64,000 nucleotides of DNA, from assembly GCA_004335835.1 (NCBI GenBank), contig RWJK01001916.1, positions 1 through 64,000 of the forward strand, written 5' to 3'. Made by a program: the position numbers and the translations under genes. The notes under the pieces were generated by a model. The model did no database searches. It saw nothing but the letters and a program-made list of their open reading frames with translations, and was not told the DNA's origin. How positions within the stretch are numbered: the stretch's first letter is position 1; each line of letters begins with the position of its first letter. Below, in pieces: positions 1 through 64,000 of the stretch. Origin of the DNA: Scenedesmus sp. ARA3 (lineage: Eukaryota; Chlorophyta; Chlorophyceae; Sphaeropleales; Scenedesmaceae).

Positions 1-213
1 CAGTGTGATAGACAGGAAGCAATCAGCAGCATCGGCAGCAGAGCAGCAGTGGGTGCACGTGCATCGAGTGCAGCTCGTATCATTGAGGCCAGCAATCTTT
101 CTTGATGCAAGCTGCTGCTGCAGCTGGGCCAAATGCAGGCTGCCGCCATGAACACGGTGGCTCAGTCAGCACTTTGGACTTGTTGCTGCTGCCTCTGCCG
201 CTGCTGCTGCCAG
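1..213. other. Intron or upstream sequence of the PANK2-like gene
   Basis: No exon of the kinase part of the PANK2-like gene can be recognised here. The stretch ends in a CTG-rich tract and a CAG acceptor (211-213) that leads into the first exon I can place. The N-terminal kinase exons would lie to the left of the window. Confidence 0.5.
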
Positions 214-2291
214 GTGCCCACTGTTGTTGAGAAGGCTGTCAAGAGCGAGGGCGGCGGGGACGGCCCACGGCGCAGAGCAGCAGCGTTTGGGCGCGCCTTC
301 ACGGCACACCTGCAGAAGCTGCGCCAGGTGGGCGGCTGCTCGTGCTGGTGTGCGCAGCCGCCGGTACAAGGCCTGATATCTAGGCCATGTTGCGATGAGC
401 TGCTGCACAGAGCTTGCGGCTTCAGCAGCTGTGCGCTGTGCTTACAAGCTGTCTGTGATGTTTCAATCCCTGCACGAGCAGCTCCAACCACTCCTTGCAT
501 TGAGCTACATGTCGTGCTGCGCGCTATGTCCCACAGCATTTTTGGGCAGCTGGGCGTCAGCGATCCGTTTGAAAATGCAGGTCTGATGGCACACCACGTC
601 CTCAGCTCCCAATGCTGTTGTGCTGCACTGTATGTCATGCGCAGGACCCGGGCGCATACGGCCAGCTGGGCTTATCAGATCTCTTTGAGATGCGTGAGGA
701 GTGCCTGCGCGAGTTTGGCTTCAGCGACGTGTACAGGCTGGACAAGGAGGGGGAGAACGACGTGGCGCTGCAGGTGCGGAAATACTACATATAATAAATT
801 ATCTGCTGTTGCTGTTGTGTGTGGTTTGGCTGCGGCTGCTGTTAGTGTGTAGCGCAGGTGCGGGGTTGCTGTATGTGTTGTTATATGTGGTGTTCCTGTT
901 TAGTCGCTTGTGGTGTGTGTACCGCTTGGACAAGGAGGGCGAGAACGACATGACACTGCAGATGCGGCTGTTGTGTTGTTGTGTGGGCGATGCGGCCAGT
1001 GTGGTCTACATGCATGTGCGTGCAAGTGTGCTTCCTGTATGAAGTGCGCCCCTGACAAGCATAATCATGTTTGTGCAGAGCTCCTCTGTGTGTGCGCCTG
1101 GGCACGTGCACGTGCTGCTGCTCTGGCGCCTTCCAGACTGTCTTATTTCTGTGTGGCTGCCATCACTGTCGCCGCTGCTGCTGCTGCTGCTGCCAGGTGC
1201 TGCCTGACCTGCTGACTGAGCTGGACGGCATTGCTGCTTCGCTGAAACACTACTGCTGTTGCTGCTGCTGCTGCGGCTGCTGCTGCTACTGCTGCTGCTG
1301 CGGCTGCTGCTGCTGCTGCTGCTGCTGCTGCCCCTCAGGTACTGCCGGATTTGTTGACGGAGCTGGATGGCATGGAGCAGCGCCAGCGGCTGCTGGCACT
1401 GGTGCAGGTGAGTGTGGTGGTGGCTGCGCGCAGCTGTGCACTCAAATGCACCTCATGGGTGTCAAGACGCGTCCTTGTACACAGTTCTCCTGTCTACTGT
1501 CATGCTGCACAAGGTCACCTGGCTCAGCCTGCTCAGTGTTACACAGTGTGTCAGGCATGCACCAGTTTGACTTTGCTCGTGCCCACTGCATGATTAGCAC
1601 GCAACGGCCTCACTGCCCATGCCTGCCTCTGCAACTCTTTTGCTGTTGCCCTCACCCTGCTGTTGCACTCATGCTGCGCCGCCGGGCACCCTGGCGGCCA
1701 ACATCTTTGACTGCGGCAGCCTCACTGCCTGACTTATTGCATTGTCACTTCTGTCTTTTCGTCGCGCTGCAGGGCATCCTGGCCGCCAACATATTTGACT
1801 GGGGCGCCAAGGCGTGCGTGGAGCTGTACACCAACGGCACCATCCTGGACATCTACAGGGAGGTGAGGGATGTGCCTAGCCCCGAGGGTGTACCACGTAG
1901 TTACACTCATTCATGGGGACTTTTTAACGTCGAAAATCTTTTGTGAGAGGGCTATGGCACCTACAGGGGGTTGAGGCAGGCAGGTGGCCTGGGTGGGCTG
2001 AGGGATAGCGCTGTGAAGAAGGAGGTGCGGCACCGTCCTGGACATTTGCAGGGAGAGAGGGGCGGGGCGTATGCCAGTATGCTATGTCAGCTTGACAGAA
2101 GATAGGGCCATTTACTACATGCACTTTTAGAGGCTAGGTGGCTTCTCACTAACCCGTGCTGAGCTTGTGGCACTTGCTGTTGCTGTGGCCTGCCGCACTC
2201 CCCCGCAGGCTCGCCGGCGGCTGTCGAAGCGGCCGTGGCGGGTCGACGACTTCGACGACTTCCTGGAGCGAGTGTACGGCAGCAGCAGCAG

Positions 2292-2326
<35 letters not shown>

Positions 2327-4465
2327 TTCCTGATGCGCCGGCAGTAGCGCCAGCCAGCGCCGGCAGCCCGCGGGGCGCGCAGCAGGTGCAGCAGCAGATG
2401 CAGCAGCTGCAGCTGCAGGCGGCGGCTGAGCAGCAATGCGAGCAGCAGCAGCATGCTGCAGATGATCCAGCGACTGAACTGCTGGCTAGCACCACAGAAA
2501 GTCCATTCTGCAGTGCTGAAGCAGTTGCTGCTGCGGCACCCTTACCCACACCTCAGCCTGACAGCAGCAGCAGCACTACCACCGCTCCGCAGCAGCAGCA
2601 AGAACGGCAGCAGCCGCCATTCCGGCGTGTGATGGTGTTTGTGGACAATGCCGGGGCAGACATCGTGCTGGGCATGCTGCCCTTTGTGAGGGAGATGCTG
2701 CGGCTGGGCTGTGAGGTGGTGGTGGTGGCTAATAGCCTGCCAGCCATCAACGACATCACGGCAGCGGAGCTGCGCAGGTGCGGGCCTTGCGGCTGTGCGG
2801 CACTGGGTGCGCAGGTGTGACTGTGGCTGTGACTGGGTGCGCAGGCTGGCAAGCAAGAGGTGTGTGCTGTGTGCAAGCTTGCGCAGGCTGTCCAACTGAG
2901 TGTCAAACTAACAGTGTGCTGGGCATGCTGCCCTTTGTGAGGGAGATGCTGCGGCTGGGCTGTGAGGTGGTGGTGGTGGCTAATAGCCTGCCCGCTATCA
3001 ACGACATCACGGCAGCAGAGCTGCGCAGGTGTGTGTGCTTGTACGCTGCAGACTGTGTTGTATGTTGTGTTGTGAGTGTGTTGTGTCTCAGCTGCGGCTG
3101 GGCTGTGAGGTGGTGGTGGTGGCTAATAGCCTGCCAGCCATCAACGACATCACAGCCGCAGAGCTGCGCAGGTGGGCAGGTTCGGGCCTCTGGCAGCTGC
3201 GGGGTGCGTGTGTTTGAATGCAGCGTTGTGTTTTCTTACAGAGCAGGAGCGGGGCCGAGTTCCACAGGTGGGGCGTGTGGCTTGTGGCTGCGATTTCGGG
3301 TGCCTGTGTGCGGGTGAAGCCGTAGTGTATGCAAGAGCTGGGCTGTGAGGTGGTGGTGGTGGCCAACAGCCTGCCCGTATTAACCACATGACAGCGGCAG
3401 AGCTGCGCAGGTGCGTGTGCAGGCCTTATATATCTGGTTACCGTGTTGTTGTGAGCGGGTGTGTCTGAGCTGCGGCTGGGCTGTGAGGTGGTGGTGGATT
3501 TTAACAGCCTGCCCGCCATCAATGACATTACAGCGGCAGAGCTGCGCAGGTGCGTGGCCAGGCCTGGGTTTGTTATGGTGTGGTGTTTGTGTGGCTGGAA
3601 TGATGTGTGAGGTGGTGGTGGTGGCGGATAGCCTGCCTGCTGTCAACGACATCACAGCAGCAGAGCTGCGCAGTTGCGGCGTTGTGAGGCCTGCGGGGTG
3701 TCTGGCATCTGCTTAAATGCTGTGTGCTGCGAGGTGATAGATGCTGGCAGCCCTGCTGTGCGTCCCTGAGCCTACACCTTGCTCCAGCCACCCCTGCCCT
3801 CACTGCAACTGCTTGCTTCTTCCTTCGCAGCTGCTGCCGCTGCTGCCGCAGCCTGCTGTCAGCCCCTTAGGCCCTGCTCTTGCTCCAGCCACCACTTCCC
3901 TCACTGCAGCTAATTGCTTCTCCTCGCTTGCTGCTGCTGCTGCAGCAGCAGCCTGCTGTCAGCTGCCGCCGAGGTGTGCCCCATCATCAAGGCGGCACGC
4001 GCACTAATGCCCTTACTGCGAACCCCTGCTTCCCGTCCTGCTGCTGCTACTGCTGCTGCTGCTGCTGCAGCCTGCTGTCAGCTGCCGCGGAGGTGTGCCC
4101 CATCATCAAGGCAGCGCGCGCAGCAGCACTCGCGCACGAGCAGGCCCCCGGCACATCATCATCGCGTGGCGGCGCTGCTGCTGCTGCCGGCTGCCTGGCA
4201 GGGGGGCCCAGCATACCACCCTACCCAGGCCTGCGGCAGCGGCAGTCCAGTGCACAGGACTTGATGGCCCTTGCTGCTGCTGGCAATGCAGCGGCAGCTG
4301 GCAAAGGACCTGCTGGTAGTGCTGCTGCTGGTGCTGGAGGATCTGCAGCAGCAGCAGCAGCAGGCAGCGGGGGTTTGGCAGGGCAGGGTGCATTTGGGAG
4401 TCCGTTGGCTAGCTATGACGGCTCAGCGCTATTGCGCGAATGCGGCAGCAAGAGCGCGCCGCTGC

Positions 4466-4497
<32 letters not shown>

Positions 4498-4578
4498 CAA
4501 AGTGAGCTGCAGCAGACGCTGAGCAACAGCAGCAGCAGCGCCGGCAGCAGCTTGGATGGCAGCCCCAGGGAAGTCTCC

Positions 4579-4610
<32 letters not shown>

Positions 4611-6511
4611 TGAGGTGTTTGAGCCTCGGCTGTTTGTGCTGGGCAACGGCAGCGGCAGCCCCTGCCTGGACCTGAGCAGGGTGCCTGCTGCGCTGGCTGA
4701 TGCGACGGTTGGCGTGGACCTGCTGGTGAGTGTTTTTCTTTGTTACCAGGGGGGACGGAATCCTACTGGCTCGCTACCTGGTGAGTGTGATGTGTGCTGG
4801 CTTGCTGTGCTGGCTGCTTGCAGGGTTCTGTTGCTGTCTGTTGCTAATGTGCTGCGCTGGCTGATGCGACAGTGGGCGTGGACCTGCTGGTGAGTGGTGG
4901 CTGTAGTCAGTATTGAATACAGTTGTTGTGTCACCAGTACCAAGTTTTTTTATGCACCGCCATTGTCATGATGGGACGTGCTGGTGACCTGAGCAGGATG
5001 CATGCTGCGCTGGCGGATGCGACAGCGGGCGTGGACCTGCTGGTGAGTGTGTTGTGTTGCTTTCTGCAGGCTGCTTGTCTGCCTTGCTGTGCTCGTTGAT
5101 CCGACAGCGGGGTTCGTGGGTTGTGGTTTTGGTGGGTAACCATGGCGTTGCTATTGCTGGCAACTAGTCTGCTGCGCTGGCTGACGCGACAGTGGGCGTG
5201 GACCTGCTGGTGAGCGGCGGCTTTTGTTGATTTTATAATGCGCAGTCATGGTCTGTATTGAAATGCAGAGTTGGTGTCAATCTGCTGGCGTTGATTTGGC
5301 AGGCTTAGAGAGAGGGACCTGCTGTTGAGTGACTTGGGTGCTGTCTTGATGGCCGTCTACCGTGTCTGTCAAACGCACACACTCCAGGGTGGGTGGTTAC
5401 TTGAATGCCCCCTCTGCGCATCCTCATCAGCTGTGGCGCGCGTGGGCTATGCCCTGTCAACCTGCTGCTGCACCGCAGGTGATTGAGGCATGTATCGAGG
5501 GCATGGGCCGCGCCACCCACACCAAGCTGCACGGCTTCAATCAGCATTGCTGTACATGACTGGTCTGCCACCTGCAGATGTGCTGTGCTGTGCTGCTCCA
5601 CCCTGCAGGTGATTGAGGGCATGGGCCGTGCCATCCACACCAACCTGCAGGGTTTCAATCACCACTGCTGTACATGGCTGTGCTGCCACCTGCTGATGTG
5701 CTGTGCTGTGGTGCCCCACCCTGCAGGTGATCGAGGGCATGGGCCGCGCCCACACCAACCTGTGCAATTCCATTCAGCACTGCTGTACATGACCGTCCTG
5801 CCACCTGCTGATGTGCTGTGCTGGGCTTTGCTGTGCTGTGATGTGATGTGCTGTGCTGTGCTGCATCACCCTGCAGGACGAGGCCATCTCTTGAGGGCAT
5901 GGGCCGTGCCATCCACACCAACCTGCACGGCTTCAACCAGCACTGCTGTACACGACTGTTCTGCCACCTGCTGATGTGCTGTGCTGGGCTGTGCTGTGAT
6001 GTGATGTGCTGTGCTGTGCTGCGCCACCCTGCAGGTGATTGGGGGCATGGGCCGCGCCATCCACACCAACTCGCACGGTTCAAATCAGCAATGCTGTACA
6101 CGACTGTTCTGCCACCTGCTGATGTGCTGTGCTGCACTGGTAGGAGGCGTGGAGGCGCATGAGGTATCCTCATCGCCACACACGTCCCCTTCCGCTTGCG
6201 CGGGTGTTGAGTGTGAACACACCACACGTAGCTCAATCATTCTGTTCTGAATCACCCTGCAGGTGATCGAGGGCATGGGCCGCGCCATCCACACCAACCT
6301 GCGCACGCCCTTCAAGTGCGACACACTGAAGCTGGCCATGATCAAGACAGAGCGGCTGGCAGCAAAGCTGTTTGGGGGCTGCCTCTACGACTGCATGTGC
6401 AGCTTCCAGCGCCCGCCCGCGGCGGCAGCAGCAGTGGCAGCACGGGGTGCGGCAGGTGCTGCCGGTGGTGGATGTGGTCAGGCTGCGGTGGCGTTCAGCG
6501 CGCAGCAGTAG
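214..6511 (+). CDS. PANK2: Plant-type pantothenate kinase 2, C-terminal DUF89 phosphatase half (5' partial)
   Basis: Exons: 214-327, 645-773, 1339-1407, 1773-1862, 2209-2777, 4071-4725, 6263-6511 (TAG stop). All junctions are GT-AG and keep phase. The first two exons match the linker of plant PANK2 between kinase and DUF89 (AFGRAFTAHL, then YGQLGLSDLFEMREECLREF). The rest is the DUF89 domain: ILAANIFDWG, RPWRVDDFD, the metal-site FVDNAGAD, LGMLPF, VVANSLPAINDIT, GNGSGSPCLDLS, EGMGRAIHTN and KLAMIKTERLAAKLFGG. In plant PANK2 and animal PANK4 this domain is a metal-dependent phosphatase acting on 4'-phosphopantetheine or damaged forms of it, tempering coenzyme A synthesis. The Asp-Asn pair and the later Asn-Asp expected to bind metal are present. 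Poly-Q, poly-A and poly-S inserts lie between the conserved blocks, mostly in exons 2209-2777 and 4071-4725. Every intron carries degenerate copies of a flanking exon end. The kinase domain is outside the window, so the fusion is inferred from the linker. Confidence 0.88.
537..590 (+). repeat. Decayed copy of the head of PANK2 exon 645-773
   Basis: Reads FGQLGVSDPFENAG, matching YGQLGLSDLFEMRE of the exon starting at 645. The preceding intron sequence (a tgtgctgc-like stretch) is copied too. It lies inside the intron about 110 bp before the real exon and has no usable acceptor. Confidence 0.75.
921..965 (+). repeat. Decayed copy of the tail of PANK2 exon 645-773
   Basis: Encodes YRLDKEGENDMTLQM, nearly the same as YRLDKEGENDVALQ at the end of the exon at 645-773. 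The GT donor after the copy has become AT (cagatg instead of caggtg), so it is probably not spliced. Confidence 0.85.
1197..1232 (+). repeat. Copy of the head of PANK2 exon 1339-1407
   Basis: Follows a (CTG)n tract and CAG acceptor like the real exon and reads VLPDLLTELDG before diverging into CTG-rich DNA. The true exon begins 142 bp downstream at 1339. Confidence 0.85.
1685..1721 (+). repeat. Copy of the head of PANK2 exon 1773-1862
   Basis: Reads GTLAANIFDCGS, matching GILAANIFDWGA of the true exon at 1773. It lies in the preceding intron and lacks an AG acceptor immediately before it. Confidence 0.8.
2028..2056 (+). repeat. Copy of the tail of PANK2 exon 1773-1862
   Basis: Reads GTVLDICRE, matching GTILDIYRE at 1834-1862. 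The donor GT is replaced by GA (gagaga instead of gaggtgag). Confidence 0.7.
2912..3673 (+). repeat. Five tandem copies of the tail of PANK2 exon 2209-2777
   Basis: The real exon ends at 2777 with CEVVVVANSLPAINDITAAEL. Copies end at 3028, 3171, 3410, 3549 and 3673. The first starts further upstream, at LGMLPFVREML (2918). Copies one to four keep a GTG donor; the last has TTG. Copy three has a one-base frame change in the ASN-LP region and copy four has lost the VVAN residues. Spacings between ends are 251, 143, 239, 139 and 124 bp. All lie inside the intron 2778-4070. Confidence 0.93.
3830..4007 (+). repeat. Copies of the acceptor and head of PANK2 exon 4071-4725
   Basis: Two earlier acceptors (exon-like starts at 3850 and 3952) follow CTG-rich tracts and begin CCTGCTGTCAG, like the real exon at 4071. 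The copy at 3952 continues through the block AAEVCPIIKAAR; the one at 3850 diverges after a few codons. Confidence 0.88.
4851..5320 (+). repeat. Tandem copies of the tail of PANK2 exon 4071-4725
   Basis: The exon end (PAALADATVGVDLL, then gtgagt) is repeated at 4851-4890, 4984-5041 and 5170-5211, each with an intact gtgag donor. A decayed remnant (ggacctgctgttgagtg) lies near 5317. All are in the intron 4726-6262. Confidence 0.9.
5479..6110 (+). repeat. Five tandem copies of the acceptor and head of PANK2 last exon
   Basis: Exon-like starts at 5479, 5609, 5727, 5877 and 6035 precede the real one at 6263. Each follows an accepting (c)ctgcag or ccgcag and encodes variants of VIEGMGRAIHTNL. The sequence after the copies (gcacggcttcaatcagcac-like, then a ctgccacctgctgatgtg stretch) is shared among them but not with the true exon. 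So the array expanded from one diverged copy. Spacings are 130, 118, 150, 158 and 228 bp. Confidence 0.93.
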
Positions 6512-7395
6512 CATATCAGCAGAATTGGAAGTTTGTAGAAGTAGTTTTTAGTTGATTGGTTCCTCGTTACAGGTGGAGCTGCACGAGTCACCAGGAAGGT
6601 GGTGTGACACTGCGCTGCTTCAGCATAGAGTGCGGTGGAAGGTAATTTATCACAGATATGATGGTGAACCGGGGATGAAGATGCATGTGTATCATGGCCG
6701 CAACGGAAACCTTCTTTGCCCGCTGCTTAGCCTGCCTGCGCATGGCTTCCTGTCCTGCTGTGACACTCGAACAGCATCATATTGCATTATCGAAGAATTT
6801 AACAGCTTGCCCCGACACCAGCACACCCAGGACAGTCTGCAAGCAGGGGCATCATTTGGCGCCATAAGCATGCGTGTTACCCGCGATGTGTTCTAAATAA
6901 TGCCATGCGTTGCCCAAACTCACACGGAAAACTTGTTTGAATGTTTTAGAGTTTTTTTACGTCGCCTCGCGGACAAGCGAAAATCCTGCGCACTCGTTGC
7001 AGCACGGCAAGTACAGGTTGCAGTACAAGCGTATCGTGTTGCAAAGACCGGCTCAGTCACCTACACAACATAGCCAGGACTAAAGATAGAAAACAATAAA
7101 TACGTGATGAGGTGAGACCAGCTGCTCATGACGATGGGGGTTGGGCGCCATCGCGTTGATGCGAAAGCGCGTTGGCTTTCTTGCCTAGCTTATGCAGTGC
7201 TGCGTCGAAACCACACTTTATATTGCACTAAATTGCCTTCAAGAACAGTCGGGCAGCAGACAGCTCGTGCGTAGCGCGAGAGCACACCGTCACACCTTAC
7301 CACACTGCACGGTCTCTGCCCTTGCAGGCGGTCCCACGTCTATACGTAGCAGCACAGGTCAAACGTACGGCACCTAACACAGCAGCAGGACAGGC
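6512..7395. other. Intergenic: PANK2 3' flank and 5' flank of the next gene
   Basis: No conserved protein, RNA or repeat was recognised. The sequence is less triplet-rich and more AT-rich than its surroundings. No TGTAA polyadenylation signal was seen soon after the stop at 6511. A promoter for the gene at 7396 is expected here but no element can be named. Confidence 0.4.
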
Positions 7396-8607
7396 ATGTC
7401 TCACCAGCACCGCAGGCAGGGCAACGGCAGCAGCGCCGCTGCCCTGCCTAGTGACGGCAGCTATGTCTGCCCCCGCACAAGCACTGACCCTGGCTTTGGC
7501 CTCAACAGTGACAGCAGCATCAGCAGCAGCCTCATCCCCTCCCCAAGGAGGACTCACAAGCAGCCAGCTCCTGCAGACCATGCATCTTGCCGCATTTTCA
7601 AAAATCCGCTGCCAGGTCAGCTGGCAGCACGCAGCCCAGACGGAGGCCGCTCCAATGCAAGCAGCAACAACCCGCTGCACAGCAACGCCAGCAGCAGCAG
7701 CCTCTACAGCGGCGGCCACGCCTCCTCCCGCAACAGTAGTAACAATAACAAGACCATCATGACCACCAAGTTCAGCATCTCTGGCGCAGCGCCAGACGCA
7801 GCAGCAGCAGCAGCGCAGCGCAGCAGCGGCTATACCAGCCCCCGCGGCCGCATGTGCCGCACCGTACCTAACACACTGCCTAACACGCAGCCGGCCAGCA
7901 TGTGTCCCAGCAGGAGCAGCAGCCCCAGCCGCCAGCAGCGCTACGCCAGGTCAGCAGCAGCGCCAATTGACCTTGAAGATCACGCTGCAGCGGAGGAGCT
8001 GGAGGAAGCCTACAGCGTGGAGGACGAGTTCCTGGAGAGGTTTCACGAGAAGTATGGTGGGAAGTATGGTGAGAAGTACGGTGCGAACTACGGTGAGAAG
8101 TTTGAAGAAGGGCCGCGCCACGCGCAGCACGCAGAGTACTACAACACCACGCAGGGCTACCAGGCGCAGCACTACTCGCGCCACGCCAGCCCCTTTGCTG
8201 CTGCTGCAAGCTCCGGCTACAGCGCAAGCAGCAACGCAGCCGCACTGCACAGTGCGCCGAGTGACGCCCTCAGCAGCTACAGCAGCTCAGCTCGGGGGCT
8301 GTCCCGCGCCCCTACGCCGCCACATCAGCTGGCTGCAGCCGGCCGCCAGCGCAGCACGCCCTCAGCTATACCGTCTAGTGCTAGCGCCAGTAACCACAGA
8401 GCGCGCGCCGCAGCCGCCAACAGCAGCAGCAGCAACAGCAGGAGCAGCGCAGCGCTCAACAGCAGCAGCAGCAGGGCTGGCACCAGAAGCCCCACTAGGG
8501 CAGTAAGGCCAGCCAGCCCCAGCCCCAGGACCCCCAGCAGACCCCTCAGCCCCGGCCCCACAACAGCGAGGCCAGTCAGCCCAGGACCACAAGTGAGGCC
8601 TACCCGC

Positions 8608-8639
<32 letters not shown>

Positions 8640-8872
8640 GTCCAACCGCCCCGGCAGCCCCAGCCGGTCCCCCACACGGCAGCAGCAGGCCGCCAGCCCT
8701 ACCAGGAGCCGCACACCTGCTGCTGCTGCCACGACGGTGAACTACCACAGCTCTGCTGCTGCTGCTGCTGCTGCTGCCGGCAGCAGCCGCCCCCGCAGCC
8801 CCACACGGCCCCTCAGCCCCAGCCCCAGCAACAGCAGGTCAAAGAGCCCAGGGCCCTGGCAGTACAGCTCCC

Positions 8873-8909
<37 letters not shown>

Positions 8910-10250
8910 CAATGCAGGCCACCTGCGCAGCCCAGAGCCAAGCAGTGGAGCTGGCGGTTTATCAACCCTTAACTCCTTTGCACTGGACAGCCTTGCCTCA
9001 AGCCTGTGCAGCAGCGCACCTGACTCGCCTGCTGTGACAGCGCTGCTGCGCCAGCCCCCCATGGCTGCGTTTACAGCAGCTGGCAATGCAAAGAGCAGCA
9101 GCAGCAGCAGCAGGGTGCACCGCATGAGTGCGCATTGCAGCCCTGGGGTGAGTCCCCGGGAGCTGTCGCCTGCTCCATCCAATGCTGCATCAACCACAGC
9201 AGCGGCCCTGCTGGCTCAGGTGCGTGGCAACGGCTTTCGCATGCTGTCTGTGCTTGCTGCGCGCTTGGTTGGAGTCATGTGTTACAGAAGCACTGAGCTG
9301 ATAGGGATTATTGCTCTGTTGTGTACTGCTCGCTGTATGCAGCTTGGCTGCTGCAAGAGCTCCCAGTGAGCAGTGCTTGAATGCTGGGTGGATGAGCCTG
9401 TGCCTTACAAACCTCAGCGGCAGCGCATCGCCTGCAGACATACTTGCTTCATTTATATATGCGAGCAAGTTGTATCCATGCATGACGAATCTGTGCTGTC
9501 CTGGCTGCCCCCTGCTAAACTCACAACAGATGAAGGCAGAGATGGCCCGCGCCAGCCCGGAGGGTGTTGCTGACATCAACAGCAGCATCACCATCATCAG
9601 CAGCAGCAGCAACGTGCTCGCGCGCACGCTGCACTCCATGCGCTCACTCAGCGCAGGCGGCTACAGAACTGCAATGCAGATGCTGGCCGGTGGTACCAAC
9701 AACAGCAATGCAGGCAGCGCAACCACGCGCAGCACTGCAGGCCTCACCACAGCAGGTGGCACTAATGGCAGTACTGCAGGCGGCCGGTCAACTAGCCCAG
9801 GGAGTGCGGCGCAGTATGTGAGTGCTGTGCACAGCAGTGGCAGCGCTAACCGCAGCAGCAGCGGCAAGAGTAGGAGGAGGACAGCGGGACAGCAGCGGGA
9901 ACCGCAGCCTTATACAACAGTGTCTGTACAGGGCAGCAGCGGTCACGCAGCCGGCAACTGGACGATTCCTGTGGCTGCGCATTTGCCAGGTGGGGCAGAT
10001 CAAGGCATGGACCCAATGCTGACGCCGCAGGTATCAGAGCCGTATTCCATGAACTCTGCCAAGTCTGATGATACGGCGTACAGGGCCGCGCAGCAGCAGC
10101 AGCAGCAGTCGAGGCTGCATGTGAGCCCCTGGTCAAGCTCGCAGCAGCAGCAGCAGCAGCCGACGATACCTGGCAGCGTGATGCGAGGGATCAGGGAGGA
10201 GCGGCGCCGCACCACAGGCGCTGGGGCGGGCAGCAGGGGCGGCGCAGATG

Positions 10251-10282
<32 letters not shown>

Positions 10283-11989
10283 GAGGGTGTGCAGCAGCAG
10301 GATGGTGCTGCTGCTGGTGGTGCTGCTGCTGGTGGTGCTGGTCATGGTGGGGAGGTGCAGCTGGCTGGAGGAGGCCACAGGGCGGGCAACAGCGTTGAGG
10401 GATGCATGCGCTCAGGTAGGTGGTGTGGTGGTGTGCAATGCACTGCATTGTATGCAAGAATGGAAGGGTAGGCGTCCTGCTTGATGTATTTGCGGCCACA
10501 GGGCTGGCAACAGTGTGGAGGGCTGCATGCGCTCAGGTGAGGTGCTGCTTGGGGTTCATGTGCAGGGGGGGTGCATGTAGGGGCAGTGCATGCAGGGGGG
10601 GTGCATGTAGGGGCAGTGCATGCAGGGGGGGTGCCGTGGGGTGCATGCAGGGCTGGCAACAGTGTGGAGGGCTGCATGCGCTCAAGTAGGTGCTGTGGTG
10701 GTGTTCAGTGGGCTGCAGTTCATGCAACAGTAGGAGGGTGATAGACCTGCTTGCTGATTCGATGTGGCGCACCCCACCCCCCACGCTGCTGCCAACTCCT
10801 TTGTGTACAGTGCACGTGCCGTTGGAGCTTCAGCGTGAGGAGACAGGCGCCACAGATGGCAGCAGTGACATGGATGGCAGCAGCCAGGCACTGTGGCTGG
10901 CAGCAGCAAACCACAGTGGCAACCTCACTGCTGCTGCTGCTGCTGCAGCTGGAGACAAGGGCAAGCAGCAGCTGTTCATCAACGCCAGCTACGCAGACAG
11001 TGCACCCGGCAAGCCGCGTAGCAGCAGCAGCAGCAGCCGCAGCAGCAGCAGCCGCTATGGCAGCAGCCCGATCAGCAGCGGCGGCCACGGCCAGGGTGGT
11101 GCATTTGACGCTGCAAATAACAACGGCAAGCGTGGAAGTAACAACAAGCAGGGCAGTGGGCTGCAGAGGGTGGCAGAAAAGAAGGAGGGCTGTATGAGTG
11201 GCAGCAGGGGTTTCCCTCACCTGCTGCTGATTCTGCTGATGGTGTTGACAACAGTGGGTGTGGGTGTGGGCGTGTGGGCTGGGGTAACTGATATACTCGG
11301 CAAGCAGCAGCGGGCAGCAGAGGCGGCTGCGGCTGCTGCTGCTGTGGCGCTGGATACGCAGGGGGGAGCTGGGAGTGGGGTGCTGCGCTTCAGGACGGCG
11401 ATGGATGTGCCGAGCAGCCTGCCGGGCAATGCGAGCTGCGGGCAGTGGTTCGGCAGCGCTGAGGTGGGTGCGCTGAGAAAGTACTAAGGGTGTGGCTGAT
11501 GCAGCTGTGTGCAAACCACATGTCCACGTTTCTGTTCAATGCGAGCTGCGGGCAGTGGTTTGGAAGCGCTGAGGTGGGTGCGCTGAGAGAGTGCTAAGGG
11601 TGTGGCTGATGCAGCTGTGTGCAAACCACATGTCCACGTTTCTGTTCAATGCGAGCTGCGGGCAGTGGTTTGGAAGCGCTGAGGTGGGTGGGGTGAGGGT
11701 AGAATCTGCAAGCCACATGTGTCAAGCTTCTGATCAGTGCATTGGCAGCAAGGGGTCAGGTGTGTTGCTATACAAGCTTGTTGATAAGCACATTCAATCC
11801 TAGTGTGGCAGCGCTCCCATGTGCCGTGTTGTGGTTGCACAGCAGCTAATCCAGTCAAACACTGTCAAGGGTGGCTGTTGTGCGTTGCTGTGCACCAGCA
11901 TGCGCATCAACAATATCAAGACCACAGCCATGCGCAGCCCCAGTGCTGTAGCAATTATTGAAATGCATGCTGACTCAATGTTCTGCCTG

Positions 11990-12030
<41 letters not shown>

Positions 12031-13694
12031 GCTGCTGCCGTCACTGCCGCAGAGGGTGCAGCAGTACAACCAGCTCTTCACTGGCGCATACGCTACAGCG
12101 TTGTCGCTGCAGCCATCCAGCGTCAGCATCAGCAGCATCACCTGCGGCAATGCCACAGTGTACAGCAGCAGCAGCAGGAGGACGAGGTTGAGGTGCCAAT
12201 CATCACCATCTTCTCAGTGCAGCCCGCCAAGCAACCCCAGCAGCAGCAGCAGCAGCAGCAGGGTGAGCTGGTGGCTGCGCTGAGCCAGAGGTCTGGTGCC
12301 ATTCTAGCTGGGCCCCTGGCCAAGTTTTTCGGCTTCCCGGTGTATACTGTGAGGGCAGAGCAGCTGCCAGAGGAGGCACAGAAGCAAGAGGCTAAGAATG
12401 ACGGCACAGCTAGCAACAGCAGCAACAGCAGCAGCAGCAGTGCGGCTGCAGCAGCCAGTGGTAGCAACGCAGCCGCTGCTGCAGCAGCCAATGCTACCAC
12501 AAGCGGCAGCGCAAGCAGCAGCAGTGCCGCGCCTTCACCCAGCAATATCACAGCTAGCAGCGCACCTGCTGCTGCTGCTGCGCCCATCTCGGCAACCACC
12601 GAACAGCCCCAAGTACCCGTCACCTCACCCACATCCCGCCAGCGCCTCGCTGCACCTGCACCAGCAACTGATGCAGTGCAGCCCGTGCAAATTGCAGTGG
12701 CCCCAATGCACAGCCGGCTGCGCCAGCCAGCCACAAAGCTCTTTCCCTGGGGCAGCAGCGAGCTCGACTTGTATGAGGCCGAACCTGCCTGCCCCTTTGC
12801 TCCCACTGCTGATGGCAGCATTGCAGACGCACAGGGGCGGCTGTGGGGCCGTCATAACGGCGAGGAATGCGTCTTCAAAGGTGCAGGAGGAGGTAGCGGT
12901 AGTGCGGCGCAGCAGCAGCAGCGCAGCGTACCGCCGCTAAAGTGGGCTACTGCCGTGATGTGCAAGGCAGCTGCAACCAACACAAACAGTGTGGTGGATG
13001 CGCAAGGGAAGCTATGGGGCTGGGAGAGCGGCCGCAGCTGCGCGCACCGCAGCGCGGCGGCTGCTGCGTTTGCTGCCAAGTCTGGTGCAACAGCAAGGGG
13101 TAGTGACCGCATGACAGTGGTTTGGGAGGCGGCGCCGGGCTGCCGTGCGGTGCCGACTGCTGCGAATACGATCGCTGACAAGTTTGGGCGGCTTTGGAGC
13201 TGGGAGGACGGCACCACCTGCGCCTTCAAGGTGAGTGATTGATTGTGGCCTTTTTTTAAAAAAGCACCTGAAAGCATTGCATCTGCACATCCTGGTATGT
13301 AATTTGCAAGTGGTAGGAGGACGGCACCACCTGCGCCTTCAAGGTGGGTCCGGTGGGCGGCCTTGTGATTTGATTTATGGTTCAGCCTGTTAGATCCTTG
13401 ATATCAGGTGAAAGCACTGCTAGTATCAACTTCGCTATGCTGTGATCCTTACAAACAGTATTGGACTGTCAGGGACCATCAGTGTGCTGGGCATGCATTG
13501 TTGAGAGGTGTGGCTAGTTGAATGCACACCCAGCAGCAGTTGCATGCTCCTCAACCTGTACTGTACGCAGCTATTACATGCATCAGACAGGCCCAGGTCT
13601 CTCTTTTATTCAAATCATTCTCTTGTTGCACGAGCACCACACACACGTGCTGACACTGATTCAATCTTCCTCTTGCTGCTGCTTGCAGGCCTGA
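7396..13694 (+). CDS. Large low-complexity membrane protein with C-terminal Cys/Trp repeats (paralogue A)
   Basis: Exons: 7396-9219, 9530-10415, 10811-11463, 12053-13230, and a probable last exon from 13689 (GCC TGA), about 1,500 residues. I do not recognise a named family. Residues 1 to about 1,000 are Ser/Ala/Gln/Pro-rich, with a small KYGGKYGEKYGANYGEK repeat (about residues 220-235) and SPSP/RPLSPGP motifs. There is no signal peptide. One membrane segment (LLLILLMVLTTVGVGVGVWA, 11221-11280) suggests cytosolic N and external C terminus. Next comes a domain with CGQWFGSAE, then RVQQYNQLFTGAYATALSL, and FFGFPVYTV; a SEA-like fold is only a guess. Three Cys/Trp repeats follow (about 12781-13230: GRLWGR, GKLWGW, GRLWSW, each before a C). 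The frame changes in a CAG run near 12165-12180, so as sequenced it would end early at 12283. The downstream gene is its paralogue. TGTAA at 13803 could be its polyadenylation signal. Confidence 0.7.
10504..10690 (+). repeat. Two copies of the tail of exon 9530-10415 flanking a 30-bp minisatellite
   Basis: The exon end (gagggatgcatgcgctcag, then gtaggt, to 10415) recurs at 10504-10536 (donor gtgagg) and 10651-10685 (gtaggt, with caa instead of cag). Between them is a 30-bp G-rich unit (10561-10590, 10591-10620, partial to 10635). Confidence 0.9.
11427..11694 (+). repeat. 110-bp tandem array of an exon tail, donor and intron start
   Basis: The exon end NASCGQWFGSAE plus gtgggtg donor occurs with donors at 11464, 11574 and 11684, exactly 110 bp apart. 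The 110-bp unit between the first and second donors is almost identical to that between the second and third. The copies begin tctgttcaatgcgagc instead of the true ccgggcaatgcgagc, so copies two and three are closer to each other. Confidence 0.95.
13315..13350 (+). repeat. Copy of the tail of exon 12053-13230
   Basis: EDGTTCAFK with a gtgggt donor repeats the exon end at 13204-13230, with donors 113 bp apart (13231 and 13344). Confidence 0.9.
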
Positions 13695-14499
13695 GCACTG
13701 GAGTGCTGTCAGACCAGGCCGCAATGAAGGGGCATGCTGCAGCAACAAACTGGCACGGAAGGTGTCACATTACACAGGTCAAAGCACTGTTTGTATTTGT
13801 CATGTAACAGTCCAGGCACGTGCTCCTGACAAGCATGAGCAGACACAAACGCATGCTGCAGCTCTGGCGCTAGCCCAGCAGCTGTGCTCAGCTTGTTGTT
13901 TTAGGTTCTAAGCTTGTTCAACATTTCACAGCAGTGCATACCTTTGCAAGTAAACACTGAGTGCGTCCTCAATGCAACAGCTGACCCTACCTGACCACCG
14001 CTAGGTGTGGGTGTGGGTGTGTTGATGAGGCGTCGCACATCATTGGCTTTTTGGGCTGTGTATCATCCGATGAGTCATGCATGACATGCATGCAAGCTGT
14101 CTTGCGTGTGCGGCATCAACTGCATGCCATCCATCAGTGATGCCTGGAGAGAAAGGCATTTATAGTGGCTCTGGGCACAATTGAAAGGCATTTTGACCCG
14201 CATCTATGCATAGGAGATTATTGTTGCTTAGCCACAAGACAGCTGCCTGCTCAGCTTTCTGCCAAGTGAACTTTACAGCTGCATTGAGGCTGCTGCTGGG
14301 TGATCAGGCAGCGCTGCAGCATATAGTGTAGTTTCTGCAACGCATGCATACCTAGTTGGATAGAGTGCACCTTTCAGGTGTGGGTAGAGGTACTGCTAGA
14401 TTATGCGTCACTTGCAGGCAGAAGCACGTTGCATGGAGCATGCATGCACATCACGTTAGGCATGTGCGCAGCAGCAGTAGCACGTGTGGCCGCAACAAC

Positions 14500-14539
<40 letters not shown>

Positions 14540-16838
14540 AGGGTTTGGCAAATGCAGCATCCAAGGTTGCATGCACGCCATATGGCAGGCGGGTGCACAC
14601 AGTTTCTTTTTGGCACTGACATTGTTCATTTGACGCACCATGCAGCATGGTCGTACCGCCAAGCGGCATTGCATGTGCGGCTCATAAGTCGGCAGCGCTG
14701 AGCTGTTGCACAACAGCACATGTGCTTGCCACAGATGCTTGCAGCGTCTCTTTGGTGTCCAGAAACACAAAGCAAACTGTGGTTGTGTCATTGGGGCAGG
14801 CCCTCCTGCCGATTCAGCTTAGATTGTGAGACAGCAGTATTTCACATCGTCCAGCGTTTGATAACAGATAAAGCAATCATCATGATCATCATCACCAACC
14901 AGTGATGAAGCACTGAGCAGAGCACAGCAACAGGGGCTGGCATGTGACACGGCTGCCAAGCCATCTGTTACATAACAGCCATTTGTTATATAACACATAT
15001 GTTGCTGCGGCAGTGCGCCATACTGCGGGCCCTTGATTCTCGTGCTGTGCCGTGCTTTGCAGCTACTTGAACAATTAGACTATCAGCAACGCAGCATTGT
15101 GTGCACACTTGGCGCTCAGTGCGTTGCAGCATGCTGCCAATGCGTATTGGCTGGCCTTGTTGGGCCTTATGGTCCAGCAGTGGCCTCGGCTGCTCGGCGT
15201 CACTTTGAGCATCAGAGTCATGATATGACCGCCAGTATCTGTTGGTGGGTCTAGTCCCACATTAAGCATGCCGCATCAGGGCGGGCAAGTGCCCTCACCT
15301 GCTGTGACGGCAGCAGGTGTGGCGCCAACGCATGTTACAGCAGCACTGCTGTTGGAAAAATTCAAGAATGTAAATGCAAGTTGAGTGAGTTATCTTGTGC
15401 TGTGTCGTGCGTGTTTGAGCTGCAACGTTGCTGCTGCCGCAGCAACTCCAGCACACCAACTGCTGCTGCTCCCTCCAAGCCTGCTGGTGCTGCTGCTGCT
15501 GCACAATGTGAACGCCTGTNNNNNNNNNNNNNNNNNNNNNNNNNNNNNNNNNNNNNNNNNNNNNNNNNNNNNNNNNNNNNNNNNNNNNNNNNNNNNNNNN
15601 NNNNNNNNNNNNNNNNNNNNNNNNNNNNNNNNNNNNNNNNNNNNNNNNNNNNNNNNNNNNNNNNNNNNNNNNNNNNNNNNNNNGCTGTCGCAGCAGAAGA
15701 TCAAGTGGCTGCTGCTGCCGCAGCAGCTCCTTTTTGTCACCGGCCAAATTGTTGGCTCGATGCAAGATCCGACAGTTCCACAGCATTTCTGCTGCACTTC
15801 ACCTGCCTAATCGCGTCCTTGCTGGCCTTGGCAGTGCCCCAATCGTTAGCGCAACCAACCGGGCCGGATTTATGCAGAACTGGCTAAAGTCTCAACTTGC
15901 AATCATGATGGTGACATTGTCAGTTTCAGTGTGACAGGGCCACGCGCAGCGGCAATGACTGACGGGCTGTGCTGTAACAAATACACCATCATCGCCATCT
16001 GTCACCGCGGCTGCTGACCACCAAATGCCGTTTGACAGGCATCCAGACAGGGCAGCTGCTCACAGCCCACATTCAGCAGCAAGATGCTGGCATAAACGGT
16101 CATTATCGGCGAGTTGCGCCACGACGCGGAGCAGCTGCACCTCACTGCTGACGACCAGCAGGGCTGATGATGAACTGGTAAGATGATGCCACGTGATGTT
16201 ATTGCGCAATATAGGCAGCCCGACTGTGCTCTCAGCACTGAAAAGGGGGAACACACTTTCATCGTAATGTTACCCGACGTTTAATCGAGTGAATAATATG
16301 CTTTGTGCTCCGCGCCGGCTCTTGTCACACGTACCGCTGGATGTAACGGACATGTCAATGCACCACAGCAGCGATCTCACTCACCAGCCTAGACACATCA
16401 CAATGAATGCTAATCACCAATGTAGTATGTGAGAAGGTGGCAACACCGGGCTTCCGGGAGGGGTGTAGTGCGCGCGCGCCTCATGTTCAGGGACTCATTC
16501 TCGAAGCTGTGATATAAGTTCATTGTATAACAATTATTACATAGTTTTTTTAGCAAAAAAGGCACAGGTGGGACGGCATGTGCTCGCGCCATGATGCTGG
16601 CCAGTCGCGGGCAGTTCAACAGTGCCAGCAATCAAATTAGCGGCATAGCAGCACAACGCTGTTGCATTTTATGGTAAATTGAAGCACATTTTAGTAAAAT
16701 TTGGTGGGAAGGGCCCTGCTCTTGTGTCAAGGCAGGTCAAGCACTGGTGACAGCACCTGTCTCAGTCCCCGTGTTCCTTATGTGCGAGCAGCCGTCTGAC
16801 ACTGCCTTGCATGCAACGCACAGGATAATCTGTTAACA
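13695..16838. other. Intergenic with an assembly gap
   Basis: No gene is supported. It holds a pure CTG run (about 14502-14540), an imperfect ttatataacacatatg AT-rich patch near 14985, and 164 N's at 15520-15683. The gap is flanked by Ala/Ser-coding-like triplet DNA, so a repeat array or a small exon may be hidden in it. Open frames across it consist of triplet-repeat translation and unknown residues. Confidence 0.5.
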
Positions 16839-16870
16839 ATGGGGGGCCCAGACCCTGGCGATCCCACCCC

Positions 16871-16906
<36 letters not shown>

Positions 16907-17254
16907 TGAGGGCTCCAGTGCAAGACCCAGAAGCAGCCCTGAGAAACGCATCAAGGGAGTGTCAACAGCACCCCTGCGCGGCCAAGGCAGCAAAAGCAGC
17001 AGCGCGCAGGCAAAAGGCAGCAGCGGCAGCACCGCCGCCACCGGCAGCAGCGGCAGCACGCAGGCAGCACAGGCCAGCGAGAGCAGCAATGCTGCAGCAG
17101 CTGCAGGCGCCGCGCAGCTGGGCAGTAGCTCGCTGAGTGTGCGGGTGCCCAAACGCCGCAGCAACAGCACCGGCAAGGAAGCCGCACTTAGCACTACTGC
17201 AGAAGCAGCCGCCACAAGCACTGCAGCTGCAGAGGCAGCTGCCCACCCCCACCC

Positions 17255-17289
<35 letters not shown>

Positions 17290-18472
17290 TGGCGCTGCAC
17301 GAGCTGCTGCTGCCGCCCGCCTCCACCTCCGCTGCGTCACTCAGTGATGATGAACAAACCCTAGCCATCCAAGAGTTCACCGCAGCCATAACAGCATCAG
17401 GCTTTGTGGATCCGCTGCTGATGCGCGTGGCAGCAGAGGCAGAGCAGCGTGCCCGCAGCCAATCCCTGTCCCGAGCAGCCTCAGAGGCTGGTAGTGCCTC
17501 TGCAGGTGGTCATCACCCCCGGCTGTCACTAGCAGGGCATCCTGTGCTATGGGGAGCCCATAGTTTAGCGGGTTCGACAACTCTGGGATCACCTGTCGCA
17601 GCAGGACAACAGCGCGCCTCGCAGGACTTTGCAGCAGCAGCAGGAGGCCGGCTGACGCCTGAGCACTCAAGTAATGCAGTGGCAATGATGACACAGCTGG
17701 GAAGGCAGCACTCTGGAGGATCATATGCCTCCTGGACCGGCGACAGCAGCAGCAGGCCCTACACAATGCAGCGCACCGGCGGCACAGCCGGCACGGGCGG
17801 CGGCTCTGGTTATAACACCCCGCTGTCGAGCATCCGGGGCGCAGGGGCGTCGATCGGGAGTGAGAGCGGCGTTAATGACCGTTACATGTCGTCGCTGGCG
17901 GCTGCTTGGCTGGCAGAGGCTCGGGTGGAGCTTGCAGGGGTGCCGAGGGATGGCAGCAGCAGCTGGGGCGCCAGCGCGCGCAACAGCATTGAGACCCCAG
18001 CAGGATTTGAAGGCCTTGCTGATGCGGATGCAAATGCCGCTAGTGCTGGTGTAGCTGCGAGGACGCTGCAGCCTGCGCGCAGTAGAAGTGATACTGTGCC
18101 TGTGTTTGGTGTTGCTGGCACAGCTATCCCTGAGCACGGCAGCCCCAGCAGCAGCACTGACGGCTGCGGAGCAGCTGCAGCAGCAGCAGCAGCAGCGCAG
18201 AGCAGCAGCTCCCTGACATCTGCTACCATTGGCATAGCAGGCGTTGCTGGCCGCACTGGCAGCACATCTGGCAACAGCAGGTCAGCAGGGGCAGCAGCAG
18301 CAGCTGCTGCAGCTGGATCTAGTACCTCTAGTCCGGCCTTATGGCTGGCAGTAGGTAGAGCATCGGGCAGCAGCGCAGCAGCAGATGCGCGCTATGCACA
18401 TGGCAGGGCCAGCATGGAAGCAGTTGAGGGCAGCCCTAGGAGCAGCACTGGCAGCACTGCAACAGGCCCCAT

Positions 18473-18503
<31 letters not shown>

Positions 18504-19308
18504 AAGGCTCAGCAGGCGCAGGGCGCAAGCCGTTCCTTTGGCAGATCTGCTGCGTCATTTTTGAGCAGCGTTGGAGCCAGCATGCGGCGCAGCTCTGCAG
18601 GCGGAGGCAGCAGGAGTTCAGCAGGCGGCAGCAGCAGCAAGAAACAAAGTAAGCAAAGCAGCGCTGCTGAAAGAAGCAAGGGCGGCAGCGTTGATGCGGC
18701 CAAGGCATCAACAGCTGCTGCTGCAGCAGCAGCAGCTATGTCCAGCTCTGCAAGCCCTGCCGCCGCAGCTGCAGCAGCCACCTCACATAACAGCAAGCTG
18801 TCTGTGGCCGTGCCCAGCAGCACTGAAAACAGCCCTGCAGCTCCCCCTGCTGCTGCTGCAGCTTTGCTCACACCCCAGGCCTCTGCTGCAGCATCCAGCA
18901 TTGGCCCTGCTGCAATCAGCACACCCAGCCCAGTGGTGAGACAGCTGCTGTCGCCTTCCCCTGTCAGTGGCAGCACCAGCAGCGGCAGCGGCGGCAGCAG
19001 GTGGCGGCAGCTGCCGCTGCTGAGGGGGGCCAAAGCGGAGCAGGAGCAGCGGGCACAGCTGCACGAGGCACACAAGGCAGCAGCAGCAGCAGCAGCAACG
19101 GCTGCGGCAGATGAAGCAGCTGCAGGAGGAAGCAGCGCTGCTGCTGCACCAGACAGTAGCGGCACCCATTCAACCTGGATGCAGCAGCTGTCGCAGTCTG
19201 AGCAGCAGCCTCAGGATGCCAGCCAGGGCTTGCTGACAGCAGCAGCAGCAGCAGCAGCAGCACCTGCTGAGGTGGCACCAGTTGCAACAAAGTACAGCCA
19301 GCAGGCAG

Positions 19309-19372
<64 letters not shown>

Positions 19373-19457
19373 ACAGGAAGAGAAGGCTCCAAGGAAGAGC
19401 CTGACCAACATGGGCAAGTGGCTGCTGCCATCACCACGGCAGAGCGGCGCAGGCAGT

Positions 19458-19501
<44 letters not shown>

Positions 19502-19898
19502 TGAGCCTAGCTCTGAGCAGGCAGCGCAGCAAAAAGAGCCCAGGCGCAGCCTAACCAACATCAGCAAGCTGCTGCTGCCATCACCACGGCAGAGCGGCGC
19601 AGGCGAGGCACAACCTGCTGCTGCTGCAGCAGCAGCAGCAGCTACGACCAGCTCACAGAAGCAAGCTCAACAGAAGGAGCCCAGGCGCAGCCTAACGAAC
19701 ATCAGCAAGCTGCTGCTGCCCTCACCACGGCAGAGCGGCGCAGGCAATGCGGCAGCAGCAGCAGCAGTCAAGAACACACCTGAGCAGCCAACCCAGCAAA
19801 AGGAGCCCAGGCGCAGCCTGAGCAACATGGGAAAGTGGTTGATGCCATCACCACGGCAGAGTGCCCCAGGCAGCAAGGAAGTTGTACCTGCAGCAGCC

Positions 19899-19940
<42 letters not shown>

Positions 19941-20197
19941 CCAGCAGGCGCCTCTCGACAGCAGACAGCAAGCAAGCAGGAGCCAGTCAAGCAGCAGCAG
20001 CAGGCGGCGTCCTTTGAGGCTGTTGTGCTCCAGTTGCAGCCCGAGCAGCTGCCACTCGCCACAGCAGCAATTGCAGCCAAACCAGATGCTGCTCATGACG
20101 GCAGCACCAGCAGCAGCACCGGCAGCAGCAAGCCTGCTGCTGCTACTGCTGAGCTGGACTCACCCTCTCTTGCAGGACTTGAACCAACACCTGCCCC

Positions 20198-20251
<54 letters not shown>

Positions 20252-20538
20252 CAGGCGCAGCCTGACAGGCCTCAAGTGGTGGGGCAAGGCAGATGAGCCA
20301 GAGGAGGCTGCAGCACGCGCAGAGCGTGCAGAGCAGAAGCGGCAGCTGCGCGCAGGCACAGCCAAACCTCGCGCTGCTGCTGCTGCTGGTGCTGCTGCTG
20401 CTGCATCTAGGACTGTGCAGCCTGGCTGGCAGCAGGCGCGGCGTCAGCAGAGCCCAGCAAGGCAGCCGGCATATGGTGCAGTGAGGCACCCCCCTGCTAC
20501 CTTAGACAGCCTGGCAGGGCCCCAAGGGCCCTGGGAGC

Positions 20539-20589
<51 letters not shown>

Positions 20590-23500
20590 GTGCGGCAGGT
20601 GTAACAGCAGCGGCCGGCAAGGCTGCTGCAGCCGGCAGCAGTGCAGCAGCTGCTGGGTGGGCTGGGGTCAGCGGTGTGGGCACTGGCTGGACTGACAGTA
20701 GCGAGAAGGCTGCTGACATCAGCATCAGGCCCCAGCAGGCTTCTGCTGCTGCTGCTGCTGCTGCTGTAGCAGGCCCTTCTGCTGCTGCAGCAGTTGGGCC
20801 CTCTGCTGCCAGCAGTAATACTGCAGCAGTTGGGCTCTCTGCCGCTGCAGCTTCGGCAGCAGAAGCAGCAGCAGCGGCAGCAGCCGTCGAGAGGATCAAA
20901 GCTGCCAGTGCTGCTACAGAGAAGTCTATGGCAGAAGGGGCTAGCAAGGAGAAAAGCACCCCAGTGCAGCAGCAGCAGCAGCAGCAGCAGCAGTCCAAAG
21001 TAAGGACCAAGGCCTCCCTGGCTGCTGGCCGAGCACTAGCAGCAGCAACAGCAGGTGGTGCTGCTGCAGTGGCAGCTGCCAGGGCTGCTGCTGCTGCAGC
21101 CTCACGAGGTGCCAGCAAAAGAAAGCAGCAGAGTGCCCGCAACAGCAGCACTGGTGCAGCTGGCAGCAGCATTGCAGCTGCAGTGCTGCCAGCTGTGGCA
21201 GTACAGCAGCGGTTGGCGTCAGCTGCAGATGAGGCAGAGGTGCCAGCAGCAGCGCCGCCAGTGGCACAGCTACTGCAGAAGTACACGACATCATCCCAGT
21301 CGGAAATCGAACCAGATTCAGAAGTAACAGCAGCTGCTGCAAGTGCTGCTCCTGCTGGTGCTGCGGCTGGTGCAGCAGCAGCAAGTGCTGCTGCTGGTGG
21401 GCCGCGTACATTGGTGGAGCTGCGGAGGCAGCAGCTGACAGGCAGGATCAGCACATCCATCAAGTCGCCCTTTGCCTCTGCTGCAGCTGCTGCAGCAACA
21501 CCAGCAGTGGACACTGCTGCTGCTGCTACAGGCGTGGCTGCTGAACAGCAGCAGGTGCGGCAGCAGCAGGAGGAGGAAGAGGAGGAGCAGGAGCTGCAAC
21601 ACACGCCAACCAGTATCAGCAGCGCTGCGGCAGCAGCAGGGCCAGCTATGGCTGTTGCTGCTGGTGCTATATTGGGGGCAGCTGCAGCACCATCTGCTGC
21701 TGCTACGGTTGCTGCAGGTGGCAGCACTGCTGCTGCTGGTGCAGGCAAAGCTGCTTTCACGCAACGCATGCCTCAACAGCAGCAGCAGCAGCAGCAAGTG
21801 TTGCATGCTCAGAGCAGCAGCGGCTTAGCTGCTGAAGAAGTGTCAGCAGCACCAGACGCAGCGGCAACAGCACACAATGCTGTCGCTGCGCCAGGCATAA
21901 TCATAGATGAGGCAGCTGCCAACACATCAGCCGGCACCTTCAAGCAGCAGCAGTGGCACGTCGGCAGCAGCAAGGCCGCAGAAGCTGCAGGCACCTCCAC
22001 CAGAGGCCTCCCTGCTGCTCCTGCTGCTGCTGCTGCAGTTATGCCTGCAGGCATGCTGTACCACAAGCAGCAGCAGCAGCAGCAGCAGGGGCCCAGCAAG
22101 GCAGCCCCCACTAAGGCATCCAAAAAGCAGGCGGCAATCAGTGGCAAGTCCCACCTGCCTGCGTTGGCAGGGGCACTGTGTGGGCCCTGCCTGACTGCAT
22201 CAGATGATGCGCAGGCACAGCAACCCCAGCAGCAGCAGCAGCAGCAGCAGAAGCTTGAGGTTGACCCTAGGCCTGAGTTGAGCAGGGCTGTCCAGCCTGG
22301 CAGTGAGTTAGATGCAGCAACAACTACAACAGCACCTGCTGCTGCTGCAGCTGCTGCTGACACCAAGCCAGCAGGGCGCAAAGCGGGTGCGCTCAGCCAG
22401 CTGTGTGCGCCCTGCCTGACACATTCAATAGATGAACCTGAGGAGCGCCCGGCAACAGCAGCAGCAGCAGCGGCACCAGCAACAGCCGCTGTTGCTGCTG
22501 CAGGGTCAGTTGCTCCTGGAGCAGCAGCAGCAGCGGTGACAGCCAGCAAGAGCGGCAGCAGCTCTGCGCCTGACAGACTCAGGAGCCCCGGTGCTGCTGC
22601 TACTGTTGCTGCAGCAGCAGCAGCAGCACCAGAGCAGCAGCAGCAGCAGCAGCAGAGCTGGCTGAGCCGGGCCCTGGCTCACACTCGCTGGGGGTACATC
22701 GAGCCTACTGCTGCTGCTGCCGCTGCCTCAGCAGCAGCTTTGGCAGCCAGCAGTGCAGAGAGAGGTGTGGGCAGCAGCAGCACGAGGACGACTGCTGATG
22801 TGGCAGCAGCAGCAGCAGAGGGTGCAGCCCCAGTCAGCTTGCATGGTGAGTTGGGTTGGTGAACGGCATGCAACCATTGGCTTTGCATTGCATCATGTGC
22901 CGCAGTTACAGCATAACAGCCTCCGTAGGTTGCCTGCATGCATGCAACTAGGTGGCAATGGCATGTTGGAGCTTTTTGCAATGTGTGCAGCCTGCAGGCA
23001 TGTGCTGCTCATCTAACGCTGTCGCTCTTTTACAGACAGACGCTCCACGAACTGTGGTCAAGCCGTGAGTAGCAGTTCTGCTGTCCACTGCTGTGCTGCC
23101 CCTGCCCCTGCATATTATGTGCTGCGCCGCAGACGGCAGCAGCAGCAGCAGCATGCTGCACATCCCCACAAGGCAGTTCCGCACCTCCCGCCTCAGTGGC
23201 AGCAGCATGAGCAGCGCCCAGAGCTTCATGGATTGTGAGTCAGGCTCTGTTGCTGCTGCCGAGTATCACAGCGTTATAACCGTTAGTAACTCTGGCAGCA
23301 GCAGCAGCAGCAGCAGCGGCAGCGGCAGCAGCAGCAGGGCAAGCCATGCTGGAAGCGGCAGCAGCAGTAGCAGCTACAGCAGCGTGCCAGCAGAGGCTTC
23401 ATCTGGCAACCAGCCAGGGTCTGAGGCATACCCAGCAGCAGCAGCAGCAGCAGTAGCGGTAGCAGGTGGGCGGAAAGACAATGGCAGCAACGGGAAGTGG

Positions 23501-26152
23501 GGTGGATGCCTGCCTGCTGCTGCAGCAGCAGCAGCATGCTTGCCATGTGCATCGCCAGACAAGAAGAAGCATGAAGACGGCTACCAGCAGCAGCAGGCGC
23601 AGAAGCAAAAGTGCAGCAAGCCCAAGATGTGCGCAGTGCTGCTGCTGCTGCTGGTGCTGGCGGGAGTTGGTGCAGGGGTTGGCGTGTGGGCCAGCAGGCA
23701 AACGGCACAGAAGCAGATGCAGCAGCAGGGCTTCACCACAGGCCGGCTGGCAGATGCTGTGGCAGCGACACGGGATGTCAATGCGGATGCGCCTGACGGC
23801 AGCAGCAGCAGCAGCAGCAGCGGAGATCGGCTCAACTTCAGGGTGGTGGTCACGCTGCCGGCCAGCTCTGCGCAGAAGGGCTGCAGCACATGGTTCGACA
23901 GCAAGGAGGTGAGGCGGGAAAAAGGCAGCAGTGGCTGCACAAACTGTGTTGGGGCAGGTGCCTCGGTGCACCTCGTGCAATCTGCCAGGTCTCGCACTGC
24001 TGCTCAGTGGTTGTAGGAAGGGGTAACAGTTACTTTCCGTGAGCATTGATATAGCTTTCTGTGCTGCTGGTATTGTGCTCATCTCGGCGCTGCCTGCTTG
24101 CTGTCCTGGCAACCGCAGCGCATCACGCTGTTACAAACTTATCTTTTCTGCTGCTGCTGCTGCTGATTCTATGTCTGCTGTTGTGCTCTGCCGCCTGCAG
24201 CGCATCACGCTGTTCCGGCAGCTGGTGTCCGGCGCGTACGCGACAGCGCTCAAAATACCCAAAGGCGAGGTGCAGATCGGCAGCGTCAAGTGCGGCAGCA
24301 GCACCATCTTCAGCAAGAGCAGCAACAACAAGCCGCCGCGACGGCCGGCACCTGCTCGGCTGCTACTGTCTGGCAGCCACCACACAGAATTTGCAGATGC
24401 AGGTGCAGATGCCATCAGCATTCAGCTGCTTCCAGAACAAGCTGCAGCAGCTGGTGCATTCGAATCCATTGGCCTGGAAGGCAGCAGCTCGCGTAAGCGC
24501 TCGCTGCTGCAGGCGCTGGCGTCGCCCGTGAACTTCTACACGGAGCCCGTGCCTATCTCAACCGGCTTCTCAGTGCCGGCACCTGCTGAGGCAGCAGCAA
24601 GAGCTCGAGTGGTGCAGACAGTAGCCAGCCAGTCTCCGGCTATCCTCAGCGGGGCCCTGAGCAGCTTCTTTGGCACGCCGCTATCCATGGTTAATGCAGA
24701 GGAGCCAGCCAAAAAGACCACCAGCAAAGCGCTCGGAGAGAAGCCACCCGCGAAACCTGCCAAGCCTGCCACTGCTGCTGCAGCGAACAAGACGCAGACC
24801 GCTCAGAAAGCGCCAGCATTGCCAAAAGGTGCAGCGCTGGCGCCGCAGCCACATAAACCGGAGCCAGCGCTACAAGACGCAGACGAGCAGCAGCAGCCCA
24901 AGCCGACGCCAACGCAGCAGGCGCAGCTGTACTTCAAGCAGCAGCAGCGGCAGAAGCAGTGGCGCAAGCGCGACCCAGCGCAGCCCCTGGCTGCGCAGTA
25001 CCACCTGCCAGCAGAGCAGCAGCTGCAGCCAGCCCCGTTTAGCGACCGCCCACGTTCGGCCCAGCTCACAAACGTCAGCCCGCTTGATACGCGCTCCGCA
25101 TTCAACAGCGTCGCGCTGCTGGCGCCGGCAGCGCACACGCAGGATGAGGCGCAGCAGCCGCTGCAGCAGCAGATCGCCAAGGCGTTGACCGGCCAAGGTT
25201 TGACCAGCGACGACGTTAATAACAGCTCCGCCTTTGACCAGGCGCCAGCCTGTCCCTTCCCACCCACCAAGGCCAACAGCGCACCGGACAAAGCGGGCCG
25301 ACTGTGGAGCCTCAACAACAGCAACAACAAGCTTTGCGCATTCCGGCCCTACCCAGACATCACCCCTAGCGCCCCTGTCATATCCTGGGCCACTGCGTCT
25401 GACTGCGCAGGGGCTGCGAATGTTACTAATAGTGTTACTGACGATGACGGCCGGCTGTGGGGCTGGCAGCAGGATGCCAGCTGCGCCTTCCGGAGCTCAG
25501 CGCCCCTCAATGGCCCTGTACCGCCTAACATACAGGCCAAATCAGGCAGGACAGACAGTCAGGCTTTCCAGGAGCTCATGTCCAATCTGTCGGGGGGCTA
25601 TGTGAGCGTGGTGTGGGAGGCGGCGCCGGCATGCCCGTTTGCGCCGACCAGCGTCAACTCGGTGCCTGACAGGTTTGGGCGGCTGTGGAGTTGGCACAGC
25701 GGCAAGAGCTGCGCCTTCAAGGTGGGGGTGGAGGGCTTAGGGTTAGGTTTAGGGTTTAGGGTTAGGTTTAGGGCCTAATCGTCAACTCGGTGCCTGACAG
25801 GTTTGGGCGGCTGTGGAGCTGGCACAGCGGCAAGAGCTGCGCCTTCAAGGTGGGGGGCAGGGTGGTGTGGGCGGGTGCGAATGACGGTGGTGTGCCTGTA
25901 GCCTGCTGTGTGCGATGCAACATGCAGGAGTGTAGCGCTAGAAGTAGGACAGGATTGCCCTGTGTGAGCTGTGTAAGATCTGCTGCTAGGGATACCTGTG
26001 GTGTGTCAAAGCTTTTGTCAGCTATGTTTACCACGCAAGTCCTCTGCAGGGCTGCACTCATGTTGGACCGTATGTCCATCATCAACTTCTCTATACTGAC
26101 CTGCTTCTTTTCCGTGCCTGCTGCATCCTGTCTGCTGCAGCCCAAGAGCTGA
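16839..26152 (+). CDS. Giant low-complexity membrane protein with C-terminal Cys/Trp repeats (paralogue B)
   Basis: Exons: 16839-22845, 23133-23908, 24201-25721 and probably a last coding piece from 26141 (PKS then TGA), about 2,770 residues; phases agree. The first 6-kb exon is one open frame of poly-A, poly-Q and poly-S stretches with five copies of a basic RRSLTN-K-LLPSPRQS motif (from residue 850). Two copies of a CxPCLT block (CGPCLTASDD, CAPCLTHSID) lie near its end, and a related LPCASPD in exon 2. One membrane segment (AVLLLLLVLAGVGAGVGVWA, about 23634-23693) has no preceding signal peptide, so N-in C-out is likely. The outer part matches paralogue A: CSTWFDSKE, RITLFRQLVSGAYATAL, SSFFGTPLSMVNAEE, then three Cys/Trp repeats (25241-25721). 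Unlike paralogue A its frame is intact. Function unknown; a surface or wall-contact role is inferred only from topology. The extreme C terminus is uncertain. Confidence 0.75.
19386..20280 (+). repeat. Five protein-level repeats of a basic SPRQS motif in paralogue B
   Basis: Near residues 850 to 1140 the consensus (R/K)SL(T/S)N(M/I)xK(W/L)L(L/M)PSPRQS appears four times. A fifth degenerate copy is RRSLTGLKWWGK. Copies are separated by poly-Q or poly-A linkers. The repeated S-L and S-P-R sites next to arginines look like kinase or docking sites (inference). Confidence 0.9.
24119..24135 (+). repeat. Copy of the acceptor and head of exon 24201-25721
   Basis: ccgcag followed by cgcatcacgctgtt repeats the true exon start at 24201 (RITLF), 82 bp upstream; the copy diverges after five codons. 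Confidence 0.8.
25737..25773 (+). repeat. Interstitial telomere-like repeat inside an exon-junction duplication
   Basis: A 37-bp run of TTTAGGG with TTAGGG/TTAGG variants. It lies between the true exon end (donor at 25722) and a second copy of that exon end (25781-25849, donor at 25850). Confidence 0.95.
25781..25860 (+). repeat. Copy of the tail of exon 24201-25721
   Basis: Repeats VNSVPDRFGRLWSWHSGKSC and the rest of the exon end with a gtgggg donor, 128 bp after the first. It is almost identical to 25653-25721, which implies a recent duplication or gene conversion. Confidence 0.95.
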
Positions 26153-26248
26153 AAGGGCTGAGCTGTGAACGTGGCTTGTCGGCAGCTGCCGCCCCTGACG
26201 AGCTGGCGATGCTTCCCAGCGCTGTGGCACTAATGCCCTCAGAGCAGC

Positions 26249-26309
26249 GACAGATCTTGCTTACGACAGATCTTGCTTGCGACAGATCTTGCTTGCGACA
26301 GATCTTGCT
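26249..26309. repeat. 16-bp tandem repeat
   Basis: Unit gacagatcttgcttgc, nearly four copies starting at 26249, 26265, 26281 and 26297. Confidence 0.95.
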
Positions 26310-26559
26310 GCACAGGGCATGGTAGGCAGGTAGGGTGCAGTGTTTACTGCAGTGCTGTGTTCAGCTGGCGCAGCTTCCTGGTATTTCAGCGCTGTGGCGC
26401 TACAGGCACCTCAGCAGCAGCAGCAGCAGCAACAGACCTTGCTGATGCTGCGCTGTCCCCGCGAGCTGCTGGCGGCATGAAAAGGCTGGGTACGCAGATG
26501 GGGTACAGGCGCTGATTGCAGTGCGGCGCATGACAGCACGTGCTGGCAGCTGATATTTT

Positions 26560-27150
26560 GCTGATGGTTGACTGCGTCGTGTGTTGCTGGTGGATAGCTG
26601 CCTTGACTGGCGGCACACGTGGCCAAGATGGGCTGCAGGCTGGATGTAATTGCTGTGGACTCAATGCTGCGTGTGCGCCTGGAGCAAGCGCAAGCATGCT
26701 GGAGGGTGTTATGTACAGCGCTCATGGATCAGTTGTGGTAGCAGCTGTTCGCCTGACACTTGCTGATGGTTGACTGCGTCGTGTGTTGCTGGCAAATAGC
26801 TGCCTTGACTGGCAGCACACGTGGCCAAGATGGGCTGCAGGAAAGGTTGGTTGGCTGGCTGTGATTGTTGGGGCTTGAATGCTGCGGGTGTGCACAGAGC
26901 ACACACAAGCTGCCATGACTGGCGGCACGCGTGGCCAAGATAGGCTGCAGGTTGGCTGTGATTGTTGTGAATTGAGCGCTGCGGGTGTGCCTCGAGCATG
27001 CGCAAGCTGCCTTGACTAGAGGCATGTGTGGCCACGATGGGCTGCAGGCTGGCTGTGATATTGTTGTGGATCCAATGCTGCGGGTGTGCCTCCAGCATGG
27101 CCCATGCATTCTGGCGCGCATTGGGTGCAGCGCTCATGGCTCATTGTTGA
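26560..27150. repeat. Degenerate tandem repeat, units of about 95-210 bp
   Basis: Four blocks share agctgccttgactggcggc, then a gtggccaagatgggctgcagg stretch. They start near 26597, 26801, 26909 and 27005, each followed by tgtgattgttgtgg- and atgctgcgggtgtgc-like text. The flank ttgctgatggttgactgcgt occurs twice (26558 and 26759). Confidence 0.88.
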
Positions 27151-27370
27151 TAGCGGCTGTGAACAGCTGCAGGGAGGGCATGGCTGGAGCAGAATGGCTG
27201 TGGCTGTGTACTGTTGATCACCCTTGCGTTGTGGGCTGTTGATGGCCCACATGTATTACTAACTGCACACTAGTGTGCAGTGCGGTGCTAGGGGCAAGTC
27301 CTGGTGCACGACGCACTGTGGCTGGCAGTGCAGTGATGTCTGGTTGTCCATGGCTAGTGTGCGGGGGTGA

Positions 27371-27492
27371 TGGTTTGGGGGCTGCTTTCTTGACTGGGGG
27401 CTTCTGTCTTGACTGTGGGCTGCACTGCTTTGGGGGCTGCTGTTTTGACTGGGGGCTGCTGTCTTGACTGGGGGCGGCACTGCTTAGCGGGG
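27371..27492. repeat. Short tandem repeats of a gggggctgctgtcttgact unit
   Basis: About six imperfect units of 17-24 bp alternating gggggctgct with (g/t)tcttgactg; no coding meaning seen. Confidence 0.85.
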
Positions 27493-29317
27493 GCTGCAGA
27501 TGCTGTTGCCCTGACAGACATGCAAACAGTCCACAATTTACTAGCGGCTGAGTGGTAGAGGCCAGTGGCGGGCACGCTGTGTGGGAACAGCGGCATGCAA
27601 ACTGGTGTGCGTTGTGGAGCTTGGCTGTGGTGAACTGTTGACGAATTCATCAGCGGCCAGCATGTTACCAGGGGTATGCGTGTTAGCAGGGGCAATAGGT
27701 AATTGTGGTTGAGCAAAAGGGTGGGTCATAGTATGAGTGGGCAGTGTGAGGTTCTGATATGTTTGCTGCGGTTCTGTGCTGAGGTTCTGTCTGCTGCGGG
27801 CTGCGGGCCGATGGCTTGAGCCACGCAGCTGGCAAAGTGCTTGATAGGCAATCACAGGTGCTGCCAGGCAGTGTTGTTATCTTCATGATATGATACGTTA
27901 TTATCTGCGTGCCACCACAATCTCACAGCCTTTCACTGGCTGCCACGCACTGAATTGCTTGCGCCCGCATATCTATCCACTTCTTTTGAAGCTGTGAGTG
28001 TTTGACAAAGGCTGCAAGTCGGCTCGCTCAGTGACTGTGGCGTTGTGCACTTTGACAGCTTGACTTGCTGCAGAATTTGAACGGTCGGCTCAGATACTTG
28101 GCTGGTTGGACTGCAGCACTGAACCTTGGACAACAGCAGGACTGCTGCTCTTGCTCCACCTGATGATGCCAAGTGTTATAACAGGGCAGTTGTCAGTGAT
28201 GGTGTTGCAGCTTGTGCCGGCAGCAGTTACTAGTAACAGTACTGTTCAGCCCAACGCATGACAGCACCCCTCCTAATTTGGTTACTGCTGTGGCATTTGC
28301 CCAGCCGCGCCTGGGGTCCAAGGAGACAGATACTGCGTGTGTAATTGTTGACTTTTGACTACTTGTGATTACTACTTACCTTTGACTAGACGTGAAGACA
28401 GCGCACATGATCTGACTAATGGCGGCGTGATAGCCTGCGCCTGCTGCATCGCAAATTTCATAGGGTGGCGTGTTTTTCTAAAACATTATATCACCAGATC
28501 ATATCAGTGTGTCATTTTGTGTGCAAGGTTGTGGAATGCGCAGCTGTTATGCGGGTTTCTTGTGGTGTGTCAGCACAGGACAGGTTCTGCCTTCGCCTTT
28601 TAACGGGCAGGACGTTCTTCTCTGCATGCTTACACGTTGATGGCTGTGGAGCAGAGCGCAACGTGCCTTGGTGATCAGCGCGCGCACTCAACCACGAGCA
28701 TGCGTGCCTTATCATACAATGAGGGTGTATACACTACGTATCGGTATCAGAAAGGATGGCTTGCGCTGTGATGGGAGCGCTGCTTGTGACGGCTGCTGGG
28801 CAGCTGCTTGCCTGGGGAAAGTGTAGCAGCAAGTGTGTTTGGCTGTGTTTGTTTGGCGTGGGAGCTGCCTCTGCCAATGCCTGGCGGGCAGGCCAAAGCA
28901 CACTGCTGATGGCACCTTGCCACTGCCTTTGCTCGCAACACGCTGCACAGACGTGGCATCAGTCACTGCACAAGTACGGTTGACAGTGCTTGCTAGCATC
29001 CATAGCCGTGTTTCTGCAGCGTACGTGGTTCCAAATAAGGGACGGTAATGAAGGCTTGATGTGCCTAGCACACTCTGCTTTCTTGTGTGAGGTGTGCATG
29101 CAGCGCCCTGGTGTCATGTTTGACTGTCATTTGCAGATGAGGCTGAGGCGTGCGCAAACACAGAACATCCTAGCCTGAACTAGGGATAGCATACGCTTTT
29201 TGATCAAATTTTATGCATTTTGCTGACATAGCCTGTTTTGGACACCTGGTTTCAAAGCAGTGCTGGTGCAAGGGCTGCGCAGCATGTGCTGCATGTTGCT
29301 GTGGGTCGTAACGTTAC

Positions 29318-29339
29318 AACATAACGTTAACGTTATGTT
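29318..29339. repeat. 22-bp perfect palindrome
   Basis: The sequence centred on gttaac at 29326-29331 equals its own reverse complement over 22 bp. A 10-bp palindrome gtaacgttac (29308-29317) abuts it. It could be a protein-binding site or a cruciform; nothing shows which. Confidence 0.9.
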
Positions 29340-30159
29340 CACAGCTGAACTTTGTGTGGGGGCTCCAAGGGGCTCAGCAACTTTGTGCTGCCAAGTCTCA
29401 CGGCTGGGCAGGAGGAGGTTGAATGATGCTTGGGTAGGGGTTTTGGTCTTGTAACGCACATGGTTGACACCGCCATTGATTGCGGAGTTCAGGGCTATTT
29501 GGTCAAACCTGGTCACCAGCGCAGGCCTGTAGCGCTGTCAAGTTCACTTTGATTTCTGAAATGGCACTGCCAGACAACAATGCCAATGAAGCAAGCATGG
29601 ATTACCTGCGGTCTATAGCGAGCAGCGCTGAGTATGAGTCATAAAGCTTCCAAATTGGGTGACTGTGGACGACTCTGCAGGGTGCTGCTGCAGGTCTCCG
29701 GTGGTCAGCTGTGGCGTGGCCGAAATTGCTGCAGGAGTCCTACAAACAAAATATGGTCTTAAAGTAAGTTTGATTTGCGCCCGATCTGCAGTCCGACAAA
29801 GATCGGGTGACCCGCATTACAGCAGTAGCACGTGCGTCCGGCGTACTGCTTCCCGACGACACAAGCGATACCCACAGCTATACCCTGCCAATCAATCACA
29901 GGAACTGTGATGCAAAAACATCGTCGGTAGTAGCCGGGTGTGCCGGGGCCCTCTGGGTTGCGCCAAACAGCGATATCACCTGCACCCTCCCGACAGTGCC
30001 TGTTCACCTGCCCAGTGTCACCAGCGCCATATCCATCACGCCATAGCAAAGCTGCACACTGTTTCCTGAGCCTTCATTTGTTACCGCTGTGCTGATCTGG
30101 GCTAGCAGAGCTACTGCTGTGCCTCGCAGTGCAGTTTGCGCAGGGCCGCTGCTGTCAGC

Positions 30160-30699
30160 ATGGCAAGCAGCAAGCCGCAGGCCCCACACCCCATCAGGGT
30201 GGGCATAGTACTGTTCCCTGGCTTCGAACCTCTTGATGCAGTGGGCCCTGCCAACGTGTTTGGGGCAGTGGAAGGCATACAGATGCTGTGGATCGCAGAG
30301 CAGCAGGGCCCAGTCAGCAGCAAGACAGGTGACACGCTGCTGTTGGGTGCAGCGCCAGATGGCAGTAGCATGGGGTGCTGCTTGTGGCCTTGACTAGTGC
30401 TTATATCCCAAGGCAGCACATGCTACAGTGCGCAACTGTTTGAGCTCGGTCTCTAGCTGCAGGGTGCCTCACCTGGGCATGTGAACAGAGCTGTTGCCAG
30501 CACAGTCCCAGGACCAACACAGCAGCAGCAGGTGCTGCAGCATGACAACCAGCAGCCTGCTGCAGTGTCTTTGGGTGCAAGCCTTGCTCATTGTTCAATG
30601 CTCTGGTATTGTTTGCACACCTGGTCACACACTTTTTGCTGCTGTGCATGCAGGCAGCATGACTGTCGTAGCCAGCCACTCCTTTGCAGAGATGATGCC

Positions 30700-30738
<39 letters not shown>

Positions 30739-31996
30739 CGATGCTGATGCAGCAGATCCAAAGCTGCACTGGCTGCTGGTGCCTGGAGGAGTAGGTGCGG
30801 AGCAGCCTGCTGCGCTGCGTCTAATGATGCGCTGGCTGTGCTTTGAACGCGTGGCCAGCTGGCAGCGTGAGCGCAGTACGTACGCATTGCCCCCGAGCGT
30901 AGCTCTGCTGCTGCCACAACTCATTGCAACCCTGTGAGCCACTCTGCTCGCACATGCATCTCGCAGGCCAGGGACAGACTTGTTTGTCATATGTCAGTTA
31001 ATGCTGTGTACATGCCTGTCCTGCAAGCACCAAAAGCAAGTGCCTCTCTCCTGTCCTGCAGGCACACGCAAGGAGGTGGCCAACCCCGCCCTGCTCAGCT
31101 TCCTGCAAGCCTGTGAACCACTCTGCATGCACATGTCATTCGATGCTGTGTATCCGCCTACCCTGCAGGCACGCGCAAGGAGGTGGCCAACCCCTCCCTG
31201 CTCAGCTTCCTGCAAGCCTGGGCAGCGCCAGACTGCGGCTCCGGCCTGCAGCTGTGCATGTCTGTGTGCACGGGCGCGGCGCTGCTGGCTGCTGCAGGGC
31301 TGCTGGACGGCCGCAGGTGCGTGCTGCGGTCCCTGCTCCTTGCCTGTTCCTGCAAGTCTGTTGAGCGCTTTGGTGCTGAGTGCTGCATCAGCAGCTTTGG
31401 TGCCCCTGCTGATGTGGTCAACTGCCACTCTGCCAAGCATACATACAGCAGTTGCCGGTCGAGCTTGCAGGACGCACATGCTTGCACTAACAGGGCATGC
31501 AGCAGCTGCACACATACTCCACCAGCAACTGGGCATCTGCGCAGCGTGGTAGGGCAACCTCTACTGGCCCAATGCCATCGCTTCTGCTGCGTGTGTCATT
31601 TGCCGCCAGGGCCACCAGCAACAAGATGGCCTGAGACTGGGTCACCTCCACAGGGCCCAAAGTTCGATTGTTTGTTTATATCGCTGTCAACAACTTGTAT
31701 CGTAAACACTGCGTGCACCTGCTGTTGCCAGGGCCACCAGCAACAAGATGGCCTGGGAGTGGGTCACCTCCACAGGGCCCAAGGTGCAGTGGGTGCGTGC
31801 AGCGCGCTGGGTGGCTGACGGGCCCTTTTTGACATCCTCGGGCGTCACTGCAGGCACAGACATGGCAGTGGCTGTGCTGAAGACACAGCTGGGCAGCGAG
31901 GTGGCTGGCGCGGCTGCCAAGTATAATGAGTATCTGCCAAATACTGAGGCTGATGTGGACCCCTTTGCAGAGGTGGGATTTGTGCCAGATGTATAA
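30160..31996 (+). CDS. DJ-1/PfpI-family protein (isonitrile hydratase-like GATase1 fold)
   Basis: Exons: 30160-30328, 30654-30794, 31169-31316, 31732-31996 (TAA stop); all junctions GT-AG and in phase, about 240 residues, the usual family length. Conserved blocks in order: VGIVLFPGFEPLDAVGP with the family Glu and Asp near the N terminus, ASHSFAEM, LLVPGGVGTRKEV, CMSVCTGAALLAAAGLLDGR with the nucleophile-elbow Cys, RATSNKMAWEW, ARWVADGPFLTSSGVTAGTD. This pattern fits the isonitrile hydratase/ThiJ-like branch more than DJ-1 proper. The substrate cannot be inferred. About a dozen Gln residues are inserted after ASHSFAEMMP (30700-30735), in a surface loop before the LLVPGG strand. Introns carry copies of exon heads, and the terminal exon is partly duplicated downstream. 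No targeting peptide was seen, so a cytosolic location is likely. Confidence 0.85.
31062..31110 (+). repeat. Copy of the acceptor and head of DJ-1 exon 31169-31316
   Basis: After tcctgcag it reads GTRKEVANPALLSFLQAC, like the real exon (GTRKEVANPSLLSFLQAW), 107 bp upstream. Flanking intron text (gaaccactctgcatgcacatg) is also shared with 30940-30960. Confidence 0.92.
31610..31665 (+). repeat. Copy of the acceptor and head of DJ-1 exon 31732-31996
   Basis: Identical for about 50 bp to the true exon start except gcctgagac for gcctgggag, which gives an in-frame stop. It lies 122 bp upstream and its acceptor gccgccag is intact. Confidence 0.93.
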
Positions 31997-32138
31997 AAGG
32001 TTGTTTGGGGACTGCGAGCAAGGGTGTGCTCTTGGTGCTGCCAGCACGACCGGCATATTATTTATTTGAGGTTGCATGAGGTCAAGAGAGCAGCTGTGCA
32101 TGTTGTGGTGTCACATCACATCCTCTTGTGCAGCACTG

Positions 32139-32248
32139 CAAGCCAGTCTGGTGCAGCTGTGTGCCAGGCAGAACTCAGCAAGCACCTGCCAAATACTGGG
32201 GCTGAGGTGGACCCCTTTGCAGAGGTGGGGTTTATGCAAGATGTGTGA
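32139..32248 (+). pseudogene. Copy of the DJ-1 coding tail and stop codon
   Basis: LPNTGAEVDPFAEVGFMQDV plus TGA repeats LPNTEADVDPFAEVGFVPDV plus TAA of the terminal exon, 252 bp downstream. Part of the following 3' flank (gctggtgttgccagcac) is also repeated. Confidence 0.9.
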
Positions 32249-33385
32249 CGGGTTTTGGCTGCACATGGTCAACCAGCACCAGGTCATATAGCATATGTTT
32301 CAAACACCGGGCTGGTGTTGCCAGCACATTGGCCAGCAGAGTAGATTTGTGGTTGCAAGAAAATTTGATGGCAGCCGCTGATGAGCATGGCCTGCTGTTT
32401 TGCCACATCACATCCTGTTGCGCACCAATGCAGGTACAGTCGGACTACCTGCAAACATTTTGCAGGAAGTCTGTTTTACATGCCTGCCCAGCAGTGGGCC
32501 AGCTTCACAGTGGCCAATGGCCAACAGCACGTGCCATATGGCATCATGCATGATATCATTGATTGTTGGGGGGTGTTGACCCTGGTGCCTTTTACAATTT
32601 CAACAGGCCTAGGGTAATGTCGCCTGCGAGGATGCTTGTCGCTGTGGCTTTTTTACTGTGGCTCTTACCAGCGTAGTTGATGCACTGGCTGAATTGAAGA
32701 AGCATGGGCGTTGCTTCCTTCTTTGCGCCACCAGCCTTTCAGAGCAAGCCTTGAGAAGCACTCACTATTGCGCCACCAGCCTAGTCAGCAGCAGCGGTCA
32801 CTTCGAAAGCCTGGTCTCAGGGTTTGGCGCAGGCATGTCTTGTGCAGCAGATCGCCACGCAAAGTCTGCTGTAATACGCACACTTGGCATATTTCAGCGC
32901 CTTTCACTGCCGTCGAAGCTTGTACGTCTCAGCAATCAGCTGAGCCAGCTCACCACGGCAACAATACTCTTGGAGGGCACCGACAGGTGGGCAGATAAAA
33001 AGATTTGTTGTAAAAAGCATCAACTGTGCTGCATCTTCTGTTCAGACTTGCAAGCTGCACAACAGCGGGTGTCTGTTCAGGGCCCTCATCTCAGGCCATT
33101 GATGCGGCAGCGGGATGGCAATGCACGATATGATATGAGGGCAGTTTTGTTTGCCGAGCCTGGCGGTCATAGACGCTGCTACATACCTTGCCTACTCAAC
33201 GCCCCCTAGTCATGCGTGTGCCATGCCGGCCAGCTGCGTGTTGCAGCCACGATCTTTCTGTCATGCTTGTTCTTAGTAACCAAAGACCGTTATGTATGCT
33301 CGCTCATGGTGCTGAACGCCCCTGCTTCGCCATTCTGTCCGCCTCCAGACTCCCAGACTCTTGACCTGCAATTCAGCCTTGAAAA
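32249..33385. other. Intergenic, no supported gene
   Basis: An open frame at 32658-33209 (183 codons) has no recognisable domain. Its composition is ordinary rather than triplet-repetitive, so a lineage-specific gene or transposon scrap cannot be excluded. Nothing else is seen. Confidence 0.4.
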
Positions 33386-35979
33386 ATGCAAGCCTACGTC
33401 GACGCACCTGTTGTGGAGGTGATTATCTTGCCTTTGTAATGCCGGAACTTGCAGATTGCTAGCCTGCTTGGTCCAGGCAGCATGCAGCAGGCTGCATGGT
33501 GGTGTGCAGGGGTGCCTGCCTTGTCAGCATTGCATGCACCTCAAGGTCTCTGCTGCCGGTTGTGCATTGTGTATCATGATTCGGTCAAATATGTGGCCCA
33601 GTGGTACAGAGACTGCTTGTAGGCTGTGTGCGCACGCGGCTGCCTGCTGCGGGCATTGTTGCACCATCTCCTCTGTGCGCTTTTTGCAGGCACCGCTCGC
33701 GCTCACACGCCCTGCCGCTCACCTCCTTACTTGCCCTGCTCCCTGCGTACTTATATTTGCTGCATCACCGCAGGTGCATGAGGACCAGCAGGTGGACCTC
33801 TCACTGGCCCAGCTGCAGCAGGACCTGCAGGAGCAGCTGCAGCAGCACCAGCGCAGCAGTGCGGAGCAGCCAGCAGCAGCAGACAGCGGCAGCCTGGCTG
33901 CTTCCATGCACAGCACCACGCCAGGCGCAGCTGCAGTTGAGGCACCTGCTGGCGAGGCAGCAGCAGCAGCAGACGAGCCTGCAGCTGCAGTTGAGGCTGC
34001 TCCTGCAGCCTCCCTCGCCCACAGCAGCAAGCCAGCTTCCTGTGAAGATGAGTCAGAGTGGCACCTGGTGTCCCCCAACGGCTCGGTGCACCTGCGCGGC
34101 GCCGGCAGCAGCAGCAGCCGCGGCTCGTTTGACTACAGCGGCGTCTCGCCGCGCATCGGCTCCGATGCTGGCTCCTCTGCCGCAGACAATGCGGCGCAGC
34201 TGATGGCAGCAGCAGACGAGTCTGGGTCTGATTCTGAGGCTTCCCACACGCCGAAAGATGCCCTGGCAGCAAGCATCCTGGGCCATTCCGTGCTGATGGG
34301 CCGCAGCGCAAGCTGCTTCGGCAGCGACAACGCTGACGCATCTGCAGCAACAGCAGCAGCAGATGAGATGCACGCTGCCAGTAACAGTGACGATGGAATG
34401 GAGGCGCTGCGTGAGGCCAGCATGGTGTCTGGAGAAGGCGGCTTGGACGGCCTCGCTGCTGCAGATGATGCGGCCGCAAGTGCCGCAGCCACTGCTGCTG
34501 CTGCTGCTGGGGCCAGTGGTGGTGCTGCAGCAGAGGCCGAGGTGCTGACTGGGCTGGGGCTGCTGGGTGGTGAGGTGGCGCAGCTGGTGGGGGCCGCGCA
34601 GGGCGGCGCTGCTGGCGCGCTGGCGGGGCTGCGCGAGTGGCTGCTGGATTCACTGGCGGCGTTGGTGCAGGTGGGCTTGATTAAGGACATAACTTAGAGA
34701 GGATGCATTGTATGTGGGGGTTGTGTGGGGGTGCAGGTGGGCGGGTGGCAGGAGGAGGAAGGGTGTGGCTTTGTGTTGTCCAGCGCGTTGAGCTGTGATT
34801 GCGCTTGCGGTGGCTGGTGGGGTAGTGTTTACCAGCTGCCGCGCAGCCTGGATTCCCTTGATGTAGCCCCCTTGTTCACGCATGCATGCCGTGCCGCCCT
34901 GTGCTGTTGCTGCAGGGTGGGCGCGTGAGCCATGCCGCGGCGTGCTCCACGCGCGACCAGCTGCAGCGCAGCCTGCACCTCATGGCCAAGCAGGGAGGGC
35001 TGGCAGCAGCAGCGGTGGGCGCGGCCGCGGACTGGCGCGTGGTGCTGAGCAGCGCGGCGGCCGTGGTGTGCCTGGCCATGTGGATGCGCAGCCGCAACGA
35101 GTGAGTTGATGGTATAGTTGATGATGCATCTGAAAACAAAACATTGTTCGTATGCGGCCATGCCAGCTCCAGCTTGTGCCTGGCCATGTGGATGCGCAGC
35201 CGCAACGAGTGAGTTCAGCTGATGATACGTGGGCAGCAGAACATTCCATGTGTGCAGCCATGCATCTTACTTGTGCCCAGCCATGTGGATGCGCAGGCGC
35301 AACGAACGAGTGGTGGCGACTACAGTAGAACCTTGGTTGTGTGTTTGTGCAGGCACCCCTGCTTTTAGCTTGTGCTCAGCTGGTGTGGTGCTCTGCTGCT
35401 CAAAGTGCTTTGGCCACGGCAGCTGCTTTCAAGGTGGCCACGCTGCATCACTGCTGGCTGGAACTGCTTGCACTGCTTTGTTTCGGCAACTCCCCTGCAC
35501 TAGCACCTACACTGCTGCTTCACGTCTGCTGTTTGCTTCTCCGGTCTCTGCTCTGCAGGGCTGCGTCTCTGCGCGCCAGCCTGCGCCGCCGCCACCACGA
35601 GCTGAGCAAGCTGGTGATATGCTTAGTGCTTCCCACTGCTTACTGGTTGTTGCTGTCTGTCCCTCCCTGCTTTGCAACCCAAACTCTGCAGGGCTGCGTC
35701 TCTGCGCGCCTCGCTTCGCCGCCGCGACCACGAGCTGAGCAAGCTGGTGATGCGCTCACGCTCATGTTGCTGTTTGCTTCTGCTGCTGTCCTGACCCTTC
35801 CGTGCCGCAGGGCTGCGTCTCTCCGTGCCTCGCTGCGCCGGCGCGACCACGAGCTGAGCAAGCTGGTGATGCGGCTGGTCAGCCTGCAGGAGCTGCTCAA
35901 CCAGGGCCAGGGCCTGCCGCTCAACAGGTACATGCGCTACGAGGGCGTGGCCAGCGTGGCTGCAGCCAGCTACATGTGA
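33386..35979 (+). CDS. Single-span membrane protein resembling plant ATG8-interacting proteins
   Basis: Exons: 33386-33418 (MQAYVDAPVVE), 33774-34670, 34916-35100, 35811-35979 (TGA stop); phases agree, about 427 residues. The start exon is inferred: it is a short ATG frame with a GT donor in phase with the acceptor at 33773. The large exon is acidic and Ala/Ser-rich and contains DESEWHLVSPNG (about 34050-34080). This fits an acidic W-x-x-V ATG8-binding motif. Near the C terminus a membrane segment (VVLSSAAAVVCLAMWM) is followed by a basic helical stretch (SLRASLRRRDHELSKLVMRLV) and a short tail. Acidic N terminus with an E-W-x-x-V motif, then one span, then a charged helix is the layout of Arabidopsis ATI1/ATI2 as I recall them, which are selective-autophagy adaptors at ER and plastid membranes. 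The similarity is architectural, so the assignment is tentative. Introns three and the 3' flank carry exon copies. Confidence 0.6.
35175..35312 (+). repeat. Two copies of the tail of exon 34916-35100
   Basis: CLAMWMRSRNE with gtgagtt donor recurs 108 bp downstream (donor at 35209). A third time it appears at about 35277-35306 as AMWMRRRNE with the donor destroyed (acgag). Confidence 0.92.
35559..35755 (+). repeat. Two copies of the acceptor and head of exon 35811-35979
   Basis: Exon-like starts at 35559 and 35692 (ctctgcag acceptors) repeat AASLRASLRRRDHELSKLV. The true exon begins at 35811. Spacings are 133 and 119 bp, neither a multiple of three. Confidence 0.93.
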
Positions 35980-36200
35980 ACAGGGGATCTGAAGCGCTGC
36001 TGCAGACGTCCTGCAGAAGCGAGGGCGTGGCCAGCGTGGCTGCAGCCAGCTACATGTGAAATGGGGATCCTGAAGTGCTGCTGCAGACGTCCTGCAGAAG
36101 CGAGGGCATGGGCAGCTTGGCGGCCACCAGCTACATCTGAGGGAAGGGTTTGGGCGTGTAGACGTGAGCTGCAGCAGCCCCCTACATGTGAAGGGCGAGG
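35980..36200 (+). repeat. Copies of the coding tail and stop of the ATI-like gene
   Basis: The end EGVASVAAASYM plus TGA (from 35940) recurs from 36020 (identical, with TGA) and from 36101 (EGMGSLAATSYI plus TGA), 80 and 81 bp apart. A faint fourth trace (ctacatgtga) lies at 36180-36190. Confidence 0.92.
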
Positions 36201-39200
36201 CGTGCACTGGCAGCTGCCTGGTGCTTGGCGGGAGGCAGGGGCGTGCCATGTGCTTTGTTGAATTTGTGTGGGTGGCAGGAAGTTGGCTGCTGCTGTTGCA
36301 GTGCTTGGTCTGAAGCTGCGGCTAGCAGCAGGGTGGGGTGGTGCTGTGGGCGGAGTGCGGTTTTGGCGGAGTGCAGAAAGGATTGCAGCTTGCTACCTAA
36401 GCGACAAAAGGTTAAGGCAATGCAAGGTTGGCAAAAGCGCCATGCAAAGTAATGCTGGTTGTGTTGGCAGGGCGCGACTTGCTGCTAGATGCTTACGCAC
36501 ATTGGTGCCTAGGTCTTGACCATAGGTGTGCCTGCGTGCTTTGTCCAGGAAGACACAAGCATGTGAGCTTGCGTGCTACTGTGTGCATAGTGTTGTGCAC
36601 TGGCATTCAGGACATGGCGGAAGGTTGTGTTTTGCAGAGGGGTTGCTGCCTGCTTGTGGCGGTGTGTTGAGGCTCAGGCTGCTGATGCTTGCAACATGCA
36701 TGGCCAGATCTGCTGCTGCAGGCTGTACACAATTGATAGGTGGAGTGTGCCATGCCTAGTCACAGCGCGGCAGCGGCTTGTTGCTGCTGCAATTGCCGAT
36801 GCCAGAGAGTGAGGATGGTTGGGGCTGATGCTGCAATGCTTGTGTGATGCGTTGTTTTCACGGTGTTGAGTTAGGGGTGGTTATTTAGCGCATGCCTAGT
36901 GCTGTTGTACTATCTGCTGAGTGAGCCTGGTACGAGGCACAACTGAGGCCACCTATGTTGCTTTGTTTGACTAAAACATAAGCGCGTGAGACGACCCTGC
37001 TGCTGTCACACCTGCTATTTTGCTACACATGCGTAATCCTGTATACTGGTGCTGACGATGCTGCGCTGTGAAGTGGTTACCACACGGTGTGGGTGTGCTG
37101 CCGGCATGGGCAGCAAGGCGGAGGAGAGAGCATTTGTGCTGCTGAGCAGCGTACCGCAAGAGACACTGGTGGCTGGTGTGAGCTGGCGAAGCACAGCCTT
37201 GGGTGCAGCTGCAAAGAGCTTACCATGCCTGGTGTGGGGGATGCCCTCACTGTGGGGAATGCTTGCATAGAGGGCTGCTGTTACGTAGATACTTACAACA
37301 CCACACCCTCAGGAGCTTTTTGTATGCGTGCCATAAGCATATGCAGGCTGGCGTAGGGTGGTGTCGCATGCACCACCATAAGCAGCACGGGCGTTGTGCT
37401 GCTTCGTAGTCCTGTGCTTGCAGCGACTGTTGCGCGCAGCATGCCTGCTGCTGCATTGTATCATCTCCAGTGTGCCTGCACACACGTCCGTTGGCGCCTG
37501 TTGGCTCAGCTGGGCTTCTTTTTGACATAGAGGGTGGGAACAGCTGCCACACGCGACGCATTGCTGCGTGGGGCACTAGCTGCTGCTGCTGCTGCCGGCT
37601 GCTGCTGTGTCTGTGGCTTACGCCAGCGACGGCAGTACCACGCTGGTAGCGGCTGCAGGGCAAGCCAGGTGTTAGGGTTCTGGGGGGGAGTTGCAGGGTT
37701 TTGGGGTTTGGGGTGGATGGCAGGTCCCCGAAAGGGGTTGTACCATGTGACTGCGAGCAGCAGAGCACGTGCGTGTGGGCAGACATGATGCTGCTGCGGT
37801 GTGTGCAGTGTCGAGTGCAAGCACTGTATGCTGATCGATTGTGGCAGTGCCTGGCAGATGGTGTGTGTTGGCTGATGATGATGATGATGATGATGATGAT
37901 GCTGGCGCACGATTGCTGCTGCCGGTGCTGCTGCAGCACTGTATCTGAGGTGCCTGCTGTGTATGTGTGATGCAGGCGCCGTGGCTTATCGACATAGTGT
38001 GTATTGGTTGGATGGGAGTGACCAACACTGCAGCAGCGCGTGAACTGAGTTTGCTTATGGTGGTGCTTTCAGCTGACGATGTGCTTGTGCTGTATGTGTG
38101 TATGTGTGCACAGGGTGAGCCGCCTGCTTTGGAGGAAGCTAATGCACCTTACTTCTGTGTTGTGTTTGCGGCAGCTGATGTGCAGGCATGCCTGAATGGC
38201 AGATGGATGCCTTGCATGTACAACTTCGTGTGTGTGGTTCTGTGTCTTGTGTATCATGTATGTGCTGTGCCTTTCAGGATCATATTTCATGCTTCTGCTC
38301 AGCAATGCGTTGCTTTTGGCGATCTCATTTCAGCTTGTAGGGAGGGGCCTGCCAGCCCTCTGCTGTACCAACATGACACCTGGCCGTCACTGCTGTACAC
38401 AAGCACAGACAATGTGACAAGGCACAGCTGCTGCCAGCCACGCATAGTGAGGCTTCCTGCAAGCATGTGGCCAGCCTACTGCATGGCAGTGCTGACTTGT
38501 CCGGTTGCTGGTTGCTGACCACCGTGCTGCTGCGCTGCCAGCACATTTTGTGGATGCCTTTGCTTACAGCCATTATGCTGAAGTTCAGCGTGCAGCTGCT
38601 GCATGGCTGGCAGCTGGTTAGCTTTTCATGTTGTGGCACACGTTGACACTGAGTTGATGCCGTATACATATCGGTCATACAATGCCGGTGGCAGGCTGTT
38701 GCCAGGTTTTTGCCAGCTGTAGCTGCAGAGCTGGAGCTGTTTGGCAGCCATATGTACACTGCAGCAGATGTGCTTGACTCTGTGCTGTGCGGCTGCAACT
38801 GCTGTACCTCTGAGGGTTGCTGGCAACCACTGGCTGAGCGTGTTGATATGTATCCATCAGGCAGCTGCTGGCAGTCCAGCTGATGTTGCACGATGGCCTT
38901 GTTTCTTAATCAAAGTTGACCATGCTGACCTTTGCTGCTTGTATCCTATGCGCGCTTATGAACAGCTTGGTGTAACGCCAGCCTGTGATGTTTGCCTGCT
39001 TGATGCTGTGCACTTCTAACGCATGGCTAATCTTGCTTTGCTGTCACAGCACGCACGGTGCGGCAGCACTGCTGTTTCTGCACAAATTAAACAAAAATAA
39101 ATTATGCCATGACAGCAACATCAGCCGGGCACGATGCATAGGAGTGTCGCAGGAACAGGCAGCCCACAGCAACAACCGACATTTGCAGCAACCTCCCCTC

Positions 39201-39529
39201 ACATGAGCTGTAATGTCCAAGGTTGTGTAACTGCTCCCCGTCATCTCACTCACGCTCTGACTGCTGTGTCGCAGCCACATGCCTCACAGGAAGCAGCGAC
39301 AATGGCACTGCTAATCAAGACAGTCGATTAGCAACCATCAGCGTCTTGCATTAGCAACGTGCATGATCGAGCTGCCTCATGACATCATGTCATTCCACCG
39401 ACTGCTTTGCAGCGAACCTTGAATTAATCAGAAATTACTCATTTTTAAAATTGACGCTGTCTGAACTCGTCAATAATTGTAACCAGGAACGCCATCGAGT
39501 CTGTCGCCTGGGCGTTTTGTACCGCAGCC
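36201..39529. other. Intergenic with dispersed repeat copy A
   Basis: No gene supported. It contains a (GAT)n tract at 37873-37903 and dispersed repeat A at 38422-38896. The long open frames are short, without domains, and uncorroborated by splice signals. Confidence 0.45.
38422..38896 (+). repeat. Dispersed repeat, copy A
   Basis: Roughly collinear over about 475 bp with 44800-45322. Shared blocks include ttttgtggatgcctttgctt, gcagctgctgcat, catgttgtggcaca, acaatgcc(g/a)(g/a)tggcaggctg and gcggctgcaactgctg, with small indels between them. No coding capacity or clear terminal repeats; a non-autonomous transposon or degenerate duplication. Confidence 0.8.
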
Positions 39530-42500
39530 ATGCTTGGCGATGATCAGCTCAGCGGAGTTGAAGCAGGGCCTCGTGCGTTCAAGCTGGGGACAGTAATCGA
39601 CAGCAGCAGGTGGGTGTGGTATTTGCAGCACACCTGCGAGCCACTAGCCAGCACCTTTCTCCATGCACAGCAGGACTGGCATGCTTGCCCATCACTCCAG
39701 CCTCACTCCAGCCAAGCGGTGTGTGGCATAGCACATATGGCCTATTGCCAGGTGTTGCAGCTTTATCGAGCTGGGCAAGTTGCAGTCTTGCAGCTCAGCT
39801 CAGCTGAAAGCTGCAGCGCTGGCTCTGGCAGCGCTGGCAGCTGCGCCAACTTCAGTGAAGATAGTGAAGCCATGGCGGAATGAAGTCTTTCCCGCTGCTG
39901 CTGCTGCTGCCACCTGCTATTTCGCTGCCAGCAGCTTGGACCAGCAAACGCTGGATGCGTCAATCGTTGTCGACGGCGAGGGCGCAGTCAGCATATATGA
40001 TTTGCGCAGCAAGCGCTGCCGCTGGATGATCCTGCTGGCAGCTGCTGCTGCGTCGCTGCTGGTGCCCTTCACAGGTGCGTGGATGGAGAAGACCAAGTTC
40101 ACAGTAACTGCGCATTCATGCACTTTCAAGCAATGCTGGATGTCTGCAGAGGTTAAGCGTGGTAGTGACGACTTAGACAGGCTGGTACGGCATATTGTCA
40201 CAGTGGCAGATTTGGTGCAAGCCAACAGCCACAGCATGCTTGCAGATGTTGTGCAGCGCGGCCACTGTGGGAAGGTGGCTGGTGCTTACCAGTGGCTGGT
40301 GATGCTGTAAGTGTGCAGATCAGGCTGTTTCATTGCAGTGTTGCATGCAAGCAGCGTTGTGTTACGCCAGCCAGCTGATTACTGCTGCTGCCGCTACTGC
40401 ACACCACATGTATGTTGGCGCCGCTATGCCATGTGCTCAGCACTCCTTGTCGATGCCTACGGCCTGCAGCTGCTCGCTGCGCCCATGCTTTGCAGGTACT
40501 GTGTACCTCCCGGCGCTGCAAGAGGTGTCACAAGACCTGCATGCTGACCCTACGCTGGTGGCGGCGAGCGTATCCGTCTTCATGTTTGCAGTTGGCGTGG
40601 GCAACTTGGTGTGGTGAGTGCAGACGCCGTGGGGGCAGCAAGGCTGTGGCTTGCGGCAACTGCAAATATGTGCAGCGTGTATGGCAGCCTGTGGCTGGAT
40701 ACAAGTTACAAGCCCAGCGCAGCAGAGAAGCAGGCAAGCCTGCTTGAGCCTATGCACTATCATGCGTGTGGCTGGTCACAGATGAAGTTGAGTGCAGCGT
40801 GTATGGCAGCCTGGGGCTGCCGCCTGCAGTCGGCTGCAGCGGACAGCGCGCTGCCAGCGCGCAGCAGCAAGGCGGCCTTGCTCAGGCACACAACAGCAGT
40901 ATCAAAGCGCTGTTTGTTTTGTGTGGGAGGCGGCTGTTGATGTGTTGACGTGTGCCATATACATGTGCGTGCGTGGGGCAGGTGATGTGGAGCAGCGGGT
41001 GTTGAGGCTGTGAGCAGGGCAGGCATCAACAATATCGGGGCATGCATGTGAATAATAGCAGCCCATGCATCCCAAACTTTTTGCCGTGGCTGGGCGGACG
41101 CACTTGCGGCTTGGCAGCTTGGCGGTTTCTCCTTCTGCTTCCTGATATCCACAGCAATGTCCTGGGCCAGTTATTGATGTCACATGTTGTCACATGATGT
41201 AACAACACCAGCTGCCCTTGAGAGGTCCTTCGTCTGTGCTGCGTCTGTGGCGTGGACGTGCCGCAGGGGTCCACTCAGCGATCGTTTCGGGCGCCGCATC
41301 ACGTACGGCCTGTCCAGTGTGACCTTCCTGGGCACCACGCTGGGCTGCGCCTTCAGCCCCAACATATCCGTGCTGGTGGCCATGCGCGCGCTGCAGGGCT
41401 TTGCAGGTGCGCTGCTGGCGTGGTTTAGTGTTATTTTGTTAGTATAAAGAAGCTGTCTACACAGCAAATGCAAGGCTGCGCACCTTCAAGCAATCATTGC
41501 TGGGCCAGGAGAGAACTACCCGAAAATCTTATGTGTAGACGTGTTTGGTGTTTGCCGGCAGGGTCACGGCTGTTATGTGTGCCGGTAGAGGCAGATAGCA
41601 CTAGGAGGAGCTGCGTGCTGCTGCAGCCTATCACGCGGCAGGTTTGCGGCAGGTTTGTTGTTGAGCTGCAAGGGGTTTGCAAGGTTGGCAGAGGTAGCTT
41701 CCTGAATGCTCAGCAGCAGCAATCATCATCATCATCAATTTTACCGTTCCATGCATAGCAGCGGCCGTGTCAGCTGCAAGAAATCACAACCAGCTGTTGC
41801 TTGCTGTTTGTCGTGCGCTCACTCTGCTGACACCCATGCTTCACATGGCCTGTGCTGTGCTGGGGTGCTGCCTGTTGTTTTGTTGTTGTTCTGCTCTGCT
41901 CAATGAGCCTGTCATCGGCTCCCAATGGGCAAGGCTACTTAAGTACCTTCCAAATTCAAATTTTGCTGTGCTGGGGTGCTGCCTGCTGCTGCCGCAGAGT
42001 GCGCCTACCTGACAAACGGGCAAGCCGTGGTCGCCGACATCTTTGCGCCCGCACAGCGAGGCCAGGCCTTGGGAGTGTTCATGCTCTCCCTGGTGAGTGC
42101 TGGGGTTTAGGGTTTAGGGTATAAAAAGTTAAACCTAAACCTAGGGCTTTACATTGCACAGGTTCAGTGTCAAGAGTCGTTGTGGTTTCAAGTTTGTCGG
42201 TACAAGAGTCGCTTATCGTCGGCTCCTGCTGCAGCTTTGGAGCCAGCGCATTCTGCTAGCGGCTCTGCTGCACTGCTAGAAATGTGTACCTGTGACACCA
42301 CAGCTCGCAGTGGCTTGCAGCATAGCATGGATGTGTGTTGCGAACATTACTTCATCCTTATCTTCATTATCATCTGTAACATCATATGTGTCTTCTGCAG
42401 CTGTTTCAGTTCTGCTGCTGCTGCTGCCGCTGCTGCTGCTGCTGCTGCTGCCGCCGAGCAGCTGGTGGGCCCTGTGATTGGGCCCCTGGTGGGTGGGGCG

Positions 42501-43989
42501 CTCTCACAAGCCTTTGGCTGGAGGTGAGGCCGGACACTAGTGTATAACAGTACTGCTATAAACGTCACATTTTGTTATCAATGTTACATTATGTTTTGTT
42601 GAGTTTTGCTTGTGTCAGAGATAGGGAGAGGTGGTTCCGTATGTGCCTACCACACTCTCAATGACGCATGTATCTGTTAGGCAGCCTGATTAGGACATAT
42701 TGCAGATTTTTTGCAGAAGCCTTGCATGAGCCACCTTGCACCATCTGAGTGTTGGCAAATGGCGCTAGTCATGGTGGCTACCGCCGCTTACGTGAAGGTG
42801 CCAAGCACCCGCTGTGGAGTTTGCTATGAGCAAGGCAGGCACGGTGCATGGCCCATGCACCAGCGCGCTTTGAGCTGCATTGCTTCAACTGGTACGGTAT
42901 GTTGTCGCATGCAATGCCACCATCCAGCCCCCTGCATGCTGAGCAAGGAGTCTTCAGCGTAAGCCATTCTTCGATGTTTGAGCTGTTCTTCGATGTCACC
43001 TCTCCCTATCAGCCTCTCCTTGGCTTCTGATTGGGGTTCCCACTCCTTGTTGAGTGGATCACTAAATGTAACGTAACGAAACGTAACGAAATGCTGTTTT
43101 CTATTCTAACTCGCTGACACAGGCTGTGCTGCGCTGCGTGCACCTGCGCAGGTCGACCTTCATCTTCCTGGCTGTGTGCTGCGGGGTGATGGTGCCGCTG
43201 CTGGTGATGGTGCCGGAGACGCAGCAGCACTTAGTGCTCACCCGGCTGCGCAAATCAGACCCGCATTGCGTGAAGTCAGTGGCACAAGCTCAGCAGGTGC
43301 TATCCCATAAGCCCACCTTTCTGCCGCCCTGGACGCTGCTGAAGTACCTAGTCGAGCCAGGCATCGCGCCTTACGCGCTGCTGAACAGTTGGACGCTGGC
43401 AACGCTGTTTGCCACGCTCACTGAGTGGCCGCTGTTTGTTGCGCAGCCGCCGTATGGGCTCAGCCAGACCATGATCGGCGTGTCGTACCTCTGCATTGGC
43501 GTGGCGATGCTAATCGGCAGCCCGCTAGGCGGCAAGCTATCAGATATTACAGCGGCCAGGTGGCTGGAAGTTCCTGAGGGCCGCATGTTGTTTAATCTGG
43601 TTGCTGCGCTGTTGCTGATGCCTGTGGGGGCTGTGATATATGGCTGGTGCCTGCATGCTCAGGTGATGCTAGTTGGCCCGCTGGTGGGGCACTTTGTTGT
43701 TGGGCTGGCGAACTCGCTGTTTAATCCTGGCTTGTATAGCTACGTGAGCTCAGCCAAGCAGGCGAATGCGGGCGCGGCGTCTGCTGTGCTTAATGCTTCG
43801 ATGTTCAGCATGTCTGGGGTGCTGGTGCTTGTCAGTGTGCCGGGGGTTGACAACCTTGGAGTGGGGCCGTTCTTTACGCTGCTGGCAGGCATCCAGGCAG
43901 CGCTTGGGCTGGTTGCTGCCGCCTGCATTTGGAGGGCATTCAAGCGGGTGCGTGCTGCCACCGGCACTGCTGCAGCGACTTCAGCATAA
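39530..43989 (+). CDS. MFS transporter, drug:H+ antiporter (DHA1, Qdr/Tpo-like)
   Basis: Exons: 39530-39609, 39932-40074, 40496-40613, 41267-41406, 41998-42092, 42462-42523, 43152-43989 (TAA). Every junction is GT-AG and in phase, giving 491 residues with about 12 membrane helices, the normal family size. Motif A GPLSDRFGRR sits in the loop after helix two, RALQGF in helix four, the antiporter motif C GPVIGPLVGG in helix five, VPET after helix six. The second half has YGLSQTMIGVSYLCIGVAMLIGSPLGGKLSD, typical of fungal-type DHA1 transporters. It probably exports small organic compounds in exchange for protons, at the plasma membrane or vacuole; the substrate is unknown. The N-terminal 70 residues are cytosolic and the first exon rests on phase only. 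Intron 42093-42461 contains telomere-like DNA, and the 3' flank is a minisatellite. Confidence 0.87.
42104..42142. repeat. Inverted telomere-like motifs in an MFS intron
   Basis: ggtttagggtttagggt (42104-42120) faces aaacctaaacct (42131-42142) across about ten bases, just inside the intron starting at 42093. The arms could pair as a hairpin. Confidence 0.9.
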
Positions 43990-44400
43990 GTGTGCTGAGT
44001 TGAATCCAGTATATTATGGGTGTATACCGAGATGAATCCAGCATGATATGAGTGTATACCGAGATGTTTCCAGCGTGATATGGGTGTTTTGCTGAGATGA
44101 ATCCAGCATGATATGAGTGTATACCGAGATGTTTCCAGCGTGATATGGGTGTTTTGCTGAGATGAATCCAGCATGATATGGGTGTTTGCTGAGATGAATC
44201 CAGCGTATGTTGGATCTGCTGAGGATTTAAACTGCATTTTGATGTGGATGGGTGTTGAGGGTTCTTGTGTACTCTGTGTGGGCAGGTGTTACTGTGCTGA
44301 CATGAGTCCAGCATGAATCGGGTGCTCTGAGGCACTCCAGCACAATTCGGGTGGGGGCTGAGATGAATCCAGCAGAAATTGGATGTGTGCTGAGAAATGA
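43990..44400. repeat. Minisatellite of about 33 bp after the MFS gene
   Basis: Unit close to gagatgaatccagcatgata, then tgggtgtataccgagatg-like text. Seven or so good copies at 43997-44225 alternate gtgtatacc and gtgttttgct variants, so a two-unit higher-order repeat of about 66 bp is visible. Degenerate copies continue to about 44400. It begins eight bases after the stop, so it is probably transcribed in the 3' UTR. Confidence 0.93.
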
Positions 44401-45543
44401 AGAATTTGACTTGCAGTTCTGATGTGGATTTGTGTTTAGGGTTCTTGTGTAGGCAGGCATCGGCAGGCAATGGTGCTGTTTGTGTAGCAGCGACAGGTGT
44501 AGGGTAGCATATGGCAAGGTGATGCTGTTGTGCTGTGTCCCGCAGGGTGGGGTTGCAACCCCGGGCAATTGCCCAGAGCATGTGTGCCGAGTTCCTGGAT
44601 TGTCAAGCACTGCGGGGTGCGCTGCATGCAGTGCACTCACGTGACTCACTCACTCCTGGTGTTCATACTGTCGTGCGCGCTCCATAGCGAGAAGAGCGAA
44701 GATTGGCATTGTGCGCTTTCCCGTCTGTGTGTGTAGCATGTGGCTGAGAGCGGCTAACAGATGCCAGCTTTCCCCTGAAATTTTAGCTCTGGGCGCTGGC
44801 GCGGCTGCAAGGCTGCAGCCTGCTGCTGGCCACCGCTGAGTGAGGTTTCTTGCCAAGCATCTGTGCAGCCTGCTGCATGGCACGGCTGACTGCTGGTTTG
44901 CTGACAACCGAGGCGGTGGCGGTTGCTGCGCTGCCAGCCCTTTTTGTGGATGCCTTTGCTTACATGCGTTGTGTAGGAGCTCACGATGATCAGCATACAG
45001 CTGCTGCATAGCTTACAGCTGGGTGGCTTCATGTTGTGGCACAAGTTCACACTCAGTTTACACTCGCTCACACTCAGTGAATTGACGCCATAATCAACGG
45101 TTGTACAATGCCAATGGCAGGCTGTTGCCAGCTGTGCTGCAAAGCTGGAGCTTGTCGCGCACACATGTGCGCTCAGCGCAGTTGCAGTGCAGCAAGTTTG
45201 CTTGATGTGCGGCTGCAACTGCTGGCCCACACTGGCAGGGCGTGGTGACAATTGGTTGCAAGTATCTATCAGGCATTCTGGCACCTGCGTGCAGTTCAGC
45301 TGATGGTGTTGTTGCACGCTGTCGTTTCCATCGGCAACCACATGCCATGTGGTCCATGATGGACGCAGCACGATCACTGCATAAGGTGTACAGCAACCAG
45401 GACCCAGCACCTGATGCAACAACCCTGGATGCAGGTGACATGTCACAACGGTTCAGTGGTTCGTGCGGTTCATGCCAAAGGGATGGATGATATGGATTGC
45501 ATCACATGGACATTGAACAGTTAGGCCACAATGAACAGCAAGG
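44401..45543. other. Intergenic with dispersed repeat copy B
   Basis: Dispersed repeat B occupies most of it. No protein-coding feature is supported. Confidence 0.5.
44800..45322 (+). repeat. Dispersed repeat, copy B
   Basis: Second copy of the element at 38422-38896, same orientation and about 6 kb away. It shares the same ordered blocks and has local insertions, such as a cactcagtttacactcgctc duplication near 45050. Confidence 0.8.
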
Positions 45544-45919
45544 ATGCCTCCACGCCGAGACAAATTCAAACGACGTAACATCAAGCTGATCACCGCTGCG
45601 ACAGCCTTCATAATCCTCCTTGTAGTTATATCGTCACAATACGTCTCCTTGCATCGTCTGACCGCTGCTTCGGCTCCGAGCGTAGGACACAGAGTAAGCA
45701 GCACAGATGCAACAGCAGCAGGCAGCACCTTGCCAGACTTGGGCTTCCCGTATCCTCAGCTGGCGAAGACAAGGCAGCTGCTACCCTTGCTATGCTGCAA
45801 TGTTGAGCAGCACTTCAGTTGGGCAGAGCTGACAGCAGCATACGGAGCAGCATTGGACTCGCTGGAGCAAGGCAGTGAGCTGCACAGCAGCAGGGGTGGC
45901 CAGCTCAGCAATGCCGATG

Positions 45920-45966
<47 letters not shown>

Positions 45967-48408
45967 TTGCAGGAGTTTCTTGCAGAGGCAACAAAGCTTT
46001 TGGCAGCCGAGCCTGGCCTGCTGCGCTGCAGCAGCGATGAGTCGCTGCTTGCAGCGTGGCACGCAGCGGCACACACCAGCAGCAAGGCACAAACCAGCAA
46101 CAGTGCAACTTCAGCAACAGCAGGCGTAGCCACAGCAGCTGCCGCACACGCAGCAGCTGTTGCGCAGCAGCCGCTGCCGTCGCGGCGTTACCTGCTGGCA
46201 GCCACTTTCCACAACAGCGCAGCAGTGCTGCCTAACTTTGCAGTGCAAGCCCTGCGCCTGGCGCTGCTGCTGCCGCAAGGCCACCTCACAATAAGCCTGT
46301 ACGAGAGCGGCAGCAGCGACACGAGCCGGCTGTGGCTCACGCTGCTGCACCAGCTGCTGCTGCCGCTGCGCGTGCCACACAACATCACTGTAGCTGGCCG
46401 GCTGTCGCCTCGCTTGGGCCTGCCGCGCATCCAGCTGCTGGCTGCGCTGCGCAACGCACTGCTGGAGCCCTGGCTGCAGCAGCAGCAGCAGCAGCAGCAG
46501 CAGGGCTTGCAGAAAAGTGGTCAGCAGGCACAGCAGCATGCAGGCACAAGTAATCCGGCAGCTGCAAGCTGGCGCATGTGGGGCACAACAGCACAGAAAC
46601 ATTCAACAGCAGCAGCAGCAGGGGCTGGCAGCAGCCTGAGTCATGGCATGGACGGTACCTTTGTGCCACACACGCTGCTGTTTGCGAATGACGTGCTGCT
46701 GTGTGCGGAGGATGTGCTGCGGCTGGTGCTGCATGACGCGCACATTGCTTGCGGCATGGACTTCTACACTGCACCCTGGCAGCAGCAGCAGCAGCAGGGG
46801 GAGCAAGGCGCCGGAGGCAGCACCAGCGCAGGGACAGTTCCTGCAGGCAGCAACAGCAGCAGCAACAGTGATGCTGGCAGTGATGACGATGACGTTGACG
46901 ATGACTTCTTTGACCCTGAGCGAATGCAGCTGCTGAGCAGCACTGCCAGCAGCGCTGGCAACAAGGCAACTGCCGGCCAGCAGCAGCAGCAGCATGGCAA
47001 TGGTAGCCTCAGGTTTTATGACAAGGTGAGATCAAGGGTTACGTGGCGCTGTAAGCAGAGTGGGCATAGTGGCTATATGATGCAGCTGGGGCAGCTGTGT
47101 GCAAAAAGCCATTGCGTGCCGCTGATTGGCCTGCATGCTTGCCGGCACAAGCGTTCTGCATCCCAACACCAGCATGCAGTGTTGTGGGCGCAGCTATACA
47201 CTGCAGGTTACGTTGCGGCTGCCGCCATGCCCACCTCATGCCCTCACCACCCCTGCTGCCCTGCTGCCATGCCCTCTGCCCTGGCCTGCCTTGGCTGTGC
47301 TATGCAGTGGGTGGGGCATTAACAACCAGCCCTTTCACCATGCCCCAAGCGCAACAGCCGGCTGTTACGCCTTACTAACGCCCACACAACCTGCTGTCCT
47401 GCTGCCCTGTTATCTGCTGTTTGTTCGTGCCCTGCAGTGGGTGGCGCGGGATGCCGCCGGCAGCCGCTTGATTAACCGGCCACAATTCTGCACCATGCCT
47501 TCCTTCGCCTACACAACCTGCTGCCCTGCTGCCCTGCTCTCTGCTGTCTTTGGCTGCCCTGCAGTGGGTGGCGCGGGATGCCGCTGGCAGCAGCCTGGTC
47601 AACCGGCCACGACTCTGCACCATGCCTTCCTACGCCCACACAGCCTGCTGTCCTGCTGCTGTGTTGTTTGCTGTTTGTGCCTGCCCTGCAGTGGGTGGCG
47701 AGGGACGCCGCCGGCAGCCGCCTGGTCAACCGGCCACCCTTCATCCGCCACGCCGCCAGTGCAGCAGCACTGGCAGCAGGCCTGCCTGTGGCAATGGCCT
47801 GCTGCTGGAACGGCCTGGCAGTGCTGTCTGCTGCACCCTTTGTGCAGGGACTGCCGTTTAGGGCGCAGCAGCCTGGGGAGTGCAGGGCTTCAGAATGCAG
47901 CCTGCTATGTGACGATTTTGCGCGGCTGGGTTTAGCGCACGTGGTGATGGACCCAGGGGTGCGGCTGGCGTATGAAATAGAGCAGCTGGACAGCTTAGGA
48001 GCAGCAGGCACAGCAGCAGCAGCAGCAAATGGTGGTGGTGGTGGTGAGGCAGGAGCTGCCGCGGCAACAGCTGATGATGATGGTGGTGTTGTTGCTGGCC
48101 TGGGGCCGCGCCTGCCCTGGCAGCAAGTGGCACAAGTGTCAGCGCAGCTGGCGGCAGCAGCACGCGCACGCGCAGCGGCAGCGGCAGATGCATGCAGGCA
48201 ACAGCAGGGGCAGCAGCAGCAGGACAGCAGTGCTGCTGCTTGGTGCGGCACGTGCGGCGGGGGCTGTGGGGAAGCGGTGCGCATGGTAGAGTGCTGCGAT
48301 TTGCAGCCTGGCCACGCCTATGTAAACTTCAGGAGGGACTGCCGCATGGCTGACAGGCTGTCTCCCAACTACACAGCAACAGTGCTGCCAGCAGCTGTGG
48401 CAACGTGA
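45544..48408 (+). CDS. CAP59/CMT1-type alpha-1,3-mannosyltransferase (GT69 family)
   Basis: Two exons, 45544-47025 and 47692-48408, phase 0, about 732 residues. A short basic N terminus and one hydrophobic segment (residues 14-32) make a type II signal anchor, as expected for a Golgi glycosyltransferase. Family blocks in order: LLAATFHNSAAVLPNF, ISLYESGSSDTSR, RIQLLAALRNALLEPW, LLFANDVLLCAEDVLRLV, ACGMDFYTAPW, FYDKWVARDAAGS across the splice, AMACCWNGLAVLSAAPF, ASECSLLCDDF and DPGVRLAYE. Fungal members add mannose in capsule or wall glycans; the algal acceptor is unknown. Poly-S (45923-45966), poly-Q and an acidic DDDDVDDDFF insert separate the blocks, so it is longer than fungal relatives. 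The C-terminal CGTCGGGCGE cysteine cluster and the MADRLSPNY tail are not part of the fungal family as I know it. The intron ends in a 127-bp array of the acceptor, and the coding tail is copied downstream. Confidence 0.85.
47308..47727 (+). repeat. 127-bp tandem array of intron end plus exon head in the GT69 gene
   Basis: Exon-like starts follow cctgcag acceptors at 47438, 47565 and the true 47692, exactly 127 bp apart. A decayed one lies at 47308 (130 bp earlier). Each encodes WVARDAAGSxLxNRP. The shared remainder of each unit is intron (acaacctgctgccctgctgc). Because 127 is not a multiple of three, use of an upstream acceptor would break the frame. Confidence 0.96.
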
Positions 48409-48555
48409 GGGCCCTCCGCACAGCAGGCAGCAAGAGAAGTTGTGTTGGCTGCTTGTTTGGCTGATTGTCAGCCTGCGACTTGGGCAGCAGCAGCAGCAGC
48501 AGCGCCACCAGCAGCAGCAAGGGTGGCAGCTGCAGCACTATAACCGCCACTGCTT

Positions 48556-48957
48556 GCAGCCTGGCCACTCCTATGTCAAATTTAGGAGGGACTGCCATAT
48601 GGCTGACAGGCTGTGGCCTAACTAAACAGCAGCAGTGCTGCCAGCAGCTGTGGCAACGTGAGGGCCGACAGCATAGCATGCAGCAGCAGGGACTGTCATG
48701 GCTTGAACGCCTGTGCTTGGCTGATTGTCAGCTTGCAACTTGCGCAGCGGCAGCTGCAGCACCATCAGCAATACTACGTCTGCCAGCAGCAAGGCCATAC
48801 AGCTTCAGCAGCAGCAAGCCCGTGCAGCTGCAGCAGCAGGCTCTGCAAGAAGGGCCAGTGCAAAGGCGCGGGCACAATCCTCCATTCCTACACATGGCTG
48901 ACAGGCTGTCTGCCAACCACACAGCAGCGGCGCTGCCTGCAGCTGTGGCTACATGAG
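48556..48957 (+). repeat. Two copies of the GT69 coding tail and stop
   Basis: The gene end (FRRDCRMADRLSPNYTA, then AVAT and TGA, finishing at 48408) recurs at 48556-48662 (LQPGHSYVKFRRDCHMADRL, with an early TAA). It recurs again at 48890-48957 (HMADRLSANHTAAALPAAVAT plus TGA). The following 3' flank gggccctc/gggccgac is copied as well. Confidence 0.92.
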
Positions 48958-49462
48958 GGCCCTCAGCACAGCATGCGGCAAGTCGCGTTGTCATACGGCG
49001 CCGGCTCTCAGCACCACCACCACCAACAACAGCAGCAGCTGCTGCTGCACAACAAGCACTGCCAGCCTGGCTGCTTGCTGCCGCGCACCCAATTCTGCAG
49101 CTATCCGCAGCTGCCCCCCCGCCACTCCCAGTGCACTGGGCAGCTGCCCAGCCATTGCACGGCTCTTGAACATCATCAGCCACATCAAGCTCAGTATGTG
49201 GAGCGCATGTGGTGCCCCGCGCACCCAGCCAGCACTCAGCAGCTGCGCAGTGCCACTCCACACTCCAGGTGGTACCCCCCAACACGGCTGGGCTCAGCAG
49301 CGTGCGGCGCGGCAAAGCAGCACACAATGAAGCAGTGCACCCTCTTCCTTCCGCTGCAGTGGGGCGCGAGGCTGCTGGTGTAGCTGTCGGCTTGATTGAT
49401 AAGATAGTTGTCCCTAATCCAATCAGGAAGGGAGGAAGAAGGCAGATTGCCCTTTTCCTTGG
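48958..49462. other. Intergenic triplet-rich DNA
   Basis: No gene supported; Gln/His-type triplet repeats near 49015-49040. Confidence 0.4.
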
Positions 49463-50158
49463 ATGGCGACAGGAGTGATTATGTGGGGCGGCAGGCGCAA
49501 CGTGCCAGGCGTCAGCCTTGCAGATCACCTGACGGCAGCCCGCCTAAGGTGGTTGGGGCGTGTTGTGCGCATGGATGAGGGCAGGATCCCCCATGTCGCT
49601 TTGTTTTCTTTATTACATGGAGTGACAAAGCGGCCTAGGGGCCGGCCTCCAGTTTGGTGGACAGATTGTGTACACAACGATTTGCAGCAACTAGAACTCC
49701 CCCATCAGATGGATGACCTTCGTGGTTACTGTCTCATGAGGGGTGCATGGCGGTCTACGGTATACAGGGTACCAACCCTGGCGCTGTAGGGGCTCCTATG
49801 AGGAGTTCCCGCTCATCCTCCCACTCTTACAGGCAGCAGCAGTCACTTTTGCGACAGCAGCGCCTACAGCAGATGTACCCGGCCTCAAATGAGCCATTCA
49901 TGATTGCTGGTGTGGGCTGGCAGTGCCCTTGTGGAAGGATTCACCCAACACGGGAATGCACCGACGCGTTGGTCCAGGTCAGGGCCATCAGCGATTGAGA
50001 GACCTGCTAATTCTTCTGTGTTTGAAGGTTCTGGCCGTATCTGGCCCTGGCTTTGGGGTTTGCCCCCTATTGTCAGAAACCACCTGAGGTGGTTTGGGAG
50101 TGGCTGCCTTCTGGGGCCCCTCTTACTAGCAAAACGTGTAATTGATTGATTGATTGGA
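49463..50158 (+). mobile_element. 3' remnant of a non-LTR retrotransposon (LINE)
   Basis: The frame 49463-49789 reads RLRWLGRVVRMDEGRIPHV, then KRPRGRPPVWWTDCVHNDLQ, the conserved tail found after the reverse transcriptase in many LINE ORF2 proteins. An overlapping frame (49747-49998) has WQCPCGRIHPTREC, a possible zinc-binding knuckle, one frame off, so the element is decayed. It ends in attgattgattgattg (50140-50155), a short tandem tail like those of RTE-type LINEs (clade assignment is inference). The polymerase part is absent: 5' truncated. Confidence 0.75.
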
Positions 50159-50804
50159 TCGCGCTGGCTGGCTTGCTGAGCAGAACTCACGTTGCGCGCT
50201 TGTGCGTCATCTAGGATGGCGACTGGCGAACTCTGTTAAACTTCGACTGACGCAGCGTTCTGCCCACAAACGAGTTTGCACTTTCAGCGCTTCACTAATC
50301 TTGGGGATCGACCGTGCGTAGGTTTGGCGTGTGGCGATGCGGCTGGACCTTTCTCCCAATCGCGAGGCTGCTTGTCAATGTGCGTAACCAGAGTGGCACC
50401 AGCCCCTGACATTGGCGCCGTGCGTGCTGACAAACATTTCTAAAACTCAAATTTCAGTGCTATTAAGACTCAGCCATACTCCTGGGCTGGTGGCATTTCC
50501 AGATCACACGGGTTGTGCGTCAACCAGCAGAGGCGTGCGTAATGGTAGGAAGGCGTGCGTAATGGGAGGCGGTTGCCGGTTTAACTCCTACGAGGCGTTG
50601 AAATCAACCCATTACAGTACTCAAGGCTTCACAAAAGACTTGTCAATCGCGTGATAGAGCCGTCACTCAACAGGTAAGACGATGGTACGTGCACGTGCAC
50701 CACCTGCCATTGGCGAAGGGGGCTGGATGAATTCTTGCAGCCGTGCAGACAAGCAAACATGAACATAGTTTTACATCGTTCGTGCTGATTCAGGTGGATC
50801 AAGC
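50159..50804. other. Intergenic, 5' flank of the secreted-protein gene
   Basis: No coding feature. A short direct repeat (ggcgtgcgtaatgg(t/g)agg) lies at 50532-50570. The palindromic gtacgtgcacgtgcac lies at 50685-50700 near the gene at 50805. Confidence 0.4.
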
Positions 50805-51846
50805 ATGGCTCCTACTCGCTGGCGCGGCATCGCGTCTTCCACGCTGCACCTGTGCCTCTTTCTGATCGCCATTGGCAGCAAAAACACAGCAGCACAGACA
50901 TCAGTCAGCTGGTCAGGCTGCGGCAATGCGTACCCGGTGAGCAGCGATGGCAGCTGCAGCTGTACAGCACTACATGTAGTTGTAGTAGTGCTGCACGACG
51001 CTCGCAACAGCAGCGTCCTGGCGCGATTTGATTACTCAATATTGATTGCAGCATTTGAAGCTGCAGCAGCCAACTTTCAAAGTTGCCGGGAAGGCGTGGA
51101 GGCATTGCTGTTGGTGTGTCTTACAAAACGAGTGGCAGTCAACACCACATGCCCACGCACCTGCTGCCGCTGTGGCCTGCTGACGTTAAGAAGCCCTGCA
51201 TGCCTTTGCGCGGGCGTGTAGAAAGCACCAATAGTAGCACCCCACCTCTGACATACGTGTTTGTGCTGCTGCTTCGGTTGTCTGTGGTTGCCTCCCTGCT
51301 GCGGCCTTGGCGGTTTCGCTGAAACCTTGCAGGCGTTGACCTGCGTTGGCGCCGCCGAGGATGACTGCCAGGATAACAAGGCACTCACGCGCTGCGTGCT
51401 GGCCGACAACATTGTTCAGTCCTGCGGCAGCTGCGACAAGCACAACTGCTGTGAGCGGCTGGGCGCACGCTTTTGCCTGAAGGACTGGGCATCATACTGT
51501 GCCACCTACAATTTGAGGTTGAGCTGCACATGTTGTGTGATTACTCATTGCTGCTGCCAGCGATGAGTAAAAGCCTGTATGAAGTGTGCGGCGCCTGGGC
51601 TCCAAGAGCAGCCTTTCCGGCTCACCCTGCTGCTGTGCAAACCCTGTGCGCATGCATGCAGGCACCACCGACGGCTCGGACTGCAGCAAGGGCAACTGCA
51701 AGTCCAATGTGTGCCTCAACCCCGACCCCAGGAAGTACCTCACCACGCTCATGGTGGGGCTCAAGGGCGACAGCGACAACGAGCCCAGCAACAAGAACTT
51801 TGTGTACGGCATCACCGAGTTTGAGACCAAGTGAGCTCAGTGAACC

Positions 51847-51943
<97 letters not shown>

Positions 51944-53260
51944 CTGCTGCTGCCAGTAATGCAGTGCATAGAGCAGGCGCATATGAATGATTGGCCTCAA
52001 AGTATTGCAAAGTGTGGTGCAGCAGCTTGGTTGCTGCACCGCTGCATGCAGGGCACTCTGCGGGGCCTGCACCCACATTTTTTTCCGACTGCGGGCCAAT
52101 GCTCGTCCAGCTGCCTGCATCTGCCCTGCGGCTTGCAGGATGGAGTTCATCAGCCAGTGGACTGTCTGCACAACACAGCACAGCCTTGCCTTCATGCAGA
52201 ACACCTTTCAGGTGGGGCGTGCCGCTGCTTCTGACTCGGCTGAAGGACCCCACACAGGCCTGATCACACGGCAGCATCTGCATGCGGTGTTGGTTCGATG
52301 TTCGTGCACAGTATACACATGTACGCACTTAACTGCGACCCGAGCCTGGGTGGGCTTCACAGACCGGGCGCGCCAGTGCTCATATGAGCATGCATGCCGC
52401 CAGCATCATATGAGCATGCATGCCGCCAGCATCAGCTGCAGCCGCCATGTCGTGAGGCATGTCTGCTGTGCCACAGCGGCACAGCAATGACTCACTGCAA
52501 GCTGCAGGGGAGGCTGCTGCAATTTTGGTCTGCATTCACTTTCACGCGCCAGCCCAACCGGGTGAAACGCAGCTGCTGCGTGATATGATGTATACATATG
52601 ATCAGTGAGGCGTGAGCAGCTGACATACTGCCATGCCTTCAGCAAATCGTCTTCTTGTCCCATTCGCTGTACTTGTGGGTGCTAGACCCCGTCAACTAGC
52701 GGTGGGTAGTAAGCTGAATGGATTATCAAATGCGTCATCTCTCTTCTCCTGCTGCTGCAGAATGGCACCCAGGTGCGATTTGGCAACCTGGATGAGTTCA
52801 AGGCCGACCAGTGCGCCACAGGCAAGTGAAGAAGGGTTCAGGGGCAGATCAAAGGGTTTAGGGCAGGTCAAAGGTTCCTTCAAGGGTTCCATGCAAGCAT
52901 CGCAAGCCCAAGGGGCAAGCTGCTATCACTGGTTGTGATACTTCATTACAGCCGCAGCCACCTCCACACAGCCTGTCAGCTGCTGCCGATTGGCTGCAAC
53001 TCTGTCAACAGCTTCTAGCTCGGAGTGGTGGCCGTGCATCACGCGGCAAAGGCATGGTCTTTGACTGCATGCATGCTATCATTTCCTAGGCCGCGTACTA
53101 GTTGTGTTCCATCACCCTTTGCTCTGCCACTGTGCGCTGCGCTGCGCCTCCTCCCGCCCTCAAACCCCACAGGCGCGTTCGGCCCCTCACCGCCAATCGT
53201 CACATATGCCGCAATCTACAAGAGTGACGACGACACACGCAAGAAGCCAGGTGGGCGAGG

Positions 53261-53305
<45 letters not shown>

Positions 53306-55502
53306 GCCACAGCAAGGGGCTGCCATCATTGGCTTTGTCTCCTTCAGCTGAGCGGCCGGCACAGCCTTCATGGCAGCTCAGCCCACAGCTGCACGCACAT
53401 CAGCTCAAATGAGCTCAGTAGTACAGCTTGGCTCAGCACTATTTGGGGTTTTAGAACAACACGAGTTGGAGCGGCACCACGCAGAACAGAGCAAGAATGT
53501 TTACGCCATTAGGTTGAAACTGCTTGCTTTGCTGCTATTTGCCCCATTCCGCCTCCTGTTTGTTGTTAATGCTGCTCTCGCCGCCAACGTTGCTGCCGCT
53601 GCTGCCGCCCCTGCTGCTGCTGCTGCTGCTGCCGTCCCGCTGCTGTTGCTGGCGCTGCCGCCGCCCTTGCTGCCGCTGCAACTCATCGGTGAAACATCAA
53701 CAGCTGGTGGGTTTGTGGGCAAGGGCAGCCTACTGAGCAGTGACTGCGCTGATTGCTTACGTGCAGCCGTTTGTGCAGGCAGGCTGTAGTGAGCATCACA
53801 TGGTGGCCTGGTGGCGCTGCGAGCTGCTGATGTTGCGAAGCCCCCAAGTACAGGCTTGGTGCTGATTGACCTTTGCAGTAGTGCCTGAGGCTGACTGCCG
53901 TCGCCCTGGTGCCAGCTGGCTGCCTGCAACACCAAGTACAAGGAGAATTTTTCCAGCTGTTACATCGGGAGAGTACGGGCAGGGCTCTCCTGGTCCAGCT
54001 TTGCTTGGAAGATGCGCAGCTGTGCATTTCCTTGGGTTTTATGCATCAAGGAGCCGTTCAAATGCTTCCTTTTTTACATGCAACGTCCCAGTTGCTGGCT
54101 GCTGCTGCTGCGGCTGCTGCTGCTGCTGCTGCTACGATTCCGGCTGCAGGTGTCACCTTTAAGAGCGATGGCAGCACCATTGTCAGCAGGAAAGCATCTG
54201 ATTACAACGACCAGTGCAGCGTCAACTACCCAGGTATGCAGCAGTAGCGTTTGTGTGCAGGGCCGGCGGTGCAGCTGCGACTCTGTTACACGATTGCCAG
54301 GCTTTGCTCACATAAGACAACCATTCCAGTGCGCACACGCCTGATACAGTCGGCAACTGTTGTTGCTGACGCAGCTGTAGGCTGCAGTGCATGCAGGCGC
54401 ACCACCCAGCCCTCCTGCACGCAGTCATGCTGAGCCAGAGGCACGCAGGCCACCTGCTGCTGCCACCAAAAGCGCCTTGGTCTGCCTCATCCTGCCAGTT
54501 TCACTGAGCCTGGCTGCCTGGCTGCCTGCCTGGCTGCCTGCCTGCCTGCCTCGCTGCCTAACTGCCTGCCTGACTGCCTGACTGCCCAATGCATGCCTGA
54601 TCCTGCCATCTTGACTCCTGCTGCCGCTGCTGCTGCTGCTGCCGCCGCTGCTGCTGCTGCAGGCTCCGGGCTGCTGGTGGGCCTGGCCGGCATATCCAAC
54701 ACGGGCGAGGTGTCGCAGCTGACGCCGCTGTTCCTGCGAGCCATCGACTCCTTCACCATTCAGTCCACGACGCTGCCGGCCGAGTCCGACCTCAACGCAG
54801 CCTACACGCCCGCGCAGAAAAAACATCATGTCGGGCTTCGGCGTCGACTGCTCCAATTCGACCACGGAGTGCGATTTCGACGAAAAGGGCTCCGCGACGA
54901 CGGGAGGCAGCACATCCTACACCGACATGCAGAGCACCACCTGGGGCAAGGTGCTGTCGCTAGGCTTTTCCGCCAGCGGCAAAGTGAGCATGAAGAAATC
55001 CCTGACAACAACCGTCAGCGCGAAGCTTGGTGTGGACGGCAACGTGGAGGGTGAGCTGCCTGCTCGCTTGCCGGCGGCATTGAAGCTGTTAGTGTCTGCT
55101 GGGTGTAATGCATGTACTGCAAGTATCGTCACAAATGTGGTTGGCAACACAGTGGCGCTGTCAACTGCGGCAGCGTTGGAATGGGTTTGTCTGTCGTTAC
55201 GCGTATGCGTGCACTGCTTGCAGCAGCTGACTCCTGTGCAGTGGTCTTGCGGTGCACATTGAAATCTGGCGGCTGCCTGGCCCCACCTTCAGCTGCCTTG
55301 CTATCAGCAGGCGGTTCTCGCAGCAGGCAGAATCAGCGCTGCTGCTGCCGCCAGCAGGCCTGACAGGCACCGACAGGTGCACTGCCACCTGTCAAGCATG
55401 CGTGTGTGTTGCTATCATACCCCTAGTTTGTGGCTTGATCGTTCCTGCCAGCAGGCTCATCAGCGTGCATCATGGGCGCCTAAAGAGGCAGCATGCACCA
55501 AA

Positions 55503-55534
<32 letters not shown>

Positions 55535-56778
55535 CCGTAGGTAGCTGGGAGCACACCAGCGAGAGTGCGCGTGAACTGACAGAGACCTCCGAGCAAACCT
55601 CGGACTTCCGGTTCAGCAACACCTGCCCTGCGGGCTGCACATGTAAGTGCTGGATGCCGCTGAGATAGGGTGGTGTGGGCGCACTGCTTGAGCTGTTGCT
55701 GTTGGCTGCGCATCAGCACACAGCTGGAGTCGCTCTTACTAGTACTAGTACTAGTGCTTCCTAGCTGTGGCAAATTTGGCCTCAAGTCGCTTGCTGTTGT
55801 CCAGCCATCGAGCCACCTGCCTGGTCTCCTGCAGTTGAGCGCCTCCTGACAAACTCCGTGCATCAGTCTCCATGGACAAGTGACCACAGCATATATTACA
55901 GGATGCGCATGAGTTTGCAAGTGATCCTATATGAAAGTCAACACAGCACCACAACCTGGCATAAACCTACACACTGCCGTTCTGCTGCTGCTGCTGCTCT
56001 GTGCCTCCCAGGCGACTACGTGATCTACCAGTACCAGGGCCAGATCACCACAGCAACCTACGACGGGCAGTACGTGCTCACCCTCAAGGCCGGCGGCGAC
56101 AGCCGGCCTGGCGCCACGCTGACCTGGGACATCTCGAAGGTCAGCGGCACCAGCGGCAACATGTACAACACCAGCGTGATCAAGGGGCAGCCGTGGATCA
56201 CCGTCGTCCAGTCAGGCTCCAAGTGCGCCGACATCGAGGCGCCGCCGCCGCAGTTTGGCACACCGGACACGTCATCATCTTCCGGCCGCAAGCTGCTCAG
56301 CACGTCCAATGACAGCACCCCTGCCATAGCCACAGACAACGAGGTGTCACCCAGCCGCGAGCTGCTTAGTGGCACTGGCAGCGGCAGCAGCGACGTGGAT
56401 GCGGCCACCTTCATCAAGCGCAGCCCTAAGCCCACACACCCCAAGCCTTGCCGCAACAGGCACGGCAGGATCATTCGCTGCCCGCCTCGGCCCTCGCCAT
56501 CACCCTCTCCGAAGCCTGTCAAGAAAGCAGTGCGCATGTACTACAGCATGGAGAAGCGTATGGTGGTGTACCACAACCCTGATAAGCCCTGCCCCGTGTA
56601 CCACGCGGGCAGCCTGCCCATCACAGCAGCTGACCAAGCGGCAATGGCCCAGGAGCACCGTCAGGAGTGGAAGCACATCGCTGCCGCGCAGCGGCTGCTG
56701 CCAGGCAAGAAGGGCATGTTTGTGATCAACAGGTGTGCATGCAAGACCTGCTCTGATGCCGCCAAGGGCATGGCGTGA
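50805..56778 (+). CDS. Secreted cysteine-rich protein with aerolysin-like region and proline-rich tail
   Basis: Exons: 50805-50936, from 51333 to about 51511 (end uncertain), 51662-51831, 52139-52211, 52761-52821, 53173-53250, 54150-54233, 54663-55050, 55541-55642, 56012-56778 (TGA). A signal peptide (LHLCLFLIAIG, then AAQ) is clear. Next comes a Cys-rich segment (CGSCDKHNCCERLG) and a region with LLVGLAGISNTGEVSQLTPL, like jacalin-type modules. Two Ser/Thr-rich amphipathic stretches (TTWGKVLSLGFSASGKV and WEHTSESARELTETSEQTSD) then precede CPAGCTCDYVIYQYQG. That order recalls ETX/MTX2-aerolysin-fold proteins, which assemble into membrane pores; the fold is inferred by pattern only. The C terminus has KPTHPKP and PRPSPSPSPKP, as in algal hydroxyproline-rich wall proteins. 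The frame breaks in a run of six A's (54818-54823), either a sequencing error or a real lesion. One intron is GC-AG (52822). A non-toxic wall or defence role is equally possible. Confidence 0.6.
51848..51940 (+). repeat. Pure (CAG)31 tract in an intron
   Basis: Ninety-three uninterrupted bases of CAG, 16 bases after the donor of the exon ending at 51831. It is the longest pure triplet tract in the window and is not coding in the gene model. Confidence 0.97.
54500..54592. repeat. Imperfect CTGC-rich tandem repeat
   Basis: Repeated ctgcctgcctggctgcctg-type units in the intron before exon 54663. Confidence 0.9.
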
Positions 56779-57030
56779 GAGATGGGGTGGTGGCTGTAGC
56801 AGCCTGCAAGGCATGCCTATGCATACGGGCATAGCTTGAGAGTGCACAGGGCATGGCGTGAGAGATGGGGTGGTGGCTGTAGCAGCCTGCAAGGCATGCC
56901 TATGCATACGGGCATAGCTTGAGAGTGCACAGTGCATGGCGTGAGAGATGCCGCCAAGGGCATGGCATGATGCGTGGGCAGGTGGCTGCAGCAGCCAGCC
57001 AGCCCAGCATATGCATGAGGCTATGGCTTT
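56768..57030 (+). repeat. 83-bp tandem copies of the coding end and 3' flank
   Basis: gcatggcgtgagagatgggg (which contains the real TGA at 56776-56778) recurs at 56851 and 56934, exactly 83 bp apart, with the intervening sequence almost unchanged. A fourth, diverged copy starts at about 56952 with a tail of ccgccaagggcatggc, like the coding end. Confidence 0.95.
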
Positions 57031-57727
57031 AGGGCGCACAGGCGTGCTCTGTCGGCGACTTGGCTGTGTTGTTACTACCATGACTATCACAGCAAGTCTG
57101 CAGGAGCTGCGTGTTGCAGGCCTTGATGTGATGTGATGTGGTGATGCATTTCGGGAGGGAGGTGTTTGTGGCAAGGCCGCTCCAACATTGAGCATGAGTT
57201 GTGGGTGGCACCTGGCTTGTTGCAGCTGGCGCAGCTTGTGATGTGGTGGAAGTGGCACAGCAGATTAACTGGTCATTCAGCTGCAGCAGCCAGGTGTTGG
57301 GTGCCGGACTAATGATGTTACTATGTTTCCTTTTGGCGTCTTTTCAAGGGTGTTTCAATTGAACAAAGTATGCAAACAATCACAGCGGCTAGTGTGTGAC
57401 CAGGCGTGTGCAACAAAATGCACATTGGGTGAAATGCTGGTGTAGCCAGTGGGCCACATCTGTCTGTCTAGACATGCCTAAACATGTGAGCAAATCACCA
57501 TGAGCGTGACCAGTGCAGGGGGCCTTGTATGCACTAGCGTCAACACTGTGGACAGTAGATATGAGATCTACTGCTACATCTGTTGCACGCTACAAATGCA
57601 TGCAAGCCGCTTCATGCGGAGCACATTTGGAGAGGTGAAGCAGCCCCGCACCAACTCGCCCCTACCCCGCACCGCCTATACTCCCAGAGAGGGTCACATT
57701 TTGACCGGTCCTTTGAAAGGAAAGACA
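57031..57727. other. Intergenic, no supported gene
   Basis: No domain or repeat was recognised. 57600-57727 is probably 3' flank of the adjoining LINE remnant on the minus strand. Confidence 0.4.
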
Positions 57728-58465
57728 CTACCAAATCTCATCCTGAAAATCGTCGCACATAAGATCACATAATGGTTCCTGATGACATTCATCAATCAAG
57801 TGCACCAGGTGTGCAACTGCACTTTGCTTCTCATGGTTCATCAATCTGTGCATACACGCAGGGTTGTTGGGACCACCAGTGCCATGGTACAAGCGTCTAA
57901 ATCGCTCACGTATATCATAATACCAATAGCATTCAAACATGACATGCTTCTCATCTTCAACGCGAGTCCCTACACACCTGGGGCATAGTCGGTCACTCCG
58001 TTGCACACCACGCCATCGGCCCTTCGACACCTCCAGGTGATGCACTCCCAACCGAAACCGGACAAGTGCAGACAAATGCAAACTGTTTATGGGATCGGCA
58101 GCCTCAACATATGGCGCAGCATGCTCAACATCAGCAGACATCCACTGGCAGTAAGTAGCGGCAGTGCCAGTTGTGACCCTGGGGTCACCATCAGGCCAAA
58201 CCCACCATGCAGCCTTCCATGCTTGCAGGACACTGTTGACATCAATCTGTGGTACGTCCTGCCACCTGCCCTCAGCCACAGCTAGGCACACTGCCTGGGC
58301 AGTGTCAGGCACACACTTGCGCAGCATCTGCAGTACCTCAAAACTCCACGACTGGGCACGGCTGGTTGGCTGTAACCCAACAGCGTATTCCAAATCCTCA
58401 CGAAAGGCATCCTGAAGCAGTCCATACTTTGTCGGCAACAACCTGTTCCAACAGCGGCACACCAT
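57728..58465 (-). mobile_element. 3' remnant of a second non-LTR retrotransposon
   Basis: A minus-strand open frame of 245 codons has LHLSALVRFRLGVHHLEVSK, then RSDRLCPRC and DEKHVMFECYWYYDIRERF. This is the C-terminal zinc-knuckle region following reverse transcriptase in LINE ORF2 proteins. The polymerase core is missing upstream (above 58465). The frame is uninterrupted, so the insertion looks younger than the one at 49463. The two remnants face opposite ways, flank the secreted-protein gene, and are different families by sequence. Confidence 0.8.
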
Positions 58466-61400
58466 TTCAATGGTTTTAAAACTTGGCCGTGCACGGCGGC
58501 ATGGCGTGAGGGGGTTGCAGTGAGGCGGTTGGTATTAGGCGTCCTGCACGGCAGCGCCACCGCAGAAGAGACCATCTTCAGTAGAGCGGGGGAGTGGCAT
58601 GTTCTCAACCCAGCCACATTGCGTGCATTGAGTGGTGTTATCTGCGCTGACTGCTCGCCGTGCCATGGCTAGGCAGAGCTGCTAGGATGCCATGCGCCTG
58701 TGGCTTACGCCTGTTGTGTGCTTAGAGGGACTGCTGAGCCTCGTTAGCACTAGAAATGTGTGCGAGCAGCCTATGTGCTCCACTGGTTGGTAAAGCGACT
58801 GCATTTCATAGCAATTATTGCTGCACTGATTGGTGAAAGGAATGCATTTCATGAAGCAGCATTTTGCCTGTTACAACCTTGCATGCAACCACACTGTGAC
58901 AGGCGACGATGCTGTGCAAAGGCTTTGTGTCTGGTACTTGCACAGTGTGATGAACACGTGCGGCCAGCGCCGCATCACGCAGCCACAGCGCCAACTCGCC
59001 CACAAACCAGACAAACCAGGCATACCAACTAGATGCATTCTCTGAGATTCACCGTCTCAGCGACTCAAAGCTGCCAGATTCAAGTAACTGCCAGCACTAC
59101 ACTGCAGCAGTTGTGCTGCTCACCACCGGCTCGTTAACTGCTGCCGCAGCCACACTGCTATGCTGGAGCTGACAACCTAGTCACAACACACGTGAACCCT
59201 CCCGAAGTGGCCTATCTCATTAACATGCTGCACAGGGCTATGCCACGCCAGCAAATCCTTCACACGACACCAGCGTTTGTCATTGCAACAGCCAACACTC
59301 CTCTGGTGAACACGGCACAGGTCAATCTTGATTCATGGCATCAAGGGCAGGTGATATGCAAGGCATGTCAGGCACCTGCCTGGCTATGTGCATATCACAA
59401 AAGACCCACAACCTGCGCCGGCTATAACCATGGACGCTGATGCATGCTGCTGGTGATGTATATGTAAACCAAACACCACCCAGCTGGAAGTATGTATGTA
59501 TCATTCATTGCAGGTGGCAGCGGCAGCAGCATCAACACCTGCGCAAAGCGAAGCAGCAGGAAACCTAAGCACAAGATACACTATGTACGTACATACAGAT
59601 AACACATTCTTTCTGTTCTACAAAAGGCACTGTTGGCAGGTACACATACATACGTTCAGGCCAAAGAGAGGCACAACATGTGCTAGAGGGCTGAGTATAT
59701 ACATAAGCAAAGCTCAAAAGAGCCTGGATGTGGAAAGACCAGGAAGTGCAAATTCGAGTGCGCTGCATGCAAGCAACCAGCCCAGTTGGGCTATAGCAGT
59801 AGTAGCTAGTGCAGCACACTAGACGCGTACAGCGCAGCAAAAAGGGAAAGCGCAGGCAGCGCAGCTGTTGAACAGCCTGGTTGCACCACCTGCAGTGCTG
59901 CAGCTGCCAGTGAAAGGTGCTATGCAAAACACATAATCAGTTTATGCACGCAAATGCGCAAGCACGCACCAAGAAATATAACGCACGCAAGTAAGAAGAT
60001 ACATGGAGCAGCAGGTGTGAGCGGCAGCAAAGGCGCAAGCGCCGCAGTGTGTTGATTTACCAGCTGACACTGCCTACTGGGACGCGGAGGGCCGCAGTCA
60101 AACCAGCAGGCATGCAGCAAGCACACCACAGCACTTTCAGGCAACCAGCCCCACTTGCAAGAAATGCGTAATATCACAAGGCAACAAGCCAACTGGTACA
60201 TCATCTCCAACTCCATCGTGCATTTAAAAAAGCACGCAAACGACAAAACGCTCGGGCAAAATTTGCAACCATGCAGGAAAACAAGGCAATCATGCAGCAT
60301 GGCGGTGTTTGCGCAGGCACAATGGTACGTCAATGCTGATAAAACACCAAAACTCCATCCCCAAACCCATGGGTGGAGTGCTCAAGCAAGCGAACCACAC
60401 TTCCTAATCACGCTCTACCAGCCTCCAGTTGAGGTGCCAAAGCAGTCAAAACAGACGTCAAGCCATAACCCTAATACAGCTATCCTTGCTAGCAGTCACA
60501 ACAGACGTCAAGCCATGACCCTGACACAGCTGTCCTTGCTAGCCCCACACATGAACACGACACACCAACACAAAAACAAAGAGCATGTGTTTGGTCTGAA
60601 TGTTGCATGCAGTGACATTGCTGAGCATGCAGCAAAGAACAGTCCGGCTGTATCAACAGGCTTGTAGCCCGCAGTTGGCGCGGTAACACATGCAAGTTCT
60701 TGATTGGTGTGCTTGGGTCTGCCTTGTGCAGTGCAAGCAAAACAACATATCCCAGCAGGCACTATATTTGTGCTGCTCTAGGGATGAGCGGGGAACGCAT
60801 TCAGATGCACCACAAGCACTGCAGCACAGACAGACGGTGAGGTTTGATGGGATTGAGCTGTAACACACACTTCTGATTTCAAAGCCCGTCAAGAAGCATG
60901 GCAAACAAAACAACAAGGATGTGTGGAGCGCAACGGACAATGGAAAGGGTGCACTGAAGCAGCAGCAAGGCCACTGCACACGCAAGTGTTCTGCACAGCA
61001 AACCAGCTGCCCACAACCAGCTGCCCCAGTTGCAAAACTGAAACGGATGACAGCCATACGCTCCATGTCACCCGAAGCTCCTCACCCGAAGCTCCTCACC
61101 CGAAGCACTAACCTAGAATTGCACATTCCAACACAGCGTTGCAATGCACCCCTTGACACCCCTGCCTGCAGATTTACACCTTTCAGTACCAGCATGCAGT
61201 GTGCATCAAACGAGGGCAGGGCCACACCGCAGCAGTAGACGCTCCAGCCCAAGCATTCAGTGTGCCCCTGCAGCAATTCATGCATGTTTGTTGTGGCTGC
61301 TGCCCGGTTGATTCCTGGGGTTGTCAGCACACTGCACAGGTTGGTAAGGTGCAACGCGATACTGTAAAGAACAGAAATAGCAGCCGATAAACTATTCACA

Positions 61401-62139
61401 ACCATGCCCAGACAGGATTGGAACCACGCCCCTGCCCTCATGCACAAAACGATTGGAGCAGCGCACAGCAGTGCTGCCTGCCGTTTGCTGCCACCAGCGA
61501 CGCACCATGCAAATCCACCGCCCCATGCAATCATTGGGGACCCCAACACAGCTCATCGACTACCTCAATATGCTCTGAAGCCACCAGGAGGCGTGGCACT
61601 CCATCACAAACGCACAAAACAGCAGCCAGCGTGTTCTGTGTCAACCAACAAAGCACACAAACCACAGAGTCAACAAGCACTCTGAGCAGGCGCGGCATGT
61701 GCTGTGCGGCCACACCCAAAGCAAAATGGCTGCTGCGGGAGCCAGCCGCAACCGCCCCCAGCTGCTGAAGGTGGAGACATATCACGCTTCAGCACGCAGC
61801 AACGGCAGCAGTAGCTGCCACACAGCACTGTACCGCTCCAGCTGACAAGACAAGCCAACACACACAGCAGCATCCAGCTGCTTCAAACCTGCATCAACAT
61901 AAGCTACAAGCGCGCACCCCTCGCCTAGCGCGCTAGCAGCAGCAGCCCCATGCATGCATGCTGTTCTCCCCTTCTTTGCCAGTTCATGCATCTGCTTGGG
62001 GCCAGCTGCTTTCAAATTTACTGCTGCAACAGAAGCCGCAGCGGTCCTCCCGCTCTCCCACGGGTGCTTCTGCACAGCCAGCTGCAGCGGAGAGGCCGCT
62101 CAGCTGCTAGCGCATGCAGCGCCAGCGCCAGCGCGCCGC
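58466..62139. other. Intergenic, no supported gene
   Basis: AT-richer than the genes. It holds a 50-bp tandem duplication (60444-60493 and 60494-60543, agtcaaaacagacgtcaagc...) and a 14-bp repeat cccgaagctcctca (61071-61106, about 2.6 copies). Open frames are scattered on both strands without domains. Confidence 0.5.
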
Positions 62140-63963
62140 TCAGGCGCGCTTACGCACCAGCGCCTGCATGCTCTGGCCCTCATCATCACTCTCATCCTCA
62201 CCACCGCAGTGCCCACAGCCGCTGCTTCTGTCAGTGGCGCTGCTGCTGCCGCAGTGTGCAGCTGCTGCTGCTGCCGGCTGGCTGCGCAGCACGTAGAGCT
62301 TGGTCACCAGCGGCAGCTCGAAGGGCCGCGCCTCGCCAAAGTGCTGCTGCACCAGGCGCGCCACCTCCTGCGGGGTTGCACGCGGCACACATAAGGCGCA
62401 CAAACGTGAGGGAGTGTAGCGCTTCATGCTTGACGAGCACGCAGCTTAACACAAGTGCATTGTATGCAAAACTCGCTGTACGTTGCACTGATATGTTGTG
62501 CTACAACCTGAACAGCGGGTTGCCAAGTCTACAGCACTCGAGCCCTGAGCGCCTCACCCTGTGGAAGTGCTTGTGTGTGGCGCTGCAGGGAGAGACATGC
62601 AACAAGCTGTACGACGCACTGCCACATAATGCTGCCACCATGTACATCTCCTGAAAAGACGCATGTCAAACAGTTCAGTCGCGCGCCTCACCTTGTGGAA
62701 GTGCTTGCGCGTGGCACTGCTTGCCGCCAGGTGGGCCCGCACGCAGGCCAGGCCGCCCAGCAGGTCCTGCAGGGCGCCGCAGCGGGGCATGGCCAGGCCA
62801 TGGGGGTGGTTGGAAAAGCTGACCAGGCGCAGCGCGCCGCCTGCAGGAAAAGGGAGGAGGGCAGCGGCGGGTGGAGTGCAGGAAAGCAGCAGCGGGCAGA
62901 GAGCTCCATGTCAGGTGCTGTACTTGGATGGCACCACGGCAGAAACAAGGCACAGCACAGTGCTTGCGAAGGCGGCAGCCACAGTAAAGCACAAAAGAAG
63001 GCCTGCCTGCCACACCCCGCGTGTTGCGTGCGCAAACAGGACACTACACGTGCTGCAGCACTGCAAGCAGCGAACGTAGCAGTGAGCAGCAGCCATGCGA
63101 TGATGCAGCCATGCACGGCGCGCACCATCTGTGAGCGCGTTGGTCCACGCCGGCGGGTCGTGCTGCCTGCTGGCCCTGCAGTAGTCGGGGTTGACCGCCT
63201 CCAGCAGCGCCTCCAGCCCACACACAAAGGGCGACAACAGGTCCCTGCAGCAGCGCGCATGAGAGGGCAGGGGCGGGCTGAGTCAATGTGAAAGCTGGGA
63301 AGAGTGGATGTGTGTTTTTAAGCTAGAAGGCAGCTGTTGCATGCACTCAACGCACGCTTTGCCAGTGCAGCGAACTTTGAAAATATACTCTACAATAAAT
63401 TGCTGTACATGATCCATGCTGTGTCTGCTGCCAGCACACAGCCACCTGCCCCCTCACCTGTCATTCCAGGCCACAGCCAGGTAGCCTCCCTTCGCCATCA
63501 GCCGCCGTGCCTCAGCCAGCAGCTCCGCAGCAGCCATGCTGGGCGGGCCGGGCAGGACAGTCACAAGGTCGGAACAGCCAGGGGGTAGGCGGCACTGATG
63601 TGCCCAGGGGGGGCCCTGCCCAGGTGGCGCCACCTCAGCCACACGGAAGCCCCTGCAGCAGTTTTTGGAGGGGTCAAGTGCAGGATGAGTGATGATACTA
63701 CAGCAGCGGATGGGTGCGATGGTCATGGTATGTGAAGTAGTGGATGGTTTGTCCTCCTTATGCTGCTGCTGGTGGCGGTGAGCGGAGCAGTGTACGCTGC
63801 CAGTGCTGCTGTCCAGCTCAGACGTGCCTGTGCCACTTGCAGGACTCATGATACAGCAAATAGTATTTACGGCGCGAGAGTTCCAACGAGTGCATCTACC
63901 CTTCGTTGCAGCCTGCACAGCTGCTGGGTGCTCACCACTGGGCCAGCTCTGCACCAGCAGCAC
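62140..63963 (-). CDS. SAM-dependent methyltransferase, type-11-like (5' partial)
   Basis: Minus-strand exons from 5' to 3': tentative 63936-63963, 63458-63652, 63126-63244, 62692-62840, 62140-62367 (stop). Phases agree at the first two internal junctions and splice sites are GT-AG. The second exon reads GFRVAEVAPPG, CSDLVTVLPG, AEARRLMAKGGYLAVAWNDR, the acidic-loop and post-motif strands of class I methyltransferases. Downstream are PFVCGLEALLEAVNPDY, VSFSNHPHG, RKHFHK and VARLVQQHFGEARPFELPLVTKLYVL, typical of the C-terminal part of this family. The glycine-rich SAM-binding motif I would be in exons beyond 64000, so it cannot be checked. Substrate unknown. The last 35 residues are a Ser/Gly/Cys/Asp-rich tail (GCGHCGGEDESDDEG). 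The tail of exon 62692-62840 is copied in the following intron. Confidence 0.65.
62551..62600 (-). repeat. Copy of the tail of methyltransferase exon 62692-62840
   Basis: On the minus strand the exon end RKHFHK plus gtgaggcgc donor recurs 134 bp downstream (donors at 62691 and 62557), with four mismatches in about 30 bases. Confidence 0.9.
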
Positions 63964-64000
63964 CTGGCATCGCACAGCTCATGTCCACTGCTGTAGGAAA

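Follow-up and report, generated by a model that had tools for sequence, protein, structure and literature searches.

The window analysed here is the whole stretch of 64,000 nucleotides from a contig (RWJK01001916.1) of Scenedesmus sp. ARA3. The 87 Mb genome comes from an alga closely related to Tetradesmus obliquus (98% identity over 83% for one protein). Self-comparison of the window and in-frame reading reveal that the exon end followed by GT recurs after the real donor, and that AG followed by the exon start recurs before the real acceptor (Table 1). Below, T designates the exon edge of a copy and S the intronic spacer. The real donor is the first site of its array and the real acceptor the last. 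The sequence-only reading had proposed this order, and it is confirmed for one gene by a homologue: when the first donor is joined to the last acceptor, the resulting ARMT1-like protein can be aligned over both junctions with At2g17340 (PDB 1xfi, E 4.4e-35). The copies read in this gene carry frameshifts and stops.

Table 1. Exon-edge arrays and comparison arrays of the window.
Feature	Position	Strand	Details
Donor edge and one decayed copy	729..967	+	Real end 773; the GT of the copy reads AT
Donor-side array, ARMT1-like gene	2665..3679	+	Real exon end 2777; five copies end at 3028, 3171, 3410, 3549 and 3673
Acceptor-side array	3778..4122	+	Copies precede the real acceptor; exon start 4071
Donor-side array	4685..5214	+	Three copies, beginning at about 4850, 5003 and 5169, follow the real exon end 4725
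Acceptor-side array	5485..6305	+	Upstream of the real acceptor, a probe detects four copies and reading five; exon start 6263 (VIEGMGRAIHTN...)
Donor edge and two copies	10373..10756	+	Real end 10415
Donor edge and whole-unit 110-bp tandem copies	11427..11697	+	Real end 11463; first spacer pair homologous
Donor edge and 77-bp copy	25652..25856	+	Real end 25721; copy 98.7% identical; 51-bp spacer of telomere-like TTTAGGG repeats
Tandem array, comparison case	26558..27160	+	Unit length about 97-110 bp, without a recognised splice junction
Acceptor copy, then real acceptor	31055..31220	+	Exon start 31169; 59 bp at 97%; likeness stops 7 bp into the intron
Acceptor copy, then real acceptor	31605..31785	+	Exon start 31732
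Donor edge and one copy	31934..32244	+	Real end 31972; copy 252 bp downstream
Donor-side array	35067..35311	+	Two copies, at +108 and +205, after the real end 35100
Acceptor-side array	35549..35873	+	Two copies, at -119 and -252, before the real exon start 35811
Tandem array, comparison case	43993..44451	+	Units of 32/65/97 bp, without a recognised junction
Acceptor-side array, 127-bp whole units	47369..47737	+	Last unit taken as real (47692)

In the donor-side array of the ARMT1-like gene, the ungapped likeness of the exon edges ranges from 0.55 to 0.95. Thirteen of its 15 spacer pairs are unrelated (z -0.8 to 1.5); two, those of copies 1-3 and 3-4, are related (z about 4). The array at 4685 is composed of four near-identical edges and four unrelated spacers (all six pairs with z between -1.7 and 0.4), and a higher-order repeat at 4669-5222 was thus rejected. 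The gene at 31055 reads as DJ-1/PfpI-like from its peptide; a Pfam search of the frame 31117-31818 gave no match.

Occurrence and order of copies at splice junctions

Beyond the window, 85 junctions were placed in 11 genes of the chaperonin family (PF00118), picked without regard to repeats. Junctions were placed with Pfam exon matches and a hand-made site score favouring GTRNG, so that the +5G found in 51/51 donors partly reflects this score. Six placed junctions with low scores were dropped before the counts, three redundant exon matches were put aside, and one donor (L033 7803) was set by hand from the copy boundary. In the window, 14 copy-bearing junctions were placed to the base (8 donors and 6 acceptors). 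Having been selected for their copies, they are excluded from the counts over 85 and 42 junctions and included in the totals of 56 junctions, 27 donors, 24 acceptors, and 59 and 45 pairs; five of them, for which no frame was set, are excluded from the codon tests. Copies within one array are not independent of each other.

A copy of the exon edge (at least 80% likeness) is present in the intron on the junction's own side at 42 of the 85 junctions, and 9 of the 11 genes have at least one copy-bearing junction. The copying of exon edge and splice site into introns, seen in the window, thus extends beyond it. As a correction to the sequence-only reading, some genes have no copy (C837, 0/9 junctions; C1552, 0/4). 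No copy was detected past the opposite end of the exon (0/85), nor as reverse complement or reversed sequence (0/85). This one-sidedness is expected of tandem duplication with coding sequence spared, and the absence of copies past the other end of the exon disfavours the idea that exon edges are freely copied and pasted into introns nearby. From a search starting at 25 bp, the nearest copy is never closer than 80 bp (0/56 junctions) and lies at 80-100 bp in one case, which corrects an earlier note. Neither an exon start GT (8/20 acceptors with copies, 10/22 without) nor an exon end AG (18/22 donors with copies, 13/21 without) is a clear condition for the arrays.

Both ends are known for 24 introns: the 10 that lack copies are 232-452 bp long, and the 14 that contain them 381-1579 bp. 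The copying of exon edges is therefore a visible route of intron growth. It could help to explain the long introns of T. obliquus, for which a table in the accessible part of PMC5966456 gives a mean of 462 bp versus 230-302 bp in four other green algae. The intact decoy splice sites beside the real ones constitute a natural test of the spliceosome's choice of first donor and last acceptor, and the copies complicate gene prediction.

Divergence of exon edges and spacers

The spacer following the nearest copy shows no detectable relation to the real intron at 27 of 42 chaperonin junctions, and at 37 of 56 when the window junctions are included; in the other 19 of 56 the spacers are homologous and the copies are whole-unit duplicates. 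The description of these arrays as tandem copies therefore holds for the exon edge and the splice site, and fails for the spacer in those 37 cases. The median spacing of copies is 129 bp with a homologous spacer and 138 bp for the rest. With harsh scoring, 2/32 donor-type and 9/45 acceptor-type pairs exceed the 95% mark of the null (classes defined by motif only, the strand not being known). With a tuned test on placed junctions, 19/59 donor and 17/45 acceptor real-copy pairs exceed 99%.

Likeness stops 2-9 bp beyond the donor in 23/27 cases, and 3-7 bp into the intron in only 12/24 acceptors. On the exon side the boundary is spread widely, over 28-113 bp. The tightness of the intron-side boundary is partly due to the splice consensus. 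Some single-copy arrays (for example 25652, 31055, L032 5926 and L043 5891) combine 95-99% identity in T with unrelated short spacers, and at L035 an edge copy is 100% identical over 73 bp beside an unrelated spacer. In a whole-genome search the spacer before this copy and the flank after it matched only themselves, so that a dispersed element was rejected for this spacer. A scan of 17 spacers against part of the genome's DNA was swamped by CTG repeats. Telomere repeats were rejected as a general filler (36 TTTAGGG in 246,136 bases, versus a mean of 29 in 140 letter orders); telomere-like filler occurs in one case (25729-25779).

The splice sites of the copies decay along with the adjacent copied exon bases, for instance with 57/61 for sites and 57/61 for exon dinucleotides in the identity bin 0.87-0.95. 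In donor copies with unrelated spacers and T of at least 0.9, GT is found in 22/22 and +5G in 21/22. At codon positions 1 and 2 of T, 20 of 524 sites differ (17 junctions ascertained on the spacer), where simple arithmetic from half of the spacer divergence of 0.143 leads to about 38. In long alignments between copies, where matching edges partly enclose unrelated spacers that are aligned nonetheless, the divergence is 0.126 for T and 0.275 for the spacers, T being lower in 36/38. When only copy-copy pairs with alignable spacers are considered, the values for T and S are 0.10 and 0.16 for donors, and 0.125 and 0.13 for acceptors. Real-copy differences at codon positions 1, 2 and 3 amount to 43, 41 and 115, favouring the third position beyond what neutral copies should allow; the unalignable class, with 33, 30 and 143, is likewise biased to the third position.

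At the first of two donors compared with relatives, the reading frames P0008 and P0009 (nearly the same sequence), which continue beyond the donor, contain no copy in the next 228 bp, where the copy starts about 139 bp in here. At the second, P0011, P0006 and P0061 contain no copy in 240, 147 and 135 bp, the copy starting about 125 bp in. The arrays are therefore not very old at these two donors; unlike this absence, the saturated spacers suggest age.

Origin of the copies and comparison with known systems

The explanation that we favour, tentatively, combines duplications spanning the junction with an exchange that keeps their exon part similar to the conserved exon. Short tandem duplications (about 80-180 bp) would span the exon-intron junction, and would be tolerated because use of the first donor, or of the last acceptor, gives the same mRNA; each would lengthen the intron by one unit. 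T would remain similar because it still exchanges sequence with the real exon, by conversion, unequal exchange or single-strand annealing, the exon, held intact by selection, acting as a permanent seed. S, which has no such anchor, would diverge and, once diverged, drop out of exchange. The outcome would be modular intron edges, with a recurrent exon edge and splice site and with spacers that turn over. The whole-unit duplicates, with a spacing like that of the rest, suggest that tandem duplication gave rise to all copies. In agreement with this explanation, likeness at donors stops where the real junction ceases to be constrained (+2 to +9). Against it, the nearly identical T of the single-copy arrays needs a very efficient conversion over 40-77 bp, the contrast between T and S is smaller in copy-copy pairs with alignable spacers, and the excess of third-position differences and the limited age of the arrays beside saturated spacers also count against it.

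A duplication aimed at the junction, in which the splice site (about +5 at donors, -3 to -7 at acceptors) is where a break or switch occurs, perhaps tied to transcription or splicing, and with a spacer unrelated at birth, is possible but less probable. It accommodates the near-identical edges beside unrelated spacers, the single-copy flanks at L035, the telomere-like filler, the tight intron-side and broad exon-side boundaries at donors, and the few duplications within introns. Against it, the boundary is tight in just half of the acceptors and owes part of its tightness to the splice consensus, the origin of the spacer is left unexplained, and an 83-bp whole-unit duplicate lies at 56765 where no junction was recognised. 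The similar spacing of whole-unit copies indicates that one process may make both kinds. In a wider and more doubtful form, a process at splice junctions, coupled to transcription or splicing, would copy the exon edge roughly as far as the splice site (about +5 at donors, -3 at acceptors) and deposit it in the adjoining intron at a distance of about 100-180 bp; acting repeatedly and in most genes, it would have lengthened the introns of this lineage. If copying is targeted to junctions, it would link splicing to mutation.

Random tandem duplication of about 100 bp with neutral decay and survival where coding is spared, which the sequence-only reading had offered as its null, is improbable on its own, without exchange or targeting. 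It accounts for copy order, for strict one-sidedness, for the arrays at which no junction was recognised (26558-27160 and 43993-44451) and for about one third of the copies, which behave roughly so; it does not readily account for likeness ending about the splice site. When plain duplication of donor edges was simulated (uniform ages, indel rate set by the analyst, no indels in T), 6.6% of the spacers were unalignable at an exon-edge identity of at least 0.875, versus 51 of 83 real-copy pairs observed at 0.87 or above (several non-independent copies per junction). This spacer result already strains the null. Density in mid-intron and intergenic DNA, which that reading had named as a genome-wide check, was compared over 246 kb with few annotated introns. 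In 24 introns, one cluster of duplications lies wholly within introns versus 20 edge arrays, which the null does not easily explain; at equal sensitivity a spacer-based test detects 7/48 junction spacers versus 6/94 mid-intron segments, a weak contrast, four of the six mid-intron positives falling in junction arrays by coordinates.

Recombination between diverged haplotypes or introgressed lineages, joining the edge and intron start of each, would account for unrelated spacers flanked on either side by canonical splice sites and for the third-position bias of the unalignable class. It is unlikely: the chaperonin matches lie on 11 contigs, none of which looked like a second haplotype, and identical edges beside unrelated introns are hard to obtain in this way. 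A function of the copies as alternative splice sites or exons is very unlikely; the retained GT and +5G and the third-position bias would fit, but the splice sites decay with the exon copy, the copies of the ARMT1-like gene are interrupted, and use of a copied site would put the spacer into the mRNA. An assembly artefact, conceivable with 1567 contigs and N gaps, is the least probable, since the copies are diverged to many degrees, one-sided and tied to splice sites, and the only gap of the window (15520-15683) lies outside any array.

Among the titles and abstract openings listed by searches of open-licence PMC papers, none describes exon edges copied into introns. Intron gain by tandem genomic duplication (the AGGT model), as presented in the accessible parts of PMC3443670 and PMC4974935, resembles our case in that a piece bearing a splice site is duplicated and hidden by splicing; in that model the intron is new and forms within an exon, whereas here exon-edge copies lengthen, at both ends, an intron already present. 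The copies precede more intron, the joined protein spans the junctions and none of 85 junctions has a copy beyond the exon. NHEJ and repeats flanking gained introns are also mentioned in the accessible part of PMC3443670. Introner elements likewise multiply intronic sequence across many genes (PMC9860276, in its accessible part) as near-identical introns at unrelated loci. The present copies are local and derive from the adjoining exon, and no dispersed family was seen in the search with the flanks of the L035 copy, which are single-copy genome-wide. Tandem or mutually exclusive exons comprise a complete exon with its two splice sites and its frame kept; here the likeness covers 28-113 bp of the exon and the copies of the ARMT1-like gene contain stops and frameshifts.

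Staggered-break repair can give a filler-containing tandem duplication with a T-spacer-T anatomy. This anatomy and, in one case, the telomere-like filler are found here, but boundaries at splice sites, as observed here, are not expected of such repair. Minisatellites under concerted evolution consist of tandem units of about 100 bp, in several copies, with parts of the unit kept alike, and the arrays share these characters. Homology of the whole unit is found in 19/56 nearest copies and is lacking in 37/56; as to concerted evolution, in which copies are more alike than the flanking clock predicts, the 20 differences versus about 38 and the lower divergence of T in 36/38 would fit it, but T and S are near-equal in the acceptor copy-copy pairs. 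Unlike in minisatellites, the part kept alike ends about the splice site and is anchored to a coding exon.

Array order at exon-intron junctions

The window sits in an 88-kb contig of an 87.27-Mb genome (1567 contigs). One of its reading frames (583 aa) displays 98% identity over 83% of its length with a Tetradesmus obliquus protein, which argues that Scenedesmus sp. ARA3 (Chlorophyceae, Scenedesmaceae) is T. obliquus or a close relative. The window arrays were recovered by tandem-repeat and self-comparison searches, and in-frame reading reveals that exon edges with their splice sites are repeated inside introns. At donors, intronic copies follow the real exon end; at acceptors they precede the real exon start, which stands last. 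Both orders, proposed by the sequence-only reading, are borne out by this in-frame reading and, for one gene (ARMT1-like), by the joined protein. When its exons are joined from first donor to last acceptor, the protein aligns with At2g17340 (PDB 1xfi) over both junctions, in two stretches separated by a low-complexity insert within the middle exon. The Scenedesmus protein P0005 shows the same read-through at the first junction, and its gene model has extra residues at the second.

CAG/CTG trinucleotide runs are abundant in the window, some forming the tract ahead of an acceptor AG. Four consecutive perfect TTTAGGG units were found only in contigs C538 and C953.

Coordinates of features (window positions unless a contig is named)
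Feature	Position	Description
ARMT1-like gene, both introns	between 2777 and 6263	donor-side and acceptor-side arrays in each
CAG/CTG runs (examples)	1253-1331; 19237-19376; 51847-51942
Candidate gene	16800-22862 (+)	stop-free 2020-codon frame, many CAG runs
Repeat inside the 2020-codon frame	19301-19930	unit of about 141-148 bp
583-aa reading frame	24027-25775
Telomere-like spacer	25729-25779	degenerate TTTAGGG; flanking exon edges 98.7% identical to each other
Short repeat	26247-26309	16-bp unit GCGACAGATCTTGCTT, about four near-perfect copies
Tandem repeat	56755-57042	83-bp unit, 2.2 copies at 99%, weaker copies adjoining; no junction recognised
Chaperonin gene L034	C837:13501-23000	three measured introns short (232, 259, 254 bp)

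Copies at unselected chaperonin junctions

To escape the window's selection bias, a junction sample was built from the 59 listed exon hits of PF00118 (chaperonin family), the genes being fetched on their 11 contigs. Three redundant hits were set aside, six junctions dropped and one placed by hand, leaving 85 junctions. With a 30-bp exon edge as probe (at least 80% identity, adjoining intron searched to 700 bp), 22 of the 43 donors and 20 of the 42 acceptors had a copy on their own side, and 9 of the 11 genes have at least one copy-bearing junction. The same probe detected edge copies beyond the opposite end of the same exon at 0/85 junctions, reverse-complement copies at 0/85 and reversed copies at 0/85. 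This one-sided placement is consistent with an origin in which a stretch crossing the junction would be duplicated. Mid-exon probes from the longer exons matched downstream in 8/52 cases and upstream in 0/52. Unlike most of its relatives, L034 has copies at none of its nine junctions; the C1552 gene has none at four, though repeats occur elsewhere in its span. Window junctions included, the nearest copy lies at 80-300 bp (39/56 at 100-160 bp) and is never closer than 80 bp (0/56).

Extent of likeness and classes of copy

Measured on each junction's most similar copy (27 donors, 24 acceptors), likeness extends 28-113 bp into the exon. On the intron side it covers 2-9 bp in 23 of 27 donors (11, 17, 20 and 100 bp in the other four) and 3-7 bp in 12 of 24 acceptors (12-100 bp in the remainder). 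In donor copies with unrelated spacer and edge identity of at least 0.9 (n=22), positions +1 to +6 match at 1.00, 1.00, 0.91, 0.64, 0.95 and 0.27; the donor consensus alone predicts 1.00, 1.00, 0.92, 0.32, 1.00 and 0.32, so likeness past the exon is largely, not wholly, splice consensus. This consensus is GTGNG (+3 G 0.96, +5 G in 51/51 placed donors), a pattern favoured by the placement score.

When 60 bp of the intronic spacer were compared by anchored alignment, the nearest copies fell into class 1, with homologous spacers (19/56; 15 in chaperonin genes), and class 2, without (37/56; 27). The two classes are similar in spacing (median 129 bp for class 1, 138 bp for class 2) and in exon identity (both medians 0.90; means 0.93 and 0.89). 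The sequence-only reading had offered general tandem duplication, surviving where coding is spared, as the null explanation. Class 1 looks close to such neutral duplication (real-copy differences 0.083-0.086 in exon edges, 0.15-0.20 in spacers). Class 2 fits it badly: simulated plain duplication left 6.6% of spacers unalignable at edge identity of at least 0.875, against 51/83 real-copy pairs at 0.87 or above. Class-2 spacers retain no likeness over shifted controls at donors (-0.03, s.e. 0.44, n=40); at acceptors the residual is 4.44 (s.e. 0.75, n=29), which could come from branch site and pyrimidine tract or from old common descent.

Exchange confined to the exon edge and seeded by the real exon would keep edges alike while spacers differ; we hold this reading tentatively, at a little under even chances. 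Differences at codon positions 1, 2 and 3 number 43, 41 and 115 (nearest copies, 51 junctions) and 33, 30 and 143 in the unalignable class. The position-3 share exceeds that expected for neutral copies and points either to exchange with an exon under constraint or to an earlier function. Copied splice sites are lost about as often as the exon dinucleotides beside them, and we therefore think that the copies are not functional.

Enrichment, turnover and known systems

In the 24 introns whose two ends are known, arrays number 9 on the donor side and 11 on the acceptor side, against a single duplication lying wholly within an intron. Because exon-edge arrays are detectable for longer, spacers alone were retested: the contrast (20 versus 1) became smaller, with a copy for 7/48 junction spacers versus 6/94 mid-intron segments, four of these six falling by coordinates within junction arrays. 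Seven regions of the same contigs, picked regardless of genes (about 62 kb readable), contain 28 repeat pairs, several at splice-like motifs and some elsewhere. Duplications are probably enriched at junctions. A duplication process targeted to junctions is a less likely explanation of the copies than exchange at the exon edge.

At two donors where the copy in Scenedesmus sp. ARA3 begins within 140 bp, relatives' reading frames run past without a copy in 228 and 240 bp, and two shorter frames in 135 and 147 bp. These copy-free frames at both donors indicate that turnover is fast. Titles and abstract openings among the matches listed gave no account of exon-edge copying into introns. The process resembles both tandem-duplication intron gain and minisatellite evolution, and departs in part from the definition of each.
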